Source of the DNA: Zygnema cylindricum
Lineage: Eukaryota; Streptophyta; Zygnematophyceae; Zygnematales; Zygnemataceae
Assembly: GCA_037447655.1 (NCBI GenBank)
Contig: JBBHKE010001269.1
Location: 149,124-213,123 of the forward strand
Length of the DNA stretch: 64,000 bases
Direction of reading: 5' to 3'
Both the position numbers and the translations under genes were made by a program. The notes beneath the pieces are model-generated. The model did not search any database, was not told where the DNA came from, and was given only the letters and a program-made list of their open reading frames with translations. Shown piece by piece: positions 1 to 64,000 of this stretch (position 1 is the first letter of the stretch; the number at the start of each line of letters is the position of its first letter).

Positions 1-1996
1 CTTTCACCTTGTTTATCATTTTTGCTTACTTCCCTCCACGATGTATTATTGTTTTTGTTTCTCTGCTTGTTGTTTTCTATCAAATGTCCTTTGTATCAGT
101 TTCTATCACCTTCTTTTCCCTTTTTGTTGCTTCCATATGCATTTAGTTTTTCAGTTTTTCAATTGTGTCTTTATCTGTCGGTTTTTAAGTTCCGTTGCCT
201 TACAATTTTTGTCCCCATTAGAGTTTAAATTTAGTTATTGTATGGATGGGAAAAAATAAAATCACACATTTTCTCATACAATGTGCAAGAATATAGGTTT
301 ACAAACTTTGGAAGGCTCAGCTTTTGAAAAAAAAAGTAGAAAGTTCCAAAAGCGTTTAATCGATGTTAAGATGAAAAACAAAACTTATGCAGTGAGTTAA
401 ACCGAAAAAAATATAATAGTCACCATTATTGTTGTTTCTTAACTTTATCGTTACCAACTTATTGCAAATTTATGACACGGCAAAGTGTTTAACAATATAG
501 AACGAACCTAGAAAAATCAGAAAATTACATCCTTTTAAGCACTTAAAAATCTTAAATTTGCTTCCACTCGAAAAAAGGATTACGCACATCGTGTTTTTTT
601 TGAAAAAAATTGTCAGAATCTAAATCACATGAAACTACTACAAAAACTTTTAAGTCCACCTATTCAAAAAACGGTTGTTTTCCCTTGTAAAACCGACAAA
701 ACCTTTCTTTTACCAACTTACCACCACAATTTACTGGGGATTTTACCATAGAAGGCTTCGAAAGTCACACCATTTTCACTACATTTTTTTTGTGCGAAAT
801 ACACACTATTTCATGTATGGGGCCTTTCATCCTCTTGTGATATTTAATAACAACTTTGCCGGAAAAATGAAATAAAAAATTTAAAAAAATACAAAATGGA
901 GCGGCTTTCTCCTTTGACTTTCAGAATGGTGAGAGGTCTAACCTAACCACGCTAATTAAAGTGGTGAAGCTAAAACATCCACAGAAATTCTCATTCGGAG
1001 GTCAACCTATTAGAAATTCACAACAATTTTTGGCCTACCCACTAGATCCACACACCAAAAATCACTAAATTGACCAAAAACCGAAGTAAAAATCGATCTT
1101 AAAATTAGTAAACCCCACCCTAAAATTAGTAAAACCCCTGCTAAAAATTGGTATAATTCCCACTAAACATTTGTAAATCCCTCCCACTCCATAAAATTAG
1201 TAAACTGGGCGTTTTCAAGTTAGGAGAATCCATACAAATTATGGAAATCCACATTAATTAGGACAATCCACACTTATTAGGGAAACCCACACTAATTAGG
1301 GAAATCCACACTAAGTACAGTATTGAGTAAAAAATGGCCCTCTATTTGGAGGCGGTGAGGGTTCTGTGTCGCGGATCCGACAAAACGGAGACAACGGAAC
1401 GGAATCCGATGTGACGTGACGCCTCCTCGAGGTCCAAATCAAAGTAGTCGTGGTCAAAAGGTTCCGTCGCCTTCATGAGGGTGGGAGGGAGGGAGGGTAG
1501 CTTGGGTATTATTACCTATAATGGTTTTTTTTTTATTGTTTTGGAGTTATGAGTATCAAATGTCCTTAAAACGGATTAAGGAATATCAGATCAAAAGAAT
1601 TAACGTTGCTAGGTTTGAAACCCTAAAAAATGTTTTAAAAAAAGATGCATAGTGATTGTAACCAGATTGGAGTTAATTGTAGACAAAGGAGGAAGAACAA
1701 AAAACCGAACTGGTCGATAGGAGGGACCAAATAGAATGGAGGGACCAAATAAAATGGACAAATGGACAGGTGACGAGAAGGAAGAGCTGTACTTTAGCGA
1801 TGGAGCAGAGGAGAACAGGGGGACGAAGGGAAGAGGGGGACGTTTTAGTAAATTTGAAAAAATGCAGGTTTGTTTTCGCGCCTATGTTTGATGACGTCGA
1901 AGCGTGTGACGTGTCACGTGACACCTTCAATCGGAGTTACGTTCCAAAATTTTGGTGTGAACAAGACCCGTTTTCCGATGACTTTTAATCATCGGA
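1..1996. other. AT-rich upstream intergenic region
   Basis: No convincing coding sequence on either strand. Only short unrelated open frames occur and none resembles a known domain. The last part (about 1670-1990) is less AT-rich and directly precedes the first exon of the exostosin gene, so it probably contains its promoter and 5' leader, but no clear TATA box was identified. Confidence 0.6.
1090..1318. repeat. degenerate short tandem repeats
   Basis: A run of imperfect units, first of the form AAAATTAGTAAACCCC, then from about 1222 a unit of about 19 bp containing CCACACTAATTAGGGAAA. The copies differ by several bases. No coding potential. Confidence 0.6.
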
Positions 1997-2685
1997 ATGG
2001 GCAAAAAGTTACAAATGCTCCGGTGGGTATACGCTATGAGACCCTGCCACATGGCGCGGTCCGGACGCCTCTACTGGGCGGTCGCCTGCCTCTCCCTCTT
2101 TACACTCGCTGCGTTCGCCTATTTGTACTTCTGGCGGACCTCCCTCACTATTCTGGCAGATATTTACGCGCCAAACCTTCAGCAAGATGAGGCAATGTCG
2201 ATGCCTCTACAAACCGCGGGAACTGGAGTGCCTATTCTGGAGACGAAGTGTACGGAAGGATGCTGGGAAGGCGGGCACGGCACGTGTGACGAGGAAAACG
2301 GACATTGCAACTGCATCAGTGGATTCACTGGTCCTACATGTGCTGACTTGGCAATGCCCGCCTGCCACATGGCACCTGGATACGTGGCAGTCTGTCCCGC
2401 GGCGTCGTCTTGTGCCTGCAGTCTGGAATGCGACAAGTACCGCCTTCCGTACAGCGCCGTGTGTTTCGACGAGAGAACCGAGGACGGGAAGACCGAGTCG
2501 GATGTCACGAAGCTGTACGGACGGCCTCAGGTTCGGATTCACACGGACGGTCGCGGCAAGGAAACGCGAGAGCGGGAGATTGTAAACGGAACGGAGCGCA
2601 TGGAGAGGCCGTACACCAATCCGACGGAGTGTCCACACATGTGTCACGGCCGCGGACTTTGTTTGGCGGAAAGTCACACGTGCCA
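1997..2685 (+). CDS. exon 1: membrane anchor + module 1 EGF/Cys-rich region
   Basis: Starts at an ATG with G at -3 and +4. A basic N terminus is followed by one hydrophobic helix (residues about 25-46) and no signal-peptide cleavage pattern, giving a type II Golgi-type topology. A short stem leads to a Cys-rich EGF-like segment (CTEGCWEGGHGTC, then CNCISGFTGPTC). Next comes a conserved block with SCACSLEC and VCFDERTEDG that recurs in modules 2 and 3. The exon ends in a second EGF-like start (CPHMCHGRGLC). The donor GTAAGA at 2686 leaves phase 2, and the codon is completed by exon 2. Confidence 0.82.
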
Positions 2686-5600
2686 GTAAGAGCTTCCATA
2701 TTTCTAAACTGTATATGATACTGGAAATCCTTCAACATGATTTTAGGTTGAAACGCAAAAACTGTATTTGATCGATGTGCGAAAAAGAACAAAGTTGACA
2801 AAGTTTGACGATTTGATTGTGAAATGGAATGAGGTTGATTCTGGAAAAGAGTCTCTTACTTATCCATTTCTTGAAAAGGTATCCTTTTTATCAAAATTAT
2901 CAAAAGGTATCATTTTTATCGAAAGGTATCCTTTTTATCAAAAGGTATTAATTTTTTTGAAAGGTAAGCACTTTCTTTAAAGGTATCCATTTTTTTAAAA
3001 GGTGTACATTATTCATCCAAAGGTAACCAATGGGGGAATGGAGGTAAAAGTAGCCAGAAAAACACTCCTGTCTTGTCTCTTTTTTTCCATCTTTTCCCCT
3101 GTAATTCTAAGTAACCATAGGTAGCCAATTGGAAGGGGGGAGTGGGGGCTAAGGTATAATCAAACATCAAACATTTATCATCCTTCAAACAATTATCCTG
3201 ACAAAATCTGACGGTTGATGTTGAAAAGTCTTTCGAATTGCATTTCAATTTGGATGTTTGTCAAGCATCAGGCATCGCCATTTATGCAAACTTCATGACT
3301 GCCAAATTTTGGCAATGCATTGCCATACATGACTCGTGACATGCCGATGTTGGGCGCCAAAAAAAGTCGCTATTGCAAAAGCAAGATTTGCCTACCAAGT
3401 ACACTTTACTTCGCTATTGGCGGCGTGCAAAATGGTTACTTGAAAAGTGTTTGTGGTCATCATCGTCAGTTTATAATTTCAGTTACAATGGCTAAACGTT
3501 TGACTGAATACGGCAATCTAAAGGTAAGATTGTTGGCCATTGATTGCCCAAGTCTGATAAAAAGTTCAGCAAACAGTGCTAGACTTACCACGAAAGCTGA
3601 CTGTTTTGTTAGCACTAATAGCGATCCACACTTTTCGTGGAGTAAAAACCGAATGTGAAATGTACAATTCCACAACCAAAATTGTGTCTTCATGGTGTCT
3701 AATTTATTTGAAGTACTTTTAGCTTGCGCATGAATTGGTGTGAGGCACATGTTATTTGGGTGGCTGCATAGCAAAACTGTTATGTTAGCATCTTCAGCAA
3801 GCAGACAAATATCTTCAGAAATTCACTAAAATAGTGGTACGCACTAGGCTATGTCTCGGTGACGTCCTTTTGTTGTTGAAGAGTATTTTTTGAATCTTCT
3901 CTCGTGAAAGAAATTTTCCAATGGAGAATTTTCTTACTAGGATAAACAAGCTAAGTTGTCTTCTTTACGCCGTCCAAAAGCTTTTTGTATGCTTGGCAAA
4001 GCAGAGGATGGAGACGAAAGAAAGACATTGCAGGCTTAGGTTACCCAAACTTCTCGTGTTTGCTTGAACAGGTGTGCACCAGAATGGAGAGGCGATTCTT
4101 GCGAAGTTGAATCCCGTCCAGTCTTGTTTCGTTGCCTAAGTAATTGCAGCGACCATGGAGACTGTGTAGGATTCGTGTGTCGATGTCATCGAGGTTACTT
4201 TGGGGCTGATTGTTCTCTTTTCAAGGGTCCGGATGGTTTAACAGAGTAAGTCCTTTTCCACCTGGTATCATCATTGTAAATATGCGAACAAAACAAATCA
4301 AGTAAACAGAAATTACATTGAATGTTCATGATAAAGTTTGTGAATATCACAATCATTCTTCTTTGGCGGGCTTTAAGGCATTATAATATCATCTTGATAA
4401 AGCATCTTGAAGGTGGTCATGCAGGCGGATGTTTAGCTTTGATGTTTCAGGCAATTTTGTTCAGAGAGGAAAGCTAGTCACTGTAACATTATGTACATTG
4501 ACGTTAAATGCTTATCTCACAAATAGTCCAGTACATATATATTTTTGGGAAATAAATGTCCGATCTCTGATCCGAGATAGATGCCTTCATAATCCTACAG
4601 AAGTAGTACAAATAACCCTAAAATTACTTCTAGTCATTACAAATATGGACCATTGTGAACTTGTTATGGAAGCTTGTGTGCACGCAGAATGGAAGTTTGC
4701 TTTCGCACCCTTCTTGATTCTACCTTCGGTTACAACATGTCAATACCCTGTCATATTGTAGGAATCCCTTGTCCTACTGTGATACAACTCATTTTTAATG
4801 CTCTATATATCTGAACAAATGCCTAAACTTTTCTTTGTTTTGTATTTTCATTGAAGAGACGTTGTTAAAATAACACGTCCACAAAGCATAAATGTGAAAA
4901 GATATCCAAATTAAACAATTAAAAAGTTTATAATCAAGCCTGTTAGTCATAATTATCCTTTAATCTTAAAATTAGTGCTTGAACAAATTGCCACGATTGA
5001 GCCACACTGTATCATGCAAAATACTTATGCGAATGAGATTCATAGAAATCGAGTTTCCATGACATCTCAGCAAATTGGTCACTCAAATTTGGCACCCAGC
5101 AAAACAACAAAAATTAGCACGGATATCTACTCTCGCTGCTTTGTATACTGCATTTTTGAGCAATGCATTTTCGTTTTAGTATGGTATGCATTACTATGTG
5201 TTTTGTTCAAACAGTTTTTCTTTTGGTTTTCCTGTTCAAATACTTGATTGTTACTGTGTGTTGCGTGTAATTTCTGTTTCAGTTTGATCGAGAGGTGAAG
5301 TCGTGTGAAGGTCCTTCCATACAAAACTGGAATCATTTGTCGTGTTATCGACCTTGTGTGACTTTACTGTGGATGGTTATTGAAATAAGTTGTAAGGGTG
5401 CAATATCCTTACATCTGTGAAACATAAAGGTTTCCAAGCTGTGCATTGTTTGTATGCATTGTCTCCTTAGAGGTGACACTTGTCCTTACTGGTAACTTAC
5501 GCAGAAGAATCTCTAGCCCACCATATCTCTGGTCGGATATCATGCTCTCCTCCTACGAAGGGAGTCGCGTATTCAAGCCACAAATATACGTGTATGAACT

Positions 5601-8600
5601 GCCAGGAGAATTCAACACGTGGCAGTTTGCCCATTCGCCTTACTTAGATTGGCCGGAGGAACTCTTATTTATGGAGCGAATGTTGGCGAGTCCATATCGT
5701 ACTCTGAAAGGAGAGGAGGCTGATTATTTTTATGTGCCCCTTATTCTAAGGTAGGACCTCAGGATGCCATCAGGTGAATGTTGTTGCCGTTTTGATAGCA
5801 GATATGGGGAAAAATGTGAGCGCTTACAACATAAATCTATAGTTTGTAAGGGCTATGGAATTATACTGTGACTGGATGATCCTGAAGAGGAGAGGAAGCA
5901 GCTGCTTGGGTATCATAAACTGGGTTCTAATAAAATTTCACATGTGAAAGAATAGCGTAACAGACTATGTACCATCGAACTCCATCTGTTTCCGTTTATG
6001 TCTCTCAGCTTGACTTTTCTTGACTGTTCTTGACTCCGCTTAAGATGTCCACCTTGGCAGAAACCCGAAAGGTAAGAAGGAAGCGCTGTTGAAATGGGCC
6101 ATTGAGTATATCAGTTCCATGTGGCCGTACTACATCCGGTTTAACGGTGCGGACCACATTTTTTTGGCTGAAAGAGAATGGGCAGAGTGTGGAATTTCTC
6201 GCGATACGAAGGTAGACTCCTTATTAACCAGGAGCATAACCATTACTTTGAGGGGGAGAATGAAGAACAAAAACACGCCTGAGGAGATGGGGATGCAGCC
6301 ATGCTTCATAAAAGGCCAGGATATAGTTATGCCTCCAATTCTTGATCCAGAATTATATTCCTTCTCACCATGGATTACAGGAGAATCTGGGCAAATTTCT
6401 TCCCGGACTATCCTCTTATATCATAGAGGGAGAAGAGGCAGGGAACCCGGCAGTTCTGAGCCGTTCACATGGAGTATGAAAGTCCACGAGAGAATGTTTG
6501 AGCTGTATGATGGAAAAGAAAATGAGACGGGAATACGGGTAACTGAAGAAACAGAGGCACATGGAAACGATCATCTGAAGGAAATGTCAAAATCTATATT
6601 CTGTTTGATACCAGGTGGATGGAACTGGGAGATTCAGACGACAGAGGCGGCTTCCTTGGGCTGCATTCCAGTAGTGATCGAGGTCTGCTGAAAAAAAAAC
6701 AAGCATGAGATTTTCAAATTTACAAATAATGTTAAGCACATGAAAGTGACATGAAACTTTGAGTCAGCAATGATAAATTTCATGATCATGCAACTGGGGA
6801 AGTGATCATCTGCAGGATCTTGTGGAATATGACCGTGTAAAATTTTAGTTTCTGCAACATGTCTACGAAACTGATGTGAACTCTCACATTGTAAACATGC
6901 TAGGGATTTGTCTCAATTATGTGAAGTAGTCAAACACAGGATAGTAATGCCCAGACATTTTGTAACACAAAAAATTCAAGCACCTATTCTAAACTGATGT
7001 AAAGATTAAAAGGTACTTTTAAAAGTTTGCTTGTCTCACACAGTCTTTTTCTCATGTCTGACGCAGCCAGGACTTGTGCAGCCATTTGAGGGCGATCTTC
7101 TTCACTGGTCATAGCTCTCCATACAACTTGAACTTGATGATTTACCGCGAATTGCAGATATTTTGAATCGTATTCCTGCGATCAAGGCTGAGAAAAAGCG
7201 TGAATATCTGTCCAAAATATGGATGCATTTTGTTTGGTCCTCTCCTCAGTATAATCCTTTTGCCAAGCTGGCTAAAGTTGTGCAGAGGAAATGGGTACCG
7301 CTTCTTACAGACAATGATGCTCATGCTACTCTCATGTCAATTCTTGCTCGACGATTAAAAAACAAACGTTCAAAAAAGAAGATAAAGAACCAAAGTAATA
7401 TATGCCAGGAAGGGTGTGTCCATGGATTTTGTAACAAGGAACTGGGCGTCTGTCAATGTTTGGGAGGGTACAAAGGGCCAATGTGCGCAGAACTAGCCAT
7501 GCCTTTCTGCCATTTAAGTAAAGGTCACCACACTCCCTGTCATTTGCCGACATCATGTGCCTGTGTGGCAGAATGTGAGGCTTACCATTTTCCACATGAG
7601 GACGTTTGCTTTGACGAGCAGCGAGCAGATGGCAGCATAGAAACAGACGTGCAACAGTTGTATAAAGGACCACAGGCAAGAATCAAATTTGACGAAAATG
7701 GCCAGGAAGTAGAACGTATGTCGATCGTCAATGAGGGCTTCAAATTGCAGTCAAAAGACTGTAAAGGAAACTGTTCTCAGCAGGAGACAGGATGGTGCAC
7801 GTAAGTTGTTCCTTTGCTTTTTTTTTACATTTTGTTGGGGCTAGTCAGTTAAGTCTATTGGTAATTTCTAATAGGTTTGCATATGCATTTGGCAACTGGT
7901 GATTTCTTTTTTCAATGCATTGAACTGTGATGTTAAAGTGTTAAAAAAATGAATGACTGGTGCTTTATAGGACAAACGCTAACACTCGAGAGTGTTAACT
8001 CATTGAATGTGACAAATGCGACAGGTGTATGTGGAATCATGGAAGAGAGGATTTTGTGAACTCTGGTTCTATGTCAACGCCAAGTGTCGACTCTTGTTCA
8101 AAAATGGGTGATTGCCGTCCAGGATTCATCAACACTGGATGTTCGATGCAGTTGGGTGATCAACAAAGCTTGAAGTACGTCGTTCTTACGTTCTCCCTGA
8201 GTAAAAGAAAGTTGGTTGAAAAGATTAGGTGGCTCTACTGCGTAATCTGATGCTCTTAAAATCCCTCACAAAATGCAAATGACATTCACATTTTTACCTT
8301 TACAAAATATCCGCTCGGTATGAGTTGCGTGTCCACAAAAGTTGGGTTTCCTTTAAATATCTGCCGCTGTTTGTGAGTGGTCAAGTTTTGCAAATATTTA
8401 GTTTCTCGTTTTTTACATCTGAGTTCGTAGAGTGTGTACCAGCCGGCTAAACGTTGTTAAATTGCTATCTTAACCTTGTACAAAACACCCTTTGTTGGAC
8501 TCCATTTTGACTCGGTTAGACTCCATTTGACTCTTTTCGACTCCATTCAACTCCATTGGACTTCGTTGGATGCCATTTGGTTCCATTTCACTCCATTTGA

Positions 8601-11600
8601 CTCCATTTGACCAATCGACTTTAATTTGACTCGATTTGGCTCCATTTGAATCCATTTGACCCCATTTGCTTCCATTGCCTCCGTTTGCCTCCATTTGAGT
8701 CCATTTGACTCTATTTGATAAGTGATCCCATTCGACTCCATTCAGCTTAATTTAACTCCATTCAATTCCATATTACTCCTTTCGACTCCAATCAACTCCA
8801 TTTAGATGCATTCGCTCCATTCAACTCCATTTAGCTGCATTCGACTCCATTCAACTCCATTTAGCTGCATTCGAAGCCTTTCTTTTTCATGTTCTTCCAC
8901 TGAAGTACCAACATTTGTTTGTATGTCCTGTCTGGTTGACAGCTGCCATATCGGAAACACAGAGTTTGCTGATTTTCGAGGATCGACAGTTGTCCCATTT
9001 TTGTGCTTCAACAATTGCAGTGGCCATGGGAAGTGCTTTTCTGGAACTTGCAAATGCGATGAAGGGTATTTTGGGATTGATTGCTCATCATATCTCGACA
9101 AAGACAAACGCCCCAGGTGTGTTAACATGGAGTTGTTAGCGTCACTGCTGCAGTGAGAGCATTTTAATTGTTTTCAAATTGCAAAATTCTGGAACCGGTG
9201 TTGCTCAGTGTCTTTATTATTCAAGCCGAAATAATGACAAATAGACAGGTTCATGGGTGAGAAATGATTTGCAAGTTTGCAACCACCTGAGGCATCCCCT
9301 ATTGTTCGCAATATTGAAAACACAGCTTTTGTCCATAATGGAGTTTCACATGACCTGGATAACTTTCCATTATATTTTTTTGTGTTCCTATCATACATCT
9401 GCTAACTCTCTGAATGTAACCGTGAATAAACCCCAAGCATAGTGGCTGACATCTGGAACCATCTTGTATATTATTTACGCATCAAGTTGGGAGGAAAGTC
9501 GGTAAGTTTTGCTTTTTTTTTTTTTCAGGTTAATTGAGTGACCGCCCTTACCATGGGTAAATGCCTTACAACCTTCCCCTTCAGAAGACGTGTTCTATCC
9601 AAAAATTTATGTGTATGATATTCCACAGTATTTCAATACTTGGCAATTCCAACACTCGCTGACAATGGATTGGTTGGAACAGTTTTACTTCATAGAACGC
9701 CTTCTGGCCAGTGGGTACCGAACCTCGGATCCAGAAGAAGCTCATTTCTTCTTCATTCCACTTATTCACAGGTAAGAGAAACTCGAGGGCTTTTGAATCA
9801 CGATTAACCGTAGTCGATTTTGGCTTTCAATGTGGGTTTTTTTCAGTGTATGTTTCCTTGTAGGCGTCGAGAAGTTTATTTATTTTAAATTTTGTCTCCT
9901 TTCAGAAATCGAGGGGGCAGCGCAAAATCTGCACTTGTAGCTGCTATGGAATATGTGAAAGGAACTTGGCCCAAATTTTGGGAACGACATGAGGGAAGGG
10001 ACCACATCATTGTGGAGAATGGAGATTGGGGAGCCTGTGAAGTTGGAGAATATGGATTTTCTGAGCCACTTTTGGATAAAGTGATTGTACTGACACTGTG
10101 GGGCCACCTTCATAATATGAAGCTTCAAGAGGATAGACCATGTTTCAAGCCTGGAAAAGATATTGTAATTCCCCCAGTAATGAGGGAAGATTTGTATAAA
10201 CATGTGCCTTACTTACAAGAGACCGAGGACGTAGAGAGACGGAAATGGTTACTCTATTTCAAGGGCTCAGATGGAATGGGAGCTGGTCCCTTTGGCCCTT
10301 ATAAGTTGAGCTTTGGAGTGCGACAAACATTGTTCCGACTTTACCGTGGCCGTGAGAATGAGACTGGCATTTACTTGGAAACCACTGGGGGAATCCTGGA
10401 TATTGATGATAGTTTTCTCCAAATGAGACATTCAACTTTTTGCCTCGCCCCAAGTGGATGGGGATGGAGTGAGCATGCTACACAAGCAGTCATTCTGGGT
10501 TGTATCCCTGTTATCATGCAGGTGAGCCCGGTTATGGTTCTGAAGTCATTGAAGATTGTTTTATTTTACGATGTGAAACTCATTTTAAGGGAGGGTCAAA
10601 ATGGGCACAATGAGAGAGAGAGAGTGAGAGGGAGAGACAGAGGAAATGAAAAATTAAACAATGGTCTTTAGGAACAGAGGTGTTTAACATCTTCTATGTC
10701 ACCTAGGCAAGCATAGAGTGACTGCGCTTTCCTGGAAGAGTGAGATAATGTCATAATAAGTCAGAGGTGGCTTCTTAGCCCGTGTTGTCTTTTGAAATTC
10801 GACAACATGATCTAATTATCCATTTCAAATGTCTCCTTCAAGGTTAACATGGTAAATGTCACGCATCAAGCATCGAATGTCAACGTTAAACACCTAACTT
10901 TTAGTGCCCACTTTTTCGTGATTTCGGTATTTGGTAATGTCAAGGAATTTAAAAATCGATAATTTGCCGCTAACTTTTGACTCCTCGGTAATTGACGATA
11001 AATGAAGGATAAGTTTACGGTCCTGGTACAAACCTGGCAAAATATTGACCGATCGCTTGATGGGACGAAAATCTTGTGTAAAAAATTCGAAAAACAAAAA
11101 TCAGGGTACAAAGTCAAACATTTTCATACGGCCATTCATTAGGGTACCGTACAATGTAACGTACAGTAATGAGTTTTATTTTCAGCATTGACGGATTACT
11201 AAACAAATCGTTTTAGTACTGAATACTGATGATATAGCATGACGATAAGAGCTGTTGGTCCGAAATTACATACAGATTATTGGCAAATCCTACTCGATGT
11301 ACAACACTAGATGTCAGTTAAACACTAATATCCACTATCATGCCAGTCGATGCCTTCCAGAATAAAAATGTTAAATGTCCTATGTCAGCAAGAATGTCAA
11401 CACAAAATCTCAAATGCTTATTTTTTGGTCATTATCGAATTCCTTCAGTCTGTTTCATTGTCAATAACCATATCAATGCCACTTGTCAAATGTCAAGTTT
11501 ATCCCGTTATTGACTTTGGGGGGAGAGGGAGGGACAGCCTTCAGTTGTCCAGCCCTTTGAGGGTGACCTGGACTGGAAGGACTTCGCAGTGATTCTCCAG

Positions 11601-14600
11601 CCAGAGGATTTGCCTCGTATCGAGTCAATTTTGCAAGCAATTCCAATGAAGACCATTGCAGAAATACAAGCAGCATGTGCTAAAATATGGACCAGATTTG
11701 TGTGGACTAGCCCTTCTCTGAATCCTCTAAAAACTTACCCTGAAAGTGTTCAAAAATCTTGGGCACCCAAATTGGCAACAGAGGATGTGGTGACGTCAGT
11801 GATGGAGATTCTTGGGAATCGTTTGAGACAGAGAGACACTGCATCTCTCTGGGTGAAAAAAGCCTCTTTGAAGAAGCAGGAGCAGTATATGTATGCAATC
11901 AATTTGCCTCGCAGATTTAGGAAGGCGACTCGGGAAGTTGTGAATGAATTGCACACAACTTGTCCTGCCGGATGCTTGGACCATGGAACTTGTAATGAAG
12001 AAACAGGTCTATGTGAATGTAAAGGAAGTTACATTGGTCCGACATGTGAAGATTTGGCGTTTCCTGCCTGCTACCTGGCACCTGGATATTACACTCCTTG
12101 TGGCTTTAAAACCTCCTGTGCTTGTAAACTGCAGTGTGACAGTTACCGGTTTGGAACGGATGGACTTTGCTTTGATGAAAATCGACACAATGGAACCGTT
12201 GAGACCGACATCCGCAAACTGTTGAATGGTCCAGAAGTGTTCCTCAATACGGATAACTTGGGACATGAACTTGGACCAAGAATGAAGGTTCCGGAGAATG
12301 AATGGCGGCATGAATGGACAAGTCCCTTTGACTGTCCATTGAACTGTTCAGGCCGTGGCGCGTGCTCCGCTAAGGATAAAATTTGCCAGTAAGAAAGGGC
12401 TGGGACTTCATGAAATTGGTTTGCATCCATGGACTGAGCAGTTGTTAAGAGGTAGGAAGATTTTATGTGAGGTGTCTCTGCTCTCTGGCAGTATCCTCTT
12501 GACTAATCATTTTCTTATCGAAAAACAAAGCTCCCAGGTCCTGGGTGATGATCTGTTGGTCTCTTGTATCTCTCTCTATCATTCTCTATCCCTTCCCTCC
12601 ATCTCTCCTTCTCTCCCTCTCTCTCTCTCCCTCTCTCCCTCTCTCTCTCTCCCTCTCTCCCTCCTTCAAAGCAAGTATATATCTCTGTCCCACGAGAGAG
12701 AGCGAGATTTTTTTTTAAGTTTTCCTCGAAACTGTAACATCCCTTGTAAGATCTCTTCTTGTGAGAAGTCGAAAGTAACCTTCTCTGGCTCTCTGTCAGG
12801 TGTACGTGGGCTTATAACAGCTACGGATGCAGCCAAGTCGGAAACGTTCCATTTAACTGTTACAATGACTGCAACGGCCGAGGAGAATGTATCTGCAAAT
12901 GCAACAAGGGATTCTTCGGACTCGACTGTGCTCTCTCCATTGGACCTAGTGGCCAGACAGAGTAAGATCCTGTTCCAGGTATTGTTTCTTTTTTTTCTTT
13001 TCTAACTTGTGTGGGAGAATTAGACTTATGTGCAAAATTTCTCAAATCAGGCTGCGGTACAAATGAATGACGTATATGCTTCCCAATCCAATTTCTACAT
13101 AGTCTTAAACCCCCTCTAACGAGTCAGCAGCTTATTCCATGAGGGATGTACGGATCTCTGATAGTCAAACTCTTTATATAGCTTTATTCATGAATCGCTT
13201 TAAGATCTAAGAAATTGAGGAATCTGGGTTTTCCACCAGTTTGTGCACCTTTATTTTGTATCTTTCAATCAATCACTGTTGCTTATCAGGGAGGATTTTG
13301 GGTATACGGTTTTTAACCATGTGGGAGTAGTCATATACCAAGTTCATATATTATCGCAATGTATTGAAATTGCTTGTCATATCGACAAAGAAAAAAAAAA
13401 TTCTAAAACATGGCTTCGGCCCCGTCCTTCACGAAACGGAAACGTTAAAGGTCAAAGGTCGCGGTGTAAAATGAGCGATGTCACTGTAGGGGAAACAACT
13501 GAAGGGGAAACAAGAAAGCACTACACGGGATGGACCTATTGAGATGTAACTCCTATTTGTTAGTAGTGCTTGTTGTGAGAGGATGTGAATTTTATGCAAG
13601 TCCTAGGCTTAACTATTAACCATAATAATGTGGCAGGGTAAACTTGAAAGTGAAATCTGAATTGCAAAAATCGCGATGGTAAAACCATGTGTATAAAAGG
13701 GGTAAAACTGGAAAAACATTTAAAGACAACAAGAGTCACAAGAAAGTAAGCTACGTCTAAAAAGTGAAACCAAACAAAACTGACTGTTCACAGTTTACTA
13801 TAGCACGTGGCATGGACAGTTTACTTTAGCACGTGGCATGGACAGTTTACTTTAGCACGTGGCATAGACACCCCAGTTGTAACTTAAAGCTTCGGACACA
13901 AAACAGTTGGAATATCGAAGCCCGGTGAGATCTCCGAATGGGTGGAAGAGATCGAGGGGTAACAGTAGATTCCGGACATGTCGGAATGAATGCGTATGGC
14001 AAACGCGAGATCGCCGCGGGATCGTTCACATTGGACGGACACAACAGTGTCCGTTGACTTTTTTCTGGAACCGTTTTGACCCGGCAAGTTTGTTGAGACA
14101 AAAAGCCGAGCGTTGGTGAACAATTTTGAAAGTCGGTTCAGACGGAGTTAACTACACCGCGAATTAGAGTAAAAAAAGTAAAAAAAATAATTAGAGTTAT
14201 TTACTCTAATTTGTGTGATAGAACTTTTTCAAAACGGAATTTTACTCTAATTTATCAATAACTCTAATTTGGGCGTAAATTTGTGCGCTGAATATATCCA
14301 CTGTAAATTATGTACAAGTACAGAATCTGACAAAACGTACAGTTTCAGGTCATTATGACGTTTGCATTACGCGGTTTGTTAAAACGCAGTTACATGAAAA
14401 CGGCCTGTACTAAATCATTATTTGTACTTTTTTACTTAATAAAGTACAATTTTGCACGGTCAGACACCGACCGTACGCCACACTACTTAAAACGGCACTG
14501 TATTATAGTTATTAACGCTCATTCAAAAAGTACCTTAAATAACGTAAAGAATAATTTAGAATAATGTACTCTATTTATAGTGATAGAGTCAAAATTTGGG

Positions 14601-17080
14601 GTGACGGAATTAGCATACATAACTCTAATTACGATTCGCGGTGTAGTGTATAAATAGTAGCGTAATAATCCAGGTGGTCGAATAGGGTTAATCCGTCAAG
14701 GGTAAAGTACCACTTGTACCGCACATTTATATGATTGGTTGAGAGGTCAGTCAAGGACCTTTCTGAGTATGAAAATCAAGCATAGGATTAAAGGAAAATC
14801 AGCAGAACAGTTTGTATCATTTTTATCACTTGATTTAAAAGACACATTTTTTGTGGAATATCTTTTTGTCTGTATGCTAAATTGAATCAAAATTTCCCAA
14901 AGGCAAATGAAGTACATGAGAACTTGGCTAGGGCCAGGTTAGAGAATATAACTGCAGAGTGATTATAAGTCGTGTCAGGCTCGAGTTGCCTATTTGCCAG
15001 GTTAGGATAGCTTAGCTGTTAGATACTCAAGTATGGAGGATTTTGATCAACAGGACCAGCAAACAATTCACTACCATAGATGTTAAGTTGTTTTGTTTTT
15101 ATGTTGTTTTATGAGTTCTTAAGTTGTAGTTTTATCATCGCAGGGTGATAGTGAAACCTCCGTTCTCATGGTCGAACGCTGTCCCCGAACGTATATGGAA
15201 TCCTAAGGAGGAGGTCACACCCAAAATATACGTTTATGAACTGCCCGGATATTTCAATACTTGGCAAGTCCAGCAATCTTGGTATCTGGATTGGCAAGAG
15301 CAGATGTATTTTCTGGAGAGGATATTAACAAGCCACCACCGCACAGCTGATCCAAATGAGGCAGACTACTTCTACATACCCCTTATTCTAAGGTAATAAC
15401 CTCTTCTTTCTTTTAGATGGGTTTTTTTGATTTGAGCATCGATTTTGAGGGTTATTATTTACAAAAGAGGATAAATTTAAGGTAATACATCATATGCCTA
15501 TCGCCAGATTCTTGTCTATGATTAGCTTTCATTGATTTTTTGTATATGATTTTGTTGTTCTACACATGGACATCTGACAGATCTCGTGGAGGCAAATCGT
15601 ATGAAATTCTTGATTGGGCCACATCCTATGTGAAAGAACATTGGCCATACTGGAATGATTCCAACGGTTCAGATCACTTTGTGTTGACCAATGGGGATTG
15701 GGGAAATTGTGAGATTGGCGACTATGGAAATCGGGGATCTGTATTGGGAAATATGATGACCATTACATTATGGGGTCATACAAAAAACATGGTGATAAAA
15801 GATGAGGATCCGTGTTTCATAATTGGAAAGGATATAGTTATGCCTCCTGCTATGGCAGGCGATGTTTACGAACACGTCCCGTTTTTAAAGGAGGTCACAA
15901 ACGATGGAACAGAGGCCTCCCCTAGAGGACAGGACCAACGTAAAACTTTGCTCTATTTCAAGGGCTTTTCTGCTCTCTCAAGGCCCGAGTCACTAGATGA
16001 GGGTTTTAGTTGGAGTTTTGGTGTTCGACAAAAGATGTTTACTCTTTACGAGAATCGGGAGAATGAGACAGGAATTCGTATAGTAGGCACAGAGGGATGG
16101 GTGCAAGGATATTTGGATGCAATGGAAGAATCCATTTTTTGTTTAGCTCCTGCCGGATGGGGATGGGGCATGAGAGCCACACAAGCAGCCATGGTGGGGT
16201 GCATTCCTGTGGTGATACAGGTAAGCCAAATTGCTTTCTATTTGAAAAGACCCTTCTCAGTTTTTCATTTCCTTTTCTTCCCTTTGCTTTTCATCGTCTT
16301 AAAACATGATAATGTAAGAGAAATTGTTTTCTCTACAAGGAAATTTTTCCTTGTCTCTGTTTATCACATAATGAACCAAGGCAACTTCGAATTGTTTTGT
16401 CGTCTGGTTCTTTCATGACATTAGGGCAAAGGGACAGTTATGCAATTATATATACCTTCCTAATGTTTGAAATACGCTTTAGTAATACACTTGTTTCTTG
16501 AGGCAATTGTGAGGTTTTATGATGTAGAAAATCATCACTTTTGATGGAAAAACAATTGTCAAACTGTGAATTACAACTCTAGCTTGTGTGTTTTTCCATT
16601 TTTTTTGTTTTAGCAAAGAAACCATGTAACTGAGACGTTGTCTTTCCTCAAGGCAATGAAAAATACGAAACATAATGATTTGATATTTATACGCATTTGT
16701 GGTATGTGTGCCTTTTTTTCTTTTAGCCCAATGTGGTTCAAGCTTTGGAACATGACCTTCTCGATTGGGACGAGTTTAGCGTTATTCTCACTAAGGACGA
16801 TATTCCTCTCATTGGCGAGATACTGAGGGCCATCCCTCGGGATGTCGTAAGGAGAAAACAAAAAGCTTGTGCCGAAGTATGGACGAGATTCGTATGGTCG
16901 AGCTTCTCCGTCAACCCTCTCGAAAGGTATCCAGAAGAAATAAGGGACAAATGGGCACCCATTTTGGCGGAGAAAGATACATTTGAATCGTTGATGGACG
17001 CACTTGGAAGACGATTACAAAAGCAAGAAAAAAACCCATTCAAGTCAATTAGGAAAAAGAAGAAGGTAAACATTGGTTAA
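1997..17080 (+). CDS. three-module EGF-GT47 (exostosin-family) glycosyltransferase gene, about 14 exons
   Basis: Reconstructed exons: 1997-2685, 4072-4245, 5505-5750, 6061-6682, 7067-7800, 8025-8174, 8943-9116, 9585-9771, 9906-10521, 11538-12388, 12800-12961, 15144-15392, 15581-16220, 16727-17080, all with GT-AG borders. About 1,950 codons. The order is a type II anchor (residues about 25-46), then three units of Cys-rich EGF-like region plus exostosin domain. Exon phases recur in each unit, and corresponding exons have near-equal lengths (174/174/162; 246/187/249; 622/616/640), so the gene arose by internal tandem duplication. Single-module EGF + GT47 proteins are known in green plants; the Arabidopsis extensin arabinosyltransferase ExAD is the nearest type I can name. 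A Golgi role adding sugars to wall proteins or glycans is inferred. Oddities are an in-frame TAG (7112-7114) and a one-base phase mismatch between exons 7 and 8, so the locus may be a decaying allele or be misassembled. Confidence 0.8.
2873..3005. repeat. intron 1 tandem repeat, about 20-22 bp unit
   Basis: Six to seven imperfect copies of a unit of the form AAAGGTATCCTTTTTATC within intron 1. The rest of intron 1 (2686-4071) has no supported gene or RNA. Confidence 0.7.
4072..4245 (+). CDS. exon 2: module 1 second EGF-like domain
   Basis: Acceptor ACAG ends at 4071 and the GTAAGT donor is at 4246. The 174 nt complete the EGF repeat begun in exon 1 and add a further one (CLSNCSDHGDC, CRCHRGYFGADC). 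Phase 2 is kept on both sides. The exon has the same length as exon 7 and aligns with exon 11, its counterparts in modules 2 and 3. Confidence 0.8.
5505..5750 (+). CDS. exon 3: module 1 GT47 N-terminal part
   Basis: The exon begins after GCAG at 5504 and ends before GTAGGA at 5751. It encodes the exostosin entry motif PQIYVYELPGEFNTW and the block EEADYFYVPLILR, both repeated in exons 8 and 12. The flanking introns (4246-5504 and 5751-6060) show no other gene. Confidence 0.8.
6061..6682 (+). CDS. exon 4: module 1 GT47 catalytic core
   Basis: Encodes the centre of the exostosin domain, including GADHIFLAEREWAECG and the nucleotide-sugar-binding motif region FCLIPGGWNW ... TTEAASLGCIPVVIE. It starts after GGCAG at 6060 and ends before a GTCTGC donor at 6683 (GT but weak). 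Module 1 keeps Glu in TEAASLGC, whereas modules 2 and 3 have Gln at that position. Confidence 0.8.
7067..7800 (+). CDS. exon 5: end of module 1 GT47 fused to module 2 EGF region
   Basis: Opens with PGLVQPFEGDLLHW, matching the starts of exons 10 and 14, and continues through the GT47 C-terminal motif IWMHFVWSSPQYNPF. A Lys-rich linker (about residues 95-105) follows, then the next EGF/Cys-rich region (CQEGCVHGFC, SCACVAEC, VCFDEQRADG). Both halves lie in one exon, so the modules are fused in one protein. Codon 16 is TAG (7112-7114), where module 3 has GAG, and the frame is otherwise open. It is either a nonsense mutation or a sequencing error. Donor GTAAGT at 7801. Confidence 0.8.
8025..8174 (+). 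CDS. exon 6: module 2-specific Cys-rich exon
   Basis: 150 nt between ACAG at 8024 and GTACGT at 8175, phase 2 on both sides. It supplies Cys residues (CMWNHG, DSCSKMGDC, GCSMQ) that continue the EGF-like stretch. Modules 1 and 3 have no counterpart, so module 2 gained an exon or the others lost one. Confidence 0.62.
8497..8880. repeat. intronic decamer satellite (ACTCCATTTG-like)
   Basis: About 380 bp made almost entirely of imperfect copies of a roughly 10-bp unit, ACTCCATTTG and variants (ACTCCATTCA, TTCCATTTGA). It lies in the intron between exons 6 and 7, ending about 60 bp before the exon 7 acceptor. Open frames across it are low-complexity artefacts of the repeat. Confidence 0.85.
8943..9116 (+). 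CDS. exon 7: module 2 EGF-like domain
   Basis: The acceptor TGACAG at 8942 gives the only entry phase that keeps the frame open from exon 6. It encodes CFNNCSGHGKC and CKCDEGYFGIDC, then a short charged tail. Its length of 174 nt equals exon 2. Donor GTGTGT at 9117. Confidence 0.72.
9585..9771 (+). CDS. exon 8: module 2 GT47 N-terminal part (uncertain 5' join)
   Basis: Encodes PKIYVYDIPQYFNTW and EEAHFFFIPLIHR, homologous to exons 3 and 12. The obvious acceptor TTCAG (9584) makes the exon 187 nt, one base out of phase with exon 7 and about 60 nt shorter than its 246- and 249-nt homologues. A 59-nt candidate exon at 9443-9501 (AG before it, GTAAGT after it) would bring the total to exactly 246 nt and restore the phase, but it would read an in-frame TGA at 9447-9449. 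The splice structure here is unresolved. Confidence 0.65.
9906..10521 (+). CDS. exon 9: module 2 GT47 catalytic core
   Basis: Exostosin core with RDHIIVENGDWGACE and the motif FCLAPSGWGW ... TQAVILGCIPVIMQ. Acceptor TTCAG ends at 9905, and the GTGAGC donor is at 10522, phase 0. Open throughout. The next intron (10522-11537) starts with a GA-rich microsatellite near 10611 and shows no gene. Confidence 0.82.
11538..12388 (+). CDS. exon 10: end of module 2 GT47 fused to module 3 EGF region
   Basis: Begins PSVVQPFEGDLDW after GACAG, runs through the GT47 C-terminal motif IWTRFVWTSPSLNP, then a basic linker, then the module 3 Cys-rich block (CPAGCLDHGTC, SCACKLQC, LCFDENRHNG) and the start of the second EGF (CPLNCSGRGAC). 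The exon is open from end to end, which is the cleanest evidence that successive modules belong to one polypeptide. Donor GTAAGA at 12389, phase 2. Confidence 0.85.
12590..12663. repeat. CT-rich microsatellite in intron 10
   Basis: A run of TCTC and CCTCTCTC units within the intron between exons 10 and 11. The long open frame crossing it is an artefact of low complexity joined to part of exon 11. Confidence 0.8.
12800..12961 (+). CDS. exon 11: module 3 EGF-like domain
   Basis: Joined to exon 10 in phase 2, this gives a continuous EGF-like run (C-T-W-A-Y-N, CYNDCNGRGEC, CKCNKGFFGLDC). Acceptor TCAG at 12799 and donor GTAAGA at 12962. Homologous to exons 2 and 7. Confidence 0.8.
13790..13868. 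repeat. three 26-bp direct repeats in intron 11
   Basis: Three head-to-tail copies of a 26-bp unit beginning ACAGTTTACT and containing GCACGTGGCATGG, differing at one or two bases. Each copy contains the E/G-box core CACGTG. Function unknown. Confidence 0.75.
14151..14647. mobile_element. MITE-like element in intron 11
   Basis: Starts ACTACACCGCGAAT and ends with the reverse complement ATTCGCGGTGTAGT, followed or preceded by ACTCTAAT-type subterminal repeats. 497 bp, no coding potential. TA lies close to both ends (TTA on the left, GTA on the right), compatible with a TA-type duplication, but the exact TSD is not certain. It would be a non-autonomous DNA transposon inside the host gene's intron 12962-15143. 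Confidence 0.65.
15144..15392 (+). CDS. exon 12: module 3 GT47 N-terminal part
   Basis: Acceptor CGCAG at 15143 and donor GTAATA at 15393. Encodes PKIYVYELPGYFNTW and EADYFYIPLILR, matching exons 3 and 8. Length 249 nt. Confidence 0.82.
15581..16220 (+). CDS. exon 13: module 3 GT47 catalytic core
   Basis: Encodes SDHFVLTNGDWGNCEIG and FCLAPAGWGWG ... TQAAMVGCIPVVIQ, the conserved exostosin core. Acceptor GACAG ends at 15580 and donor GTAAGC is at 16221. Open throughout, and compared with exon 9 the conserved motifs are intact. Confidence 0.83.
16727..17080 (+). CDS. exon 14: module 3 GT47 C terminus and stop
   Basis: Starts PNVVQALEHDLLDW, keeps VWTRFVWSSFSVNP, and ends in a Lys/Arg-rich tail with TAA at 17078-17080. 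The tail corresponds to the inter-module linkers of exons 5 and 10, so the protein probably stops where a fourth module would begin. A potential donor (GTAAAC at 17066) just before the stop leaves open a further exon, but none was recognised downstream. Confidence 0.78.
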   Translation, partial: PNVVQALEHDLLDWDEFSVILTKDDIPLIGEILRAIPRDVVRRKQKACAEVWTRFVWSSFSVNPLERYPEEIRDKWAPILAEKDTFESLMDALGRRLQKQEKNPFKSIRKKKKVNIG

Positions 17081-18701
17081 TACAGGTTTCGTATCAAGGT
17101 CTTGTTTGTTCTTAATTGCTTATTTAATTAACTTTTAGAATGCAAAGTTACACGTTTGAATTTATGTAATTAACGTCAACAAGGCTCTTTTAGTACTGTA
17201 ATCCTTGCATGATCAATTCATTGATATTCCTCGGGACAATGGAGGCTTTTGGATAAAATAATGTATTTATTATGTGTTATATGCTTAATCACAAAGTGTG
17301 AATAAAACCCATCATTCATAATGAAATCCCAATATATTATCAACTTGGTGTGTAATGAAGATAGGTGTGGGACATTCCAAAAACCATGTCAAGGACAGAT
17401 AATTAAGAAGGTTTTTCCAATGTTTTTTGTCTGTGTTTGGAGTACTCTTTTGAAATCTTTTGAGAATTTGTAGTTTCCACAATCTCCACCTATCCCTCAC
17501 ACACGTAAATGTACCATAGCGATAAGTTTACAATGCTTGGATGTCAAAATCATTTTATGCTCAAGGTTAGTTACGCTTGTCACACTAAGAGTTGTTGTTT
17601 CATTGCTTTTGGTGATCTTTCTGTGCGTCCTCTTTCTTTCCTATTTCAATTGTAGTTCCACCGATGCCCAACGCTTTTGCCTGTGATCTTTATATCTAGG
17701 GTGTCGGATATCCTCTAAAACTCCTTTTGCCATCCATCGACCTTCGTGAAAAGGAATTTCGTTTGAAAAATATTAACGCAAATCGAACAGTAACAAAGCA
17801 CGAGCTTACAAATTTTGGAATTTAATACGTTTTTACAAATCTTAAATTTCGCCCGTGCGTTCGGATGCGATGTCCAAATTTTGTAATTTTTATAGTCTTG
17901 GACCATTCTCGTCGTTTGAACAAGAACCTACGTGGTACCAGTCGCAATAAACCACGCAGGAGATAGTTGCCTTGTTGGCAAGACCTTGATTGATAAGTGA
18001 TCAAAATATTAATAAACGTGTTCGTACGATTACTGGTAACGCCTGATGACGAGAGCCCTTTGATGAACATTAGTTCCGCGGCGCGACGCATAATTTGGTC
18101 ACGACAATTTGGTCGTGGACGTGGTACATGGTTCATGTTTCCCGTGTAATTCACTTTTGTTGGTTGCACAGAAAGATTAAATTTTGTCATGTAGGTTGTT
18201 GGTCAAAAGAAAGAGGCTCCCACAAAAGGTAAAATTTTGACAATCGGGGAGGGAGCAACCATAAGCCCGAAAACAATAACGTCAAGCATGTGAAGATCGA
18301 CCTTCTCGAAGAGAAATTGGGATGTCAATCTAACAAAATTAAGATACTTTGGAGAAAGGCTTCACAATCCTGTTGAATGACGTCAAACCTGTATGGTGAA
18401 AAGTCATCATGAAAAGAGGGGTTGAGCAAATATGCAAATGGCACGGGCCACGATACAGGATAAAATATCGCCTACAACAATGGGATGGATTCTCCTATTT
18501 GGCCTCTGACAACCACCATGTAAGACGTATTAACGATACCACGAAACGTAGGAATGTATCCACTAATAATAAAAAATCAGATGTTCAAAAATATATCGAA
18601 ACACCTAACGACAAACTCAAGTAGCAAGACAATGAGAAATGACCTTTGAAATGCACCAAGCGATCCGCAGAAGAGATAGGGTGGAGAAGCAAGCACCTTA
18701 A
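17081..18701. other. intergenic spacer between host gene and LINE
   Basis: AT-rich sequence with only short open frames. A 122-codon minus-strand frame (18190-17822) contains a peptide resembling an RT thumb motif (NLSVQPTK) but nothing else RT-like, so it was not called. The region just before 18702 is the truncated 5' edge of the LINE. Confidence 0.55.
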
Positions 18702-20744
18702 CCAAAGCAGCTCCAACCGGCTTTCCATGATTATTTCTCTCCTCATCAGTTTGGAGTGGCCACGAGAGGGGGTTGTGAGGCCGTGGTCCATGGGATTCAG
18801 GCTTTGTTGGATGTACATCCGGATTGGTTGGTCCTTCAAGTCGACGTTTCCAATGCATTTAATACGGTGGATCGGAACGTGATTTTTTCAGAGCTTATGG
18901 TGGCTCCATCTCCGATTGTCCAATTGTTCCCCTTTGTGAGGGCTTTCTATTCTTTGACAAGCAGCCTTTCCTTCTCGGCCGATGGTGATATTATTCCTCT
19001 CTCCTCTGCTACTGGCACTCGCCAAGGTGACCCTCTCGGCGGACCTTTGTTCGCCCTTGCCCATTACCAAGCCCTTCGTGCCTCCGCAGCCGCCTTCCCT
19101 TCTTGCCTTTTTCCTTCGGTCGCCGATGATACGCACATTATTGGGCCGAGAGAACAAGTCGTGTTGGCATATGATTTTTTCAGGGAACGTTTAGCCGAAC
19201 TCAACCTATCAGTTCAGCCGTCGAAGTGTGTTATTTGGTCTCCTCAGGATATTCCACTTTCGTTTACTACCCCTCCTGGTTTTCAAACCCCTTCTCCCTC
19301 CGATGGCATTCGTGTGCTAGGTTGCCCCCTTGGTTCAGATACTTTCGTGACCCAATTCCTTCATGATGCTCTGCAAACAGATCTAGCCCAAGTGGACGAC
19401 CTTCCTCACCTTCCCGATCCCCAAGTTGCTTTTGCTATGTTAACCAGGTGTTTTCCCCACCGCCCGTCTTACCTCACTCGTACTTCCCCTCCCACCTCGA
19501 CATTTCTCTCCTCTCTCTCGGCTTTTGACGATCGCCTCATGGACGTCCTCCACTCTCTGTTAGGTCGCGGGGCATTTGATCGCGAGTCTGGGCCATCGGC
19601 CCGCATTCAAGCATCCCTCCCTGTCTCTGCTGGGGGGTTGGGTCTATTATCGACCGCTCGTGTTGCTCCAGCTGCCTATTTGGGAAGTTGGTGTCTTATT
19701 GCCTCTACTCTTGTTTCCCGTTTCTTGGCTGGGGACACCCCCGTTCTAGCTACTGTTATCCCCCGGGTTTCAGACGGTGTGTTCGCCTTCCAGCGATCTC
19801 TATTGGATGCGTCACGTTCTCTTCCTCCCCATTCCCTTGTGGATGTGCCGATTTTCTCGACCCTTGTTACAAAATCTGTTGAGCGTGTCCAAGAATCGAT
19901 TTCCGATCGGGTTGTCGCCACCATTAAATCCGAGCTTCTCACGGCGCTTCCCTCCGATTCTTCTCGTGCCCGTCTTCTCTCTTGTGGTGGACCCGGTTCT
20001 GGGTCTTGGCTTTTTGCCACACCTATTTTGTCCACTCTCCGATTCTCACCAGCTCAGTTCACCACTGCCCTTCGGTTTCGCCTCGGCCTCCCCCATCCTC
20101 CTTTACTTGGCTCTCTTGTTTGTGCATGTGGTCGTGTCTTGGGGCCCGATGGTGTCCATTTGCTTCGTTGCTCCCATGGGGGAGATTTGATCCAGGCGCA
20201 CGACACTATTCGAGACACCGTTGCCACTATTGCTTCAGAAGGGGGCTTTTCTGTGCGTCGTGAGGTTTCTCATATTATTCCCTCGCGTCGGATCGATGTT
20301 GTTTTGCTTGATGGTGCCCGTCGCATTTTCGGTGATATTGTTCTGGCGAACCCTACTTCAGCTACAGTTGTTGGTCAGGCGGCTCGACATCTGGGGGTGG
20401 CGGCTCGTGATGCTGCTAAGGCGAAGGAGCGTGATTATGCCCACCGGGACCCTATGGATGACTTTATCCCGATGGCGGTCGAGATCTTTGGTTGTTTGGG
20501 TGTTGCACTGGACGAGTTTCTCCGTACTTGTGCTCGACGTGCTTTCGAGCGTCGAGGACCTGGGAGCCCTCCTCCTTCGGTCCTTACTTCTTTTTACCGT
20601 CAACGCTTATCTGTGGCTCTACAACGAGTGCAGGCTTCTATTCTCCTCCGATCGACTGTTGCGGTTATGGATCGTCGCCGTGCTCCGGAACTCCCTCAAC
20701 GTGCTCCTCCGGGCTGGGGGGACTTACGGGGTTGTTTTTCGTAG
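18702..20744 (+). CDS. 5'-truncated non-LTR (LINE) reverse transcriptase with C-terminal endonuclease-like domain
   Basis: Open for about 680 codons after a TAA at 18699-18701; the first ATG/GTG would be arbitrary because the frame starts inside the RT domain (HQFGVATRGGCEA). RT motifs in order are VDVSNAFNTVDR (A), GTRQGDPLGGPLFA (B), VADDTHI (C, catalytic DD) and LNLSVQPSKC (D). Near the C terminus lie CACGRVLGPDGVHLLRC, a zinc-knuckle-like C-x-C-x9-H-x3-C, and RRIDVVLLDG ... GDIVLANP, which looks like the PD-(D/E)XK-type endonuclease of early-branching non-LTR elements; that assignment is inference. The 5' truncation is typical of LINE insertion. Codon use is more GC-rich than its flanks, suggesting a recent arrival. 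Confidence 0.85.
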   Translation, partial: PKQLQPAFHDYFSPHQFGVATRGGCEAVVHGIQALLDVHPDWLVLQVDVSNAFNTVDRNVIFSELMVAPSPIVQLFPFVRAFYSLTSSLSFSADGDIIPLSSATGTRQGDPLGGPLFALAHYQALRASAAAFPSCLFPSVADDTHIIGPREQVVLAYDFFRERLAELNLSVQPSKCVIWSPQDIPLSFTTPPGFQTPSPSDGIRVLGCPLGSDTFVTQFLHDALQTDLAQVDDLPHLPDPQVAFAMLTRCFPHRPSYLTRTSPPTSTFLSSLSAFDDRLMDVLHSLLGRGAFDRESGPSARIQASLPVSAGGLGLLSTARVAPAAYLGSWCLIASTLVSRFLAGDTPVLATVIPRVSDGVFAFQRSLLDASRSLPPHSLVDVPIFSTLVTKSVERVQESISDRVVATIKSELLTALPSDSSRARLLSCGGPGSGSWLFATPILSTLRFSPAQFTTALRFRLGLPHPPLLGSLVCACGRVLGPDGVHLLRCSHGGDLIQAHDTIRDTVATIASEGGFSVRREVSHIIPSRRIDVVLLDGARRIFGDIVLANPTSATVVGQAARHLGVAARDAAKAKERDYAHRDPMDDFIPMAVEIFGCLGVALDEFLRTCARRAFERRGPGSPPPSVLTSFYRQRLSVALQRVQASILLRSTVAVMDRRRAPELPQRAPPGWGDLRGCFS

Positions 20745-21142
20745 ATATTTAATTGAGTTAGGGTTGGGGTTGGGGTTTGTATTTTTGTTTTTGTGAGTTG
20801 CCGTGCTTTTCATTTTGAGTTAGGGTGTTTTTATTTTCCTTGTTGTTGCTTCCTTTTTTTAGGGTGTGTTCTTGTCGCTCTTTTTGTTTTTTATTATTGT
20901 TGTTTTTGAGTGTTGGTCATGCCACCCCTTTTGTACCCCCAGACTCAGATGGTTTACCATCGTGCTTTTTAATTTATCCTGCAAGTTTTTTTTCAAGAGA
21001 GGAAGTCTTCAAAGGACCAGAGTAATGGATAGAAGGGGACAAACGACGGAACCTTGTGAATGAATCGCCCAAAGAACCTCAAAGAGAATATCGCGAAACA
21101 AAGTTGAATGGCTAAAATGCTCGACCTACCCGAGAAAGCTCA
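20745..21142. other. LINE 3' UTR and left flank of the retrotransposon nest
   Basis: T/G-rich sequence after the LINE stop, beginning with telomere-like GAGTTAGGGTTGGGG. No poly(A) tail or clear LINE 3' end was found. It ends at CCAA (21143-21146), the proposed target duplication of GyA. Confidence 0.5.
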
Positions 21143-21164
21143 CCAATGTCATGCCGCATGGTAT

Positions 21165-21300
21165 CGGCTGCACGCGGGCACGATGTTTTGCATGCGCGCA
21201 TGATATTTCGCACGCACACACGATATTGTGCACGCGCGCGCGATAATCGACGCGCGCGCACGATATCATGCACGCACGCACGATATTTTGGCACGCATGT
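21165..21300 (+). promoter_or_regulatory. CpG-dense array at the start of A1
   Basis: About seven imperfect units of around 20 bp with alternating GCACGCGCGCACGATAT-like sequence, in the first 150 bp of the repeat. The same kind of array occurs in 50100-50295, 56787-56870 and 62095-62230. Alternating purine-pyrimidine CG/CA runs are both CpG-rich and prone to Z-DNA. A regulatory role is inferred from position only. Confidence 0.5.
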
Positions 21301-21352
21301 ATGAGTTTCATTCGCACTTGCGATTTTGCGCTGGTTCACTTATTTGTGACGT

Positions 21353-21568
21353 GTACGGGATTCGCGTACACGTCTGATTTAATATGTACTAATTTCGTGC
21401 GTACTTTTGTTTCGTTTCATTTCGTAGGTACACGATTTTGGAGTACGATCATGGATTTCATTTGTACCTTGCGTTTCCTATGTACTTTCGGTTTCACCCG
21501 TACCTTTGATTTTGTTGGTACTTTTTCACTTCAAGTGGACTTTCGCGACGTACGAATGACATGTACGA
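21353..21568 (+). promoter_or_regulatory. cluster of GTAC sites in A1
   Basis: Twelve GTAC tetranucleotides in about 215 bp, where about one is expected by chance. GTAC is the core bound by plant SBP/SPL-domain factors and by the copper-response regulator of green algae. Whether it is bound here is unknown. Confidence 0.45.
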
Positions 21569-21642
21569 TCGACGTTTTGTTGGCGCTTTCTCATTGGTGC
21601 GCATTTAAGTCGTGAACCCACGTAGGTTCACTCACACACTTA

Positions 21643-22427
21643 GGCTGCGGCCCCATGTGGCTAAGTTCGGGTTTTTTTCTGTCGTTTTCCTTTATAACTT
21701 AGCGCCGTACTGCCTAAGTTGCGACCGTACGAAGAAATCGCAAATTTGTAAAGTACAATTTGCGTCATTCTTGAACTTAGGATGTACGAAATTTTGTCGT
21801 CTTGCGGTTTTTCGACCCACTGTCACGTCATTTTCAAGCTTATCATAAAACACATCGGCACTGTGTTTTAAGCTAAGCAAATCCGTCTACACCAATCTGA
21901 AAATATATTCCCACGTGTGAAAAGATTTTAGAAGTTTTGACGACGAAAAAAAGTACAGGGTTTGTTTGTTTTTGTCGGCTTGCATGTTGTACGGTTTTTT
22001 TTTTGCAGGGGTCTCGACGCTGCAGTGTCATTTCACGCAAAGTTGAAAAGTCTGCGAACGTGAAAAATCTGCGAAGTAATGGCGGCCTGACGGGAGAGGT
22101 TCACGTCAAGGCATTTTGCACAGCCACGGGCGCAAGGCTGTACGTCAACGATGTCTCGCAAAGACATGCGACATACCAAATCCGCAAATCGTTTCAAAAA
22201 TTACGATGTGTCTTGCGACGCTTCAAAAAGTTTCAAGAAAATATGGTGCGTCATCACAAATTGTACATGGTGACCGCAGTCACGGGCGTTGTCGACGTAT
22301 ACAATTGTCACAAACTTAAGTAATAATTTCGAATGAACACATAGAGACACTTGAAATCCGGGTCCGCCGGATCCGCGCTAAAATACAAAGTAAGTACGCT
22401 AAGTTACAACTACATGGGGCCGCAGCC
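21643..22427. mobile_element. PIF/Harbinger-like MITE inserted in A1
   Basis: 785 bp with perfect 16-bp terminal inverted repeats GGCTGCGGCCCCATGT, flanked by a 3-bp TTA duplication (21640-21642 and 22428-22430). The matching empty site with one TTA is present in A2 near 62571 (CACACTTAGATAGGG), so the boundaries are certain. The 3-bp TTA target is diagnostic of the PIF/Harbinger superfamily. No transposase is recognised; a 128-codon open frame (21937-22323) has no known domain. Confidence 0.88.
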
Positions 22428-23079
22428 TTAGATAGGAAGGGTTTTTTACCCTTGGATTGTGGATTTTGTTAGACGTAAGACAGACGATGTTGGCTCCCTA
22501 TTGGCCAACATCTTAAGTAGTTTCATTCATATAAAGTAGACTAGACGTAGGCTAGTTTCGCGCTAGGCTTAGCTAAGTCCTACTTAGGCTAATTCTCAAA
22601 CTTAGAGAATTTAGTTTTCGGACAAGAATTTTCTCTTGGCGGCGGAGCTGTTTTCTTGCTTCCTCCTTGCCACCGATTGCCCACTATTTCCTTTTCTTCT
22701 TGTTAGCTAGCGATAGATGCTAGTTAGCGTACGGATTTTTCTCTCCTTGTGTTCTACCTCGTTTTTAATCCACACGGCTTCGGCCAAGTCCGGAAGGTTT
22801 CCCTCCAAATTTGTCTTTTTGGCGATTGTTGGAGTGGAGGCTTGAGGCGTGGCATCTTGTATTGGGCTGCGTAGTTCTCCGAACAGCTGAACGGTTTGTT
22901 TGAGTGTATTTGTTTGTGTGGCATTTCGGTTGTCTTGTAAAAGTGCTTTTTTTTTACCGAATCCGAATTTCTTGGTTTGGTTGGAAGTGTTTATTTTGCT
23001 TCGTTGCTTTCCTATGAGATAACTCTTGTAAAGAATACGTTGAAGACCCAAGAGCCTAGTGGCTACCTTGTGGCTTAGT

Positions 23080-23094
23080 ATTCTTGTCCGAAAA
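23080..23094 (+). promoter_or_regulatory. candidate self-complementary primer-binding site (GyA/GyB)
   Basis: ATTCTTGTCCGAAAA, placed exactly at the inner edge of A1, is the perfect reverse complement of 22615-22629 inside A1 (also 62757-62771 in A2). In Tf1/sushi-type elements the 5' end of the transcript folds back onto such a site to prime reverse transcription. No tRNA-type primer site was seen. Confidence 0.6.
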
Positions 23095-23272
23095 AACATA
23101 AAAAAAAAATCTATTAAAAATATAAATTATATTTTATAAAAATAATAAAAAAATAAAACATTTTGTTTTTGTTTTCCGCTATTTCTTTCTTTCAATCTTT
23201 GTCTCTTATTCTGGTGCCACTATATTTCTTGGTATTAGTGTTAAACCTAAATTTTGCAACAAATTTAGGGTT

Positions 23273-23453
23273 AATCAGCAAAATTAGGGTTTGGCGGCAG
23301 AATTAGGGTTGCAACAGATTTAGGGTTTATTCCTTTTGATTCTAGTCCTTACGTCGTTATCATTCTATTCCTTGGCTGCAGATTTGGAGTTTTGGCCGTC
23401 TAGAATTAGGGTTTGGCTTTGGAATTAGGGTTTTCCAAGTGGAATTAGGGTTT
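23273..23453 (+). repeat. seven telobox-like TTAGGGTT motifs in GyB leader
   Basis: TTAGGGTT occurs seven times in about 180 bp, spaced irregularly, between the primer site and gag. It is the plant telobox (AAACCCTAA) on the opposite strand. No tandem telomere array, so this is not an interstitial telomere. The remaining leader (23454-24293) shows no gene. Confidence 0.6.
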
Positions 23454-24293
23454 GCAGCTGGCTTTGGATTATTGTGGTCACAAGTTTGGTAGTATATCTA
23501 GAGTTTTAGCGGCCTGTTACTTTATTATAACACACTTTTCCTATCTATTGCATTTGTGTGTCTTATTGGTTATCTTTCTTCCACCGAACGCTTTCTTTTT
23601 TTCCTTCCATTGGTCCCCTAACATTCCACGGCGTACTGAGGGTCTTCATAGTACTGAGGGTCTCGCGGAGGTTTATTTTGGAGACGTTGCTCGGAGCGAA
23701 TTTCGTGGAGCGAACTTTATCCCAAGGAGCTCTGCAAAACGCGACTTGCTTGGAATAAGTTCACTTCACCCTTAGTGCTCACCAGAGTACTAAAGGTCTC
23801 TATAAGTAGTCGATGCCTTGCTGGTGCAGGAGCGTTCCGATTTAGTGTGGACACGCGTGTAGGGGGGCGGTGTGGATTGCATCCATCGTGAACCTTTCTT
23901 ATTGAGCATTTGCATTTTCCTGCTTTCCCTGCATGCTATCTGGCCCTAAGTAGCCTTGGATTTTCGTGTGACTATCTGGAGTGGGATTTCTTAGTAGATC
24001 TTGCCGTGGGTGGCACTGTGAAGACTTTTTTCCCGGCTGTGTTGCTGTAAATCTGCACCCAAGGGTGCTTAAATAGCAATTTTCTTGTTTTTATAGATCT
24101 GGTCCTTTGGCCTTGCCAACTGTTTGCAGGGTAGAGGTTTTGGTAAACCGGCTACTTGCTAGATATGACCACTGGGTCTTGATAGTGATTGAGTGTGTTG
24201 ATTGGACGAGTGGATTGGTCTGATACGTGTTGCATCTCGGTTAGGTCGTGCGAAACAGTTCAGTATTGTAGTCAGGGTTTTTCCCCTTGGTTT

Positions 24294-25342
24294 ATGCCCA
24301 TAGATTGGGACAACCTTCCTTATTTATCCGGGTCCACCCGAGGTGGTACATTGTATTGTCCTTCGCAGTTAAATCCTTCAGATTTTCCCGAATCGTTGAC
24401 CACATCCGATCCAATTGCAGATCGTATGTCATCATTGTCCTCGGTTTCATCTAGGTCATACCTAGAGGGAAGTGAAGAAGACTTTCCAGAGGAAACCTTT
24501 CAAACTCCTCCCACAAATAGGTTCTCTGACAGCACAACTTTGGCACAACTGGCTCATCCTCCTCTTTACGACATGGCTTCCTCTTCAGAGGGATCCATGG
24601 GTAGGATGCAATTCTGCTTTTTCGGATTAAAGGACACCATGTCCTTATTGCATTTCCGTATGTTATACGACACGGAAATGAGGGATTTAGCATTTAGATA
24701 TCAGGATAGGTTTGACCTCCGTGTCCTTTTTTTCCTTCTCGGTCGATTCCTCCGTGGTACGACCCTCACTCTCTACACTCGCAAGTACGGGGATGTTTTT
24801 GCAATTACAGAGTACGTGGCTCCCTTTGCGGGGTTACCAAAGGTCCTCGGCCAAGTGGATAACCCATATCAGGCTGCGAGACCGGCGGTATTAGATGTCA
24901 ATGGGTACGAGTTGTATCCAGCTATCCCCGAGGTTCCTTGACAGTATGCAGTGGCTGCCCGAGCGGCGGTCCCTGCTAGAGCGGGGGGCACCATTCCCTT
25001 ACGTGACCCTCTCTTCGTCATGTTTGACATCCTCCAAGAGGAGTACCGGATGCAAAATCCGGATCAGATCAAAGAGTTGATGAACTTCGAGCGCAGGCCA
25101 GGTGAAACTGCTCCTGCCTTGCGGGCTCGGATGGAAACTCTGCGAGAGGCATTACTGGACCTCATGTTTTGATGCAAAGGCTATCAAGAAATTTGTGGGA
25201 TTGTTTCCAGGTCCATCAAAGAGGTTTATCCAAAATCACCTCAGCCAGATGTATGGATTGAAATTCACCTTTGAGCAAGTGGCTCATTACGCGGTAGAGT
25301 ATGAGACGCAGACATCCTGGTGGGACGCCCATGAGCGGTCCT
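24294..25342 (+). pseudogene. GyB gag (capsid), broken
   Basis: The first plausible ATG is at 24294 (MPIDWDNLPYLSG). An acidic, Ser-rich N-terminal part is followed by capsid-like sequence (FERRPGETAPALRARM). The frame meets TGA at 24939-24941 and again at 25170-25172; the remaining capsid (AKAIKKFVGLFPGPSKRF) is in another frame up to 25342. So there is one in-frame stop plus at least one frameshift. Gag would form the virus-like particle around element RNA. Confidence 0.7.
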
Positions 25343-25458
25343 AACCTCCTCACAGGGAACCGGCCAATCCATCTCCTCCTCCAACTAAAAACCCATGGCC
25401 TCCTAATAGGCCCCAAAAGACGCCAACCATGGGAACTCCACGTGTTAGTCCATGAGAC

Positions 25459-25698
25459 CGAATGTGTTTCCGATGAGGAAAAACCGGGCATGATGCCCGC
25501 ATGTGTCCTGACAAGGCGGCCACTTGCTCTCATTGCCACCAAAAGGGACATTATGCCCATCGGTGCCACATCAAGGACCCTAATTTCACTTATCAAAATC
25601 AGATAAAGAACGGCGGAATTTCGGCCCGTTCCGCGAAACCATTCACTCCGCCTAAGGAGACCGAGAAGGAGGAAGCTCCTCCTAAAATCTCTCGTTGA
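25459..25698 (+). pseudogene. GyB gag nucleocapsid with two zinc knuckles
   Basis: Two adjacent CCHC knuckles: the first reads C-F-R-stop-GKTGHDARMC, with its second Cys codon changed to TGA (25474-25476), and the second is intact, CSHCHQKGHYAHRC (C-x2-C-x4-H-x4-C). A basic, Pro-rich tail follows. Zinc knuckles bind the element's RNA for packaging. The stop shows that this copy cannot make full Gag-Pol. Confidence 0.75.
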
Positions 25699-26008
25699 GA
25701 GAGAGAGAAGGCCGAGCTTCAAGCCACAATGGCGGCCATGATGAAAGAGCAATTTGCGGCTTTCATGGCGGAAATGAAACCCCAATTTACTAGGATGGCT
25801 AGGACCGTTGTCCATATGCCGTCGTTGGCTGGGCGAACACTTCGTGATTCCACCGTCCAACAATGGGTGGCCACATTTAAAAAGGGCTCACTGGACCATA
25901 ACCGAGTGGGCAAATTACAAAATTCTCGTGTCCCACTCTCATTTGTAAAAGAGCCTCTGCTTTCCCTACCGGAAACCTCGCATACGATGGCGAGGGGCAC
26001 TAACCATA

Positions 26009-27598
26009 TTGGATGACACTATTCATGAGGCCCATCGGGTAAAGGAGCGATTGAGTATTTTTTCAGCTATGTTGGAGGATGTACCGAAAGCCCTTCCCCT
26101 TCTTGATGAGGTCGCAACGGCAGCCGCTTTGAGGGCTCTGCAGCTAAACCACAGTTTCTCAGCGGTTCAACCGGTTACTTTGGAAGAGCGTCGTAATCTT
26201 AATCCCCACATCAATTTCCTTGATAACTCTCGGGGATCATTCTCATTGAACGGTGTTCACCCCACTCTTCCTCTCATGGACTCCAGGGCCAAATCCGTGA
26301 TCCTCGGATCTGGATTTGCGCTCAAGCATGGTTTGACAGCAGACAAGCTTCAGGTGACAGCTACCCGCCTTCTTACTTCGGCTGGGACCACGGAGCCAGT
26401 CCTCGGAATCACAAAGGACCCGTTCATTTTTCAGTTTGAGACAGGAACCGAAAATGAGTCCGTTGAAATTGCTGTCAGGGGATTAGTCACTAAATGTGAC
26501 GACTACGAGTGTTTGGTGGGTCAAGACGTTATATTCCGAATTGGTGGTGGGGTGGACATGCACGACCAAACATTTTCTTACCAACCGACACACTTTCCGG
26601 AGCGCAAAATCTACCTCCCTCTCATTTCAACCCGCCGACCTTTGCCCATTATGGCTCACTCGGCCACGGCTCTTCCCGCATTTTTGGGGAACTCCTTTGG
26701 GGAGGAAATTTTCCACTCTCATTCGGCTGAAGAAATTACACCGGATAGTTCCCCCTTACCCGAGCTCTTTGCGGAACCGGGTTTTCTTATCAATTCTCAT
26801 ACATTTGATTGTATTTATAAGTCCACATTATCTATTCCATTAACGACTATCCCTCTTATACCTACAGTTGCAACCGATCTTTCAGGTTTCCTTCCAATCA
26901 GTTGGAAGCCTGTACAGCTGAGTCCTCATACGGACGGGGTCGTTATTTTAGATCTATTCGCTGGGATCGAAACTTCACTATTGTCATGTTTACGGAATAG
27001 TCTCCTCATCATTCACTACTATGCAGTAGAAATTGATGCATTAGCTAGAAAAGCACAATTGCACCACTATAATCTCCTGCATTCACAATATCCACAGTTG
27101 TTTCCAAAGTTAGCCTTTCTACACATGCACACTGCTCTTCCACAAGACATCGACATCCTTAGTAATCATCATCTACGGGATGTCGAACCGATAGACCTTG
27201 TTTTCGGGGGGTGGGAGTGTCAAGGCATGTCTTGGGCTGGCAAAGGTCTTGGTTTGGCGGATCCCCATACTAAATTGTTTTTTGAGCTTTTGAGGGTTCT
27301 TCATTTTCTTCAATCCATGGCTAACCCTGTCGGATACATTTTAGAGAACGTCGCCGCTTATAATGATCCTCGCCCAACAGTTTTGACTGACTATAAGCGT
27401 ATAAAACACCTTATCGGACCCCGGCTAATTATTGATGCCGCTCGGCATGGGTCCCTAGCACATCGGGTTCGCTCCAAATGGACGGACCTAATCAAAGTAG
27501 GTCGCCTTCGCGAGGCAAATTTTTTTGTAAAACCTCCCACTACACATTACGATCGCTTTGCTTCCCTTTCACCAAGTCCAATCATGTGTCCAAACTGA
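26009..27598 (+). CDS. GyB Pol part 1: aspartic protease-like region + C5-cytosine methyltransferase
   Basis: 529 open codons. Residues about 85-190 have a retropepsin-like layout (LPLMDSRAKSVILG in place of D-S/T-G-A, then a hydrophobic ECLVGQDVIF strand). From about residue 308 a C5-methyltransferase domain is evident: motif I VVILDLFAGIETSL, motif II YYAVEIDALARKA, motif IV GGWECQGMSWAG with the catalytic Cys in ECQ instead of the usual PCQ/PCN, motif VI ILENVAAY, and a motif VIII-like HRVRSKWTDL. The target-side and C-terminal motifs continue in another frame at 27558. The enzyme class transfers methyl groups from S-adenosylmethionine to cytosine in DNA. It lies between protease and RT, so it would be made as part of Gag-Pol. 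Confidence 0.85.
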   Translation: MDDTIHEAHRVKERLSIFSAMLEDVPKALPLLDEVATAAALRALQLNHSFSAVQPVTLEERRNLNPHINFLDNSRGSFSLNGVHPTLPLMDSRAKSVILGSGFALKHGLTADKLQVTATRLLTSAGTTEPVLGITKDPFIFQFETGTENESVEIAVRGLVTKCDDYECLVGQDVIFRIGGGVDMHDQTFSYQPTHFPERKIYLPLISTRRPLPIMAHSATALPAFLGNSFGEEIFHSHSAEEITPDSSPLPELFAEPGFLINSHTFDCIYKSTLSIPLTTIPLIPTVATDLSGFLPISWKPVQLSPHTDGVVILDLFAGIETSLLSCLRNSLLIIHYYAVEIDALARKAQLHHYNLLHSQYPQLFPKLAFLHMHTALPQDIDILSNHHLRDVEPIDLVFGGWECQGMSWAGKGLGLADPHTKLFFELLRVLHFLQSMANPVGYILENVAAYNDPRPTVLTDYKRIKHLIGPRLIIDAARHGSLAHRVRSKWTDLIKVGRLREANFFVKPPTTHYDRFASLSPSPIMCPN

Positions 27599-28085
27599 CT
27601 ACCCTCCGAATTACAACATTAATGTACCTGGCCAGCCCCTCAAGGTCCTTCCTACTTTAGTGTCTTACCCTAATTCCCATGCATACTCTCATAACGGTCC
27701 AGGCATGCTCTGGAATAATGTCAGTGGAGAGTTAGAGGAGCCTACGGCCACAGAACGGAAGCATCTCATGCATTTTATCCCAGGCACTACTGCGGCCCCC
27801 GGCCTTACGGAAAGACAGCGTTGCACTTTGTTCGGTAGGGTCATGGATACTCAGTCTTTATCATTTGTCTTAGGTCTCGGCCTTGCAGCTGGTCGCTACA
27901 CACAGAATCACCCCGTGCAACCAGTTGTGGGGGGGAATACGATAGCTCTTTCACGTCTTGTTTCCTCTCCCACCTCTCCTAGTCTCAAGGGAAATCCATT
28001 TAAGTTTTTTCTCTTCCCTTCTCTCACACCTGCGGTTAAAGACATCTCCATCTATAATTTCCTCAACCCTTGTCATATGTCTTGA
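27558..28085 (+). CDS. GyB C5-methyltransferase C-terminal part (frameshifted)
   Basis: Overlaps the end of the previous frame and continues the methyltransferase: LPTLVSYPNSHAYSHN, then GELEEPTATERKHLMHFIPG and RCTLFGRVMDTQSLS, which match the conserved region before motif X of C5-methyltransferases, and a closing segment LGLGLAAGRY. The shift from the preceding frame lies near 27550-27600. The homologous stretch in GyA (58072-58428) uses the same frame as this one. Confidence 0.75.
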   Translation: MLPFHQVQSCVQTDYPPNYNINVPGQPLKVLPTLVSYPNSHAYSHNGPGMLWNNVSGELEEPTATERKHLMHFIPGTTAAPGLTERQRCTLFGRVMDTQSLSFVLGLGLAAGRYTQNHPVQPVVGGNTIALSRLVSSPTSPSLKGNPFKFFLFPSLTPAVKDISIYNFLNPCHMS

Positions 28086-28374
28086 GAAATCCCGACCTAT
28101 ACAACCGCTCAATCCACAATTTCATTGTTTCAAGGTCAGGCACCCCACTAGACAGCTGCATTTCCGACGCGTAGCTGGCACCACTGGGTGAACTGCTTGC
28201 AGCAAACTCCGGTAAAATACGAGTTAGGCCACTGACTCATCGCCGATGAGCAAATTGCATTTGCTCAGGCCATGGAAGCTTTCACTATCAAGAGTCCCGA
28301 GACGCCCAAGTGGAAGTTCGGTTCCACTCTCACAAAGGCGGAACATGCACTGTTCACTGACACAGTCACCCGCC
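28086..28374 (+). pseudogene. GyB RT N-terminal leader, interrupted by CoA
   Basis: Encodes the lead-in to RT (TPVKYELGH, stop, LIADEQIAFAQAMEAF ...), parallel to GyA 58739-58925 but with an extra in-frame TGA. It ends at CCGCC, where Copia CoA is inserted, and the reading frame resumes at 46835 in the RT domain when one CCGCC is removed. Confidence 0.7.
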
Positions 28375-29433
28375 TGAAATTCTGAGACCTCCATAAGTCC
28401 TCAGAGTGGACAGCTTCCAAGAAGCCTTTAGGATAACCCTGACCCCCTTGTGTTTTAGCAAAAATAACTTCCACCCTGGCAGAAAATAACTCTAACCAAC
28501 TTCACCGTTGTGAAGGGAAGACTCCCTTGAGTCGATAGCAAAAAGAATCTCTGAATTTGCTCCCCTGAGTAGTAAGTTATGGAGGGTCAAAGTTGACCTT
28601 TTGTACAAAAGCTCTTTGGGAGAGAGGGTCCTATCTTCTAATTTTTCTAAGTCCTATCTCTCTCACAGACTCTATCTACTGATGTACGGAGCCAATCAGG
28701 TTTCAGTTTCGTACACAAAAGTACAGCTGCCGGTGTACTTTCTGTACGGCTATTGTACGACATGGCCTGAATGTCGACACGTGGTATGTCCGGATTCGCT
28801 CCCTTAATCATCGGAGATACCGCGATCCAATGTCATTCCGCCACGTGTCATCCGATGTGGCGATGACCACAAACCGCCGAAATCCTCTTCCGCGATCTCG
28901 GCGTAAATTCCCGCCGTCCGATTAAATTCACATTTTAATCGTAGCCGTAATAAATACATGCGCGGTATTCGTTTCACTAAAGGAATAAATGCGCGGTATT
29001 GGTTTCGTATTCATACCGGAATCCGTATTTTTACATTTACTAGATATATGTCTCCCGTAAACAGTTATAGTTAAATGAACTATCCTACGTATAAATGGTT
29101 AAATAAATATCAAACCATATAGTACGTAACACTACTTCTAGAATTAACGGCTAAGGCTAACGGCTACCGGTTGTCTGCCGGTCGGTAGGTACCAGGATCA
29201 ATTCCTGTGGCCGGCACATATCTTTTAGTAAATTAAACCCCTAACTAAAATATATATTCCTGTAAACCTCTGGATAGCCTAGGTAGCCATGGCTCTAGCT
29301 CCCTCTCCAATTTCTCAGTGACTGCGACAAGTTTGAGAGTTGAAACAAGAGAAGTTTGAGGTAGACTGCCTCGGCTTCTTTCATATTTATATTTAGACCT
29401 AGAAAATACTTTAAAAGACCATTAATTTCTACA
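28375..29433 (-). repeat. CoA 3' LTR
   Basis: On minus it begins TGTAGAAATTAATGG and ends TTTCA. It contains six GTAC sites within 28683-28758 and a palindromic TGCGCGGTATT repeat near 28960-29005. Related to the LTRs at 45776, 50296, 55718 and the solo LTR at 42394. Confidence 0.88.
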
Positions 29434-29551
29434 CTCCGCTTATTTTCTAGTCAATCTTTAATTTCAGATCACACTTTTCCCTACAGAAAATTAGCTTAGG
29501 GGAAGGCACAGGTTTGGTCATCATATTTGCTACCATCTCTCTATCTGGTCG

Positions 29552-29968
29552 TTACTCTAAACTGATTTTTTTTTTTTCTACTTTCTCTCTTACAAAGCTG
29601 AGCTTACTGTCCATATGTTTGGCTTTAAAATGATGTTTAGGATTGGCAGAAATAGCGATTGCTGCCTGATTATCACAAAAAAATTTATGCACACCACTCT
29701 TAAGGTGACCAAGCTCACAAAGCAAAGCTTTGACCCACATCAATTATTTTACAGCAGAGCAAGAGGCCATATACTCAGCCTCTATGGTGGACTGAGCAAT
29801 AACTTTTTGTTGTTTGCTACTCCAACAGCAAGCCCCATCACCCACATATAATACATATCCAGAAGTGCATCTCCTCATCGGAGCATCACCATAACTGGCA
29901 TCACTCCAAGTAGTGATGTCAGTATTCTCCCCACCCAAATGCAACCATAGATCCCTAGATTCTATCAA
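29552..29968 (-). pseudogene. CoA RNase H
   Basis: Copia RNase H in two adjoining frames, 29968-29744 and 29743-29552. Acidic catalytic positions are visible in WSDASYGD, IEAEYMA and CDNQAAI. This domain degrades the RNA strand of the RNA:DNA hybrid. Its N-terminal lead (29969-30188) carries a stop. Confidence 0.78.
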
Positions 29969-30188
29969 ATATCTAAGGACTCTCTAAGCTGCCTCTGAAT
30001 CTCTCTTAGTGGGAGCATTTAGACTTATACTCAGCACTCCTACAACTGCAGCTAAATCCGGCCGGGTACAATTCATAAAATAGATTAGACTTCCCACTAC
30101 TTGCCTGTAAGGAATAGTCTGCATGAACTTCTGTACTTCAGGAGATAATTCCTTGTCTAAGACTATGACTCCTTCTTCCTCACTCCCC

Positions 30189-30827
30189 TCACTTCCCTTT
30201 CTTCAACTCCATTGGAGTTGTACAACTATTAGCTTTATCCATTTGAAATTTTTCAAGCATGTTCCCTATTGCTTCCTTTTGAGTCAATCTTATATTTTTT
30301 CTTTTTCGGTCTCTCTCTACTTGAATTCCCAAAATATATTTTGCTTCCCCCATATCCTTCATTTTAAATCTCCCCTTAAGATCGGTTTTCAGTTTATTAA
30401 TTTTTTCCATTGATTTACTTAAGACAAGCAAATCATCAACAAAAATTGCAATAAATATAAAACCTTCCTCATCTTCGAAAACATAGATTGAGTGATCTGA
30501 GCTGATTCGGATATATCCCAGACCGGTAAGAAACTCATCAAGCTTCTTATTCCACTGTCGTGGCGCTTGTTTTAAACCATAAAGAGAATTAATCAGCCGG
30601 CATACCTTACTCTCCTCTCCTTCCTCCACAAACCCTTCGGGTTGTCGCATGAAGATCTCCTCTTCCAATTCTCCATGCAAAAAGGCTATCTTGATGTTCA
30701 TCTGGTGCACTTCCATGTCTTCCGCTGCTGCCAGGTTGAGAAGTATGCGGACGGAGGGAAATCTGACCACCGGGGCAAAGGTTTCCTCGTAGTCGATTCC
30801 CTCCTTTTGTGTAAATCCATTTGCCAC
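30189..30827 (-). CDS. CoA reverse transcriptase
   Basis: 212 open codons of Copia RT: KEGIDYEETFAPVVRF at the start, motif A HQMNIKIAFLHG in which the catalytic Asp is Asn, then SLYGLKQAPRQW, and FVDDLLVLS in place of the usual YVDD. The motif A change should abolish polymerase activity. The upstream lead continues in 30872-31384. Confidence 0.85.
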   Translation of the reverse strand: MANGFTQKEGIDYEETFAPVVRFPSVRILLNLAAAEDMEVHQMNIKIAFLHGELEEEIFMRQPEGFVEEGEESKVCRLINSLYGLKQAPRQWNKKLDEFLTGLGYIRISSDHSIYVFEDEEGFIFIAIFVDDLLVLSKSMEKINKLKTDLKGRFKMKDMGEAKYILGIQVERDRKRKNIRLTQKEAIGNMLEKFQMDKANSCTTPMELKKGK

Positions 30828-30871
30828 TAATCGGGCCTACTAGCGCTCGATTGTCTTATCTGGGTTCAGTT

Positions 30872-31384
30872 TTAATTTGAAAACCCACTTACAACCGATT
30901 GGTTTTCGGTTAGGTGGACATTCCACCAGCTCCCAAGTATCGGCTGCCATAATGAGGCCATCTCCTCATTGATGGCTGTCTTCCACTGGTTTCTTTCTGG
31001 ACAAGTCATCGCCTCTTCATAAGTTTGAGGTTCATCTTGATGAGATAGTTTAGTTACCTTGTTATTAACCTGTTTTTCTTGTAGTCTTTTGCTACTTCTC
31101 CTTCCCCCCTCAAAATCTGAGGCCGGAATAGATGGTTCTCCTGGATTCTTTCGAACAAACTCGGCTTCTCCCCTATCCCTTGATTCTGAATCAATTTTCA
31201 CCACGTCTTCCGCTTCGGGTAGAGTTGTCTCTGGAGTTTCCATAGCCGAGTCCTTTTCGGTCTGATTTGTATCTGCAAGAATGTCATCTTCTCTAAAACC
31301 TGGATAGTTAGGAAGCTCAAAGTAATCGGAATTTTCAGACTCAAATCTGATTTTTACTGACTTTGTATATTTGAAGGGATCCAA
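30872..31384 (-). CDS. CoA integrase-RT linker
   Basis: 170 codons of acidic, Ser/Glu-rich linker (VKIRFESENSDYFELPNYPG) followed by the start of RT (TYEEAMTCPERNQWKTAINEE). Typical of the variable stretch between Copia integrase and RT. The same stretch in CoB is at 52929-53336. Confidence 0.7.
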   Translation of the reverse strand: MDPFKYTKSVKIRFESENSDYFELPNYPGFREDDILADTNQTEKDSAMETPETTLPEAEDVVKIDSESRDRGEAEFVRKNPGEPSIPASDFEGGRRSSKRLQEKQVNNKVTKLSHQDEPQTYEEAMTCPERNQWKTAINEEMASLWQPILGSWWNVHLTENQSVVSGFSN

Positions 31385-31387
31385 TGA

Positions 31388-31675
31388 CTAAACTTCATCC
31401 ATAACTACTAGATGCTTTACTAAGATTATATCTTCCCTTTTTAGATCATAAACTCTATATCCTTTAACATCCTCATCATATCCTAATAAGTATCCCCGTT
31501 TTCCTTTAGGATCTAGCTTCCAATTAGACCGATCTGTATCTAGAGTGATTACTTGACTGCCGAAAACCTTTAAGTGAGATACGTCTGGTTTCCGGCTTGT
31601 CCATCTCTCATAAGGCGTTTGATCTTTTATAGCTGGAGTAAAAACTATATTTTTGAGGTAATTAGCACATTTCAT
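31388..31675 (-). CDS. CoA integrase C-terminal part
   Basis: Contains TPYERWTSRKPDVSHLKVFG and the Copia signature KRGYLLGYDEDVKGYRVYD. It is separated from the catalytic core (43742-44251) by the GyC insertion. Confidence 0.8.
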   Translation of the reverse strand: MKCANYLKNIVFTPAIKDQTPYERWTSRKPDVSHLKVFGSQVITLDTDRSNWKLDPKGKRGYLLGYDEDVKGYRVYDLKREDIILVKHLVVMDEV

Positions 31676-31742
31676 TGATTCTGCCCAAAACCTCTTTCTT
31701 ATCTTTTATCTGACAACATACTTCTAGCAATATCACTTAGTG

Positions 31743-31948
31743 TGTCGAGCGGGCTTGGGAACCAGGTGGTTCAGGTAAGATGTCCAAGGAGGTGTGCATG
31801 AGAAACCTGCAATCCACCCCAAATGCTGATGCTTCCCCGGATCCGTGACAATGCCCATCCTTGTTCATTACCCCCTCCCCCAGGGATATGCATAGATAGT
31901 AAGGAGGAATGGAGTGGAAAAGAAAAGTACCCTGTACCCCCCCAGATT
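31743..31948 (-). repeat. GyC B2 repeat
   Basis: 206 bp, nearly identical to B1 at 33141-33346 and of the same length. It forms the outer 3' end of the element next to the AGTG duplication. Confidence 0.85.
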
Positions 31949-33138
31949 TCTTGTACTACTCCGCTGGAAGCCCACGAAATGCCACACTCCCAGCTACTCT
32001 CCAAAGAATAGGAAGGAAATGAGAGTCGTCCGATCCTTTCCGCAAAACTCCGGACAAACCCAAAGATGACCACAAGAGTTTGCAAATAACTCCCACGCTG
32101 AAATATAGAAATAACAAATATCGACTTTTTAGATTAAACAATATCACCTTGCCCCAGAGAATGGAATTAAAGATAGAAATGAATGATAATGGTGAAGCCA
32201 ATTCACATACCCCGGAGTGCAACGATGACCAAACTCAGTAGAAGAAAACCTCTCCCAATGGCTCCGAAGTCAAGTATGAGTCTCCCTCAACCCTCCCGGT
32301 TCCACCGCAAGGATGTGACAAGACTCTTCTTAGTTTCAAACAGCAAAAGTCCAAACCGCCCAAAGAGGATATTGTGCCAACTACCCACCCGTGCTACGGT
32401 CTCCACAAAAGTCAATCCAAAACAAAGATGGCAATAGAGTCAACGACACAATGGAAACGTTCTCCAACACAAAGAGTGATTTAATTCTCTGGGGGTTTTC
32501 TCAGGGGACAGTACTGAAAAAGCAACCTGTCTCCTTCGGCCCCAAGTGCCTTATACAACCAGAGTTTGTCCTACTGCAAGTTCCAAAGTCAAAGCAATGT
32601 GACAAGCCAATCAGCGGCCAACCATTGTTATCGTACGAACATAACACCAAACAGACTGTACTACACTCAGGGCTAAAAGTTAGACGACTGGTCCCGGCTA
32701 GATTAGCGGCCGAGGGTCCTCCTATTATACACAAAATGGAAACAAAGTTCTGACTCGACGTGAAACCGCCTAACTTTGACCCAAAGTCATTAATGCTTGG
32801 CCCGCCTGTTGGGCCTAAACTAACATCCTACTGACAACTAACAGTAGGATCTATGGGATAATCCCAAAGGTTACGTGTCGTTCTCTAATGTATCCCTCTA
32901 CTAGAGCTACATAGAACACACAATATAATAGAGCAGACGCTTTGCACCGGACTAACTCCGCCGTTCGGCCTCCGTTTCAGGTGAACTAAATTGCGTAGGG
33001 CTCCAGAGTGAAAATATAAAGATCTGATCCAGCTAGTTGTCCTCTTCCTTCTCCGTGCGCTAGAGTCCGTACAAAGTGGAATGAGGCCCCGGAACTCCAA
33101 GGAGTGCAAATGTGCCGACGATGCATACGAGCTTGACA
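31949..33138 (-). repeat. GyC A2 repeat
   Basis: 1,190 bp matching A1 (41301-43731 after removing the solo LTR). Its plus-strand right end GCTTGACA meets B1 through GC, forming GACAGCTGTC at 33135-33144. It also contains the segment (32508-32533) complementary to the primer site. Confidence 0.85.
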
Positions 33139-33140
33139 GC

Positions 33141-33346
33141 TGTCGAGCGGGCCTGGGAACCGGGAGGTTCAGGTAAGATGTCCAAGGAGGTGTGCATGAG
33201 AAACCTGCAATCCACCCCAAATGCTGATGCTTCCCCGGATCCGTGACAATGCCCATCTCTGTTCATTACCCCCTCCCCCAGGGATATGCATAGATAGTAA
33301 GGAGGAATGGAGTGGAAAAGAAAAGTACCCTATACCCCCCGAGATT
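33141..33346 (-). repeat. GyC B1 repeat
   Basis: 206-bp direct repeat of B2, lying between the G14 tract and A2. In an ordinary LTR element the sequence after the polypurine tract would be the start of the 3' LTR and would equal the 5' end of the element; here it does not. Confidence 0.85.
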
Positions 33347-33360
33347 CCCCCCCCCCCCCC
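33347..33360 (-). promoter_or_regulatory. GyC polypurine tract (G14)
   Basis: Fourteen C on plus, i.e. G14 on the coding strand, directly before B1. It corresponds to the G9 and G10 tracts of GyB (49880) and GyA (61875), so it is the likely plus-strand primer. Confidence 0.75.
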
Positions 33361-33394
33361 TCTTAGTCCTATGTGACTAAGAGGATTAGACATA

Positions 33395-33784
33395 TTAGCC
33401 GCCAAACTCGCAGTCCCCACAGAACCACGGATTTGCAAGTTGAGAGCGGGGCTCCCAATTCAGAGGTAGGCAGCAGTCATGCCACCCCTTGTGACAGTGT
33501 TCACACACCAACAGGAGGTTGGGTGCGGAGGACACATGGCAGGCAGAGGAACAGGCTGGAGGGTCTGCAAAATAAGGGAGGTGGAAAGTGGGTTCATCTT
33601 CTAACCCTCGCACATGGCAAGGGGCCACATTGATCTGTTTTTTTTTAATTTTGCGGCCATCCTTCCCCTCCAAGGTAAGAACCCCTTTGTTTGAGACCTC
33701 CACAACTTTCAGAATCACGCGTCCGGCCGAAATGTCCAAAGTATCCTTCTTCTGTTGCATGCGATACATTAAATCCCCGGGCAC
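33395..33784 (-). CDS. GyC integrase C-terminal barrel-like region + PHD finger
   Basis: 129 codons. The first half (GDLMYRMQQKKDTLDI ... KKKQINVAPCHV) resembles the small beta-barrel after Gypsy integrase. The second half is a C4HC3 PHD finger: CSSAC, LVCEHCHKGWHDCC and WFCGDC, with a C-x2-C-x4-H-x2-C core. PHD fingers read histone tails; here it probably tethers integrase to chromatin, as chromodomains do in other Gypsy elements (inference). Confidence 0.82.
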   Translation of the reverse strand: MPGDLMYRMQQKKDTLDISAGRVILKVVEVSNKGVLTLEGKDGRKIKKKQINVAPCHVRGLEDEPTFHLPYFADPPACSSACHVSSAPNLLLVCEHCHKGWHDCCLPLNWEPRSQLANPWFCGDCEFGG

Positions 33785-33859
33785 AAATCGACGTTGCTGG
33801 GGGATATAATTGCCGCTCCGTCGTTGGGAATACCAGAGTTGATCTCTGTGCTGAGCATC

Positions 33860-35116
33860 CTATAAATTGCTCATGGCCAGAGGTATTTCCCGCTGAAATA
33901 CCTTAGCCCGGTCGGCAATCAGTTTTTCTACAGTACCCCGGTTGTCCATCTCCGGAAGAACAACCGCCTGAGCCGACGCAGCCCCTGGTAGGATGAGATG
34001 TCGGCCAAAGAGAATGACGTAAAGGCTATAGGAGTGGAGAGATGCCTGCTTGTTGAACCTGTACCCCATGGCAATCCAAGGCACCCGTGTGTCCCACTCC
34101 CCCAAATCCTCTTCAACCGCATATTTTCGTAGGGACCGCTTCACTGTCTCTACGCACCTCTCGGCCAAGCCGTCGGCTTGGGGGTGGTCTCGGCTGGTTA
34201 ACATGTGGTCAATGAGGCACTTCTCCAGAAGGTTAGAAAATTCTCCGGCAAACTCGGACCCCTGATCCGTCAGAACTTTGGCTGGTGCTCCAAATTGAGA
34301 CAACACTCTCTGCAAGAATGCGTCCGCGATTGCATTGGACTCCTTTCGGGAAAGAACCACCAATTTAATCCACTTAGAGAAGTGTTCAATCATGACCAGA
34401 ACAAAACGGTCCCCCCTCTGGCTAGTGGGAAGTGGTCCTAGCAGATCTAGTGACCATCTGTAAAACATCCCCCGGATGGGGAGGGAGTGAAGCTCAGTTC
34501 CACCCTTTTTGTCAAAAGCTGCTTTTACCCGGTCACAAGAAGGGCACGTTTGCACCACACGATTGACCTGGGCCCGCAACCCATGCCACCAATACGACCC
34601 TCTGACTAGCGAGATGGTTCGTTTCTGTCCGAAGTGCCCGCATTGCTGGTGAAGCCGAACAATGAGCGTTTCCTGATCTGCTGGAGGAGGAACCACTTTC
34701 CTCGTCCCATCGGCCCATTTCCGGAGAAGGATGCCTCGGTCCCATTCATAAGCCGCCATTCGGTTCTGAACACGGGACAATTGACTTCCGACAAGGTGGG
34801 ATAGAGGAGAGCCTTTCTGGATAGATAGGAGGGAATTGCTGTCATTCCATATATCTTTCCGGCCGGCTCCAATGGGGGCCTGCCCCTCTACATCTGGAGC
34901 AAAAGTTGACAGTTCTCCTTCGGCCCGAGGCAGCCAAATAAAAGCAGAGGAAGCCCGGATAAGTCCCAGGCTGAGCTCAGGGTGTTCGTCATGTCGCGCC
35001 CCAGTAGAGTCTCTGGTGGAAGGGTCCGGATTTCTGCTGAGTCCGTCGGCATTCCCATGAATCTCCCCGGCTCTATGGATGATGCTGAAATCATATTCTT
35101 GAAGATGAGAACCCAT
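33860..35116 (-). CDS. GyC DDE integrase (with RNase H end)
   Basis: 418 codons. After the RNase H tail (GNADGLSRNP) come an HHCC zinc domain (HQQCGH ... CPSCDRV), then the DDE core: SLDLLGPLPTS (Asp), LTDQGSEFAGEF (Asp) and GLAERCVETVKRSLR (Glu). All three catalytic residues are present. No tyrosine recombinase is encoded. Integrase joins the cDNA to the host chromosome, leaving the 4-bp duplication. The PHD finger follows in another frame. Confidence 0.88.
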   Translation of the reverse strand: MGSHLQEYDFSIIHRAGEIHGNADGLSRNPDPSTRDSTGARHDEHPELSLGLIRASSAFIWLPRAEGELSTFAPDVEGQAPIGAGRKDIWNDSNSLLSIQKGSPLSHLVGSQLSRVQNRMAAYEWDRGILLRKWADGTRKVVPPPADQETLIVRLHQQCGHFGQKRTISLVRGSYWWHGLRAQVNRVVQTCPSCDRVKAAFDKKGGTELHSLPIRGMFYRWSLDLLGPLPTSQRGDRFVLVMIEHFSKWIKLVVLSRKESNAIADAFLQRVLSQFGAPAKVLTDQGSEFAGEFSNLLEKCLIDHMLTSRDHPQADGLAERCVETVKRSLRKYAVEEDLGEWDTRVPWIAMGYRFNKQASLHSYSLYVILFGRHLILPGAASAQAVVLPEMDNRGTVEKLIADRAKVFQREIPLAMSNL

Positions 35117-35229
35117 CTGGCCAGCTTTCCAGTCAACTTAGTGTTCTCCATGATCCATTTGAGGGACTGGTGATCCGTAATAAGGGTGAACTGTACTCTA
35201 TAGAGGTAAGGCTGGAAGTGCTGGATGGC

Positions 35230-36747
35230 CTAAACCGCGGCGAGTAATTCCCCATAGTACCTGTTGTAATTCCCCTCGGCTTTGTTATTACTCCGGCTTG
35301 CGTAGGCAACTACATACTCAGCCCCTGCGTCGTCCAACTGAGCCAAAACTGCTCCCAATCCGAACCTGCTCCAATCTGTATAAAGAAAAAAAGACCGTTG
35401 GTGATCGGGCATCCGGAGCACAGGATCCTGTTTGAGGGAATCCTTCAGGAATTGGAACCCTATCTGCTGTTCTTCCTTCCACTGCCACTCCTGGTCCTTT
35501 CGCAACAATTGGTTCAATGGCTTAGCGTGGCTACTGAATTCAGGAATCAACCGCCGGTAATAGTTGGCAAGGCCCAGGAAAATACGAAGAGCAGAAATGT
35601 CCTGCAGGGGTGGAAGAGGGTCTAGGGCTGCCACCTTAACCATGTGGGGACCCATTGTCACGGGAGTCACCTCATGACCCAGATAAATAATTTTCTGCAC
35701 CCCAAAGATGCCCTTCCCTGGGTGACACTTTAAGCCCGCTGCTTGGAGTGCCCGGAGAACGATTTGTATGTGCTCCAAGTGTTCTTCGAATGTCTTGGAG
35801 AAAATGATAACATCGTCGATATAACACCGTGCGAAATCAATTCCCCGGAGAGCCTCGTCCATGGCCCGTTGGAATTTGGCAGGTGCACTCTTGAGGCCAA
35901 ATGGCATGTACAGCCATTCATATAGCCTGGATCCGGCCCAAAAAGCAATCCTCTCTCGGTGTTTCGGCTCCATTCCAATCTGGTGGAATCCATTTTTCAT
36001 ATCCAAAGTAGAGTAAATGGTAGCCCCAGCAAGAGGGTCGAAAATCTCTTCTGGGGTAGGCATACGATAACGGTCGGAGACAGTCGCCGCGTTGAGCATC
36101 GGATAGTCCCCACACATCCCGAAATCTACAGTTTTTCCGAAGAAGTCTTTCTTTGGCGGGAGCACGGTTGGTGAGGCAAACCCATGTAGTCGTGTACTCT
36201 CCTGAACCAGCCCAGCTTCCACCAAAGTCTGCACCTTTGAAGTGATGAACTCTTTCTCCTTGAAAATGAGAGGGTACTGTTTCTGCCAAACAGTAGCCGT
36301 CTCGTCGATATGGTCAATCCGAAAAGGAGTTCCCTTATAGATCTCTACATCTTTGTAAGACAAGGCGAACACCTGCCAGTTCTCTTCTAACAGCTTGGAG
36401 AGCCGGGCCTTCTGCTGTGGGTCTAGCTGTTCACCTAGAGTCCAGTCCATCTTCCCGGGTTCCACTGCCGCCAATGCTTCCGGTGGTCTCCCCAAGAGAG
36501 AGATGTCGAAGTTCAGCTCTACCAGTGGGTCTGTCCTTTGTTCAGCTGTTAAAACGCTGCTGCTGACAACATCCTCTAGGCTGTCATGTTCTGAGACTCC
36601 GTTCCCCCCCACTAAGGAAACTCCTGGGTCCAGTGTGCCATTGCTCCCCCCCACTGAGGAAGTTCCTGGGAATTTGGTAAATGTGAAATTTTCCCTCTTT
36701 GTCTCTTTCCCCCCCTCAAGCTTTAGAGTTGCTTGCATGGCCAACAA
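35230..36747 (-). CDS. GyC reverse transcriptase + RNase H N-part
   Basis: 505 open codons. Gypsy RT motifs are STLDMKNGFHQIG (A), FGLKSAPAKFQRAMDE (B) and CYIDDVIIFS (C, catalytic YIDD), then LGHEVTP and FLGLANYYRRLI thumb/connection sequences, and the RNase H start FFLYTDWSRFGLGAVLAQ (TDAS-type motif with Trp). The frame stops at 35230 within RNase H; the remainder (about 35229-35117) is in another frame. The RT motifs look intact. Confidence 0.9.
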   Translation of the reverse strand: MLAMQATLKLEGGKETKRENFTFTKFPGTSSVGGSNGTLDPGVSLVGGNGVSEHDSLEDVVSSSVLTAEQRTDPLVELNFDISLLGRPPEALAAVEPGKMDWTLGEQLDPQQKARLSKLLEENWQVFALSYKDVEIYKGTPFRIDHIDETATVWQKQYPLIFKEKEFITSKVQTLVEAGLVQESTRLHGFASPTVLPPKKDFFGKTVDFGMCGDYPMLNAATVSDRYRMPTPEEIFDPLAGATIYSTLDMKNGFHQIGMEPKHRERIAFWAGSRLYEWLYMPFGLKSAPAKFQRAMDEALRGIDFARCYIDDVIIFSKTFEEHLEHIQIVLRALQAAGLKCHPGKGIFGVQKIIYLGHEVTPVTMGPHMVKVAALDPLPPLQDISALRIFLGLANYYRRLIPEFSSHAKPLNQLLRKDQEWQWKEEQQIGFQFLKDSLKQDPVLRMPDHQRSFFLYTDWSRFGLGAVLAQLDDAGAEYVVAYASRSNNKAEGNYNRYYGELLAAV

Positions 36748-36916
36748 CTGTGGAGCTTGTAGGTATGTTGTCCGTGATTATGGAGACTGAAGGCTTGAGA
36801 ATGCAAGAGAATGTTTCAGCACCCAGGAAATTGCATTTAAATCCATGTTTTGTCCGATTAAACTGCACCTTTTTGAAGCCGATACCCTGGCGCAGCTGTG
36901 GTTCCCTGTTGAAACC

Positions 36917-37294
36917 CTATTGCTTGTTATCCACATTCTGGGGAAGCGTGCGATGAGAGTTAGACATGGCGGACACCGGGAGTTGCTGTGGGTAAAGTTG
37001 GTGCAGCTGTTGCAGGCGGTACTCACTGACTGCACGGGCGTCCAGGTCAATCTCGACTGCCGAATAAGTTTCTATTTGGTATCCAGCTTTCAGGACGGCT
37101 TCCAGATCAGAACTAATGCCAGAAAATAGGGATAGAATCCTAAGTCCTGAAAGCGGGATTTGTAGTGACACCACTTGTCGATTAAAGTCTTTCCCTTTGT
37201 TAGGATCCGTTAGAAGTTCCGACCGAGGGACTTTTGCTGCTCCGGGTGATATTGCAGCCAAGCTCCTGTCCACTTCCTGCCGAAGTGTGGCCAT
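36917..37294 (-). pseudogene. GyC C5-methyltransferase remnant (motifs I-II only)
   Basis: Contains motif I LRILSLFSGISSD (about 37115-37141) and motif II YSAVEIDLDARAVSEYRL, followed by LPQNVDN near the end. It occupies the same place, between protease and RT, as the full domain in GyB. The catalytic motif IV, ENV motif VI, and the rest (more than 200 residues in GyB) are missing before RT starts at 36747. The enzyme must be inactive. Confidence 0.78.
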
Positions 37295-37349
37295 CTATAC
37301 CAATCGGTTGTGATACTCCCTTTCCCACCGCTTGGAAATAGGGAATTGC

Positions 37350-38094
37350 TAGATAGAATCAGCGATATCGTTAGAGTATTTGAACAGCTCCGAGGGGGTT
37401 GAGGCAGAGTAGACGGATAGCATCCAGACATAGGAACAGTCGTTTTTCCCCGGTTCCACAAATCCAAAGGGACCACCACTTTTGTTCCTTCCGGATCCTC
37501 AAGGTCTGAGACTGTAACTTGTTCCTTCCATACGCTCAACTCCATGTTCAACCTTGTCCACGTAGCCATACCCAGCAAAATTTCAAATTGCTTACCTTCC
37601 ACCACTAGGAAGGGAAGCCGAATCTGCACGTGCTGGCCTGCGTCGTCAGCAAATTCGATTTCCATGGCTTTTATGATCCCATATACTGGTTGGCTGCCAC
37701 TGCTGACTTTGCTCAAGCATATGTTACTTGGACTGATTTTTGGCCGGAGTTCCTCGGGCATTTGTTGTAACGCTGATGTAGTTATTAAGTTTTGAAGAGC
37801 TTCGATATCCACCACTGCATTCTGGTACTCGCCGTATCCATTAAGTTTAAAATTTCCCGTCCTGTTGAGAATAAGAGCCACCGAAAGGGCCTTATAATCC
37901 CTATCTGCCATAGAGGTTTTTGGTTCTGCCGACATGAAGACTATCTTGGGCGGTTCTGCCAACGCGACCCTTTTCCTCCTAGTGTGAATTTCTTCCCCTA
38001 ATGCCTGAATGAGGGTTTCTTCAGGCAGATTGTGGGAGGAAGCCAGCGTTTTGACATGTGTCAAGGCGTAGGGCATTAAGTGTCGTACTAGCAT
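37350..38094 (-). CDS. GyC protease-like region
   Basis: Within an open frame from 38094 (to 37210). A retropepsin-like fold is suggested by NAVVDIEALQNLITTSAL, then LPFLVVEGKQFEILLGM, but the active-site D-S/T-G is not present (D-I-E instead). The last part of the frame overlaps the methyltransferase frame and is probably read in the other phase. Confidence 0.55.
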
Positions 38095-38219
38095 AACTGC
38101 CGGTTTGGAGGAAGGAGGGAGAGCTTTGGGTGATGAAATGGGTGAGTCCTCGTCTTCCGATTTCTCCTGTCCCCGCCCCTCTGCTTCCTCACTTTCTGCG
38201 TCAGAAGCAACCTGTCTCT

Positions 38220-38825
38220 TTAGGTTACTCCCCCCATTGCAGGTTCTGGTCGGGCATCCGCTTCCTGTTTCCCCTTAAGCTTCCGCAAAGCTTGCAGTTC
38301 TGTCTGTTCGTCGTGGCTGAGCGATGTTTCCCCGGCGAAAGCTGCAAAGTTGGCTCTGGATTTCACGGTAACAGCCTTTTCTCGTGCCTCGCTATTAACA
38401 AAATGATCATACAATTTCATAGCAGCCAATGAAATTTCTTCAGCTGCGGGATTCCGATCGTGTATAGCTTCACTGGCACTCCAATTGTCCAGAGCTGCCT
38501 GTCCCGTTGGCCCGAAGGAATTTCGAACAGCGACATAATATTTGGTGGCCATAGCCGGTGTATCGATGGTGGACAGTTTGGTCTTATGGCAGAGGCTGGA
38601 GAGGCGGTTGAACAGCGTTTGAGGAGTTTCATTCTTCAAACAGCGGAAGTCTGTGAACTCCTTGATGGCAGTTTTGTTCCTTTCTGTGTAAAGGAGTCTC
38701 CAAGCGTCCAGAACAGTGGTAGAAGGATTAGGATTGGCAACCATCCGGGTGGCCGCTTCGGCTGCCTGTACAGCCTGAAGGTGGTTGACATAGGCCATGC
38801 CTTGGGCCTGAAGTTTCATATCCAT
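38220..38825 (-). CDS. GyC gag, capsid C-terminal half
   Basis: 201 codons with Gag-like helical sequence (LLYTERNKTAIKEFTDFRCL, ETPQTLFNRLSSLCHK). No zinc knuckle follows, unlike GyB. The frame ends at a stop before the protease-like frame. Confidence 0.6.
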   Translation of the reverse strand: MDMKLQAQGMAYVNHLQAVQAAEAATRMVANPNPSTTVLDAWRLLYTERNKTAIKEFTDFRCLKNETPQTLFNRLSSLCHKTKLSTIDTPAMATKYYVAVRNSFGPTGQAALDNWSASEAIHDRNPAAEEISLAAMKLYDHFVNSEAREKAVTVKSRANFAAFAGETSLSHDEQTELQALRKLKGKQEADARPEPAMGGVT

Positions 38826-39013
38826 GGTAGAAGTGGGGGTGAGAGGAGCTCCGGCTGCGGCAACCAGGTCGGCTGCTGCCTGAAGAGCCTCAACGTCCAG
38901 AGTCGGAATCCGATATTTTGATACTGGGGGCCATCAACAAAGGTTGATGCTCCTTGTAATCGACCAAAGCTCCTCCGGCTAGATAATTTACCATCATCGG
39001 AAACAGGGTTGTT

Positions 39014-39310
39014 TCAAAAATCTGTTAGAATGGCCCCTCCCCTGTATTTGTTGATTTCAAATTGGGTGAACGACTTCCACAACAGTTCGAAATCAGAGAA
39101 AGCGATTCCCGAGCTATCTCCTATAAAGATCCTTACATCCCCCATTTCTTTTCCCTCCTCTGCAAGGTTGGTGAACTGTGAAGAGTATGGTCCGGTTGGG
39201 CTAACAAACTGAACCGGTGAAATTACCCTTGGATCTGCATCCTCTGGCTCGGGCTCGCCTCCTTCTCCGGTAGAGGGAGCGGTCTGACGAGAGATGGCAC
39301 TCCCCCCCAC
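39014..39310 (-). CDS. GyC gag, central part
   Basis: 98 codons: an acidic lead, then VRIFIGDSSGIAFSDFELLW, which reads like the start of a capsid domain. Adjoins the downstream capsid frame with a break between about 38826 and 39013. Confidence 0.5.
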   Translation of the reverse strand: MGGSAISRQTAPSTGEGGEPEPEDADPRVISPVQFVSPTGPYSSQFTNLAEEGKEMGDVRIFIGDSSGIAFSDFELLWKSFTQFEINKYRGGAILTDF

Positions 39311-39358
39311 TGAGGAAGTTCCGGTTACTGGTGAGATAGTGAGATGACCAGTATCTCC

Positions 39359-39907
39359 CTAGAGTTGGCCCTTGGGAAACGAGGAGCTTATCACCTTGGG
39401 AAAAGCTGCGCGAAGTCTTGCTCCTCTATACCCAGGAGAGGCTCGTTCCTCCCAGTGAAGTGTTTCCACCGAGGGAATGTGGAGAATAGGTTTAGTCACC
39501 GGTGGTACTTGAGGGATTGGTGGAGAAGGGGATGGAGATGACCGAGGACTACGAGGGAAAGGTGTCTGTCTCCGTGTACGCCTTTTGGAAGTTTCTGGTG
39601 GAGGAGTTCCTTCGCTGGAACCAGGAGAACGTCGGTGAGGAGGAGAGTAGGCAGGAACGTCGTACTTGTAGGGTAAGACCGGTGGTCCCGGTGACCCACG
39701 GACTGCAGCGGTCGGAGAAACAGAAGGCGAAGGAGAGGATGCTTCAGGTGGCGATGGAGGAGGAGTAGTAAGTCTGAGGGAAATGTGTAGTCTGCGGTCA
39801 GATTGTAGCTGCACCACGCCCTCCACGGTAGAAGATCCCTTGACCGAGACAATGGTAGGGAGATTTGTAGCCGCGGCTACCGGATTTCTCGGCAAATCTG
39901 CACCCAA
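39359..39907 (-). CDS. GyC gag, Pro-rich segment
   Basis: 182 codons, rich in Pro, Ser and Arg (for example TTPPPSPPEASSPSPS). Low complexity and no domain; on the coding strand between the N-terminal gag frame and the capsid. The plus-strand open frames here are shadows. Confidence 0.5.
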   Translation of the reverse strand: MGADLPRNPVAAATNLPTIVSVKGSSTVEGVVQLQSDRRLHISLRLTTPPPSPPEASSPSPSVSPTAAVRGSPGPPVLPYKYDVPAYSPPHRRSPGSSEGTPPPETSKRRTRRQTPFPRSPRSSPSPSPPIPQVPPVTKPILHIPSVETLHWEERASPGYRGARLRAAFPKVISSSFPKGQL

Positions 39908-40570
39908 CCCCTTTTTATTAGATCCTGTTGTTCCCCCCCCTTCCTGATGAAGAGGGGACTCCGGTCTATGTTCCGAAGAAGTCTTGGGAGATGGAGTCCT
40001 AGTAGGGGCAGTCTGCTCAGTAGGTTGTCTCTCAGCAGAGGGCCCTGTCTCTCTAGGAACAGATCCCGGTCCACTAAGGATTCCCCCTGATTTCCGTCTC
40101 GCCTCCCTAATTAGGAACAGTTCTTGTTTTACAGCCCTCTTCCGTTCTTCTTCTAGGGCCTCCCAATCTATGGTGACGGGTCTAGCCCCCGCCGTAGCCT
40201 GACTCTGGGATCAGAGGATCTCCACCAATTTTTGCGTGCTGCTTACCACCCCCGAGAGATCCGCAATCCCCAAACCGCGTACCTCGAGGTCTGTAGGCCT
40301 CGAACGCCATAGTCCTTCGGATGGTCGGACAACTGGTGCGGAAGGAGACATAGAACTTGGGGAAATTGAGGTAGAAGGAAAGAACAGCTCTTCTTTGACT
40401 AGAGGAGCAAATCGACCTAGGAAATCTCTCTTGGGCTCAGGTAACTTTCGCTTGCTACTCCCATCCCTGGTCCGGCCCCGAGAAGTTGCTCTGCCCCTAG
40501 AAGGTCTAATGGTAGCATTTTCGTGAGATATGGTGGGCTGCGGGTAGTAAGTTGATGGTCCTCCCTGTTG

Positions 40571-41197
40571 CTAAGGTGCTGAGGTTGGGGAGCCGCTCTC
40601 CGACGAACTACTCAGTAACTCTACTACACCTCCCACTGGGCGTACCACCTTGGCTCGGTCTGACCTGGCCACTCGCTGCACCAACTCCTTCTTAACCTTC
40701 AATTCATGGAGATTATGAAGGGCTAAGATTTCGTTGAGACCTGGTCGGTTAGGGTCAGACAGAATCTTTGGATCTATGTATATCTCTGTTATCGGTGCCT
40801 TGGACCTGGTAAAGCGACCAATTTCGGGAAGGGGACCAGGGATCGCTTCCTTTTGTGCCAACCCCTTTCTACGGCTTTTAGGAGAAAAGGGAGGCCTCTC
40901 CGCCCTCTCCGCTGCCCTAGCTCGGGCTGACTCGGACAGAGTTGGAAAGTTCTCGGGGGAAAAGACAGGTGGAGGTGGAGGAGAGGGTCGCCTCTCTGGC
41001 TGCGTTGGAGGAGTTTTGACTGCAACCTCCGGAGGCATCTCTCCCCTAAGAAACCGCTCTACGTGTAAAGGGGAGCCAAAGGGGGGTGCTTCCTCAGGCA
41101 TCTGAGACTCTTCCTCTTGGGCCACCGCTTTCTGCCTCTCCTGCTCTTCCGATCTGACACCCGGAAGATCCTTATCCTGAACTTCTCCTCCCCCCAT
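40571..41197 (-). CDS. GyC gag N-terminal frame
   Basis: 208 codons starting at an ATG 76 nt after the primer site, the first open frame of the transcript. Hydrophilic with Pro- and Glu-rich parts and no recognised domain. It ends before a further Pro/Ser-rich stretch (39908-40570) that has no long frame on this strand. Confidence 0.55.
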   Translation of the reverse strand: MGGGEVQDKDLPGVRSEEQERQKAVAQEEESQMPEEAPPFGSPLHVERFLRGEMPPEVAVKTPPTQPERRPSPPPPPVFSPENFPTLSESARARAAERAERPPFSPKSRRKGLAQKEAIPGPLPEIGRFTRSKAPITEIYIDPKILSDPNRPGLNEILALHNLHELKVKKELVQRVARSDRAKVVRPVGGVVELLSSSSESGSPTSAP

Positions 41198-41272
41198 AGC
41201 TGACTGGAGAAGAAGATCTAAATCCCCTTATATAAAAGTACTCCGATCTGAGCACCTATCCTCTTTAACCTA

Positions 41273-41300
41273 AAGAGACAGGTTGCTTTTTCAGTACTGT
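41273..41300 (-). promoter_or_regulatory. GyC candidate self-complementary primer-binding site
   Basis: Directly inside A1. On the coding strand it starts ACAGTACTGAAAAAGC, and 26 nt are perfectly complementary to the transcript segment encoded at 41880-41855 in A1 (same in A2, 32533-32508). A TATA-like GTATAAG (plus 41898-41902) lies just upstream of that segment on the minus strand, so the segment falls close to the expected transcript start. This fits fold-back self-priming as in Tf1/sushi elements. Confidence 0.65.
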
Positions 41301-42393
41301 GCTACTCCGCTGGAAGCCCACGAAATGCCACACTCCCAGCTACTCTCCAAAGAATAGGAAGGAAATGAGAGTCGTCTGATCCTTTCCGCAAAACTCCGGA
41401 CAAACCCAAAGATGACCACAAGAGTATGCAAATAACTCCCACGCAGAAATATAGAAATAACAAATATCGGCTTTTCAAATTAAACAATATCACCTTGCCC
41501 TAGAGAATGGAATTATAGATAAAAAATGAATGATAATGGTGAAGCGAATTCACATACCCCGGAGTGCAACGATGACCAAACTCAGCAGAAGAAAACCTCT
41601 CCCAATGGCCCCGAATTCAGGTATGAGTCTCGCTCAACCCTCCCGGTTCCACCGCAAGGATCCAACAAGACTCTTCTTAGTTTCAAACAGCGAAAGTCCA
41701 AACCGCCCAAAGAGGAGATAGTGCCAACTACCCACCCGTGCTACGGTCTCCACAAAAGACAATCCAAAACAAAGATGGCAATAGAGTCAACGACACAATG
41801 CAACCGTTCTCCAACAGAAAGATTGATTTAATTCTTTGGGGGTTTTCTCAGGAGACAGTACTGAAAAAGCAACCTGTCTCCTTCGGCCCCAAGTGCCTTA
41901 TACAACCAGAGTTTGTCCTACTGCAAGTTCCAAAGTCAAAGCAATGTGACAAGCCAATCAGCGACCAGCCATTGTTATCATACGAACATAAGACCAAACA
42001 GACTGTACTACACTCAAGCCTAAAAGTTAGACGACTGGTCCCGGCTGGATTAGCGGCCGAGGGTCCTCCTATAATACACAAAATGGAAACAAAGTTCTGA
42101 CTCGACGTGAAACCGCCTAACTTTGACCCAAAGTCATTAATGCTTGGCCCGCCTGTTGGGCCTAAACTAACATCCTACTGACAGCTAACACTAGGATCTA
42201 CGGGATAATCCAAAGGTTACGTGTCGTTCTCTAATGTATCCCTCTACAAGAGCTACATAGAACACACAATGAAATGGAGCAGACGCTTTGCACCGGACTA
42301 ACTCTGCCGTTCGGCCTCCCTTTCAGGTGAACTTAATTGCGTAGGGCTCCAGTGTGAAAATATAAAGATCTGATCCGGCTAGTTGTCCTCTTC

Positions 42394-43635
42394 TGTTGAT
42401 ATTTGAGTATTTTATAGGTCTGTATTAGGATAGAAAAAGAGCTGAGGCGGTCTGCCTCTAACTCCCCTTTCCAAGCCCCCATACTTGTCGTAGTCACTGA
42501 AGGCTGGATAGGGAGCTAGAGCCATGGCTGCCTAGGCTCTCTAGAGAAGACAGGGGGTAAATTATGTAGTCTTACCAAAAGTTGGTTGACGGACCCAGGA
42601 ATTGATCCTGGTACCTACTGTCCATCAATCCGCGTTAGCCGTTAGCTCTAGCCGTTATGTCTAGAACAGATATTACGATATATAGGGTTTGACAAATATA
42701 TAAATCCTTATATGTAGATTAATCCGTTTAACGGCTAATAGATACTTAGTACATAGATACAGTTTAGTTTAGTACGAAGTACGGAATGGGGGCAGAACGG
42801 ATACCACGCATTTGTTTCGATAGCGAAACAAATACCGCGCATTTGTTTCGACAGCGAAACAAATACCGCGCATTTGTTTCGATAGCGAAACAAATACCGC
42901 GCGTCGAATTTCAGCGGCTACGATTATAGCCGGTCTTGATCGGACGGCCACGATAGGCGCCGCGATCACGGAAAAGGCATTTTTGGCGTTTTACAGTCTT
43001 TGTCAGTTCATGTGACACGTGGCGTGATAACATTGGACTACGGGAATTCCGGAGATTACAGGAACTAATCCTGATTTGACACGTGTCGACATTTTGGCCA
43101 TGTCGTACAATGGCCGTACAGAAAGTACACCGGCACCTGTACTTTTCTGTACGACAGAGTAATTTGATTGGTGCCGTACTTCAGTAGATAGAGTTTTAGA
43201 GAGGGAATAGGACTTAGAAAATTTTGGGTAGGCAGCTGCCTCTCCCAGAGAACACCCTGTATAAATGGCAAACTTTGGCCAGCCATAACTATGAATTTAC
43301 TTGACCATTTTCAGTGATTCTTTTTGCTGCGGACTCAGGGGAGTCTAGGCTACACAGGGGTGTAGTCGGTCAGAGTTTTTGTCTGCCAGGGTGGCTGTAT
43401 TTCTAAGGGAAAGTCAAAGTGGGTGAATGTGTCCAAATCTCATATTCTAACTTTGCATTCTGTGGTGGAACTAAGCACACAGAAAGTGTTATTTCACAGG
43501 GGTGAATCTATATTGGGGTTCTGACTGTCAAGGGGTCAGTCACTTGGGTTTATATTAACTTGGAGTCGGCACTATCTAGATTAGCTTCTTTTGGATCTGC
43601 ATACTCTGAGGGCCAATGGAGGTCTCAGAGTTTCA
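42394..43635 (+). mobile_element. solo Copia-type LTR
   Basis: 1,242 bp, TGTTG...TTTCA, with perfect 5-bp duplications TCTTC (42389-42393, 43636-43640). A2 near 33050 shows the empty site. It is similar to the sense strand of the CoA LTR (shared blocks around AGCCATGGCT and the GTAC-rich part near 43090-43180), so it is a related subfamily in opposite orientation. Confidence 0.88.
42803..42895. repeat. three 31-bp palindromic repeats in the solo LTR
   Basis: Three tandem 31-bp units, each an inverted repeat of TTTGTTTCG...CGAAACAAA around a TAG or CAG centre, differing at two or three positions. The other Copia LTRs carry one or two degenerate copies (for example 28960-29005). Confidence 0.8.
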
Positions 43636-43741
43636 TCTTCCTTCTCCGTGCGCTAGAGTCCGTACAAAGTGGAATGAGGCCCCGGAACTCTTGGGAGTGC
43701 AAATGTGCCGACGATGCACACGATTTTGAGAAGTGTTATAT

Positions 43742-44251
43742 TTAACCTTTCAGCAACCCCATTCTGTTCCGAGTTTTCTGGAACTGTCTTTTGGTGTTGG
43801 ACCCAACTTCCCTCAAAAAATCCTCAAACTGGTTAGAAGTATACTCTCCACCATTGTCACTCCTTATTCTCTTGATTGGATTTTCATGAAGTTTTTCGCT
43901 CCGTGCTTTATATTGTCTAAAACAATCTTGAGCTTCGGACTTGTTTTTCAAAAAATACACTCGGGAATACTGAGACCAATCATCAGTGATAGTCATCATA
44001 AATCTCTTCCCCCTTGGTGAGGGCACTTTAGCTGGTCCCCAAATATCTGTGTGTACTAGATCTAGAATTTTTTCTCCCTTATAGGTGGCTGTTTTAGGAA
44101 AGGGTATTCTATGTGTTTTACCTTGAGCACATCCACTACAATCACTTATATTATCATTCTCACTAAACGTAATCCCTTCCACCACTCCCATATTTTTCAT
44201 CTCTCTTAACTTGTCTAGATTCACATGCCCAAGCCTCTTATGCCACATCAT
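43742..44251 (-). pseudogene. CoA integrase catalytic core, cut by GyC
   Basis: HHCC zinc motif (WHKRLGHVN ... CSGCAQGK), first Asp in HTDIWGP and second Asp in RSDNGGEYTS. The last stretch is frameshifted; the catalytic Glu block (QNGVAER) is read in another frame and lies immediately before the GyC insertion point. Confidence 0.82.
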
Positions 44252-44296
44252 AATATCATGAACACCAGCATAATAAAGTTTCTTCTTTTCATTACT

Positions 44297-44640
44297 TTAA
44301 ACTAGCCTAAACATCGCATGGCTACCTTTCTCAGCAATGAAATAGACATCCTCCTCAAAACTAGTAGTAAAGACTCCTTCCTTAGTGCTAGTAAAAAAAC
44401 CCTTATCATCTAATATGGATGTAGACATGAGGTTTTTGTTCAGCTCCGGAATAAACAATACATCAGAGAATGTTCCTATTGATGTCTTTCCTTCTACTAA
44501 CACTTTCAAATCTACCGATCCTACAAGAGTAGTGGTGATTATCCTCCCATCCCCGTACTCTATTTCTACGGTGGGAATATTTCTTATCTTAGTGAACAAG
44601 TGCCTATCCTTACACATGTGCATGGAGGCACCTGAAACTA
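44297..44640 (-). pseudogene. CoA protease with altered active site
   Basis: Copia retropepsin: the active-site region reads WIVVSGASMHMC, with Val (codon GTT at 44636-44638) where Copia elements have the catalytic Asp (D-S-G). The rest (VEIEYGDGRI, LFIPELNKNLMST) is typical. It is separated from gag by a TAA. CoB carries the identical change. Confidence 0.8.
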
Positions 44641-44653
44641 CAATCCAGCCTGT

Positions 44654-45382
44654 TTAACCTTTCAATCCATTGTAAGCACATTTCTGCCTTCGTGGTATTT
44701 CGACCTCGTTTTTCGCCTCCAACTTGTCATCTAAAAGGAGCTCATCGTCCTCGTCCTCGAATTCCGCCTCATGTACCTGTGTCACAAGGGCCTTTTTCTT
44801 TCCTCTCGGGGTACCACCGGTCTGCCCCTCCTTTAACCGAAGCTCGGTTAGCTTAGTGCACTCTGTCATATAGTGCCGAGGTTTCTTACAAAAATGACAT
44901 AAACTTTTGGGAGCCCTTGGTCCGAACTCGTCGGTCTGATTTTTCTGCTCCTTCCCCCCATAGTTTCCGACCGGTTTCCTGAAATCCTTGTTTCTCCAAT
45001 CGGTCCCAGTTGCCAAGGCTTGGCCACTCTTTCCTCCCTTTCGGATCTCAATCGTATTCTCCCGAACGAAAATCATCCCTACCCCTGAGTTCCATATCCA
45101 CCTTGAGTCCGGCAAGTCCTTCACACGATTGACTATGTTCTCGAACTCATCAGGTAACTTCATCAGTAAACAGTTAACCTTTTCTTTTTCACTAAAATCT
45201 TTTCCCGCACTCTCTAGCTCCATGAAGATTGTAGCAAGCTCATTGCAAAAATCCAACATGTTCCCCCCTTTGTATACATATTCCTTAACTTTCTGATTAG
45301 CCAACTGTTGTTGCTGAATCGTACCACTTTGGTACATCTCTATGAGAGCCATCCAAAGATCGGATGCCCTTTCTACCTGCAA
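44654..45382 (-). CDS. CoA gag
   Basis: 242 codons of Copia Gag (UBN2-like: WMALIEMYQSGTIQQQQL, MKLPDEFENIVNRVKDLP) with one zinc knuckle CHFCKKPRHYMTEC. The N-terminal portion continues in other frames at 45465-45711 with stops. Identical in protein sequence to CoB gag at 54596-55324. Confidence 0.8.
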   Translation of the reverse strand: MQVERASDLWMALIEMYQSGTIQQQQLANQKVKEYVYKGGNMLDFCNELATIFMELESAGKDFSEKEKVNCLLMKLPDEFENIVNRVKDLPDSRWIWNSGVGMIFVRENTIEIRKGGKSGQALATGTDWRNKDFRKPVGNYGGKEQKNQTDEFGPRAPKSLCHFCKKPRHYMTECTKLTELRLKEGQTGGTPRGKKKALVTQVHEAEFEDEDDELLLDDKLEAKNEVEIPRRQKCAYNGLKG

Positions 45383-45464
45383 ACGAGGACATTCAAGTCA
45401 TTGAGTGAGATGGCGTAGGATGAAGTGCTTTGCCGCCATATTGTTAAAGTCCCAGGTTTCACTA

Positions 45465-45711
45465 TCATTCTCCTCGTTCCTCCGAATAAGTGACATGAAT
45501 GCTTAACCACTTGCTATTGGTGTGGTCGCCTCTTCTCCTTTCCTTTTTCCACCACCTCTCCTTCTTTTGTTTCGTCCTTTGAAGGTGGATCCTCTTTCCT
45601 GGTGAATCTGCTTCCTCCAAACCCTGGAGGAATTCCAAGACTTGATGGACGCCCCAACCGTTCACTCACTATCCCCCAAAACCTTTTTACGCATAGAGCT
45701 CCTATCATCAT
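45465..45711 (-). pseudogene. CoA gag N-terminal fragments
   Basis: Overlapping frames contain a Gag start-like peptide (CVKRFWGIVSERLGRPS) and a charged stretch. Frame changes and stops separate them from 44654-45382. The same lesions occur in CoB at 55407-55653. Confidence 0.5.
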
Positions 45712-45775
45712 ACTTTCCCACTATATGAAGCCAGTTCCATTAAAGATTGGTACTCTAGAGGGTGGGCCCATAACT

Positions 45776-46834
45776 TGAAACTCAAAGACCTCCATAAGTC
45801 GTCAGAGTGAACAACTTCTAAGAAGCATGTAGGATAACTCTGACCCCTTTGTGTTTCAGCAAGAACAATTGCCACCATGGCAGACAAAAAATCTGACCAA
45901 CTTCACCCTTGTGAAGGCATGACTTCCCTGAGTGGATAGCAAAAAGAATCTCTGAATTTGCTTCCCTGAGCAGTAAGTTATTGAGGGTCAAAGTTGACCT
46001 TTTGTACAGAAGCTCTCTGGGAGAGACGGTCCTATCTCCTAATTTTTCTAAGTCCTATCTCTCTCACAGACTCTATCTACTGATGTAGAAAGCCAATCAT
46101 TTTCCACTTTCGTACACAAAAGTACAGCTGCAGGTGTACTTTTTGTACAGACATTGTACGACATGGCCTAAATGTCGACACGTGGTATATCCGGATTTGC
46201 TCCTTTAATCCTCGGAAATACCGCGATCGAATGTTATTCCGCCACGTGTCATTTTATGTGGCGATGACCACAAACCGCCAAAATCCTCTTGCGCGATCTC
46301 GGTGTTCATTCCGGCCGTCTGATTAAATTCACATTTTAATCGTAGCCGTAATAAATACATGCGCGGTATTTGTTTCACTAAAGGAATAAATGCGCGGTAT
46401 TGGTTTCGTATTCGTACCGGAATCCGTACTTTTATATTTACTGGATATATGTCTCCCGTAAACAGTTACAGTTAAATGAACTATCCTACGTTTAAATGTT
46501 TAAATAAATATCAAACCCTATAGTACGTAACACTACTTCTAGAATTAACGGCTAAGGCTAACGGCTACCGGCTGTCTGCCGGACGGTAGGTACTAGGATC
46601 AATTCCTGTGGCCGGCACATATCTTTTAGTAAATTAAACCCCTTACTAAAATATATATTCCCGTAAACCTCTGGATAGCCTCGGTAGCCATGGCTCTAGC
46701 TCCCTCTCCAATTTCTCTGTGACTGCGACAAGTTTGAGAGTTGAAACAAGAGAAGTTAGAGGTAGACTGCCTCGACTTCTTTCTTATTTATATTCAAACC
46801 TAGAAAATACTTTAAAAGACCATTAATTTCTACA
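45776..46834 (-). repeat. CoA 5' LTR
   Basis: 1,059 bp, the same length as 28375-29433, with TG...CA ends. Its right border CTACA abuts CCGCC and the resumed GyB RT frame. Promoter for the minus-strand CoA transcript. Confidence 0.88.
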
Positions 46835-47375
46835 CCGCCATATAGATGCGTTTGCTTTCTCCATGAATGACATTGGACGTCATTCTACTTACAAAATGTC
46901 AATTGACCTTGAAGACGATCGACCTATCTTTAAGCCGAATCATCGTCTCTCCGAAATGGAATGGGAGATGGTGAACAAAAGGTGCGCAAAATTGGAAGAA
47001 GCTGGTCTGATCTATCGATCGAATTCCACCTTTGCCGCCCCCACAGTCATTCCTAGGAAAAAATATTCTGAAGGAAATTTTACTGAACGAAGAATGTGTG
47101 GGGACTACCGAGAGCTCAATGCTCGGACCGTTCAAGACCGCCACCCTATGCCTCTAGCAGAGGAAATATTTGACCATGTAGGTGGTGCAAAGTTCTTTAG
47201 CATTCTTGACTTGCGTCAAGGGTTTAACCAGATTGAAATTGAGGAAAGAGATCGACATAAAACTGCATTTTGGGGCAGTGATGGTCGGTGGGAATGGGCA
47301 GTCATGCCTTTCGGTCTTAAGAAACGCACCCGCCGTGTATTAAAAATTCATGGATTCGGTGCTTGGTGGATGTAA
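46835..47375 (+). pseudogene. GyB reverse transcriptase, N-terminal part
   Basis: Resumes the frame cut by CoA (HIDAFAFSMNDIGRH). RT sequence runs through FFSILDLRQGFNQIEI (motif A) to VMPFGLK, where a frameshift leads to a stop at 47375. The stretch is almost identical to GyA 58920-59462 and has the same frameshift. Confidence 0.82.
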
Positions 47376-47850
47376 ATTTGCTCAGTGCTACATCGATGAC
47401 TTGATAATCGCTTATGCCACGGTTGAGGAGCACACGCGCCATATTGAGTGGGTTCTCACGAAGTTAAAGAAAGTCAGGCTGAAGTGTCACCCAACCAAGT
47501 TTACTTTCAGTGCGGAGGGAGTGCCTTATCTCGGCCATTTTATTTCGGCTGAGGGCATCACTCCGTTAGAAGCTAAGGTAGAGGCGATCACCAAACTGCC
47601 GCCCCCCACATATCTCACTAGTATGAGGGCTTTTCTCGGACTAGCCAATTATTACCGTCGGTTTGTACTGAATTTTAGTACGATTGCTTCTCCCCTCAAT
47701 GACCTACTCAAAAAAGAAGTGCCTTTTGTTTGGGGACCCGCCCAAGTAGAAGCGTTTCAAAAACCGAAAGCCGCTCTTTCCAGCGCTCCTATTCTTCGAC
47801 CTCCTAACCACAAGCTTCCCTTTTGCCTACAAACCGATTTCGGGAAGTAA
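47350..47850 (+). pseudogene. GyB reverse transcriptase, C-terminal part
   Basis: Continues RT in a second frame: CYIDDLIIAYA (catalytic YIDD), YLGHFISAEGITPLE, FLGLANYYRRFV, and the RNase H start LQTDFGK followed by TAA (47848-47850). GyA has the same TAA at 59935-59937. Confidence 0.82.
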
Positions 47851-48533
47851 GGCATTGCGGCTATTTTAACGCAAAGAGAGTTGATGGAGAGGAATACGTA
47901 GTGGCATACGCCAGCCGGAGCAATAATTGAGCTGAATCTAACTACACTAGTTACGAGGGTGAATGTCTCGCCGCGGTATGGGGTACCTCGTCAAACCATC
48001 CGAAATTGTCCGTACCGCAATTTTGTTCCTCGTCATAAATGCGCCTGTCGCAAATAAAGTACACCTGTCGCATTATGTTTTGTACGGCCAGCGTACATTT
48101 TTCAAATACTTCGAATATTTCAAATCGGATCGCGAAGCGATCCGCCGTCCATTTCCATTTCGTATTCCGTATTTTTCGTACGCTTCTTCGCGTCACTCAA
48201 TTTGTAATTTACGTCACTTTAAATTCATCCGTACAATTACCCCCCAAACTACAAATCCATTCGAACCACCATATTACATTTGGTTACTAAGTATGTGAAC
48301 ATGCGAGCGCACGCATGTACGAAAATGAATCTTCCAAAAACAACAGTTATTATATCACTTTCTGTCTCTCTTCTATCCCACACCCTCGGCCGGCCACAGA
48401 CCCGTGGCGCGATGGCCCATTAATCCTCTTCCTCTCCACTTAAACCTTTCGGCCCGGTATTACGGTCGAGGAGGAAGACCGAGTTAAGAAACGAGCCAAA
48501 AATTATCTGTGGCTCGGCGGATCTTTAGTTCGA
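47851..48533 (+). other. GyB RNase H remnant and unrelated replacement segment
   Basis: RNase H sequence (VVAYASRSNN, stop) is recognisable to about 47986. From there to about 48347 GyB differs completely from GyA: about 360 bp of GTAC-rich sequence replaces the end of RNase H and the spacer. Similarity to GyA resumes at ATATCACTT (about 48352). No terminal repeats were found for the foreign piece. Confidence 0.55.
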
Positions 48534-49496
48534 TTGTTGGCGGACAGCAGTCATCGACATGTCCCTTGGCCAACCGAGTGCTTGTCTTTGATTGAGCAGA
48601 TACATACCGAACTCGGCCATTACAAGACCAAGCGTACTTTGAGCCTTGTACAGGCACGCTATTGGTGGTCCGGAATACAAGCGGATGTGGCGGCCATTCT
48701 CCACAAATGCGCCACATGCGATCGGTTATGCACCTCTTTCTCTAATCGGCAAGTGTCTCTACAGCCATTGCCTATCAGAGGATTGTTTTATCGCTGGTCG
48801 GTGGATCTTGCCGGACAGTTTCCCTTATCTCGAAAGGGGAAACAACACATCCTGATAATGATTGAAAATTTTAGCAAGTGGGTAGAGGTTGTCGCTCTTC
48901 CCCAGAAGACCGCTAAATTGACCACCGCTGCTTTTAAAGAGCACGTTCTCATGCGTTATGGAGCTCATGAGGAGGTTCTCAAGGACCAAGGTACGGAGTT
49001 CCGCGGGGAATTTCAAGAGATGTTGGATGATGCTTTAATTGATCATCGCTGGACGAGTCGTGATCACCCACAAGCCGATTGCTTGGCGGAACGAGCTGTC
49101 CAAACTTTCAAGCGGGCTCTCCGAAAGCATTGTTTTGGGAAACACATCTCTGTATGCGACGAATCATTGGGCTACATCACCACTGGATACCGGATGTCCG
49201 TACAGGCTAGTTTGGCTAATTTCAGCCCGTACTATATTCTCTTTGGTCGAGCACCCTTGCTTGGTCGGAATATTCAGAAAGCAACAAGTTTACCTTTGCC
49301 TCTAATGTGTGATACCATATTCTTGGAAGAACTAACTCGCCGTGCTTTGCTTTTCGCTCGGGAGATGCCCATGGCTTTTGATAATTTGCAGATTGGCCAA
49401 CATCGAGATACTTTGCGCTTTGCCACCACGCGAAGTGGCAGTTACAAGCCTCAACAGAAATCTTATCGGGTCGGAGATTACGTGTACCTCTGGTGA
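48534..49496 (+). CDS. GyB DDE integrase
   Basis: 320 open codons. HHCC zinc domain (HTELGHY ... CATCDRL), then SVDLAGQFPLS (Asp), KDQGTEFRGEF (Asp) and CLAERAVQTFKRALR (Glu), and the GPY/F-like end SYRVGDYVYLW. All three acidic residues are present. GyC and GyA integrases are clear homologues. A stop at 49494-49496 precedes the PHD segment. Confidence 0.88.
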   Translation: MLADSSHRHVPWPTECLSLIEQIHTELGHYKTKRTLSLVQARYWWSGIQADVAAILHKCATCDRLCTSFSNRQVSLQPLPIRGLFYRWSVDLAGQFPLSRKGKQHILIMIENFSKWVEVVALPQKTAKLTTAAFKEHVLMRYGAHEEVLKDQGTEFRGEFQEMLDDALIDHRWTSRDHPQADCLAERAVQTFKRALRKHCFGKHISVCDESLGYITTGYRMSVQASLANFSPYYILFGRAPLLGRNIQKATSLPLPLMCDTIFLEELTRRALLFAREMPMAFDNLQIGQHRDTLRFATTRSGSYKPQQKSYRVGDYVYLW

Positions 49497-49544
49497 CAAT
49501 CTTTCGACACTTTAGACACGGATGTTTCACCACACATTCTTCGT

Positions 49545-49853
49545 GTGGTGGAAATGGATGCTAATGGGATGTTGGGTTTGCAGGGTGCGGATACAAGGAT
49601 AATTCGAGAGCATTCGAAGAACTGTGCACCTTGTTACTTACCGGATTTGTCACAGGATATAGATCCGATGAGGATGCCAATCACAAAGGCGACAGAATGT
49701 ACCATTTGTATGCGAGCAGACGACGAGACTTCCATGCTCTTGTGCGACCATTGTAACCAAGGGTTCCACATGGAGTGCTTAGTTCCTCCATTGATAACTC
49801 TGCCAGCTGGTCATTGGTGTTGCCATGGCTGTCGTGAGCTGCCACGGTTTTGA
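49545..49853 (+). CDS. GyB Pol C-terminal PHD finger
   Basis: 102 codons. A canonical C4HC3 PHD finger at residues about 52-100: CTIC, LLCDHCNQGFHMEC, HWCCHGC. In the intact ancestor it would be the C terminus of Pol, after integrase. The stop codon at 49854 is followed within 30 nt by the G9 polypurine tract. Confidence 0.85.
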   Translation: MVEMDANGMLGLQGADTRIIREHSKNCAPCYLPDLSQDIDPMRMPITKATECTICMRADDETSMLLCDHCNQGFHMECLVPPLITLPAGHWCCHGCRELPRF

Positions 49854-49879
49854 TCAGCTCCTCCGCAGGCTAACGAGCT

Positions 49880-49888
49880 GGGGGGGGG
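49880..49888 (+). promoter_or_regulatory. GyB polypurine tract (G9)
   Basis: Nine G after GAGCT, immediately before B1. The same position and context as G10 at 61875 in GyA and G14 in GyC. Confidence 0.75.
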
Positions 49889-50080
49889 AATTATAGGGGT
49901 CACTTCACGCTAGGGGAGTATTCTTCCCTTTTATTCTTTTGATCATCTTCACCTTTATTCTTTTGCATGTTGTATATACATTGTTTTTTGTCTCATTAAT
50001 TTTTGTTTGTATATATGTTTGGAGCATGACTTTGCTGGTTGGGATGCATGTTCGCTCTTTCTAGTCTCTCATGTACGATA
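49889..50080 (+). repeat. GyB B1 repeat
   Basis: 192 bp starting AATTATAGGGGTCACTTC, matching B2 at 57774-57964. It ends ACGATA, followed by GC and TGTCATGC (GATAGCTGTC; one change from the palindrome in GyA and GyC). Confidence 0.83.
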
Positions 50081-50082
50081 GC

Positions 50083-50295
50083 TGTCATGCCGCATGGTAT
50101 CGGACCCATGCGCGCACAACATTTTGCATGCGGGCACGATATCGTGCACGCACGCACAATATTGTGCTCGCGCGCGTGATATTCTACATGCGTGCAAAAT
50201 ATGGTGCACACACGCGTGATATTCTGCATGCGTGCACAATATAGTGTACGCACGCGCAATATTGTGTCCACGCGCACGATAAAGTACACGCGCAC
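50083..50295 (+). repeat. GyB A2 repeat, left part
   Basis: Begins TGTCATGCCGCATGG and contains a CpG-rich array of about 20-bp units. It is cut at CGCAC by CoB and continues at 56787. Confidence 0.8.
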
Positions 50296-51366
50296 TGAAA
50301 CTCTGAGACCTCCATAAGTCCTCAGAGTGAACAGTTTCTAAAAAGCCTATAGGATAACTCTGGCCCCTTTGTGTTTCAGCAAGAACAACTGCCACCCAGG
50401 CATACAAAAACTTTGACCAACTTCACCCCTGTGAAAGCAAGACTCCCCTGAGTTGATAGCAAAAAGAATCTCTGAATTTGCTCCCCTGAGCAGTAAGTTA
50501 TGGAGGGTCAAAGTTGACCTTTTGTACAGAAGCTCTCTGGGAGAGAGGGTCCTATCTTCTAATTTTTCTAAGTCATATCTCTCTCAGAGACTCTATCTAT
50601 TGATGTATGGAGCCAATCATATTCCACTTCCGTACACAAAAGTACAACTGCAGGAGTACTTTTTGTACGGACATTGTACGACATGGCCTAAATGTCGACA
50701 CGTGGTATATCCGGATTTGCTCCCTTAATCCCCGGAAATGCTGCGATCCAATGTTATTCCGCCACGTGTCATCCGATGTGGCGATAACCACAAACCGCCG
50801 AAATCCTCTTCTGCGATCTCGGCGTAAATTCCGGGCGTCCGATGAAATTCACATTTAATCGTAGCCGTAATAAATACCTGCGCGGTATTCGTTTCGCTAA
50901 AGAAACAAATGCGCGGTATTCGTTTCTTTATCCGTACCACAAAACGTACTTTTACATTACTGGATCTATGTATCTTGTAATTAGTTTTAGTTAAATGAAT
51001 TATCCTACGTGGCAATGTTTAACTAAATATAACACCCTATAGTACGTAACACTAGGTCTAGACAAAACGGATAAGGCTACCGGCTACCGGCTGCTTACCG
51101 TCCGGCAGGTACCGCGATCAAATCCTGGGGGTAACACATATCCTTTTAGTAAATAAACCCCTAATGGTAAAAAATCTAATATATATATTTCTCGTAAACC
51201 GCTGGATAGCCTAGGTAGCCATGGCTCTAGCTTCTTCTCCAATTTCTCCGTGACTGCGACAAGTTTGAGAAGTTGGAGAGAGAAGTTAGAGGTAGATTGC
51301 CTCGGCTTTTTCCTATATTTCTATTTAGACGTAGAAAATACTTTAAACGGACCATTAATTTCTACA
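50296..51366 (-). repeat. CoB 3' LTR
   Basis: Minus-strand start TGTAGAAATTAATGG. Contains the GTAC cluster (about 50630-50690) and the purine tract abuts it at 51367. Clearly related to but distinct from the CoA LTRs. Confidence 0.86.
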
Positions 51367-51379
51367 CTCCCCTTATTTT

Positions 51380-52057
51380 CTAGTCAATCTTTAATTTCAG
51401 ACCACACTTCTCCCTGCAAAAAATTAGCTTAGGGGAAGGCACAGGTTTGGTCATCATATCTGCTACCATCTCACTATCTGGTCGGTTCTCTAAACTGATT
51501 ATTTTGTTTCCTACTTTCTCTCTAACAAAGCTGAGCTTAATGTCCATATGTTTGGCTTTAAAATGATGTTTAGGATTGGCAGAAATAGCGATTGCTGCCT
51601 GATTAACACAAAAAAATTTATGCACACCACTCTTAAGGTGACCAAGCTCACCAAGCAAAGCTTTGACCCACATCAATTATTTTACAGCAGAGCAAGAGGC
51701 CATATACTCAGCCTCTATGGTGGACTGAGCAATAACTTTTTGTTGTTTGCTACTCCAACTGCAAGCCCCATCACCCACATATAATACATATCCAGAAGTG
51801 CATCTCCTCATCAAAGCATCACCATAACAGGCATCACTCCAAGTAGTGATGTCAGTATTCTCCCCACCCAAATGCAACCATAGATCCCTAGTTTTTATCA
51901 AATATCTAAGGACTCTCTTAGCTGCCTCCCAATCTCTCTTAGTGGGAGAATTTTGACTTATACTCAGCACTCCTACAACTGCAGCTAAATCCGGCCGGGT
52001 ACAATTCATAAAATAGATTAGACTTCCCACTACTTGCCTGTAAGGAATAGTCTGCAT
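51380..52057 (-). pseudogene. CoB RNase H
   Basis: Two frames: 52057-51677 (CTRPDLAAVVGVLSISQNSP, WSDACYGD, IEAEYMA) and 51676-51380 (CVNQAAI; the Asp of CDNQ is changed to Val). Copia RNase H with an altered active-site acid, so probably dead. Confidence 0.78.
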
Positions 52058-52121
52058 GAACTTCTCTTCTTCAAGAGATAATTCCTCGTCTAAGACTATG
52101 ACTCCTTCTTCCTCACTCCCC

Positions 52122-52928
52122 TCACTTCCCTTTCTTCAACTCCATTGGAGTTGTACAACTATTAGCTTTATCCATCTGAAATTTTTCAAGCATGTTCCCT
52201 ATTGCTTCCTTTTGAGTCAATCTTATAATCTTTCTTTTTCGGTCTCTTTCTACTGGAATTCCCAAAATATATTTTGCTTCCCCCATATCCTTCATTTCAA
52301 ATCTCCCCTTAAGATCGGTTTTCAGTTTATTAATTTTTTCCATTGATTTACTTAAGACAAGCAAATCATCAACAAAAATTGCAATAAATATAAAACCTTC
52401 CTCATCTTCGAAAACATAGATTGACTGATATGAGCTGATTCGGATATATCCCAGACCGGTAAGAAACTCATCAAGCTTCTTATTCCACTGTCGAGGCGCC
52501 TATTTGAAACCATAAAGAGAATTAATCAGCCGGCATACCTTACTCTCCTCTCCTTCCTCCACAAACCCTTCGAGTTGTCGCATGAAGATCTCCTCTTCCA
52601 ATTCTCCATGCAAAAAGGTTGTCTTGATTTCCATCTGGTGCACTTCCATGTCTTCTGCTGCTGCGAGACTGAGAAGTATGCGGACGAAGGGAAGTTTTAC
52701 GACCGGGGCAAAGGTTTCCTCCTAGTCAATTCCCTCCTTTTGTGTAAATCCCTTTGCCACTAATCTGGCCTTGTAGCGCTCGATTGTGTTATCTGGGTTC
52801 AGTTTTAATTTGAAAACCCACTTACAACCAATTGGTTTTCGGTTTGGTGGACAATCCACCAGCTCCCAAGTATCGGCTGCAATAATTGAGGCCATCTCCT
52901 CATTGATGGCGGTCTTCCACCGATTACT
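52122..52928 (-). pseudogene. CoB reverse transcriptase, broken
   Basis: The open C-terminal frame 52364-52122 (MKDMGEAKYILGI) follows FVDD. The upstream RT to about 52800 is readable but interrupted by stops and has HQMEIKTTFLHG, with Glu for the motif A Asp. Different damage from CoA RT. Confidence 0.7.
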
Positions 52929-53690
52929 TTATGGACAAGTCATCGCCTCTCCATAAGTCTGAGGTTCATCTTGATGAGATAGTTTTGTTCCCTTGTTATT
53001 AACCTGTTTTTCTTGCAATCTTTTGCTACTTCTCCTCCCCCCTTCAAAATTTGAGGCCGTAATAGATGGTTCTCGTGGATTCTTTCGAACAATCTCGGCT
53101 TCTCCCCTATCCCTTGATTCCGAATCAATTTCCACCACGTCTTCCGCTTCGGGTAGAGTTGTCACATGAGTTTCCACAGCCGAGTCATTTTCTGTCTGAT
53201 TTGTACCTGCAAGAATGTCATCTTCTATACAACCTGGATAGTTAGGAAGCTCAAAGTCATCGGAATTTTCTGACTCAGATCTAATTTTTACCGACTTTGT
53301 ATATTTGAAGGGATCCACAGACTTTCCTTCATCCATAACTACTAGATGTTTTACTAAGATTATATCTTCCCTTTTTAGATCATAAACTCTATATCTTTTA
53401 ACATCCTCATAATATCCTAATAAGTATCCCGGTTTTCCTTTAGGATCTAGCTTCCAATTAGACCGATCTGTATCTAGTCTAAATACTTGACTGCCGAAAA
53501 CTTAAGTGAGATATGTCTGGTTTCCGGCCTGTCCATCTCTCATAAGGTGTTTGATATTTTATAGCTGAAGTAAGAACTATATTTTTGAGGTAATTAGCAC
53601 ATTTTATTGATTTAGCCCAAAACCTTTTTCCTATTTTCTTATCTGATAACATACTTCTAGCACTATCACTTAGTGTTCTATTTAACCTTT
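52929..53690 (-). pseudogene. CoB integrase C-terminal part and linker
   Basis: The linker frame 53336-52929 parallels CoA 30872-31384. The preceding integrase C-terminal region (53340-53690) keeps recognisable peptides but is frameshifted. It covers the site (AGTG near 53668-53674) where GyC is inserted in CoA, and so provides the empty site. Confidence 0.68.
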
Positions 53691-54193
53691 GAGCTACCCC
53701 ATTCTGTTCCGAGTTTTGTGGAACTGTCTTTTGGTGTTGGACCCCATCTTCCCTCAGAAAATCCTCAAACTGGTTAAAAACACACTCTCCACCATTGTCA
53801 CTCCTTACTCTCTTGATTGGAGTTTCATGGAGTTTTTCGCTCCATGCTTTATATTGTCTAAAACAATCCTACGCTTCGGACTTGTTTTTCAAAAAATTCA
53901 CCCGGGAATACCGAGACCAATCATCAGTGATAGTCATCATAAATCTCTTCCCCCCCCGGTGAGGGCACTTTAGCCGGTCCCCAAATATCTGTGTGTACTA
54001 GATCTAGAATTTTTTCTCCCTTATAGGTGGCTGTTTTAGGAAAGGGTATTCTATGTGTTTTACCTTGAGCACATCCACTACAATCACTTATATTATCATT
54101 CTCACTAAACGTAATCCCTTCCACCACTCCCATATTTTTCATCTCTCTTAACTTGTCTAGATTCACATGCCCAAGCCTCTTATGCCACATCAT
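53689..54193 (-). pseudogene. CoB integrase catalytic core
   Basis: Starts WHKRLGHVNLDKL as in CoA and retains HTDIWGP, but a frameshift at a C-run near 53955 ends the frame at 53924. The catalytic Glu codon in the VAER motif reads CAA (Gln, 53689-53691). Confidence 0.75.
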
Positions 54194-54238
54194 AATATCA
54201 TGAACACCAGCATAATAAAGTTTCTTCTTTTCATTACT

Positions 54239-54582
54239 TTAAACTAGCCTAAACATCGCATGGCTACCTTTCTCAGCAATGAAATAGACATCCTCCTCAA
54301 AACTAGTAGTAAAGACTCCTTCCTTAGTGCTAGTAAAAAAACCCTTATCATCTAATATGGATGTAGACATGAGGTTTTTGTTCAGCTCCGGAATAAACAA
54401 TACATCAGAGAATGTTCCTATTGATGTCTTTCCTTCTACTAACACTTTCAAATCTACCGATCCTACAAGAGTAGTGGTGATTATCCTCCCATCCCCGTAC
54501 TCTATTTCTACGGTGGGAATATTTCTTATCTTAGTGAACAAGTGCCTATCCTTACACATGTGCATGGAGGCACCTGAAACTA
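54239..54582 (-). pseudogene. CoB protease with altered active site
   Basis: Same protein as in CoA, including Val for the catalytic Asp (codon 54578-54580) and the same upstream TAA. Confidence 0.8.
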
Positions 54583-54595
54583 CAATCCAGCCTGT

Positions 54596-55324
54596 TTAAC
54601 CTTTCAATCCATTGTAAGCACATTTCTGCCTTCGTGGTATTTCGACCTCGTTTTTCGCCTCCAACTTGTCATCTAAAAGGAGCTCATCGTCCTCGTCCTC
54701 GAATTCCGCCTCATGTACCTGTGTCACAAGGGCCTTTTTCTTTCCTCTCGGGGTACCACCGGTCTGCCCCTCCTTTAACCGAAGCTCGGTTAGCTTAGTG
54801 CACTCTGTCATATAGTGCCGAGGTTTCTTACAAAAATGACATAAACTTTTGGGAGCCCTTGGTCCGAACTCGTCGGTCTGATTTTTCTGCTCCTTCCCCC
54901 CATAGTTTCCGACCGGTTTCCTGAAATCCTTGTTTCTCCAATCGGTCCCAGTTGCCAAGGCTTGGCCACTCTTTCCTCCCTTTCGGATCTCAATCGTATT
55001 CTCCCGAACGAAAATCATCCCTACCCCTGAGTTCCATATCCACCTTGAGTCCGGCAAGTCCTTCACACGATTGACTATGTTCTCGAACTCATCAGGTAAC
55101 TTCATCAGTAAACAGTTAACCTTTTCTTTTTCACTAAAATCTTTTCCCGCACTCTCTAGCTCCATGAAGATTGTAGCAAGCTCATTGCAAAAATCCAACA
55201 TGTTCCCCCCTTTGTATACATATTCCTTAACTTTCTGATTAGCCAACTGTTGTTGCTGAATCGTACCACTTTGGTACATCTCTATGAGAGCCATCCAAAG
55301 ATCGGATGCCCTTTCTACCTGCAA
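54596..55324 (-). CDS. CoB gag
   Basis: 242 codons identical to CoA gag, with zinc knuckle CHFCKKPRHYMTEC. The shared offset of 9,942 bp holds across gag, protease and flanking fragments. Confidence 0.8.
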   Translation of the reverse strand: MQVERASDLWMALIEMYQSGTIQQQQLANQKVKEYVYKGGNMLDFCNELATIFMELESAGKDFSEKEKVNCLLMKLPDEFENIVNRVKDLPDSRWIWNSGVGMIFVRENTIEIRKGGKSGQALATGTDWRNKDFRKPVGNYGGKEQKNQTDEFGPRAPKSLCHFCKKPRHYMTECTKLTELRLKEGQTGGTPRGKKKALVTQVHEAEFEDEDDELLLDDKLEAKNEVEIPRRQKCAYNGLKG

Positions 55325-55406
55325 ACGAGGACATTCAAGTCATTGAGTGAGATGGCGTAGGATGAAGTGCTTTGCCGCCATATTGTTAAAGTCCCAGGTT
55401 TCACTA

Positions 55407-55653
55407 TCATTCTCCTCGTTCCTCCGAATAAGTGACATGAATGCTTAACCACTTGCTATTGGTGTGGTCGCCTCTTCTCCTTTCCTTTTTCCACCACCTC
55501 TCCTTCTTTTGTTTCGTCCTTTGAAGGTGGATCCTCTTTCCTGGTGAATCTGCTTCCTCCAAACCCTGGAGGAATTCCAAGACTTGATGGACGCCCCAAC
55601 CGTTCACTCACTATCCCCCAAAACCTTTTTACGCATAGAGCTCCTATCATCAT
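55407..55653 (-). pseudogene. CoB gag N-terminal fragments
   Basis: Same two broken frames as CoA 45465-45711, with the same lesions. Confidence 0.5.
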
Positions 55654-55717
55654 ACTTTCCCACTATATGAAGCCAGTTCCATTAAAGATTGGTACTCTAG
55701 AGGGTGGGCCCATAACT

Positions 55718-56786
55718 TGAAACTCAAAGACCTCCATAAGTCCTCAGAGTGAACAACTTCTAAGAAGCCTCTAGGATAACTCTGACCCCTTTGTGTTTCA
55801 GCAAGAACAATTGCCACCATGGCAGACAAAAAATCTGACCAACTTCACCCTTGTGAAGGCATGACTTCCCTGAGTGGATAGCAAAAAGAATCTCTGAATT
55901 TGCTTCCCTGAGCAGTAAGTTATTGAGGGTCAAAGTTGACCTTTTGTACAGAAGCTCTCTGGGAGAGACGGTCCTATCTCCTAATTTTTCTAAGTCCTAT
56001 CTCTCTCACAGACTCTATCTACTGATGTAGAAAGCCAATCATATTCCACTTCCGTACAAAAAAGTACAGCTGCCGGTGTACTTTTTGTACAGACATTGTA
56101 CGACATGGCCTAAATGTCGATACGTGGTATATCCGGATTTGCTCCCTTAATCCTCGGAAATTTCGCGATCCAATGTTATTCCGCCACGTGTCATCCGATG
56201 TGGCGATGACCACAAACCGCCAAAATCCTCTTGCGCGATCTCCGCGTTCATTCCGGCCGTCCGATTAAATTCACATTTAATCGTAGCCGTAATAAATACT
56301 TGCGCGGTATTCGTTTCGCTAAAGAAACAAATGCGCGGTATTCGTTTCTTTATCCGTACCAGAATCCGTACTTTTACATTACTGGATCTATGTATCTCGT
56401 AAATAGTTTTAGTTAAATGAATTATCTTACGTTGCAATGTTTAACTTAATATCGAACCCTATAGTACATAACACTAGGTCTAGACATAACGGATAAGGCT
56501 ACCGGCTACTAGCTGCTTACCGTCCGGCAGGACCGGGAACAAATCTTGGGGAAAGCACATATCCTTTTAGTAAATAAACCTTTAACGGTAAATAAACTAG
56601 TATATATATTCCCGTAAACCTCTGGATAGCCTAGGTAGCTTTGGCTCTAGCTTCCTCTCCAATTTCTCAGTGACTGTGACAAGTTTGAGAAGTTGCACAG
56701 AGAAGTTAAAGGTAAACTGCCTCGGCTTTTTCCTATATTTCTATTTAGACCCAAAAAATACTTTAAACGGACCATTAATTTCTACA
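55718..56786 (-). repeat. CoB 5' LTR
   Basis: The left part (to about 56050) is almost identical to the CoA 5' LTR; the right part matches CoB's own 3' LTR better. This marks the edge of the shared tract. Confidence 0.85.
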
Positions 56787-57773
56787 CGCGCGCGATATTT
56801 GGCGCACGCGCATGATTTCATTCACGCGCGCACGATATCATTCACGTTCGTACGATATTTCGGCGTGCGTGTCTAATTTTTGGTCGCACGTGCGACCGCG
56901 ATTTATTTATGTTGGACGTGTACGCGATTCGCGTACACGTCTAATGGAACAAGTACTAATTGCGTGCGTACTATTGTTTCGTTTCGTGCGCAAGTACACA
57001 ATTTTGGAGTACATACGTGAAGTATCGTTTGGCGATGCAGCGCGATATCCGGGAGTACCATGGACGCTTCGATGTACCGTTATATATTTAAGTCGCGAAC
57101 CCATGTAGGTTCGCGTGTACATGTAGTTAGGGAGGGTTTTTACCCTCGGACGGTGGATTATGCGGAACGTACGGCAGACAATGTTGGCCGCCTATTGGCC
57201 AACATTCTAAGTAGTTTTATACATGTAAATTAGACTAGACGTAGGCTAGTTTCGTTTAGGCCTAGCGTAGCTTCTACTTAGTCTATTTTCAGACTTAGAA
57301 TTTCTAGCTTTTGGACAAGAATTTTCTCTTAGCGGCGGGGCTGTTTTCTTGCTTCCTTCTTGCCACCGATTGCCCACCATTTCCTTTTCTTCTTGTTAGC
57401 TAGCGATAGATGCTAGTTAGCGTACGGATTTTTCTCTCCTTGTGTTCTGCCTCGTTTTGAATCCACACGGCTTCGGCCAAGTCTAGAAGGTTTCCCTCCA
57501 AATTTGTGTTTTTGGCGATTGTTGGAGTGGAGGCTTGAGGCGTGGCATCTTATATTGGGCTGCCCCGTTCTCCAGACAGCTGGACGGTTTGTTTAAGTGT
57601 ATTTGTTTGTGTGGCATTTCGGTTGTCTTGTAAAAGTGCTTTTTTTTACCAAATCCGAATTTCTTGGTTTGGTTGGAAGTGTTTATTTTGCTTCGTTGCT
57701 TTCCTATGAGATAACTCTTGTAAAGAATACGTTGAAGACCCAAGAGCCTAGTGGCTACCTTATGGTTGAGTAT
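56787..57773 (+). repeat. GyB A2 repeat, right part
   Basis: Continues A2 after CoB. Contains the segment related to the primer-complementary site (57310-57325, one mismatch) and ends before B2. Differs from A1/GyA A2 by several subfamily changes. Confidence 0.8.
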
Positions 57774-57964
57774 AATTATAGGGGTCACTTCAGGCTAGTG
57801 GAGTATTCTTCCCTTTTATTCATTTGGTCATCTTCACCTTTATTCTTTTGCATGTTGTATATACATTTTTTCCGTCTCATTCATTTTCGTTTCTATATAT
57901 GTTTGGAGCAGGACTTTGTTGGTTGGGATGTATGTTCACTCTTTCTAGTCTCCCATGCACGACA
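57774..57964 (+). repeat. GyB B2 repeat (right end of GyB)
   Basis: 191 bp, close match to B1 at 49889. Ends GCACGACA, followed by TTGG and directly by GyA methyltransferase sequence, so this is the right border of GyB inside GyA. Confidence 0.8.
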
Positions 57965-58742
57965 TTGGACCCCCGCTAATTATTGATGCCGTTCGGCATG
58001 GGTCCCTGGCACATCGGGTTTACTCCAAATAGACAAACCTAATCGATGTCAGTCGTCTTCGTGAGGCTAATTTGTTTGTAAGACCTCCCACTACATACAT
58101 TACGACCGCTTTGCTTCCCTTTCACCAAGTCCAATCATGTGTCCAAACTGACTACCCTCCGAATTACAACATTAATGTACCTAGCCAGCCCCTCAAGGTC
58201 CTTCCTACTTTAGTGTCTTACCCTAATTCCCATGCATACTCTCATAACGGTCTAGGCATGCTCCGGAATAATGTCACTGGAGAGTTAGAGGAGCCTACGG
58301 CCACAGAATGGGAGAATCTCATGCATTTTATTCCAGGCACTTCTGCAGCCCCGGCCTTACGGATAGACAGCGTTGCACTTTGTTGGGTAGGGTCATGGAT
58401 CCTCAGTCTTTATCATTTGTCTTAGGTCTCGGCCTTGCAGCTGGTCGCTACATATAGAATGACCCTGTGCAACCATCTGGGGGGGGGAATACGGCGGCTC
58501 TTTCACGCCTTGTTTCCTCTCGCACCTCTCCTAGTCTAAAGGGAAATCCATTTCAGTTTTTTCTCTTCCCTTCTCTCACACTTGCGGTTAAAGACATCTC
58601 CATCTATGATTTCCTCATTCCCAGTCATATGTCTTGGGAAATCCCGGCCTATACATCCATTCAATCCACAATTTCATCGTTTCCTAGTCGGCACTGCACT
58701 GGACAGTTGCATTTCCGACGCGTAGCTGGCACCAGTGGGTGA
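57965..58742 (+). pseudogene. GyA methyltransferase C-terminal remnant
   Basis: Parallel to 27412-28140 of GyB. The frame 58072-58428 keeps LPTLVSYPNSHAYSHN and GELEEPTATE. Stops and frameshifts interrupt it, and 58467-58742 continues the post-methyltransferase region. Motifs I-VI are absent because GyA's left half is missing. Confidence 0.75.
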
Positions 58743-59462
58743 ACTACTTGGAGCAGACTCCGGTAAAATATGAGTTAGGCCACTCACTCATCGCCGATGA
58801 GCAAATTGCATTTGCTCAGGCCATGGAAGCTTTCACTATCAAGAGTCCCGAGACGCCCAAGTGGAATTTCGATTCCAGTCTTACAAAGGCGGAACAGGCA
58901 CTATTAAGTGACACAGTCAGCCGTCATATAGATGCGTTTGCTTTCTCCATGAATGACCTTGGACGTCATTCTACTTACAAAATGTCAATCGACCTTGAAG
59001 ACGATCGACCTAATCTTTAAGCCGAATCATCGTCTCTCCGAAATGGAATGGGAGATGGTGAACAAAAGGTGCGCAAAATTGGAAGAAGCTGGTCTGATCT
59101 ATCGATCGAATTCCACCTTTGCCGCCCCCACAGTCATTCCTAGGAAAAAATATTCTGAAGGAAATTTTACTGAACGAAGAATGTGTGGGGACTACCGAGA
59201 GCTCAATGCTCGGACCGTTCAAGACCGCCACCCTATGCCTCTAGCAGAGGAAATATTTGACCATGTAGGTGGTGCAAAGTTCTTTAGCATTCTTGACTTG
59301 CGTCAAGGGTTTAACCAGATTGAAATTGAGGAAAGAGATCGACATAAAACTGCATTTTGGGGCAGTGATGGTCGGTGGGAATGGGCAGTCATGCCTTTCG
59401 GTCTTAAGAAACGCACCCGCCGTGTATTAAAAATTCATGGATTCGGTGCTTGGTGGATGTAA
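58739..59462 (+). pseudogene. GyA reverse transcriptase, N-terminal part
   Basis: 58739-59020 encodes TPVKYELGHSLIADEQIAF and the RT lead without the stop seen in GyB. A one-base insertion near 59012 shifts the frame, and RT continues in 58953-59462 with FFSILDLRQGFNQIEI. It shares the VMPFGLK frameshift with GyB. Confidence 0.8.
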
Positions 59463-59937
59463 ATTTGCTCAGTGCTACATCGATGACTTGATAATCGCTT
59501 ATGCCACGGTTGAGGAGCACACGCGCCATATTGAGTGGGTTCTCACGAAGTTAAAGAAAGTCAGGCTGAAGTGTCACCCAACCAAGTTTACTTTCAGTGC
59601 GGAGGGAGTGCCTTATCTCGGCCATTTTATTTCGGCTGAGGGCATCACTCCGTTAGAAGCTAAGGTAGAGGCGATCACCAAACTGCCGCCCCCCAGTGAT
59701 CTCACTAGTCTGAGGGCTTTTCTCGGACTAGCCAATTATTACCGTCGGTTTGTACTGAATTTTAGTACGATTGCTTCTCCCCTCAATGACCTACTCAAAA
59801 AAGAAGTGCCTTTTGTTTGGGGACCCGCCCAAGTAGAAGCGTTTCAAAAACCGAAAGCCGCTCTTTCCAGCGCTCCTATTCTTCGACCTCCTAACCACAA
59901 GCTTCCCTTTTGCCTACAAACCGATTTCGGGAAGTAA
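59437..59937 (+). pseudogene. GyA reverse transcriptase, C-terminal part
   Basis: YIDD motif and thumb as in 47350-47850. The proteins differ at only three visible positions (PPSDLTSLR versus PPTYLTSMR). The same stop after LQTDFGK. Confidence 0.82.
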
Positions 59938-60306
59938 GGCATTGCGGCTATTTTAACGCAAAGAGAGTTGAATGGAGAGGAATACGTAGTGGCATACGCC
60001 AGCCGGAGCAATAATTGAGCTGAATCTAACTACACTAGTTACGAGGGTGAATGTCTCGCCGCGGTATGGGGTATTGTTCATTTTCGACATTATCTTTACG
60101 GCAAGCCATTCACGCTCCTAACTGACCATCAACCCCTTCATTGGTTGATGACCAACAATAAGCTTTCAAGGAAGCTTGCCCGATGGGCTTTAATTTTACA
60201 AGAGTACGAAGTTGAGATCATCCATCAGTCCGGTTTGTTAAGCATGAACTCCGACGCGATTTCTCGAAATCCACTACCTCGGACCACCGATAACGGTGCC
60301 CGGTAA
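59938..60306 (+). pseudogene. GyA RNase H C-terminal part
   Basis: Readable in frame pieces: GEEYVVAYASRSNN, stop, then HFRHYLYGKPFTLLTDHQPL and IIHQSGLLSMNSDAISRNP. This is the normal Gypsy RNase H end that is lost from GyB. 60307-60531 is spacer. Confidence 0.7.
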
Positions 60307-60531
60307 GATTTTGACGAGGACGAGGTACTCGCCATGTAGGCCAGTTCCTATATCACTTACTGTCTCTCTTCTATTCCTCACCCTCGGCCGACCACAAATC
60401 CGTGGCGCGACGACCAATTAATCCTTTTCCTCTCCTCTTAAACCTTTCGGCCTGGTACCACTGTTGAGGAGGAAGACCGAGTAAAGAAACGAGCCAAAAA
60501 TTATCTGTGGCTCGGCGGATCATTTGTTCGA

Positions 60532-61500
60532 TTGTTGGCAAACAGCAGCCATCGACATGTCCCCTGGCCAACCGAGCGTTTGTCCTTGATTAAGCAGATA
60601 CATACCGAGCTCGGCCACTACGGGACCAAGCGTACTTTGAGCCTTGTACAAGCACGCTATTGGTGGTCAGGAATGCAATCGGATGTGGCGGCCATTCTCC
60701 ACAAATGCGCCACATGCGACTGGTTAAGCACCTCTTTCTCTAATCGGCAGGTATCTCTACAGCCATTGCCTATCAGAGGATTGTTTTATCGCTGGTCCGT
60801 GGATCTTGCTGGATCGTTTCCCTTATCTTGGAACGGGAAACAATACATCATGATAATGAATGAAAATTTCAGCAAGTGGGTAGAGGTGGTCGCTCTTCCC
60901 CACAAAACCGCTAAATTGACCACGGCTGCTTTTAAAAAGCATGTTCTCATACGTTATGGAGCTCCTGCAGAGGTTATCACGGACCAAGGTACGGACTTGC
61001 GAGGGAAATTTCAAGAGATGTTGGACGAAGCTTTAATTGATCATCGGCCAACAGGTCGTGAACACCCACATGCCGATGGCTTGACGGAACGATTTGTCCA
61101 AACTTTCAAGCAGGCTCTCTGAAAGCATTGTTTGGAGAAACACATCTCCGTGTGGGACGAATCCTTGGGTTATATCACCATGGGCTACCGGATGTCCGTA
61201 CAGGCTAGCTTGGCTAATTTCAGCCCGTACTATATTCTCTTCGGTCGAGCACCCTTGCTCGGTCGAAATATTCAGTAAACGACAAGTTTACCTTTGCCTC
61301 TAATGTCTGACACCATATTTAGGGAAGAACTAACTCCCCGTGCTTTGCTTTTCGCTCGTGAGATGCCCATGGCTTTTGATAATTTGAAGATTGCCCAAGA
61401 TCGTGATACTTTAAGGTTCGCCACCACGGAGTGGCACTTACAAGCCACAACAGAAATCCTACTGGGTCGGCGATTAGGTGTACCTCCGACGCCAGTCGTT
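60532..61500 (+). pseudogene. GyA DDE integrase, with stops
   Basis: Open from 60532 to 61122: HTELGHY ... CATCDWL, SVDLAGSFPLS, TDQGTDLRGKF and LTERFVQTFKQAL, so the three acidic residues are present. TGA at 61120-61122 stands where GyB has CGA. The remaining integrase (61123-61500) is readable with another stop near 61277. Confidence 0.8.
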
Positions 61501-61517
61501 CGATACTTTGGACATAG

Positions 61518-61811
61518 ATGTTTCACCACACATTCTTCGTGTGGTGGAAATGGATGCTTACGAGATGTTGGGTTTGCAGGTGCCGATACAAAGATAGTTC
61601 GAGAGCATTCGAAGAACTGTGCACCTTGTTACTTATCGGATTTGTCACAAGATATGGATCTGATGAGGATGCCAATCACAAAAGCGACGAAATGTACCAT
61701 TTGCAGGGGAGCGACGGCGAGACTTCCATGCTCTTGTGCGACCATTATAACCAAGGGTTCCGCATAGAGTGCTTAGTTCCTCCATTAACAGCTGTGCCAG
61801 CTGGCCATTAG
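61518..61811 (+). pseudogene. GyA PHD finger, degenerate
   Basis: LLCDHYNQGFRIEC has Tyr for one zinc-binding Cys and Arg for the zinc-binding His; the first Cys pair (CTIC) is in another frame (61294-61767). Non-functional copy of the domain at 49545. Confidence 0.75.
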
Positions 61812-61874
61812 TTCTGCCATGGCTGTTGTGAGCTGCCGACGGTTTTGACCAGCTCCTCCGCAGGCTAACGAGCT

Positions 61875-61884
61875 GGGGGGGGGG
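61875..61884 (+). promoter_or_regulatory. GyA polypurine tract (G10)
   Basis: Ten G after GAGCT, directly before B1. Confidence 0.75.
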
Positions 61885-62075
61885 AATTATGGGGTGCATC
61901 TCACTCTAGGGGAGTATTCTTCCCTTATCATTCTTGATTATATTCATGTTCATTGATTTTCATGGTGTATGTACTTTTTGCACTCCATATTCGTTTTCGT
62001 TTGTATGATATGTTTGCAAGCATCACTTTGCAGGTTATGATGCATGATTTCCTTGCTTCTCCCTCATGCACGACA
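61885..62075 (+). repeat. GyA B1 repeat
   Basis: 191 bp starting AATTATGGGGTGCATC, matching B2 at 63224-63414. Meets A2 at the palindrome GACAGCTGTC (62072-62081). Confidence 0.85.
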
Positions 62076-62077
62076 GC

Positions 62078-63223
62078 TGTCATGCCGCATGTTATCGGTT
62101 GCACGCGGGCATGATGTTTTGCACGCGCGCCCGATATTTGGCACGCACACACGATATTGTGCACGCGCGCGCGATAATCGACGCGCGCGCACGATATCAT
62201 GCATGCACGCACGATATTTTGGCACGCATGTATGAGTTTCATTCGCACTTGCGATTTCGCGCCAGTTCACTTATTTGTGACGTGTACGCGGTTCGCGTAC
62301 ACGTCTGATTTAATATGTACTAATTTTGTGAGTACTTTTGTCTGTTTTATTTCGTAGGTACACGATTTTGGAGTACGATCGTGGATTTCATTTGTACCTT
62401 CCGTTTCCTATGTACTTTCGGTTTCACCTGTATCTTCGATTTCGTCGGTACTTTTTCACTTCAAGTGGACTTTCGAGACGTATGAATGACATGTACGATG
62501 GACGTTTTGTTGGCGCTTTCTCATTGGTGCGCATTTAAGTCGTGAACCCACGTAGGTTCACTCACACACTTAGATAGGGAGGGTTTTTTACCCTTGGATT
62601 GTGGATTTTGTTAGACGTACGGCAGACGATGTTGGCTCCCTATTGGCCAACATCATAAGTAGTTTCATTCATGTAAAGTACACTAGACGTAGGCAAGTTT
62701 CGCGCTAGGCTTAGCTTAGTCCTACTTAGGCTAATTCTCAAACTTAGAGAATATAGTTTTCGGACAAGAATTTTCTCTTGGCGGCGGAGCTGTTTTCTTG
62801 CTTCCTCCTTGCCACCGATTGCCCACTATTTCTTTTTCTTCTTGTTAGCTAGCGATAGATGCTAGTTAGCGTACGGATTTTTCTCTTCTTGTGTTTTGCC
62901 TCATTTTTAATCCACACGGCTTCGGCTAAGTCCGGATGGTTTCCCTCCAAATTTGTCTTTTTGGCGATTGTTGGAGTGGAGGCTTGAGGCGTGGCATCTT
63001 GTATTAGGCTGCGCCGTTCTCCGAACAGCTCGACGGTTTGTTTGAGTGTATTTGTTTGTGTGGCATTTCGGTTGTCTTGTAAAAGTGCTTTTTTTTACCA
63101 AATCCGAATTTCTTGGTTTGGTTGGAAGTGTTTATTTTGCTTCGTTGCTTTCCTATGAGATAACTCTTGTAAAGAATATATTGAAGACCCAAGAGCCTAG
63201 TGGCTACCTTGTGGCTTAGATTA
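62078..63223 (+). repeat. GyA A2 repeat
   Basis: 1,146 bp, very similar to A1 (21147-23079) apart from the 785-bp MITE. Provides the MITE's empty site near 62571. The primer-complementary segment is at 62757-62771. Confidence 0.85.
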
Positions 63224-63414
63224 AATTATGGGGTGCATCTCACTCTAGGGGAGTATTCTTCCCTTATCATTCTTGATTATATTCATGTTCATTGTTTTTC
63301 ATGGTGTATATACTTTTTTCCCTCCATATTCGTTTTCGTTTGTATGATATGTTTGCAATCTTGACTTTGCTGGTTATGATGCATGATTTCCTTGCTTCTC
63401 CCTCATGCATGACA
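63224..63414 (+). repeat. GyA B2 repeat (right end of the nest)
   Basis: 191 bp ending GCATGACA, followed by CCAA, which matches the left flank at 21143-21146. Confidence 0.83.
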
Positions 63415-64000
63415 CCAACTCGACCAAAATGAACGACACGTGGATAAGAGTAAGAAACATTCGCAGTTGTGAGGGAGCGTTGAGGCCTAAAATAAACACT
63501 TCAAACCAAAACCTCGTGCTTAGCGCGGACTTTATTCCAATCACCTCGGAAGAAACGTTCTATATCTAGCCATAATCTCACAAGCCCCACTATACCGATT
63601 TACGTTATTAGTGTTTTAAATTATTTTTGCCACTTAAAACATCTTCTCTTTGTGCATAATTGTCGGATTGTTAATTGGAGGTCGCCAATTGGGAGCTGAG
63701 AATCTTACATTCCAATAGCAAACATCAGATTGACAATCCGACAAGTGTGCACTAAATATTGATGTTTTAAGTGGTGAAGCAAACTTATACACTAGTAACG
63801 ATTACAGGTGTAGTGCCCCCACGAGATGGTTTAACGAAACCCACAAAGAAAACATGAAGAGAAGATAGCAAGGAGCAACGACAAAATGTGCGATAAAGGA
63901 AGACAAAGTGAGTCATGCATCAAAGTCCACAAGGTGATGGGACTGCTCTCACAAAATTGAGGTTTTTGAGAACGAGTTAGCCCAAATCATAACCTCTCAA
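63415..64000. other. right flank, no gene seen
   Basis: AT-rich sequence outside the retrotransposon nest. No supported open frame or RNA gene. It holds the foldback element below. Confidence 0.55.
63603..63800. mobile_element. 198-bp foldback (MITE-like) element
   Basis: Imperfect inverted repeat over its whole length: CGTTATTAGTGT pairs with ACACTAGTAACG at the ends, and CCACTTAAAACATC pairs perfectly with GATGTTTTAAGTGG further in, with more pairing around TTGTCGGATTGT. No coding potential and no clear target duplication. Confidence 0.65.

Follow-up and report, generated by a model that had tools for sequence, protein, structure and literature searches.

In Tf1 and other self-primed Ty3/Gypsy elements the primer site lies behind the left repeat and is complementary to that repeat, as it is in the elements reported here, but those of the Tf1 type carry, unlike ours, a conventional pair of LTRs, and it is at the ends of this pair that integrase acts. 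In IS911-type bacterial insertion sequences a DDE enzyme inserts a circle at inverted ends that abut with a few bp between them; unlike our elements, these are DNA transposons, which lack LTRs and are not reverse-transcribed. Self-priming of Ty3/Gypsy elements is described in PMC5006619. Split direct repeats in the order A-ORFs-B-A-B occur in PAT, of the DIRS order, which carries a tyrosine recombinase (PMC4157794), and De Mendoza et al. (2018) reported that KnitGypsy-Dnmt3 of Klebsormidium nitens combines Gypsy domains and a DNA methyltransferase in pol with repeats structured as in a DIRS retrotransposon (PMC5890265). In the available passages of that paper neither a primer site, a duplication, a joint nor a mechanism is described for the element, and the paper's text contains neither 'circular' nor 'primer binding'. 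For retroviruses, Panganiban and Temin modelled integration from a 2-LTR circle, but linear DNA was proved to be the precursor (PMC11054761). In vitro, the integrases of PFV and HIV-1 cleave their 2-LTR palindromes, and the PFV enzyme leaves a 2-base 5' overhang (PMC1180852, PMC1905944).

Self-BLAST and module extraction delimited three elements of the Ty3/Gypsy type in a 64,000-nucleotide stretch of Zygnema cylindricum DNA (the window; Table 1); they encode a DDE integrase, have 4-bp duplications and are laid out as A-ORFs-B-A-B. The original prediction of split direct repeats (A1-ORFs-B1-A2-B2) in Gypsy elements was borne out for GyC, GyA and GyB, as were the B1/B2 lengths (206/206, 191/191 and 192/191, respectively), the HHCC and DDE integrase domains (by ORF scans) and the duplications AGTG for GyC (CACT on the element strand) and CCAA for GyA, both of which are exact. 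Its claim that this combination was undescribed failed, since the legend of Fig. 4 in PMC5890265 already gives DIRS-like repeats and Gypsy domains for KnitGypsy-Dnmt3. The layout has thus been in print since 2018; no mechanism for it was found among the open-licence papers ranked highest by the searches. The pol order is that of Ty3/Gypsy (reverse transcriptase, RNase H, then integrase), but where Ty3/Gypsy elements normally have the same complete LTR at both ends, ours have a lone A at the left and B-A-B at the right. The left end of GyB is gone. A1 and A2 are 95.3% identical in GyC and 95.5% in GyA, and B1 and B2 are 96.6% (GyC), 95.3% (GyA) and 91.6% (GyB) identical; in GyC and GyA the divergence of the A pair equals that of the B pair, which speaks for the reading proposed below.

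Table 1. Positions, within the window, of features of the three elements
Element	Feature	Position	Strand	Remark
GyA	Left 4-bp duplication CCAA	21143..21146	+	Module extraction
GyA	A1, lone A at left end	21147..23081	+	Segments 21147-21643 + 22427-23081
GyA	Insert with inverted ends inside A1	21644-22426	+	Self-BLAST
GyA	Self-primer segment in A	22615..22629	+	Complementary to 23080-23094
GyA	Primer-binding site directly after A1	23080..23094	+	Includes last 2 nt of A1
GyA or GyB	Internal-region ORF encoding a C5 DNA methylase domain	25949..27598	+	Domain scan
GyA	3' internal region and G-run	57965..61884	+	
GyA	B1	61885..62075	+	Then GC
GyA	Palindrome GACAGCTGTC at B1/A2 boundary	62072..62081	+	
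GyA	A2	62078..63219	+	
GyA	B2	63224..63414	+	A2 joint: A lacks its last 3 nt; 4 nt of filler
GyA	Right 4-bp duplication CCAA	63415..63418	+	
GyC	Duplication after B2	31739..31742	-	CACT on element strand
GyC	B2	31743..31948	-	
GyC	A2/B2 joint	31949..31951	-	3 extra bases AGA
GyC	A2	31952..33138	-	
GyC	Palindrome GACAGCTGTC at B1/A2 boundary	33135..33144	-	Proposed integrase site
GyC	B1	33141..33346	-	GC between B1 and A2
GyC	Polypurine tract (G-run)	33347..33360	-	
GyC	pol end	33395..33859	-	Weak PHD-finger match
GyC	HHCC and DDE integrase ORF	33860..35137	-	
GyC	Reverse transcriptase and RNase H ORF	35230..36777	-	
GyC	ORF with first C5-methylase motif only	36917..37294	-	No Pfam match
GyC	Primer-binding site at end of A1	41275..41300	-	Complementary to 41855-41880
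GyC	A1	41298..43731	-	Segments 43731..43629 + 42393..41298; insert 42394-43628
GyC	Duplication before A1	43732..43735	-	
GyB	pol (reverse transcriptase, RNase H, integrase; damaged) and G-run	46840..49888	+	
GyB	B1	49889..50080	+	Then GC
GyB	A2	50083..57773	+	50083-50295 + 56787-57773, split by Copia E2 (50296-56786)
GyB	B2	57774..57964	+	Blunt joint with A2

To extend the comparison, 29 further B-A loci, being matches besides GyB itself picked for long cover, were fetched from the host genome. Because 40 of 858 candidates were scored and shorter matches (C1170, C32, C571 and C2450) were left out, the counts are not genome-wide; the GyC family is represented by its window copy, which was counted apart. 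A was followed by B in 21 of these loci, by a primer site and gag in one (L029) and was broken before its end in the other seven. Most copies keep the predicted layout, and the B-A-B right end in 21 of 29 loci goes beyond chance. A B-only match outside the 29 (L047) proved to be B-GC-A without a further A match. No B stood in front of any of the 14 left ends with upstream sequence, and in the seven that were followed through A ran directly into the 5' internal region. In the stretches fetched, no left-end partner was found for L015, L016, L018, L019, L023, L026, L030, L032, L035, L037 and L039, nor the A1 start of L034; the left end was found and the right end broken in L017, L038 and L041, and neither end was found for L014, L027 and L040.

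Exact 4-bp duplications flanked 10 of 13 paired insertions and were absent from the remaining three pairings. They adjoin the insertion boundaries TGTC...GACA. Each boundary is one half of the palindrome GACA-GC-TGTC, which lies where B meets A, and the integrated ends thus fall inside the B-A LTR at this site. TG...CA ends with a constant short duplication are as in Ty3/Gypsy elements, although A1 of GyC starts with TC. GyC sits in Copia E1, and Copia E2, the sister of E1, provides the empty site within the window, uninterrupted and with a single AGTG; E1 and E2, which share a contig, each have an LTR pair of the ordinary kind.

Reverse transcription looks ordinary. The G-run directly abuts B1, and the primer site begins precisely where A1 stops, in agreement with the Ty3/Gypsy pattern, in which the left repeat is followed by a primer site and the right one preceded by a polypurine tract; with the polypurine tract before B and the primer site after A, the copied LTR is therefore B-A. 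The primer site is complementary to a segment of A over 15 nt in GyA and 23 nt (exact) in GyC, and none of 400 shuffles reached either match. A self-primer match is also present in L049 and L029, was not found in L053 or L057 and is down to 9 nt in L058; of A, L077 retains no more than 279 nt.

The two joints at the right end behave differently. Spacing at B1/A2 is constant in 21 of 21 copies, whereas among 24 A2/B2 joints three are blunt, ten have 1-2 extra bases, two show microhomology and nine are trimmed with or without filler. These 24 are the 21 B2-bearing right ends less L018, whose A tail is degraded, and L035, whose stretch has an N, together with L043, L045, L046, GyA and GyB; GyC was treated separately. 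The variation at A2/B2 is like that of end-joining scars. A constant attachment site with a variable LTR-LTR joint is the pattern of 2-LTR-circle integration, and the element family thus appears to seal its cDNA ends together and then to insert by a cut at an internal mirror-image site. Sealing of both cDNA termini by end-joining is strongly supported, and action of the DDE integrase at the internal palindrome instead of at the termini is supported; the circle as first intermediate is what we infer.

We consider it probable that these are self-primed Ty3/Gypsy elements with ordinary reverse transcription but unusual integration. Judging from their anatomy, the RNA would run from a point within A1 to one within A2, a stretch of A close to its 5' end would pair with the primer site behind A1, and the G-run before B would prime the plus strand, giving a normal linear cDNA with B-A as the LTR at both ends. 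End-joining would seal the termini (A end and B start), a 2-LTR circle being the simplest product, and the integrase, ignoring these termini, would act at GACA-GC-TGTC inside the LTR. Cutting after CA on both strands would produce TGT.../...ACA ends with 2-base 5' overhangs, to be inserted with a 4-bp duplication. Joining the termini and cutting at the palindrome therefore permutes the provirus, which is a circular permutation, A-ORFs-B-A-B, in which B1/A2 would represent the attachment site that stayed uncut and A2/B2 the scar left by end-joining. This provirus could be transcribed again from A1 to A2, which would close the cycle. As in the retroviral circle model, integrase would act on a palindrome with ...CA and TG... 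face to face and, as in PFV, leave a 2-base overhang, but in that model the LTR-LTR joint itself forms the palindrome, whereas here the palindrome is a fixed internal site with the scar elsewhere (PMC1180852, PMC1905944).

A 2-LTR circle holds two such palindromes, and only the upstream one appears to be cut. A downstream cut would give A-B-A-ORFs-B, which was seen 0 times versus 21 of the other form, and this counts against the proposed reading. So does the low share of blunt joints, three of 24 versus 36 of 40 conserved blunt joints in PFV (PMC1180852). Further points against it are the nearest-partner tests (a copy's own B2 was the closest partner of its B1 in just 7 of 22 cases, and A1 was closest to its own A2 in five of nine pairs, plus GyA), the missing self-primer matches and the three inexact duplications. 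It is possible, though we consider it unlikely, that no free circle forms and that integrase cuts the palindrome nearest the left end of a linear cDNA, both cut ends (the long A-ORFs-B-A and the short B) being inserted concertedly and the original termini end-joined at the chromosome. Such a course would likewise account for the layout, the duplications and the variability at A2/B2, and may explain the one-sided use of the palindrome: B is short in all six elements measured (56-206 nt), so the upstream palindrome lies close to the cDNA end. It would, however, leave a chromosome break to mend at each insertion, and integrase loading at ends could bias a circle likewise, for which reason the asymmetry does not decide between the two.

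The palindrome might instead be a transcription-factor site kept for promoter reasons, with integration guided by other signals. It contains CAGCTG, which we take to be an E-box-type core, but insertion boundaries match the palindrome halves to the base, and GACAGCTGTC keeps its place in the distant relatives L001, L002 and L003 (integrated ends out of view), occurring exactly once in each, 56-108 nt past a G-run; this explanation is very improbable. L004 and L005 stop short of the right end, and L004 has a one-mismatch palindrome inside its long ORF. Still less probable is that ordinary LTR elements were rearranged after insertion, by unequal exchange or as tandem elements, or were misassembled. 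L029, in which B-A runs into primer site and gag, is one tandem-like exception, and the GyB left end was lost by rearrangement, but the right end shared by 21 of 29 copies, the duplications adjoining TGTC and GACA, the empty site in Copia E2, the ordinary LTR pairs of both Copia elements and repeats diverged by several percent all speak against it; misassembly and chance were rejected on the self-BLAST, the empty site and these 21 copies. Hardly credible at all is a DIRS/PAT-like route, in which split repeats would serve as templates for copying B2 and a tyrosine recombinase would insert a circle: the likeness to PAT in the original prediction holds for the identical repeat layout and not for the mechanism, because a template-copied joint would not differ between copies as these untemplated-looking A2/B2 joints do, no tyrosine recombinase was found among 28 element ORFs above the length cut-offs, and our elements have, unlike PAT (PMC4157794), a DDE integrase and 4-bp duplications.

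Integration from sealed cDNA would uncouple the ends made by reverse transcription from those used by integrase, which were thought inseparable, and would be a natural case of integration that needs joined cDNA ends. It makes the old circle model, dismissed for retroviruses, testable in a eukaryote, supplies a reason for the DIRS-like repeats of KnitGypsy-Dnmt3 and warns that LTR-finding software will meet such elements without an ordinary LTR pair. On balance, we favor an LTR retrotransposon lineage in distant hosts of the green-plant line whose integrase site has moved to a fixed internal palindrome, in which end-joining of cDNA is required and an opened 2-LTR circle is the normal route to the provirus. 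In an integrase tree of 62 rows, GyC and GyB lie on long branches at an open fork and are not placed firmly. The protein that best matches the GyC integrase comes from K. nitens (48% over 71% of the query). The DNA methyltransferase domain is matched in GyA/GyB (1.5e-08) and in L001 (6.8e-12), and GyC has one motif only, the first of the C5-methylase motifs.

Self-comparison and module extraction resolved the window (C953:149124-213123 within the 352.8 Mb assembly) into a nest of LTR elements, and bore out the anatomy originally predicted for the three Ty3/Gypsy elements GyA, GyB and GyC, in which two repeats, A and B, are arranged as A1-ORFs-B1-A2-B2. GyB has no left end; since its right flank TTGG runs on into GyA sequence homologous to about position 27413, that end was probably lost in an exchange with GyA. 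The two Copia elements, E1 (with matches to Copia gag and integrase, and flanked by a 5-bp CCGCC duplication) and E2, are 92-96% identical across the long blocks they have in common. By self-comparison each has an ordinary LTR pair, which is an internal control against misassembly.

Elements and other features of the window
Feature	Position	Strand	Description	Evidence
Host-gene-like region	1982-16418		Exons resembling a host gene, partly EGF-like and partly exostosin-like; a search with one exon found no relatives	By eye
LINE-like ORF	18702-20744		Long ORF resembling LINE reverse transcriptase	By eye
GyA	21143-63418			Self-comparison, module extraction
Repeat arrays	21169-21297, 50107-50293, 62099-62227		20/40-bp units rich in GCACGCGCGCACGATATT, opening the A repeats of GyA and GyB
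Insert in A1 of GyA	21644-22426		About 783 bp, inverted ends around GGCTGCGGCCCCATGT
C5 DNA methylase domain	25949-27598		In the 5' part common to GyA and GyB	Domain match, 1.5e-08
GyC	Inside Copia E1, 28375-46834	Minus		Self-comparison, module extraction
Insert in A1 of GyC	42394-43628		Lone, LTR-like, distantly related
Copia E2	50296-56786		Splits A2 of GyB	Self-comparison
Imperfect palindrome	63603-63800		About 199 bp, just beyond the end of GyA; perhaps a small DNA element	Self-comparison

The layout recurs in the host genome. From a query of B1 plus the start of A2, for which 40 of 858 candidates were scored, we examined 29 B-A loci besides GyB (L014-L042). Downstream of A, 21 of the 29 have B, in agreement with the expectation that other copies share the B-A-B right end; in seven (L014, L017, L027, L036, L038, L040 and L041) A breaks off before it is complete, and one has the primer site and gag. 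The last, L029 (contig C2547, minus strand), has pol, B, A, primer site and gag in a row; the sole exception to B-A-B among 22 judged copies, it is tandem-like, since pol stands before its B-A. Upstream of B, pol was found by BLAST in 27 loci and a G-run in L037, and B of L022 lacks its start. None of the 29 loci showed an ordinary left LTR (flank-B-A-primer site), and none of the 22 judgeable copies an ordinary right end (A then flank). All 14 left ends with sequence in front are without B before A, and all seven that were followed through lead from A into the 5' internal region.

The GyC ORFs encode RT, RNase H and an HHCC-DDE integrase with its conserved residues kept, and GyA and GyB hold pieces of the same three domains in broken frames. 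The integrase profile matches the solved structures of the Ty3 and PFV integrases. A domain scan covered 30 ORFs, two of them Copia; as anticipated in the original prediction, none of the 28 belonging to these elements matched a tyrosine recombinase. The methylase domain of GyA and GyB also occurs in L001:3-3488, on a contig with a distant relative, and GyC has one methylase-like motif only; C5 methylase-type domains have been reported for Gypsy elements of K. nitens (PMC5890265). A PHD finger match in GyC is weak (6.8e-04, below Pfam's cut-off).

The G-run stops exactly at the start of B1 in GyA, GyB and GyC, and the primer site begins at the end of A1 in GyA and GyC (module extraction), which argues that the LTR used in reverse transcription is probably B-GC-A and that, as read from these signals, reverse transcription would be ordinary. 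Over 15 nt in GyA and an exact 23 nt in GyC (26 nt with one mismatch allowed), the primer site can pair with a stretch of the A repeat that it adjoins; 0 of 400 shuffles matched either length. Similar self-primer complementarity is present in L049 (15 nt) and L029 (16 nt), it shrinks to 9 nt in L058, a match of at least 9 nt is absent from L053 and L057, and the comparison for L077 covers only the 279 nt of A present. The standard pathway with B-GC-A as LTR yields linear B-A-ORFs-B-A. The second A cannot gain a B in this way because minus-strand synthesis begins at the A end, and the A-then-B joint is most simply explained by the union of both cDNA termini.

At the B1/A2 boundary, which bears the palindrome GACA-GC-TGTC proposed as the integrase attachment site, spacing is unchanged in 21 of 21 copies and all differences are substitutions. 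The A2/B2 boundary varies among the 24 copies compared: the joint is blunt in three (L028, L032 and GyB), untrimmed with 1-2 extra bases in 10, formed at microhomology in two, and trimmed in nine (by at most 127 nt, in a joint that holds 66 nt of filler). The GyC joint carries 3 extra bases. These joints look like end-joined cDNA ends; their variation from copy to copy is unlike a templated joint, and single variants could stem from later indels, although the B1/A2 boundary has none. Joints of PFV circles are mostly conserved (36 of 40 clones; PMC1180852), whereas blunt joints are a minority here, so there is no simple parallel. The 66-nt filler, in L033 (contig C2666), has GGACAGCTG at its end, which is similar to one half of the proposed attachment site.

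An uninterrupted target of GyC is present in E2: the E1 flanks less one AGTG align to E2 with no gap there, and GyC therefore runs from TGTC(A1) to (B2)GACA with a 4-bp duplication. At the start of its A1, TG is now TC. The claim of 4-bp duplications, made for GyA and GyC, holds for both and extends to eight further pairings, exact duplications occurring in 10 of 13 left-right pairings (also L021, L024, L025, L028, L031, L033, L043/L057 and L044/L058); it fails to hold exactly in three. The duplication agrees at three of four positions in L022/L048 and L042/L049, and the flanks of L020/L066 showed no 4-bp match. The L020 and L042 pairings, retained in the 13, may be false, since in each of them A1 resembles another copy far more than the A2 it is paired with (97.6% against 93.3% for L020; 98.7% against 84.1% for L042). 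L046 resembles a solo A-B, with a duplication agreeing at three of four positions. L044/L058 (contig C125, about 106,700-116,433) is A-ORFs-B with the exact duplication GAGT and no A2-B2; it is possibly a 1-LTR circle inserted via its single palindrome, or possibly the product of later recombination between B1 and B2.

Divergence between A1 and A2 equals that between B1 and B2 (Fisher p 0.47 for GyC and 0.85 for GyA), as expected of four repeats produced in a single cycle. Nearest-partner tests across many copies give a weaker result: a copy's own A2 is nearest to its A1 in five of nine pairs, and also in GyA, and its own B2 is nearest to B1 in 7 of 22 copies. In 20 of 22, nevertheless, B1 and B2 resemble each other more than they resemble the majority of the other B copies. 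Part of this outcome may reflect a burst of near-identical copies.

The layout is permuted, bounded by both palindrome halves and flanked by duplications, with a constant B1/A2 boundary and a variable A2/B2 joint. In the route we propose, RNA would run from A1 to A2, cDNA would be self-primed from a segment of A, and the product would be linear B-A...B-A. End-joining would seal both cDNA ends into a circle, and integrase would cut each strand of the palindrome after CA, leaving 2-base GC overhangs. In vitro, PFV integrase cleaves the PFV 2-LTR palindrome, with a 2-base 5' overhang as the result (PMC1180852), and HIV-1 integrase likewise cuts its 2-LTR palindrome (PMC1905944); the likeness would lie in palindrome cleavage, the cut positions here being predicted. 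The retroviral circle model fell in part because the extensions found were 2 bases long and not the 4 that a circle junction predicted (PMC11054761), whereas the 2-bp spacer of these elements would give 2. A circle has two palindromes, yet the cut seems confined to the upstream one (21 upstream, 0 downstream; two-sided chance 1e-6 if both are used equally), which does not fit the simple circle scheme. There may be no free circle, the cDNA termini being joined at the chromosome; alternatively, integrase might be loaded at the B end, B being short (56-206 nt), or the downstream palindrome might be masked. We favour the circle over termini joined at the chromosome, since reverse transcription is known to yield 2-LTR circles (PMC11054761).

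The layout itself is not undescribed, as had been claimed: a figure legend in de Mendoza et al. 2018 (PMC5890265) gives it with Gypsy domains for a K. nitens element, which resembles ours in layout, Gypsy domains and DNA methyltransferase. A mechanism for it was not found in the open-licence literature searched, nor in the available part of PMC5890265. What appears to be new is the evidence for sealed cDNA ends and an internal palindromic attachment site.

An integrase search returned 223 proteins; among the 120 listed, hosts include Klebsormidium, Calypogeia, Riccia, Marchantia and Closterium, and a sizeable share of these proteins have PHD fingers. A scan of genome contigs found this integrase in five (L001-L005) that are assigned to metagenome bins of bacteria and archaea but are most likely eukaryotic contaminants. 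Three of them (L001-L003) extend beyond pol; in the integrase tree they occupy separate positions, with L001 placed away from L002-L003. Each contains the palindrome GACAGCTGTC exactly once, its ACA lying 108, 57 and 56 nt, respectively, from the G-run; the integrated ends are not visible in these contigs. Exact GACAGCTGTC matches in 98 kb number five (GyA and GyC included) against 0.09 expected with equal base use, and the palindrome is longer in L002 (16 bp) and L003 (20 bp). The ends of the L001 contig overlap by 127 identical bases, which is an assembly circle and no proof of a DNA circle.
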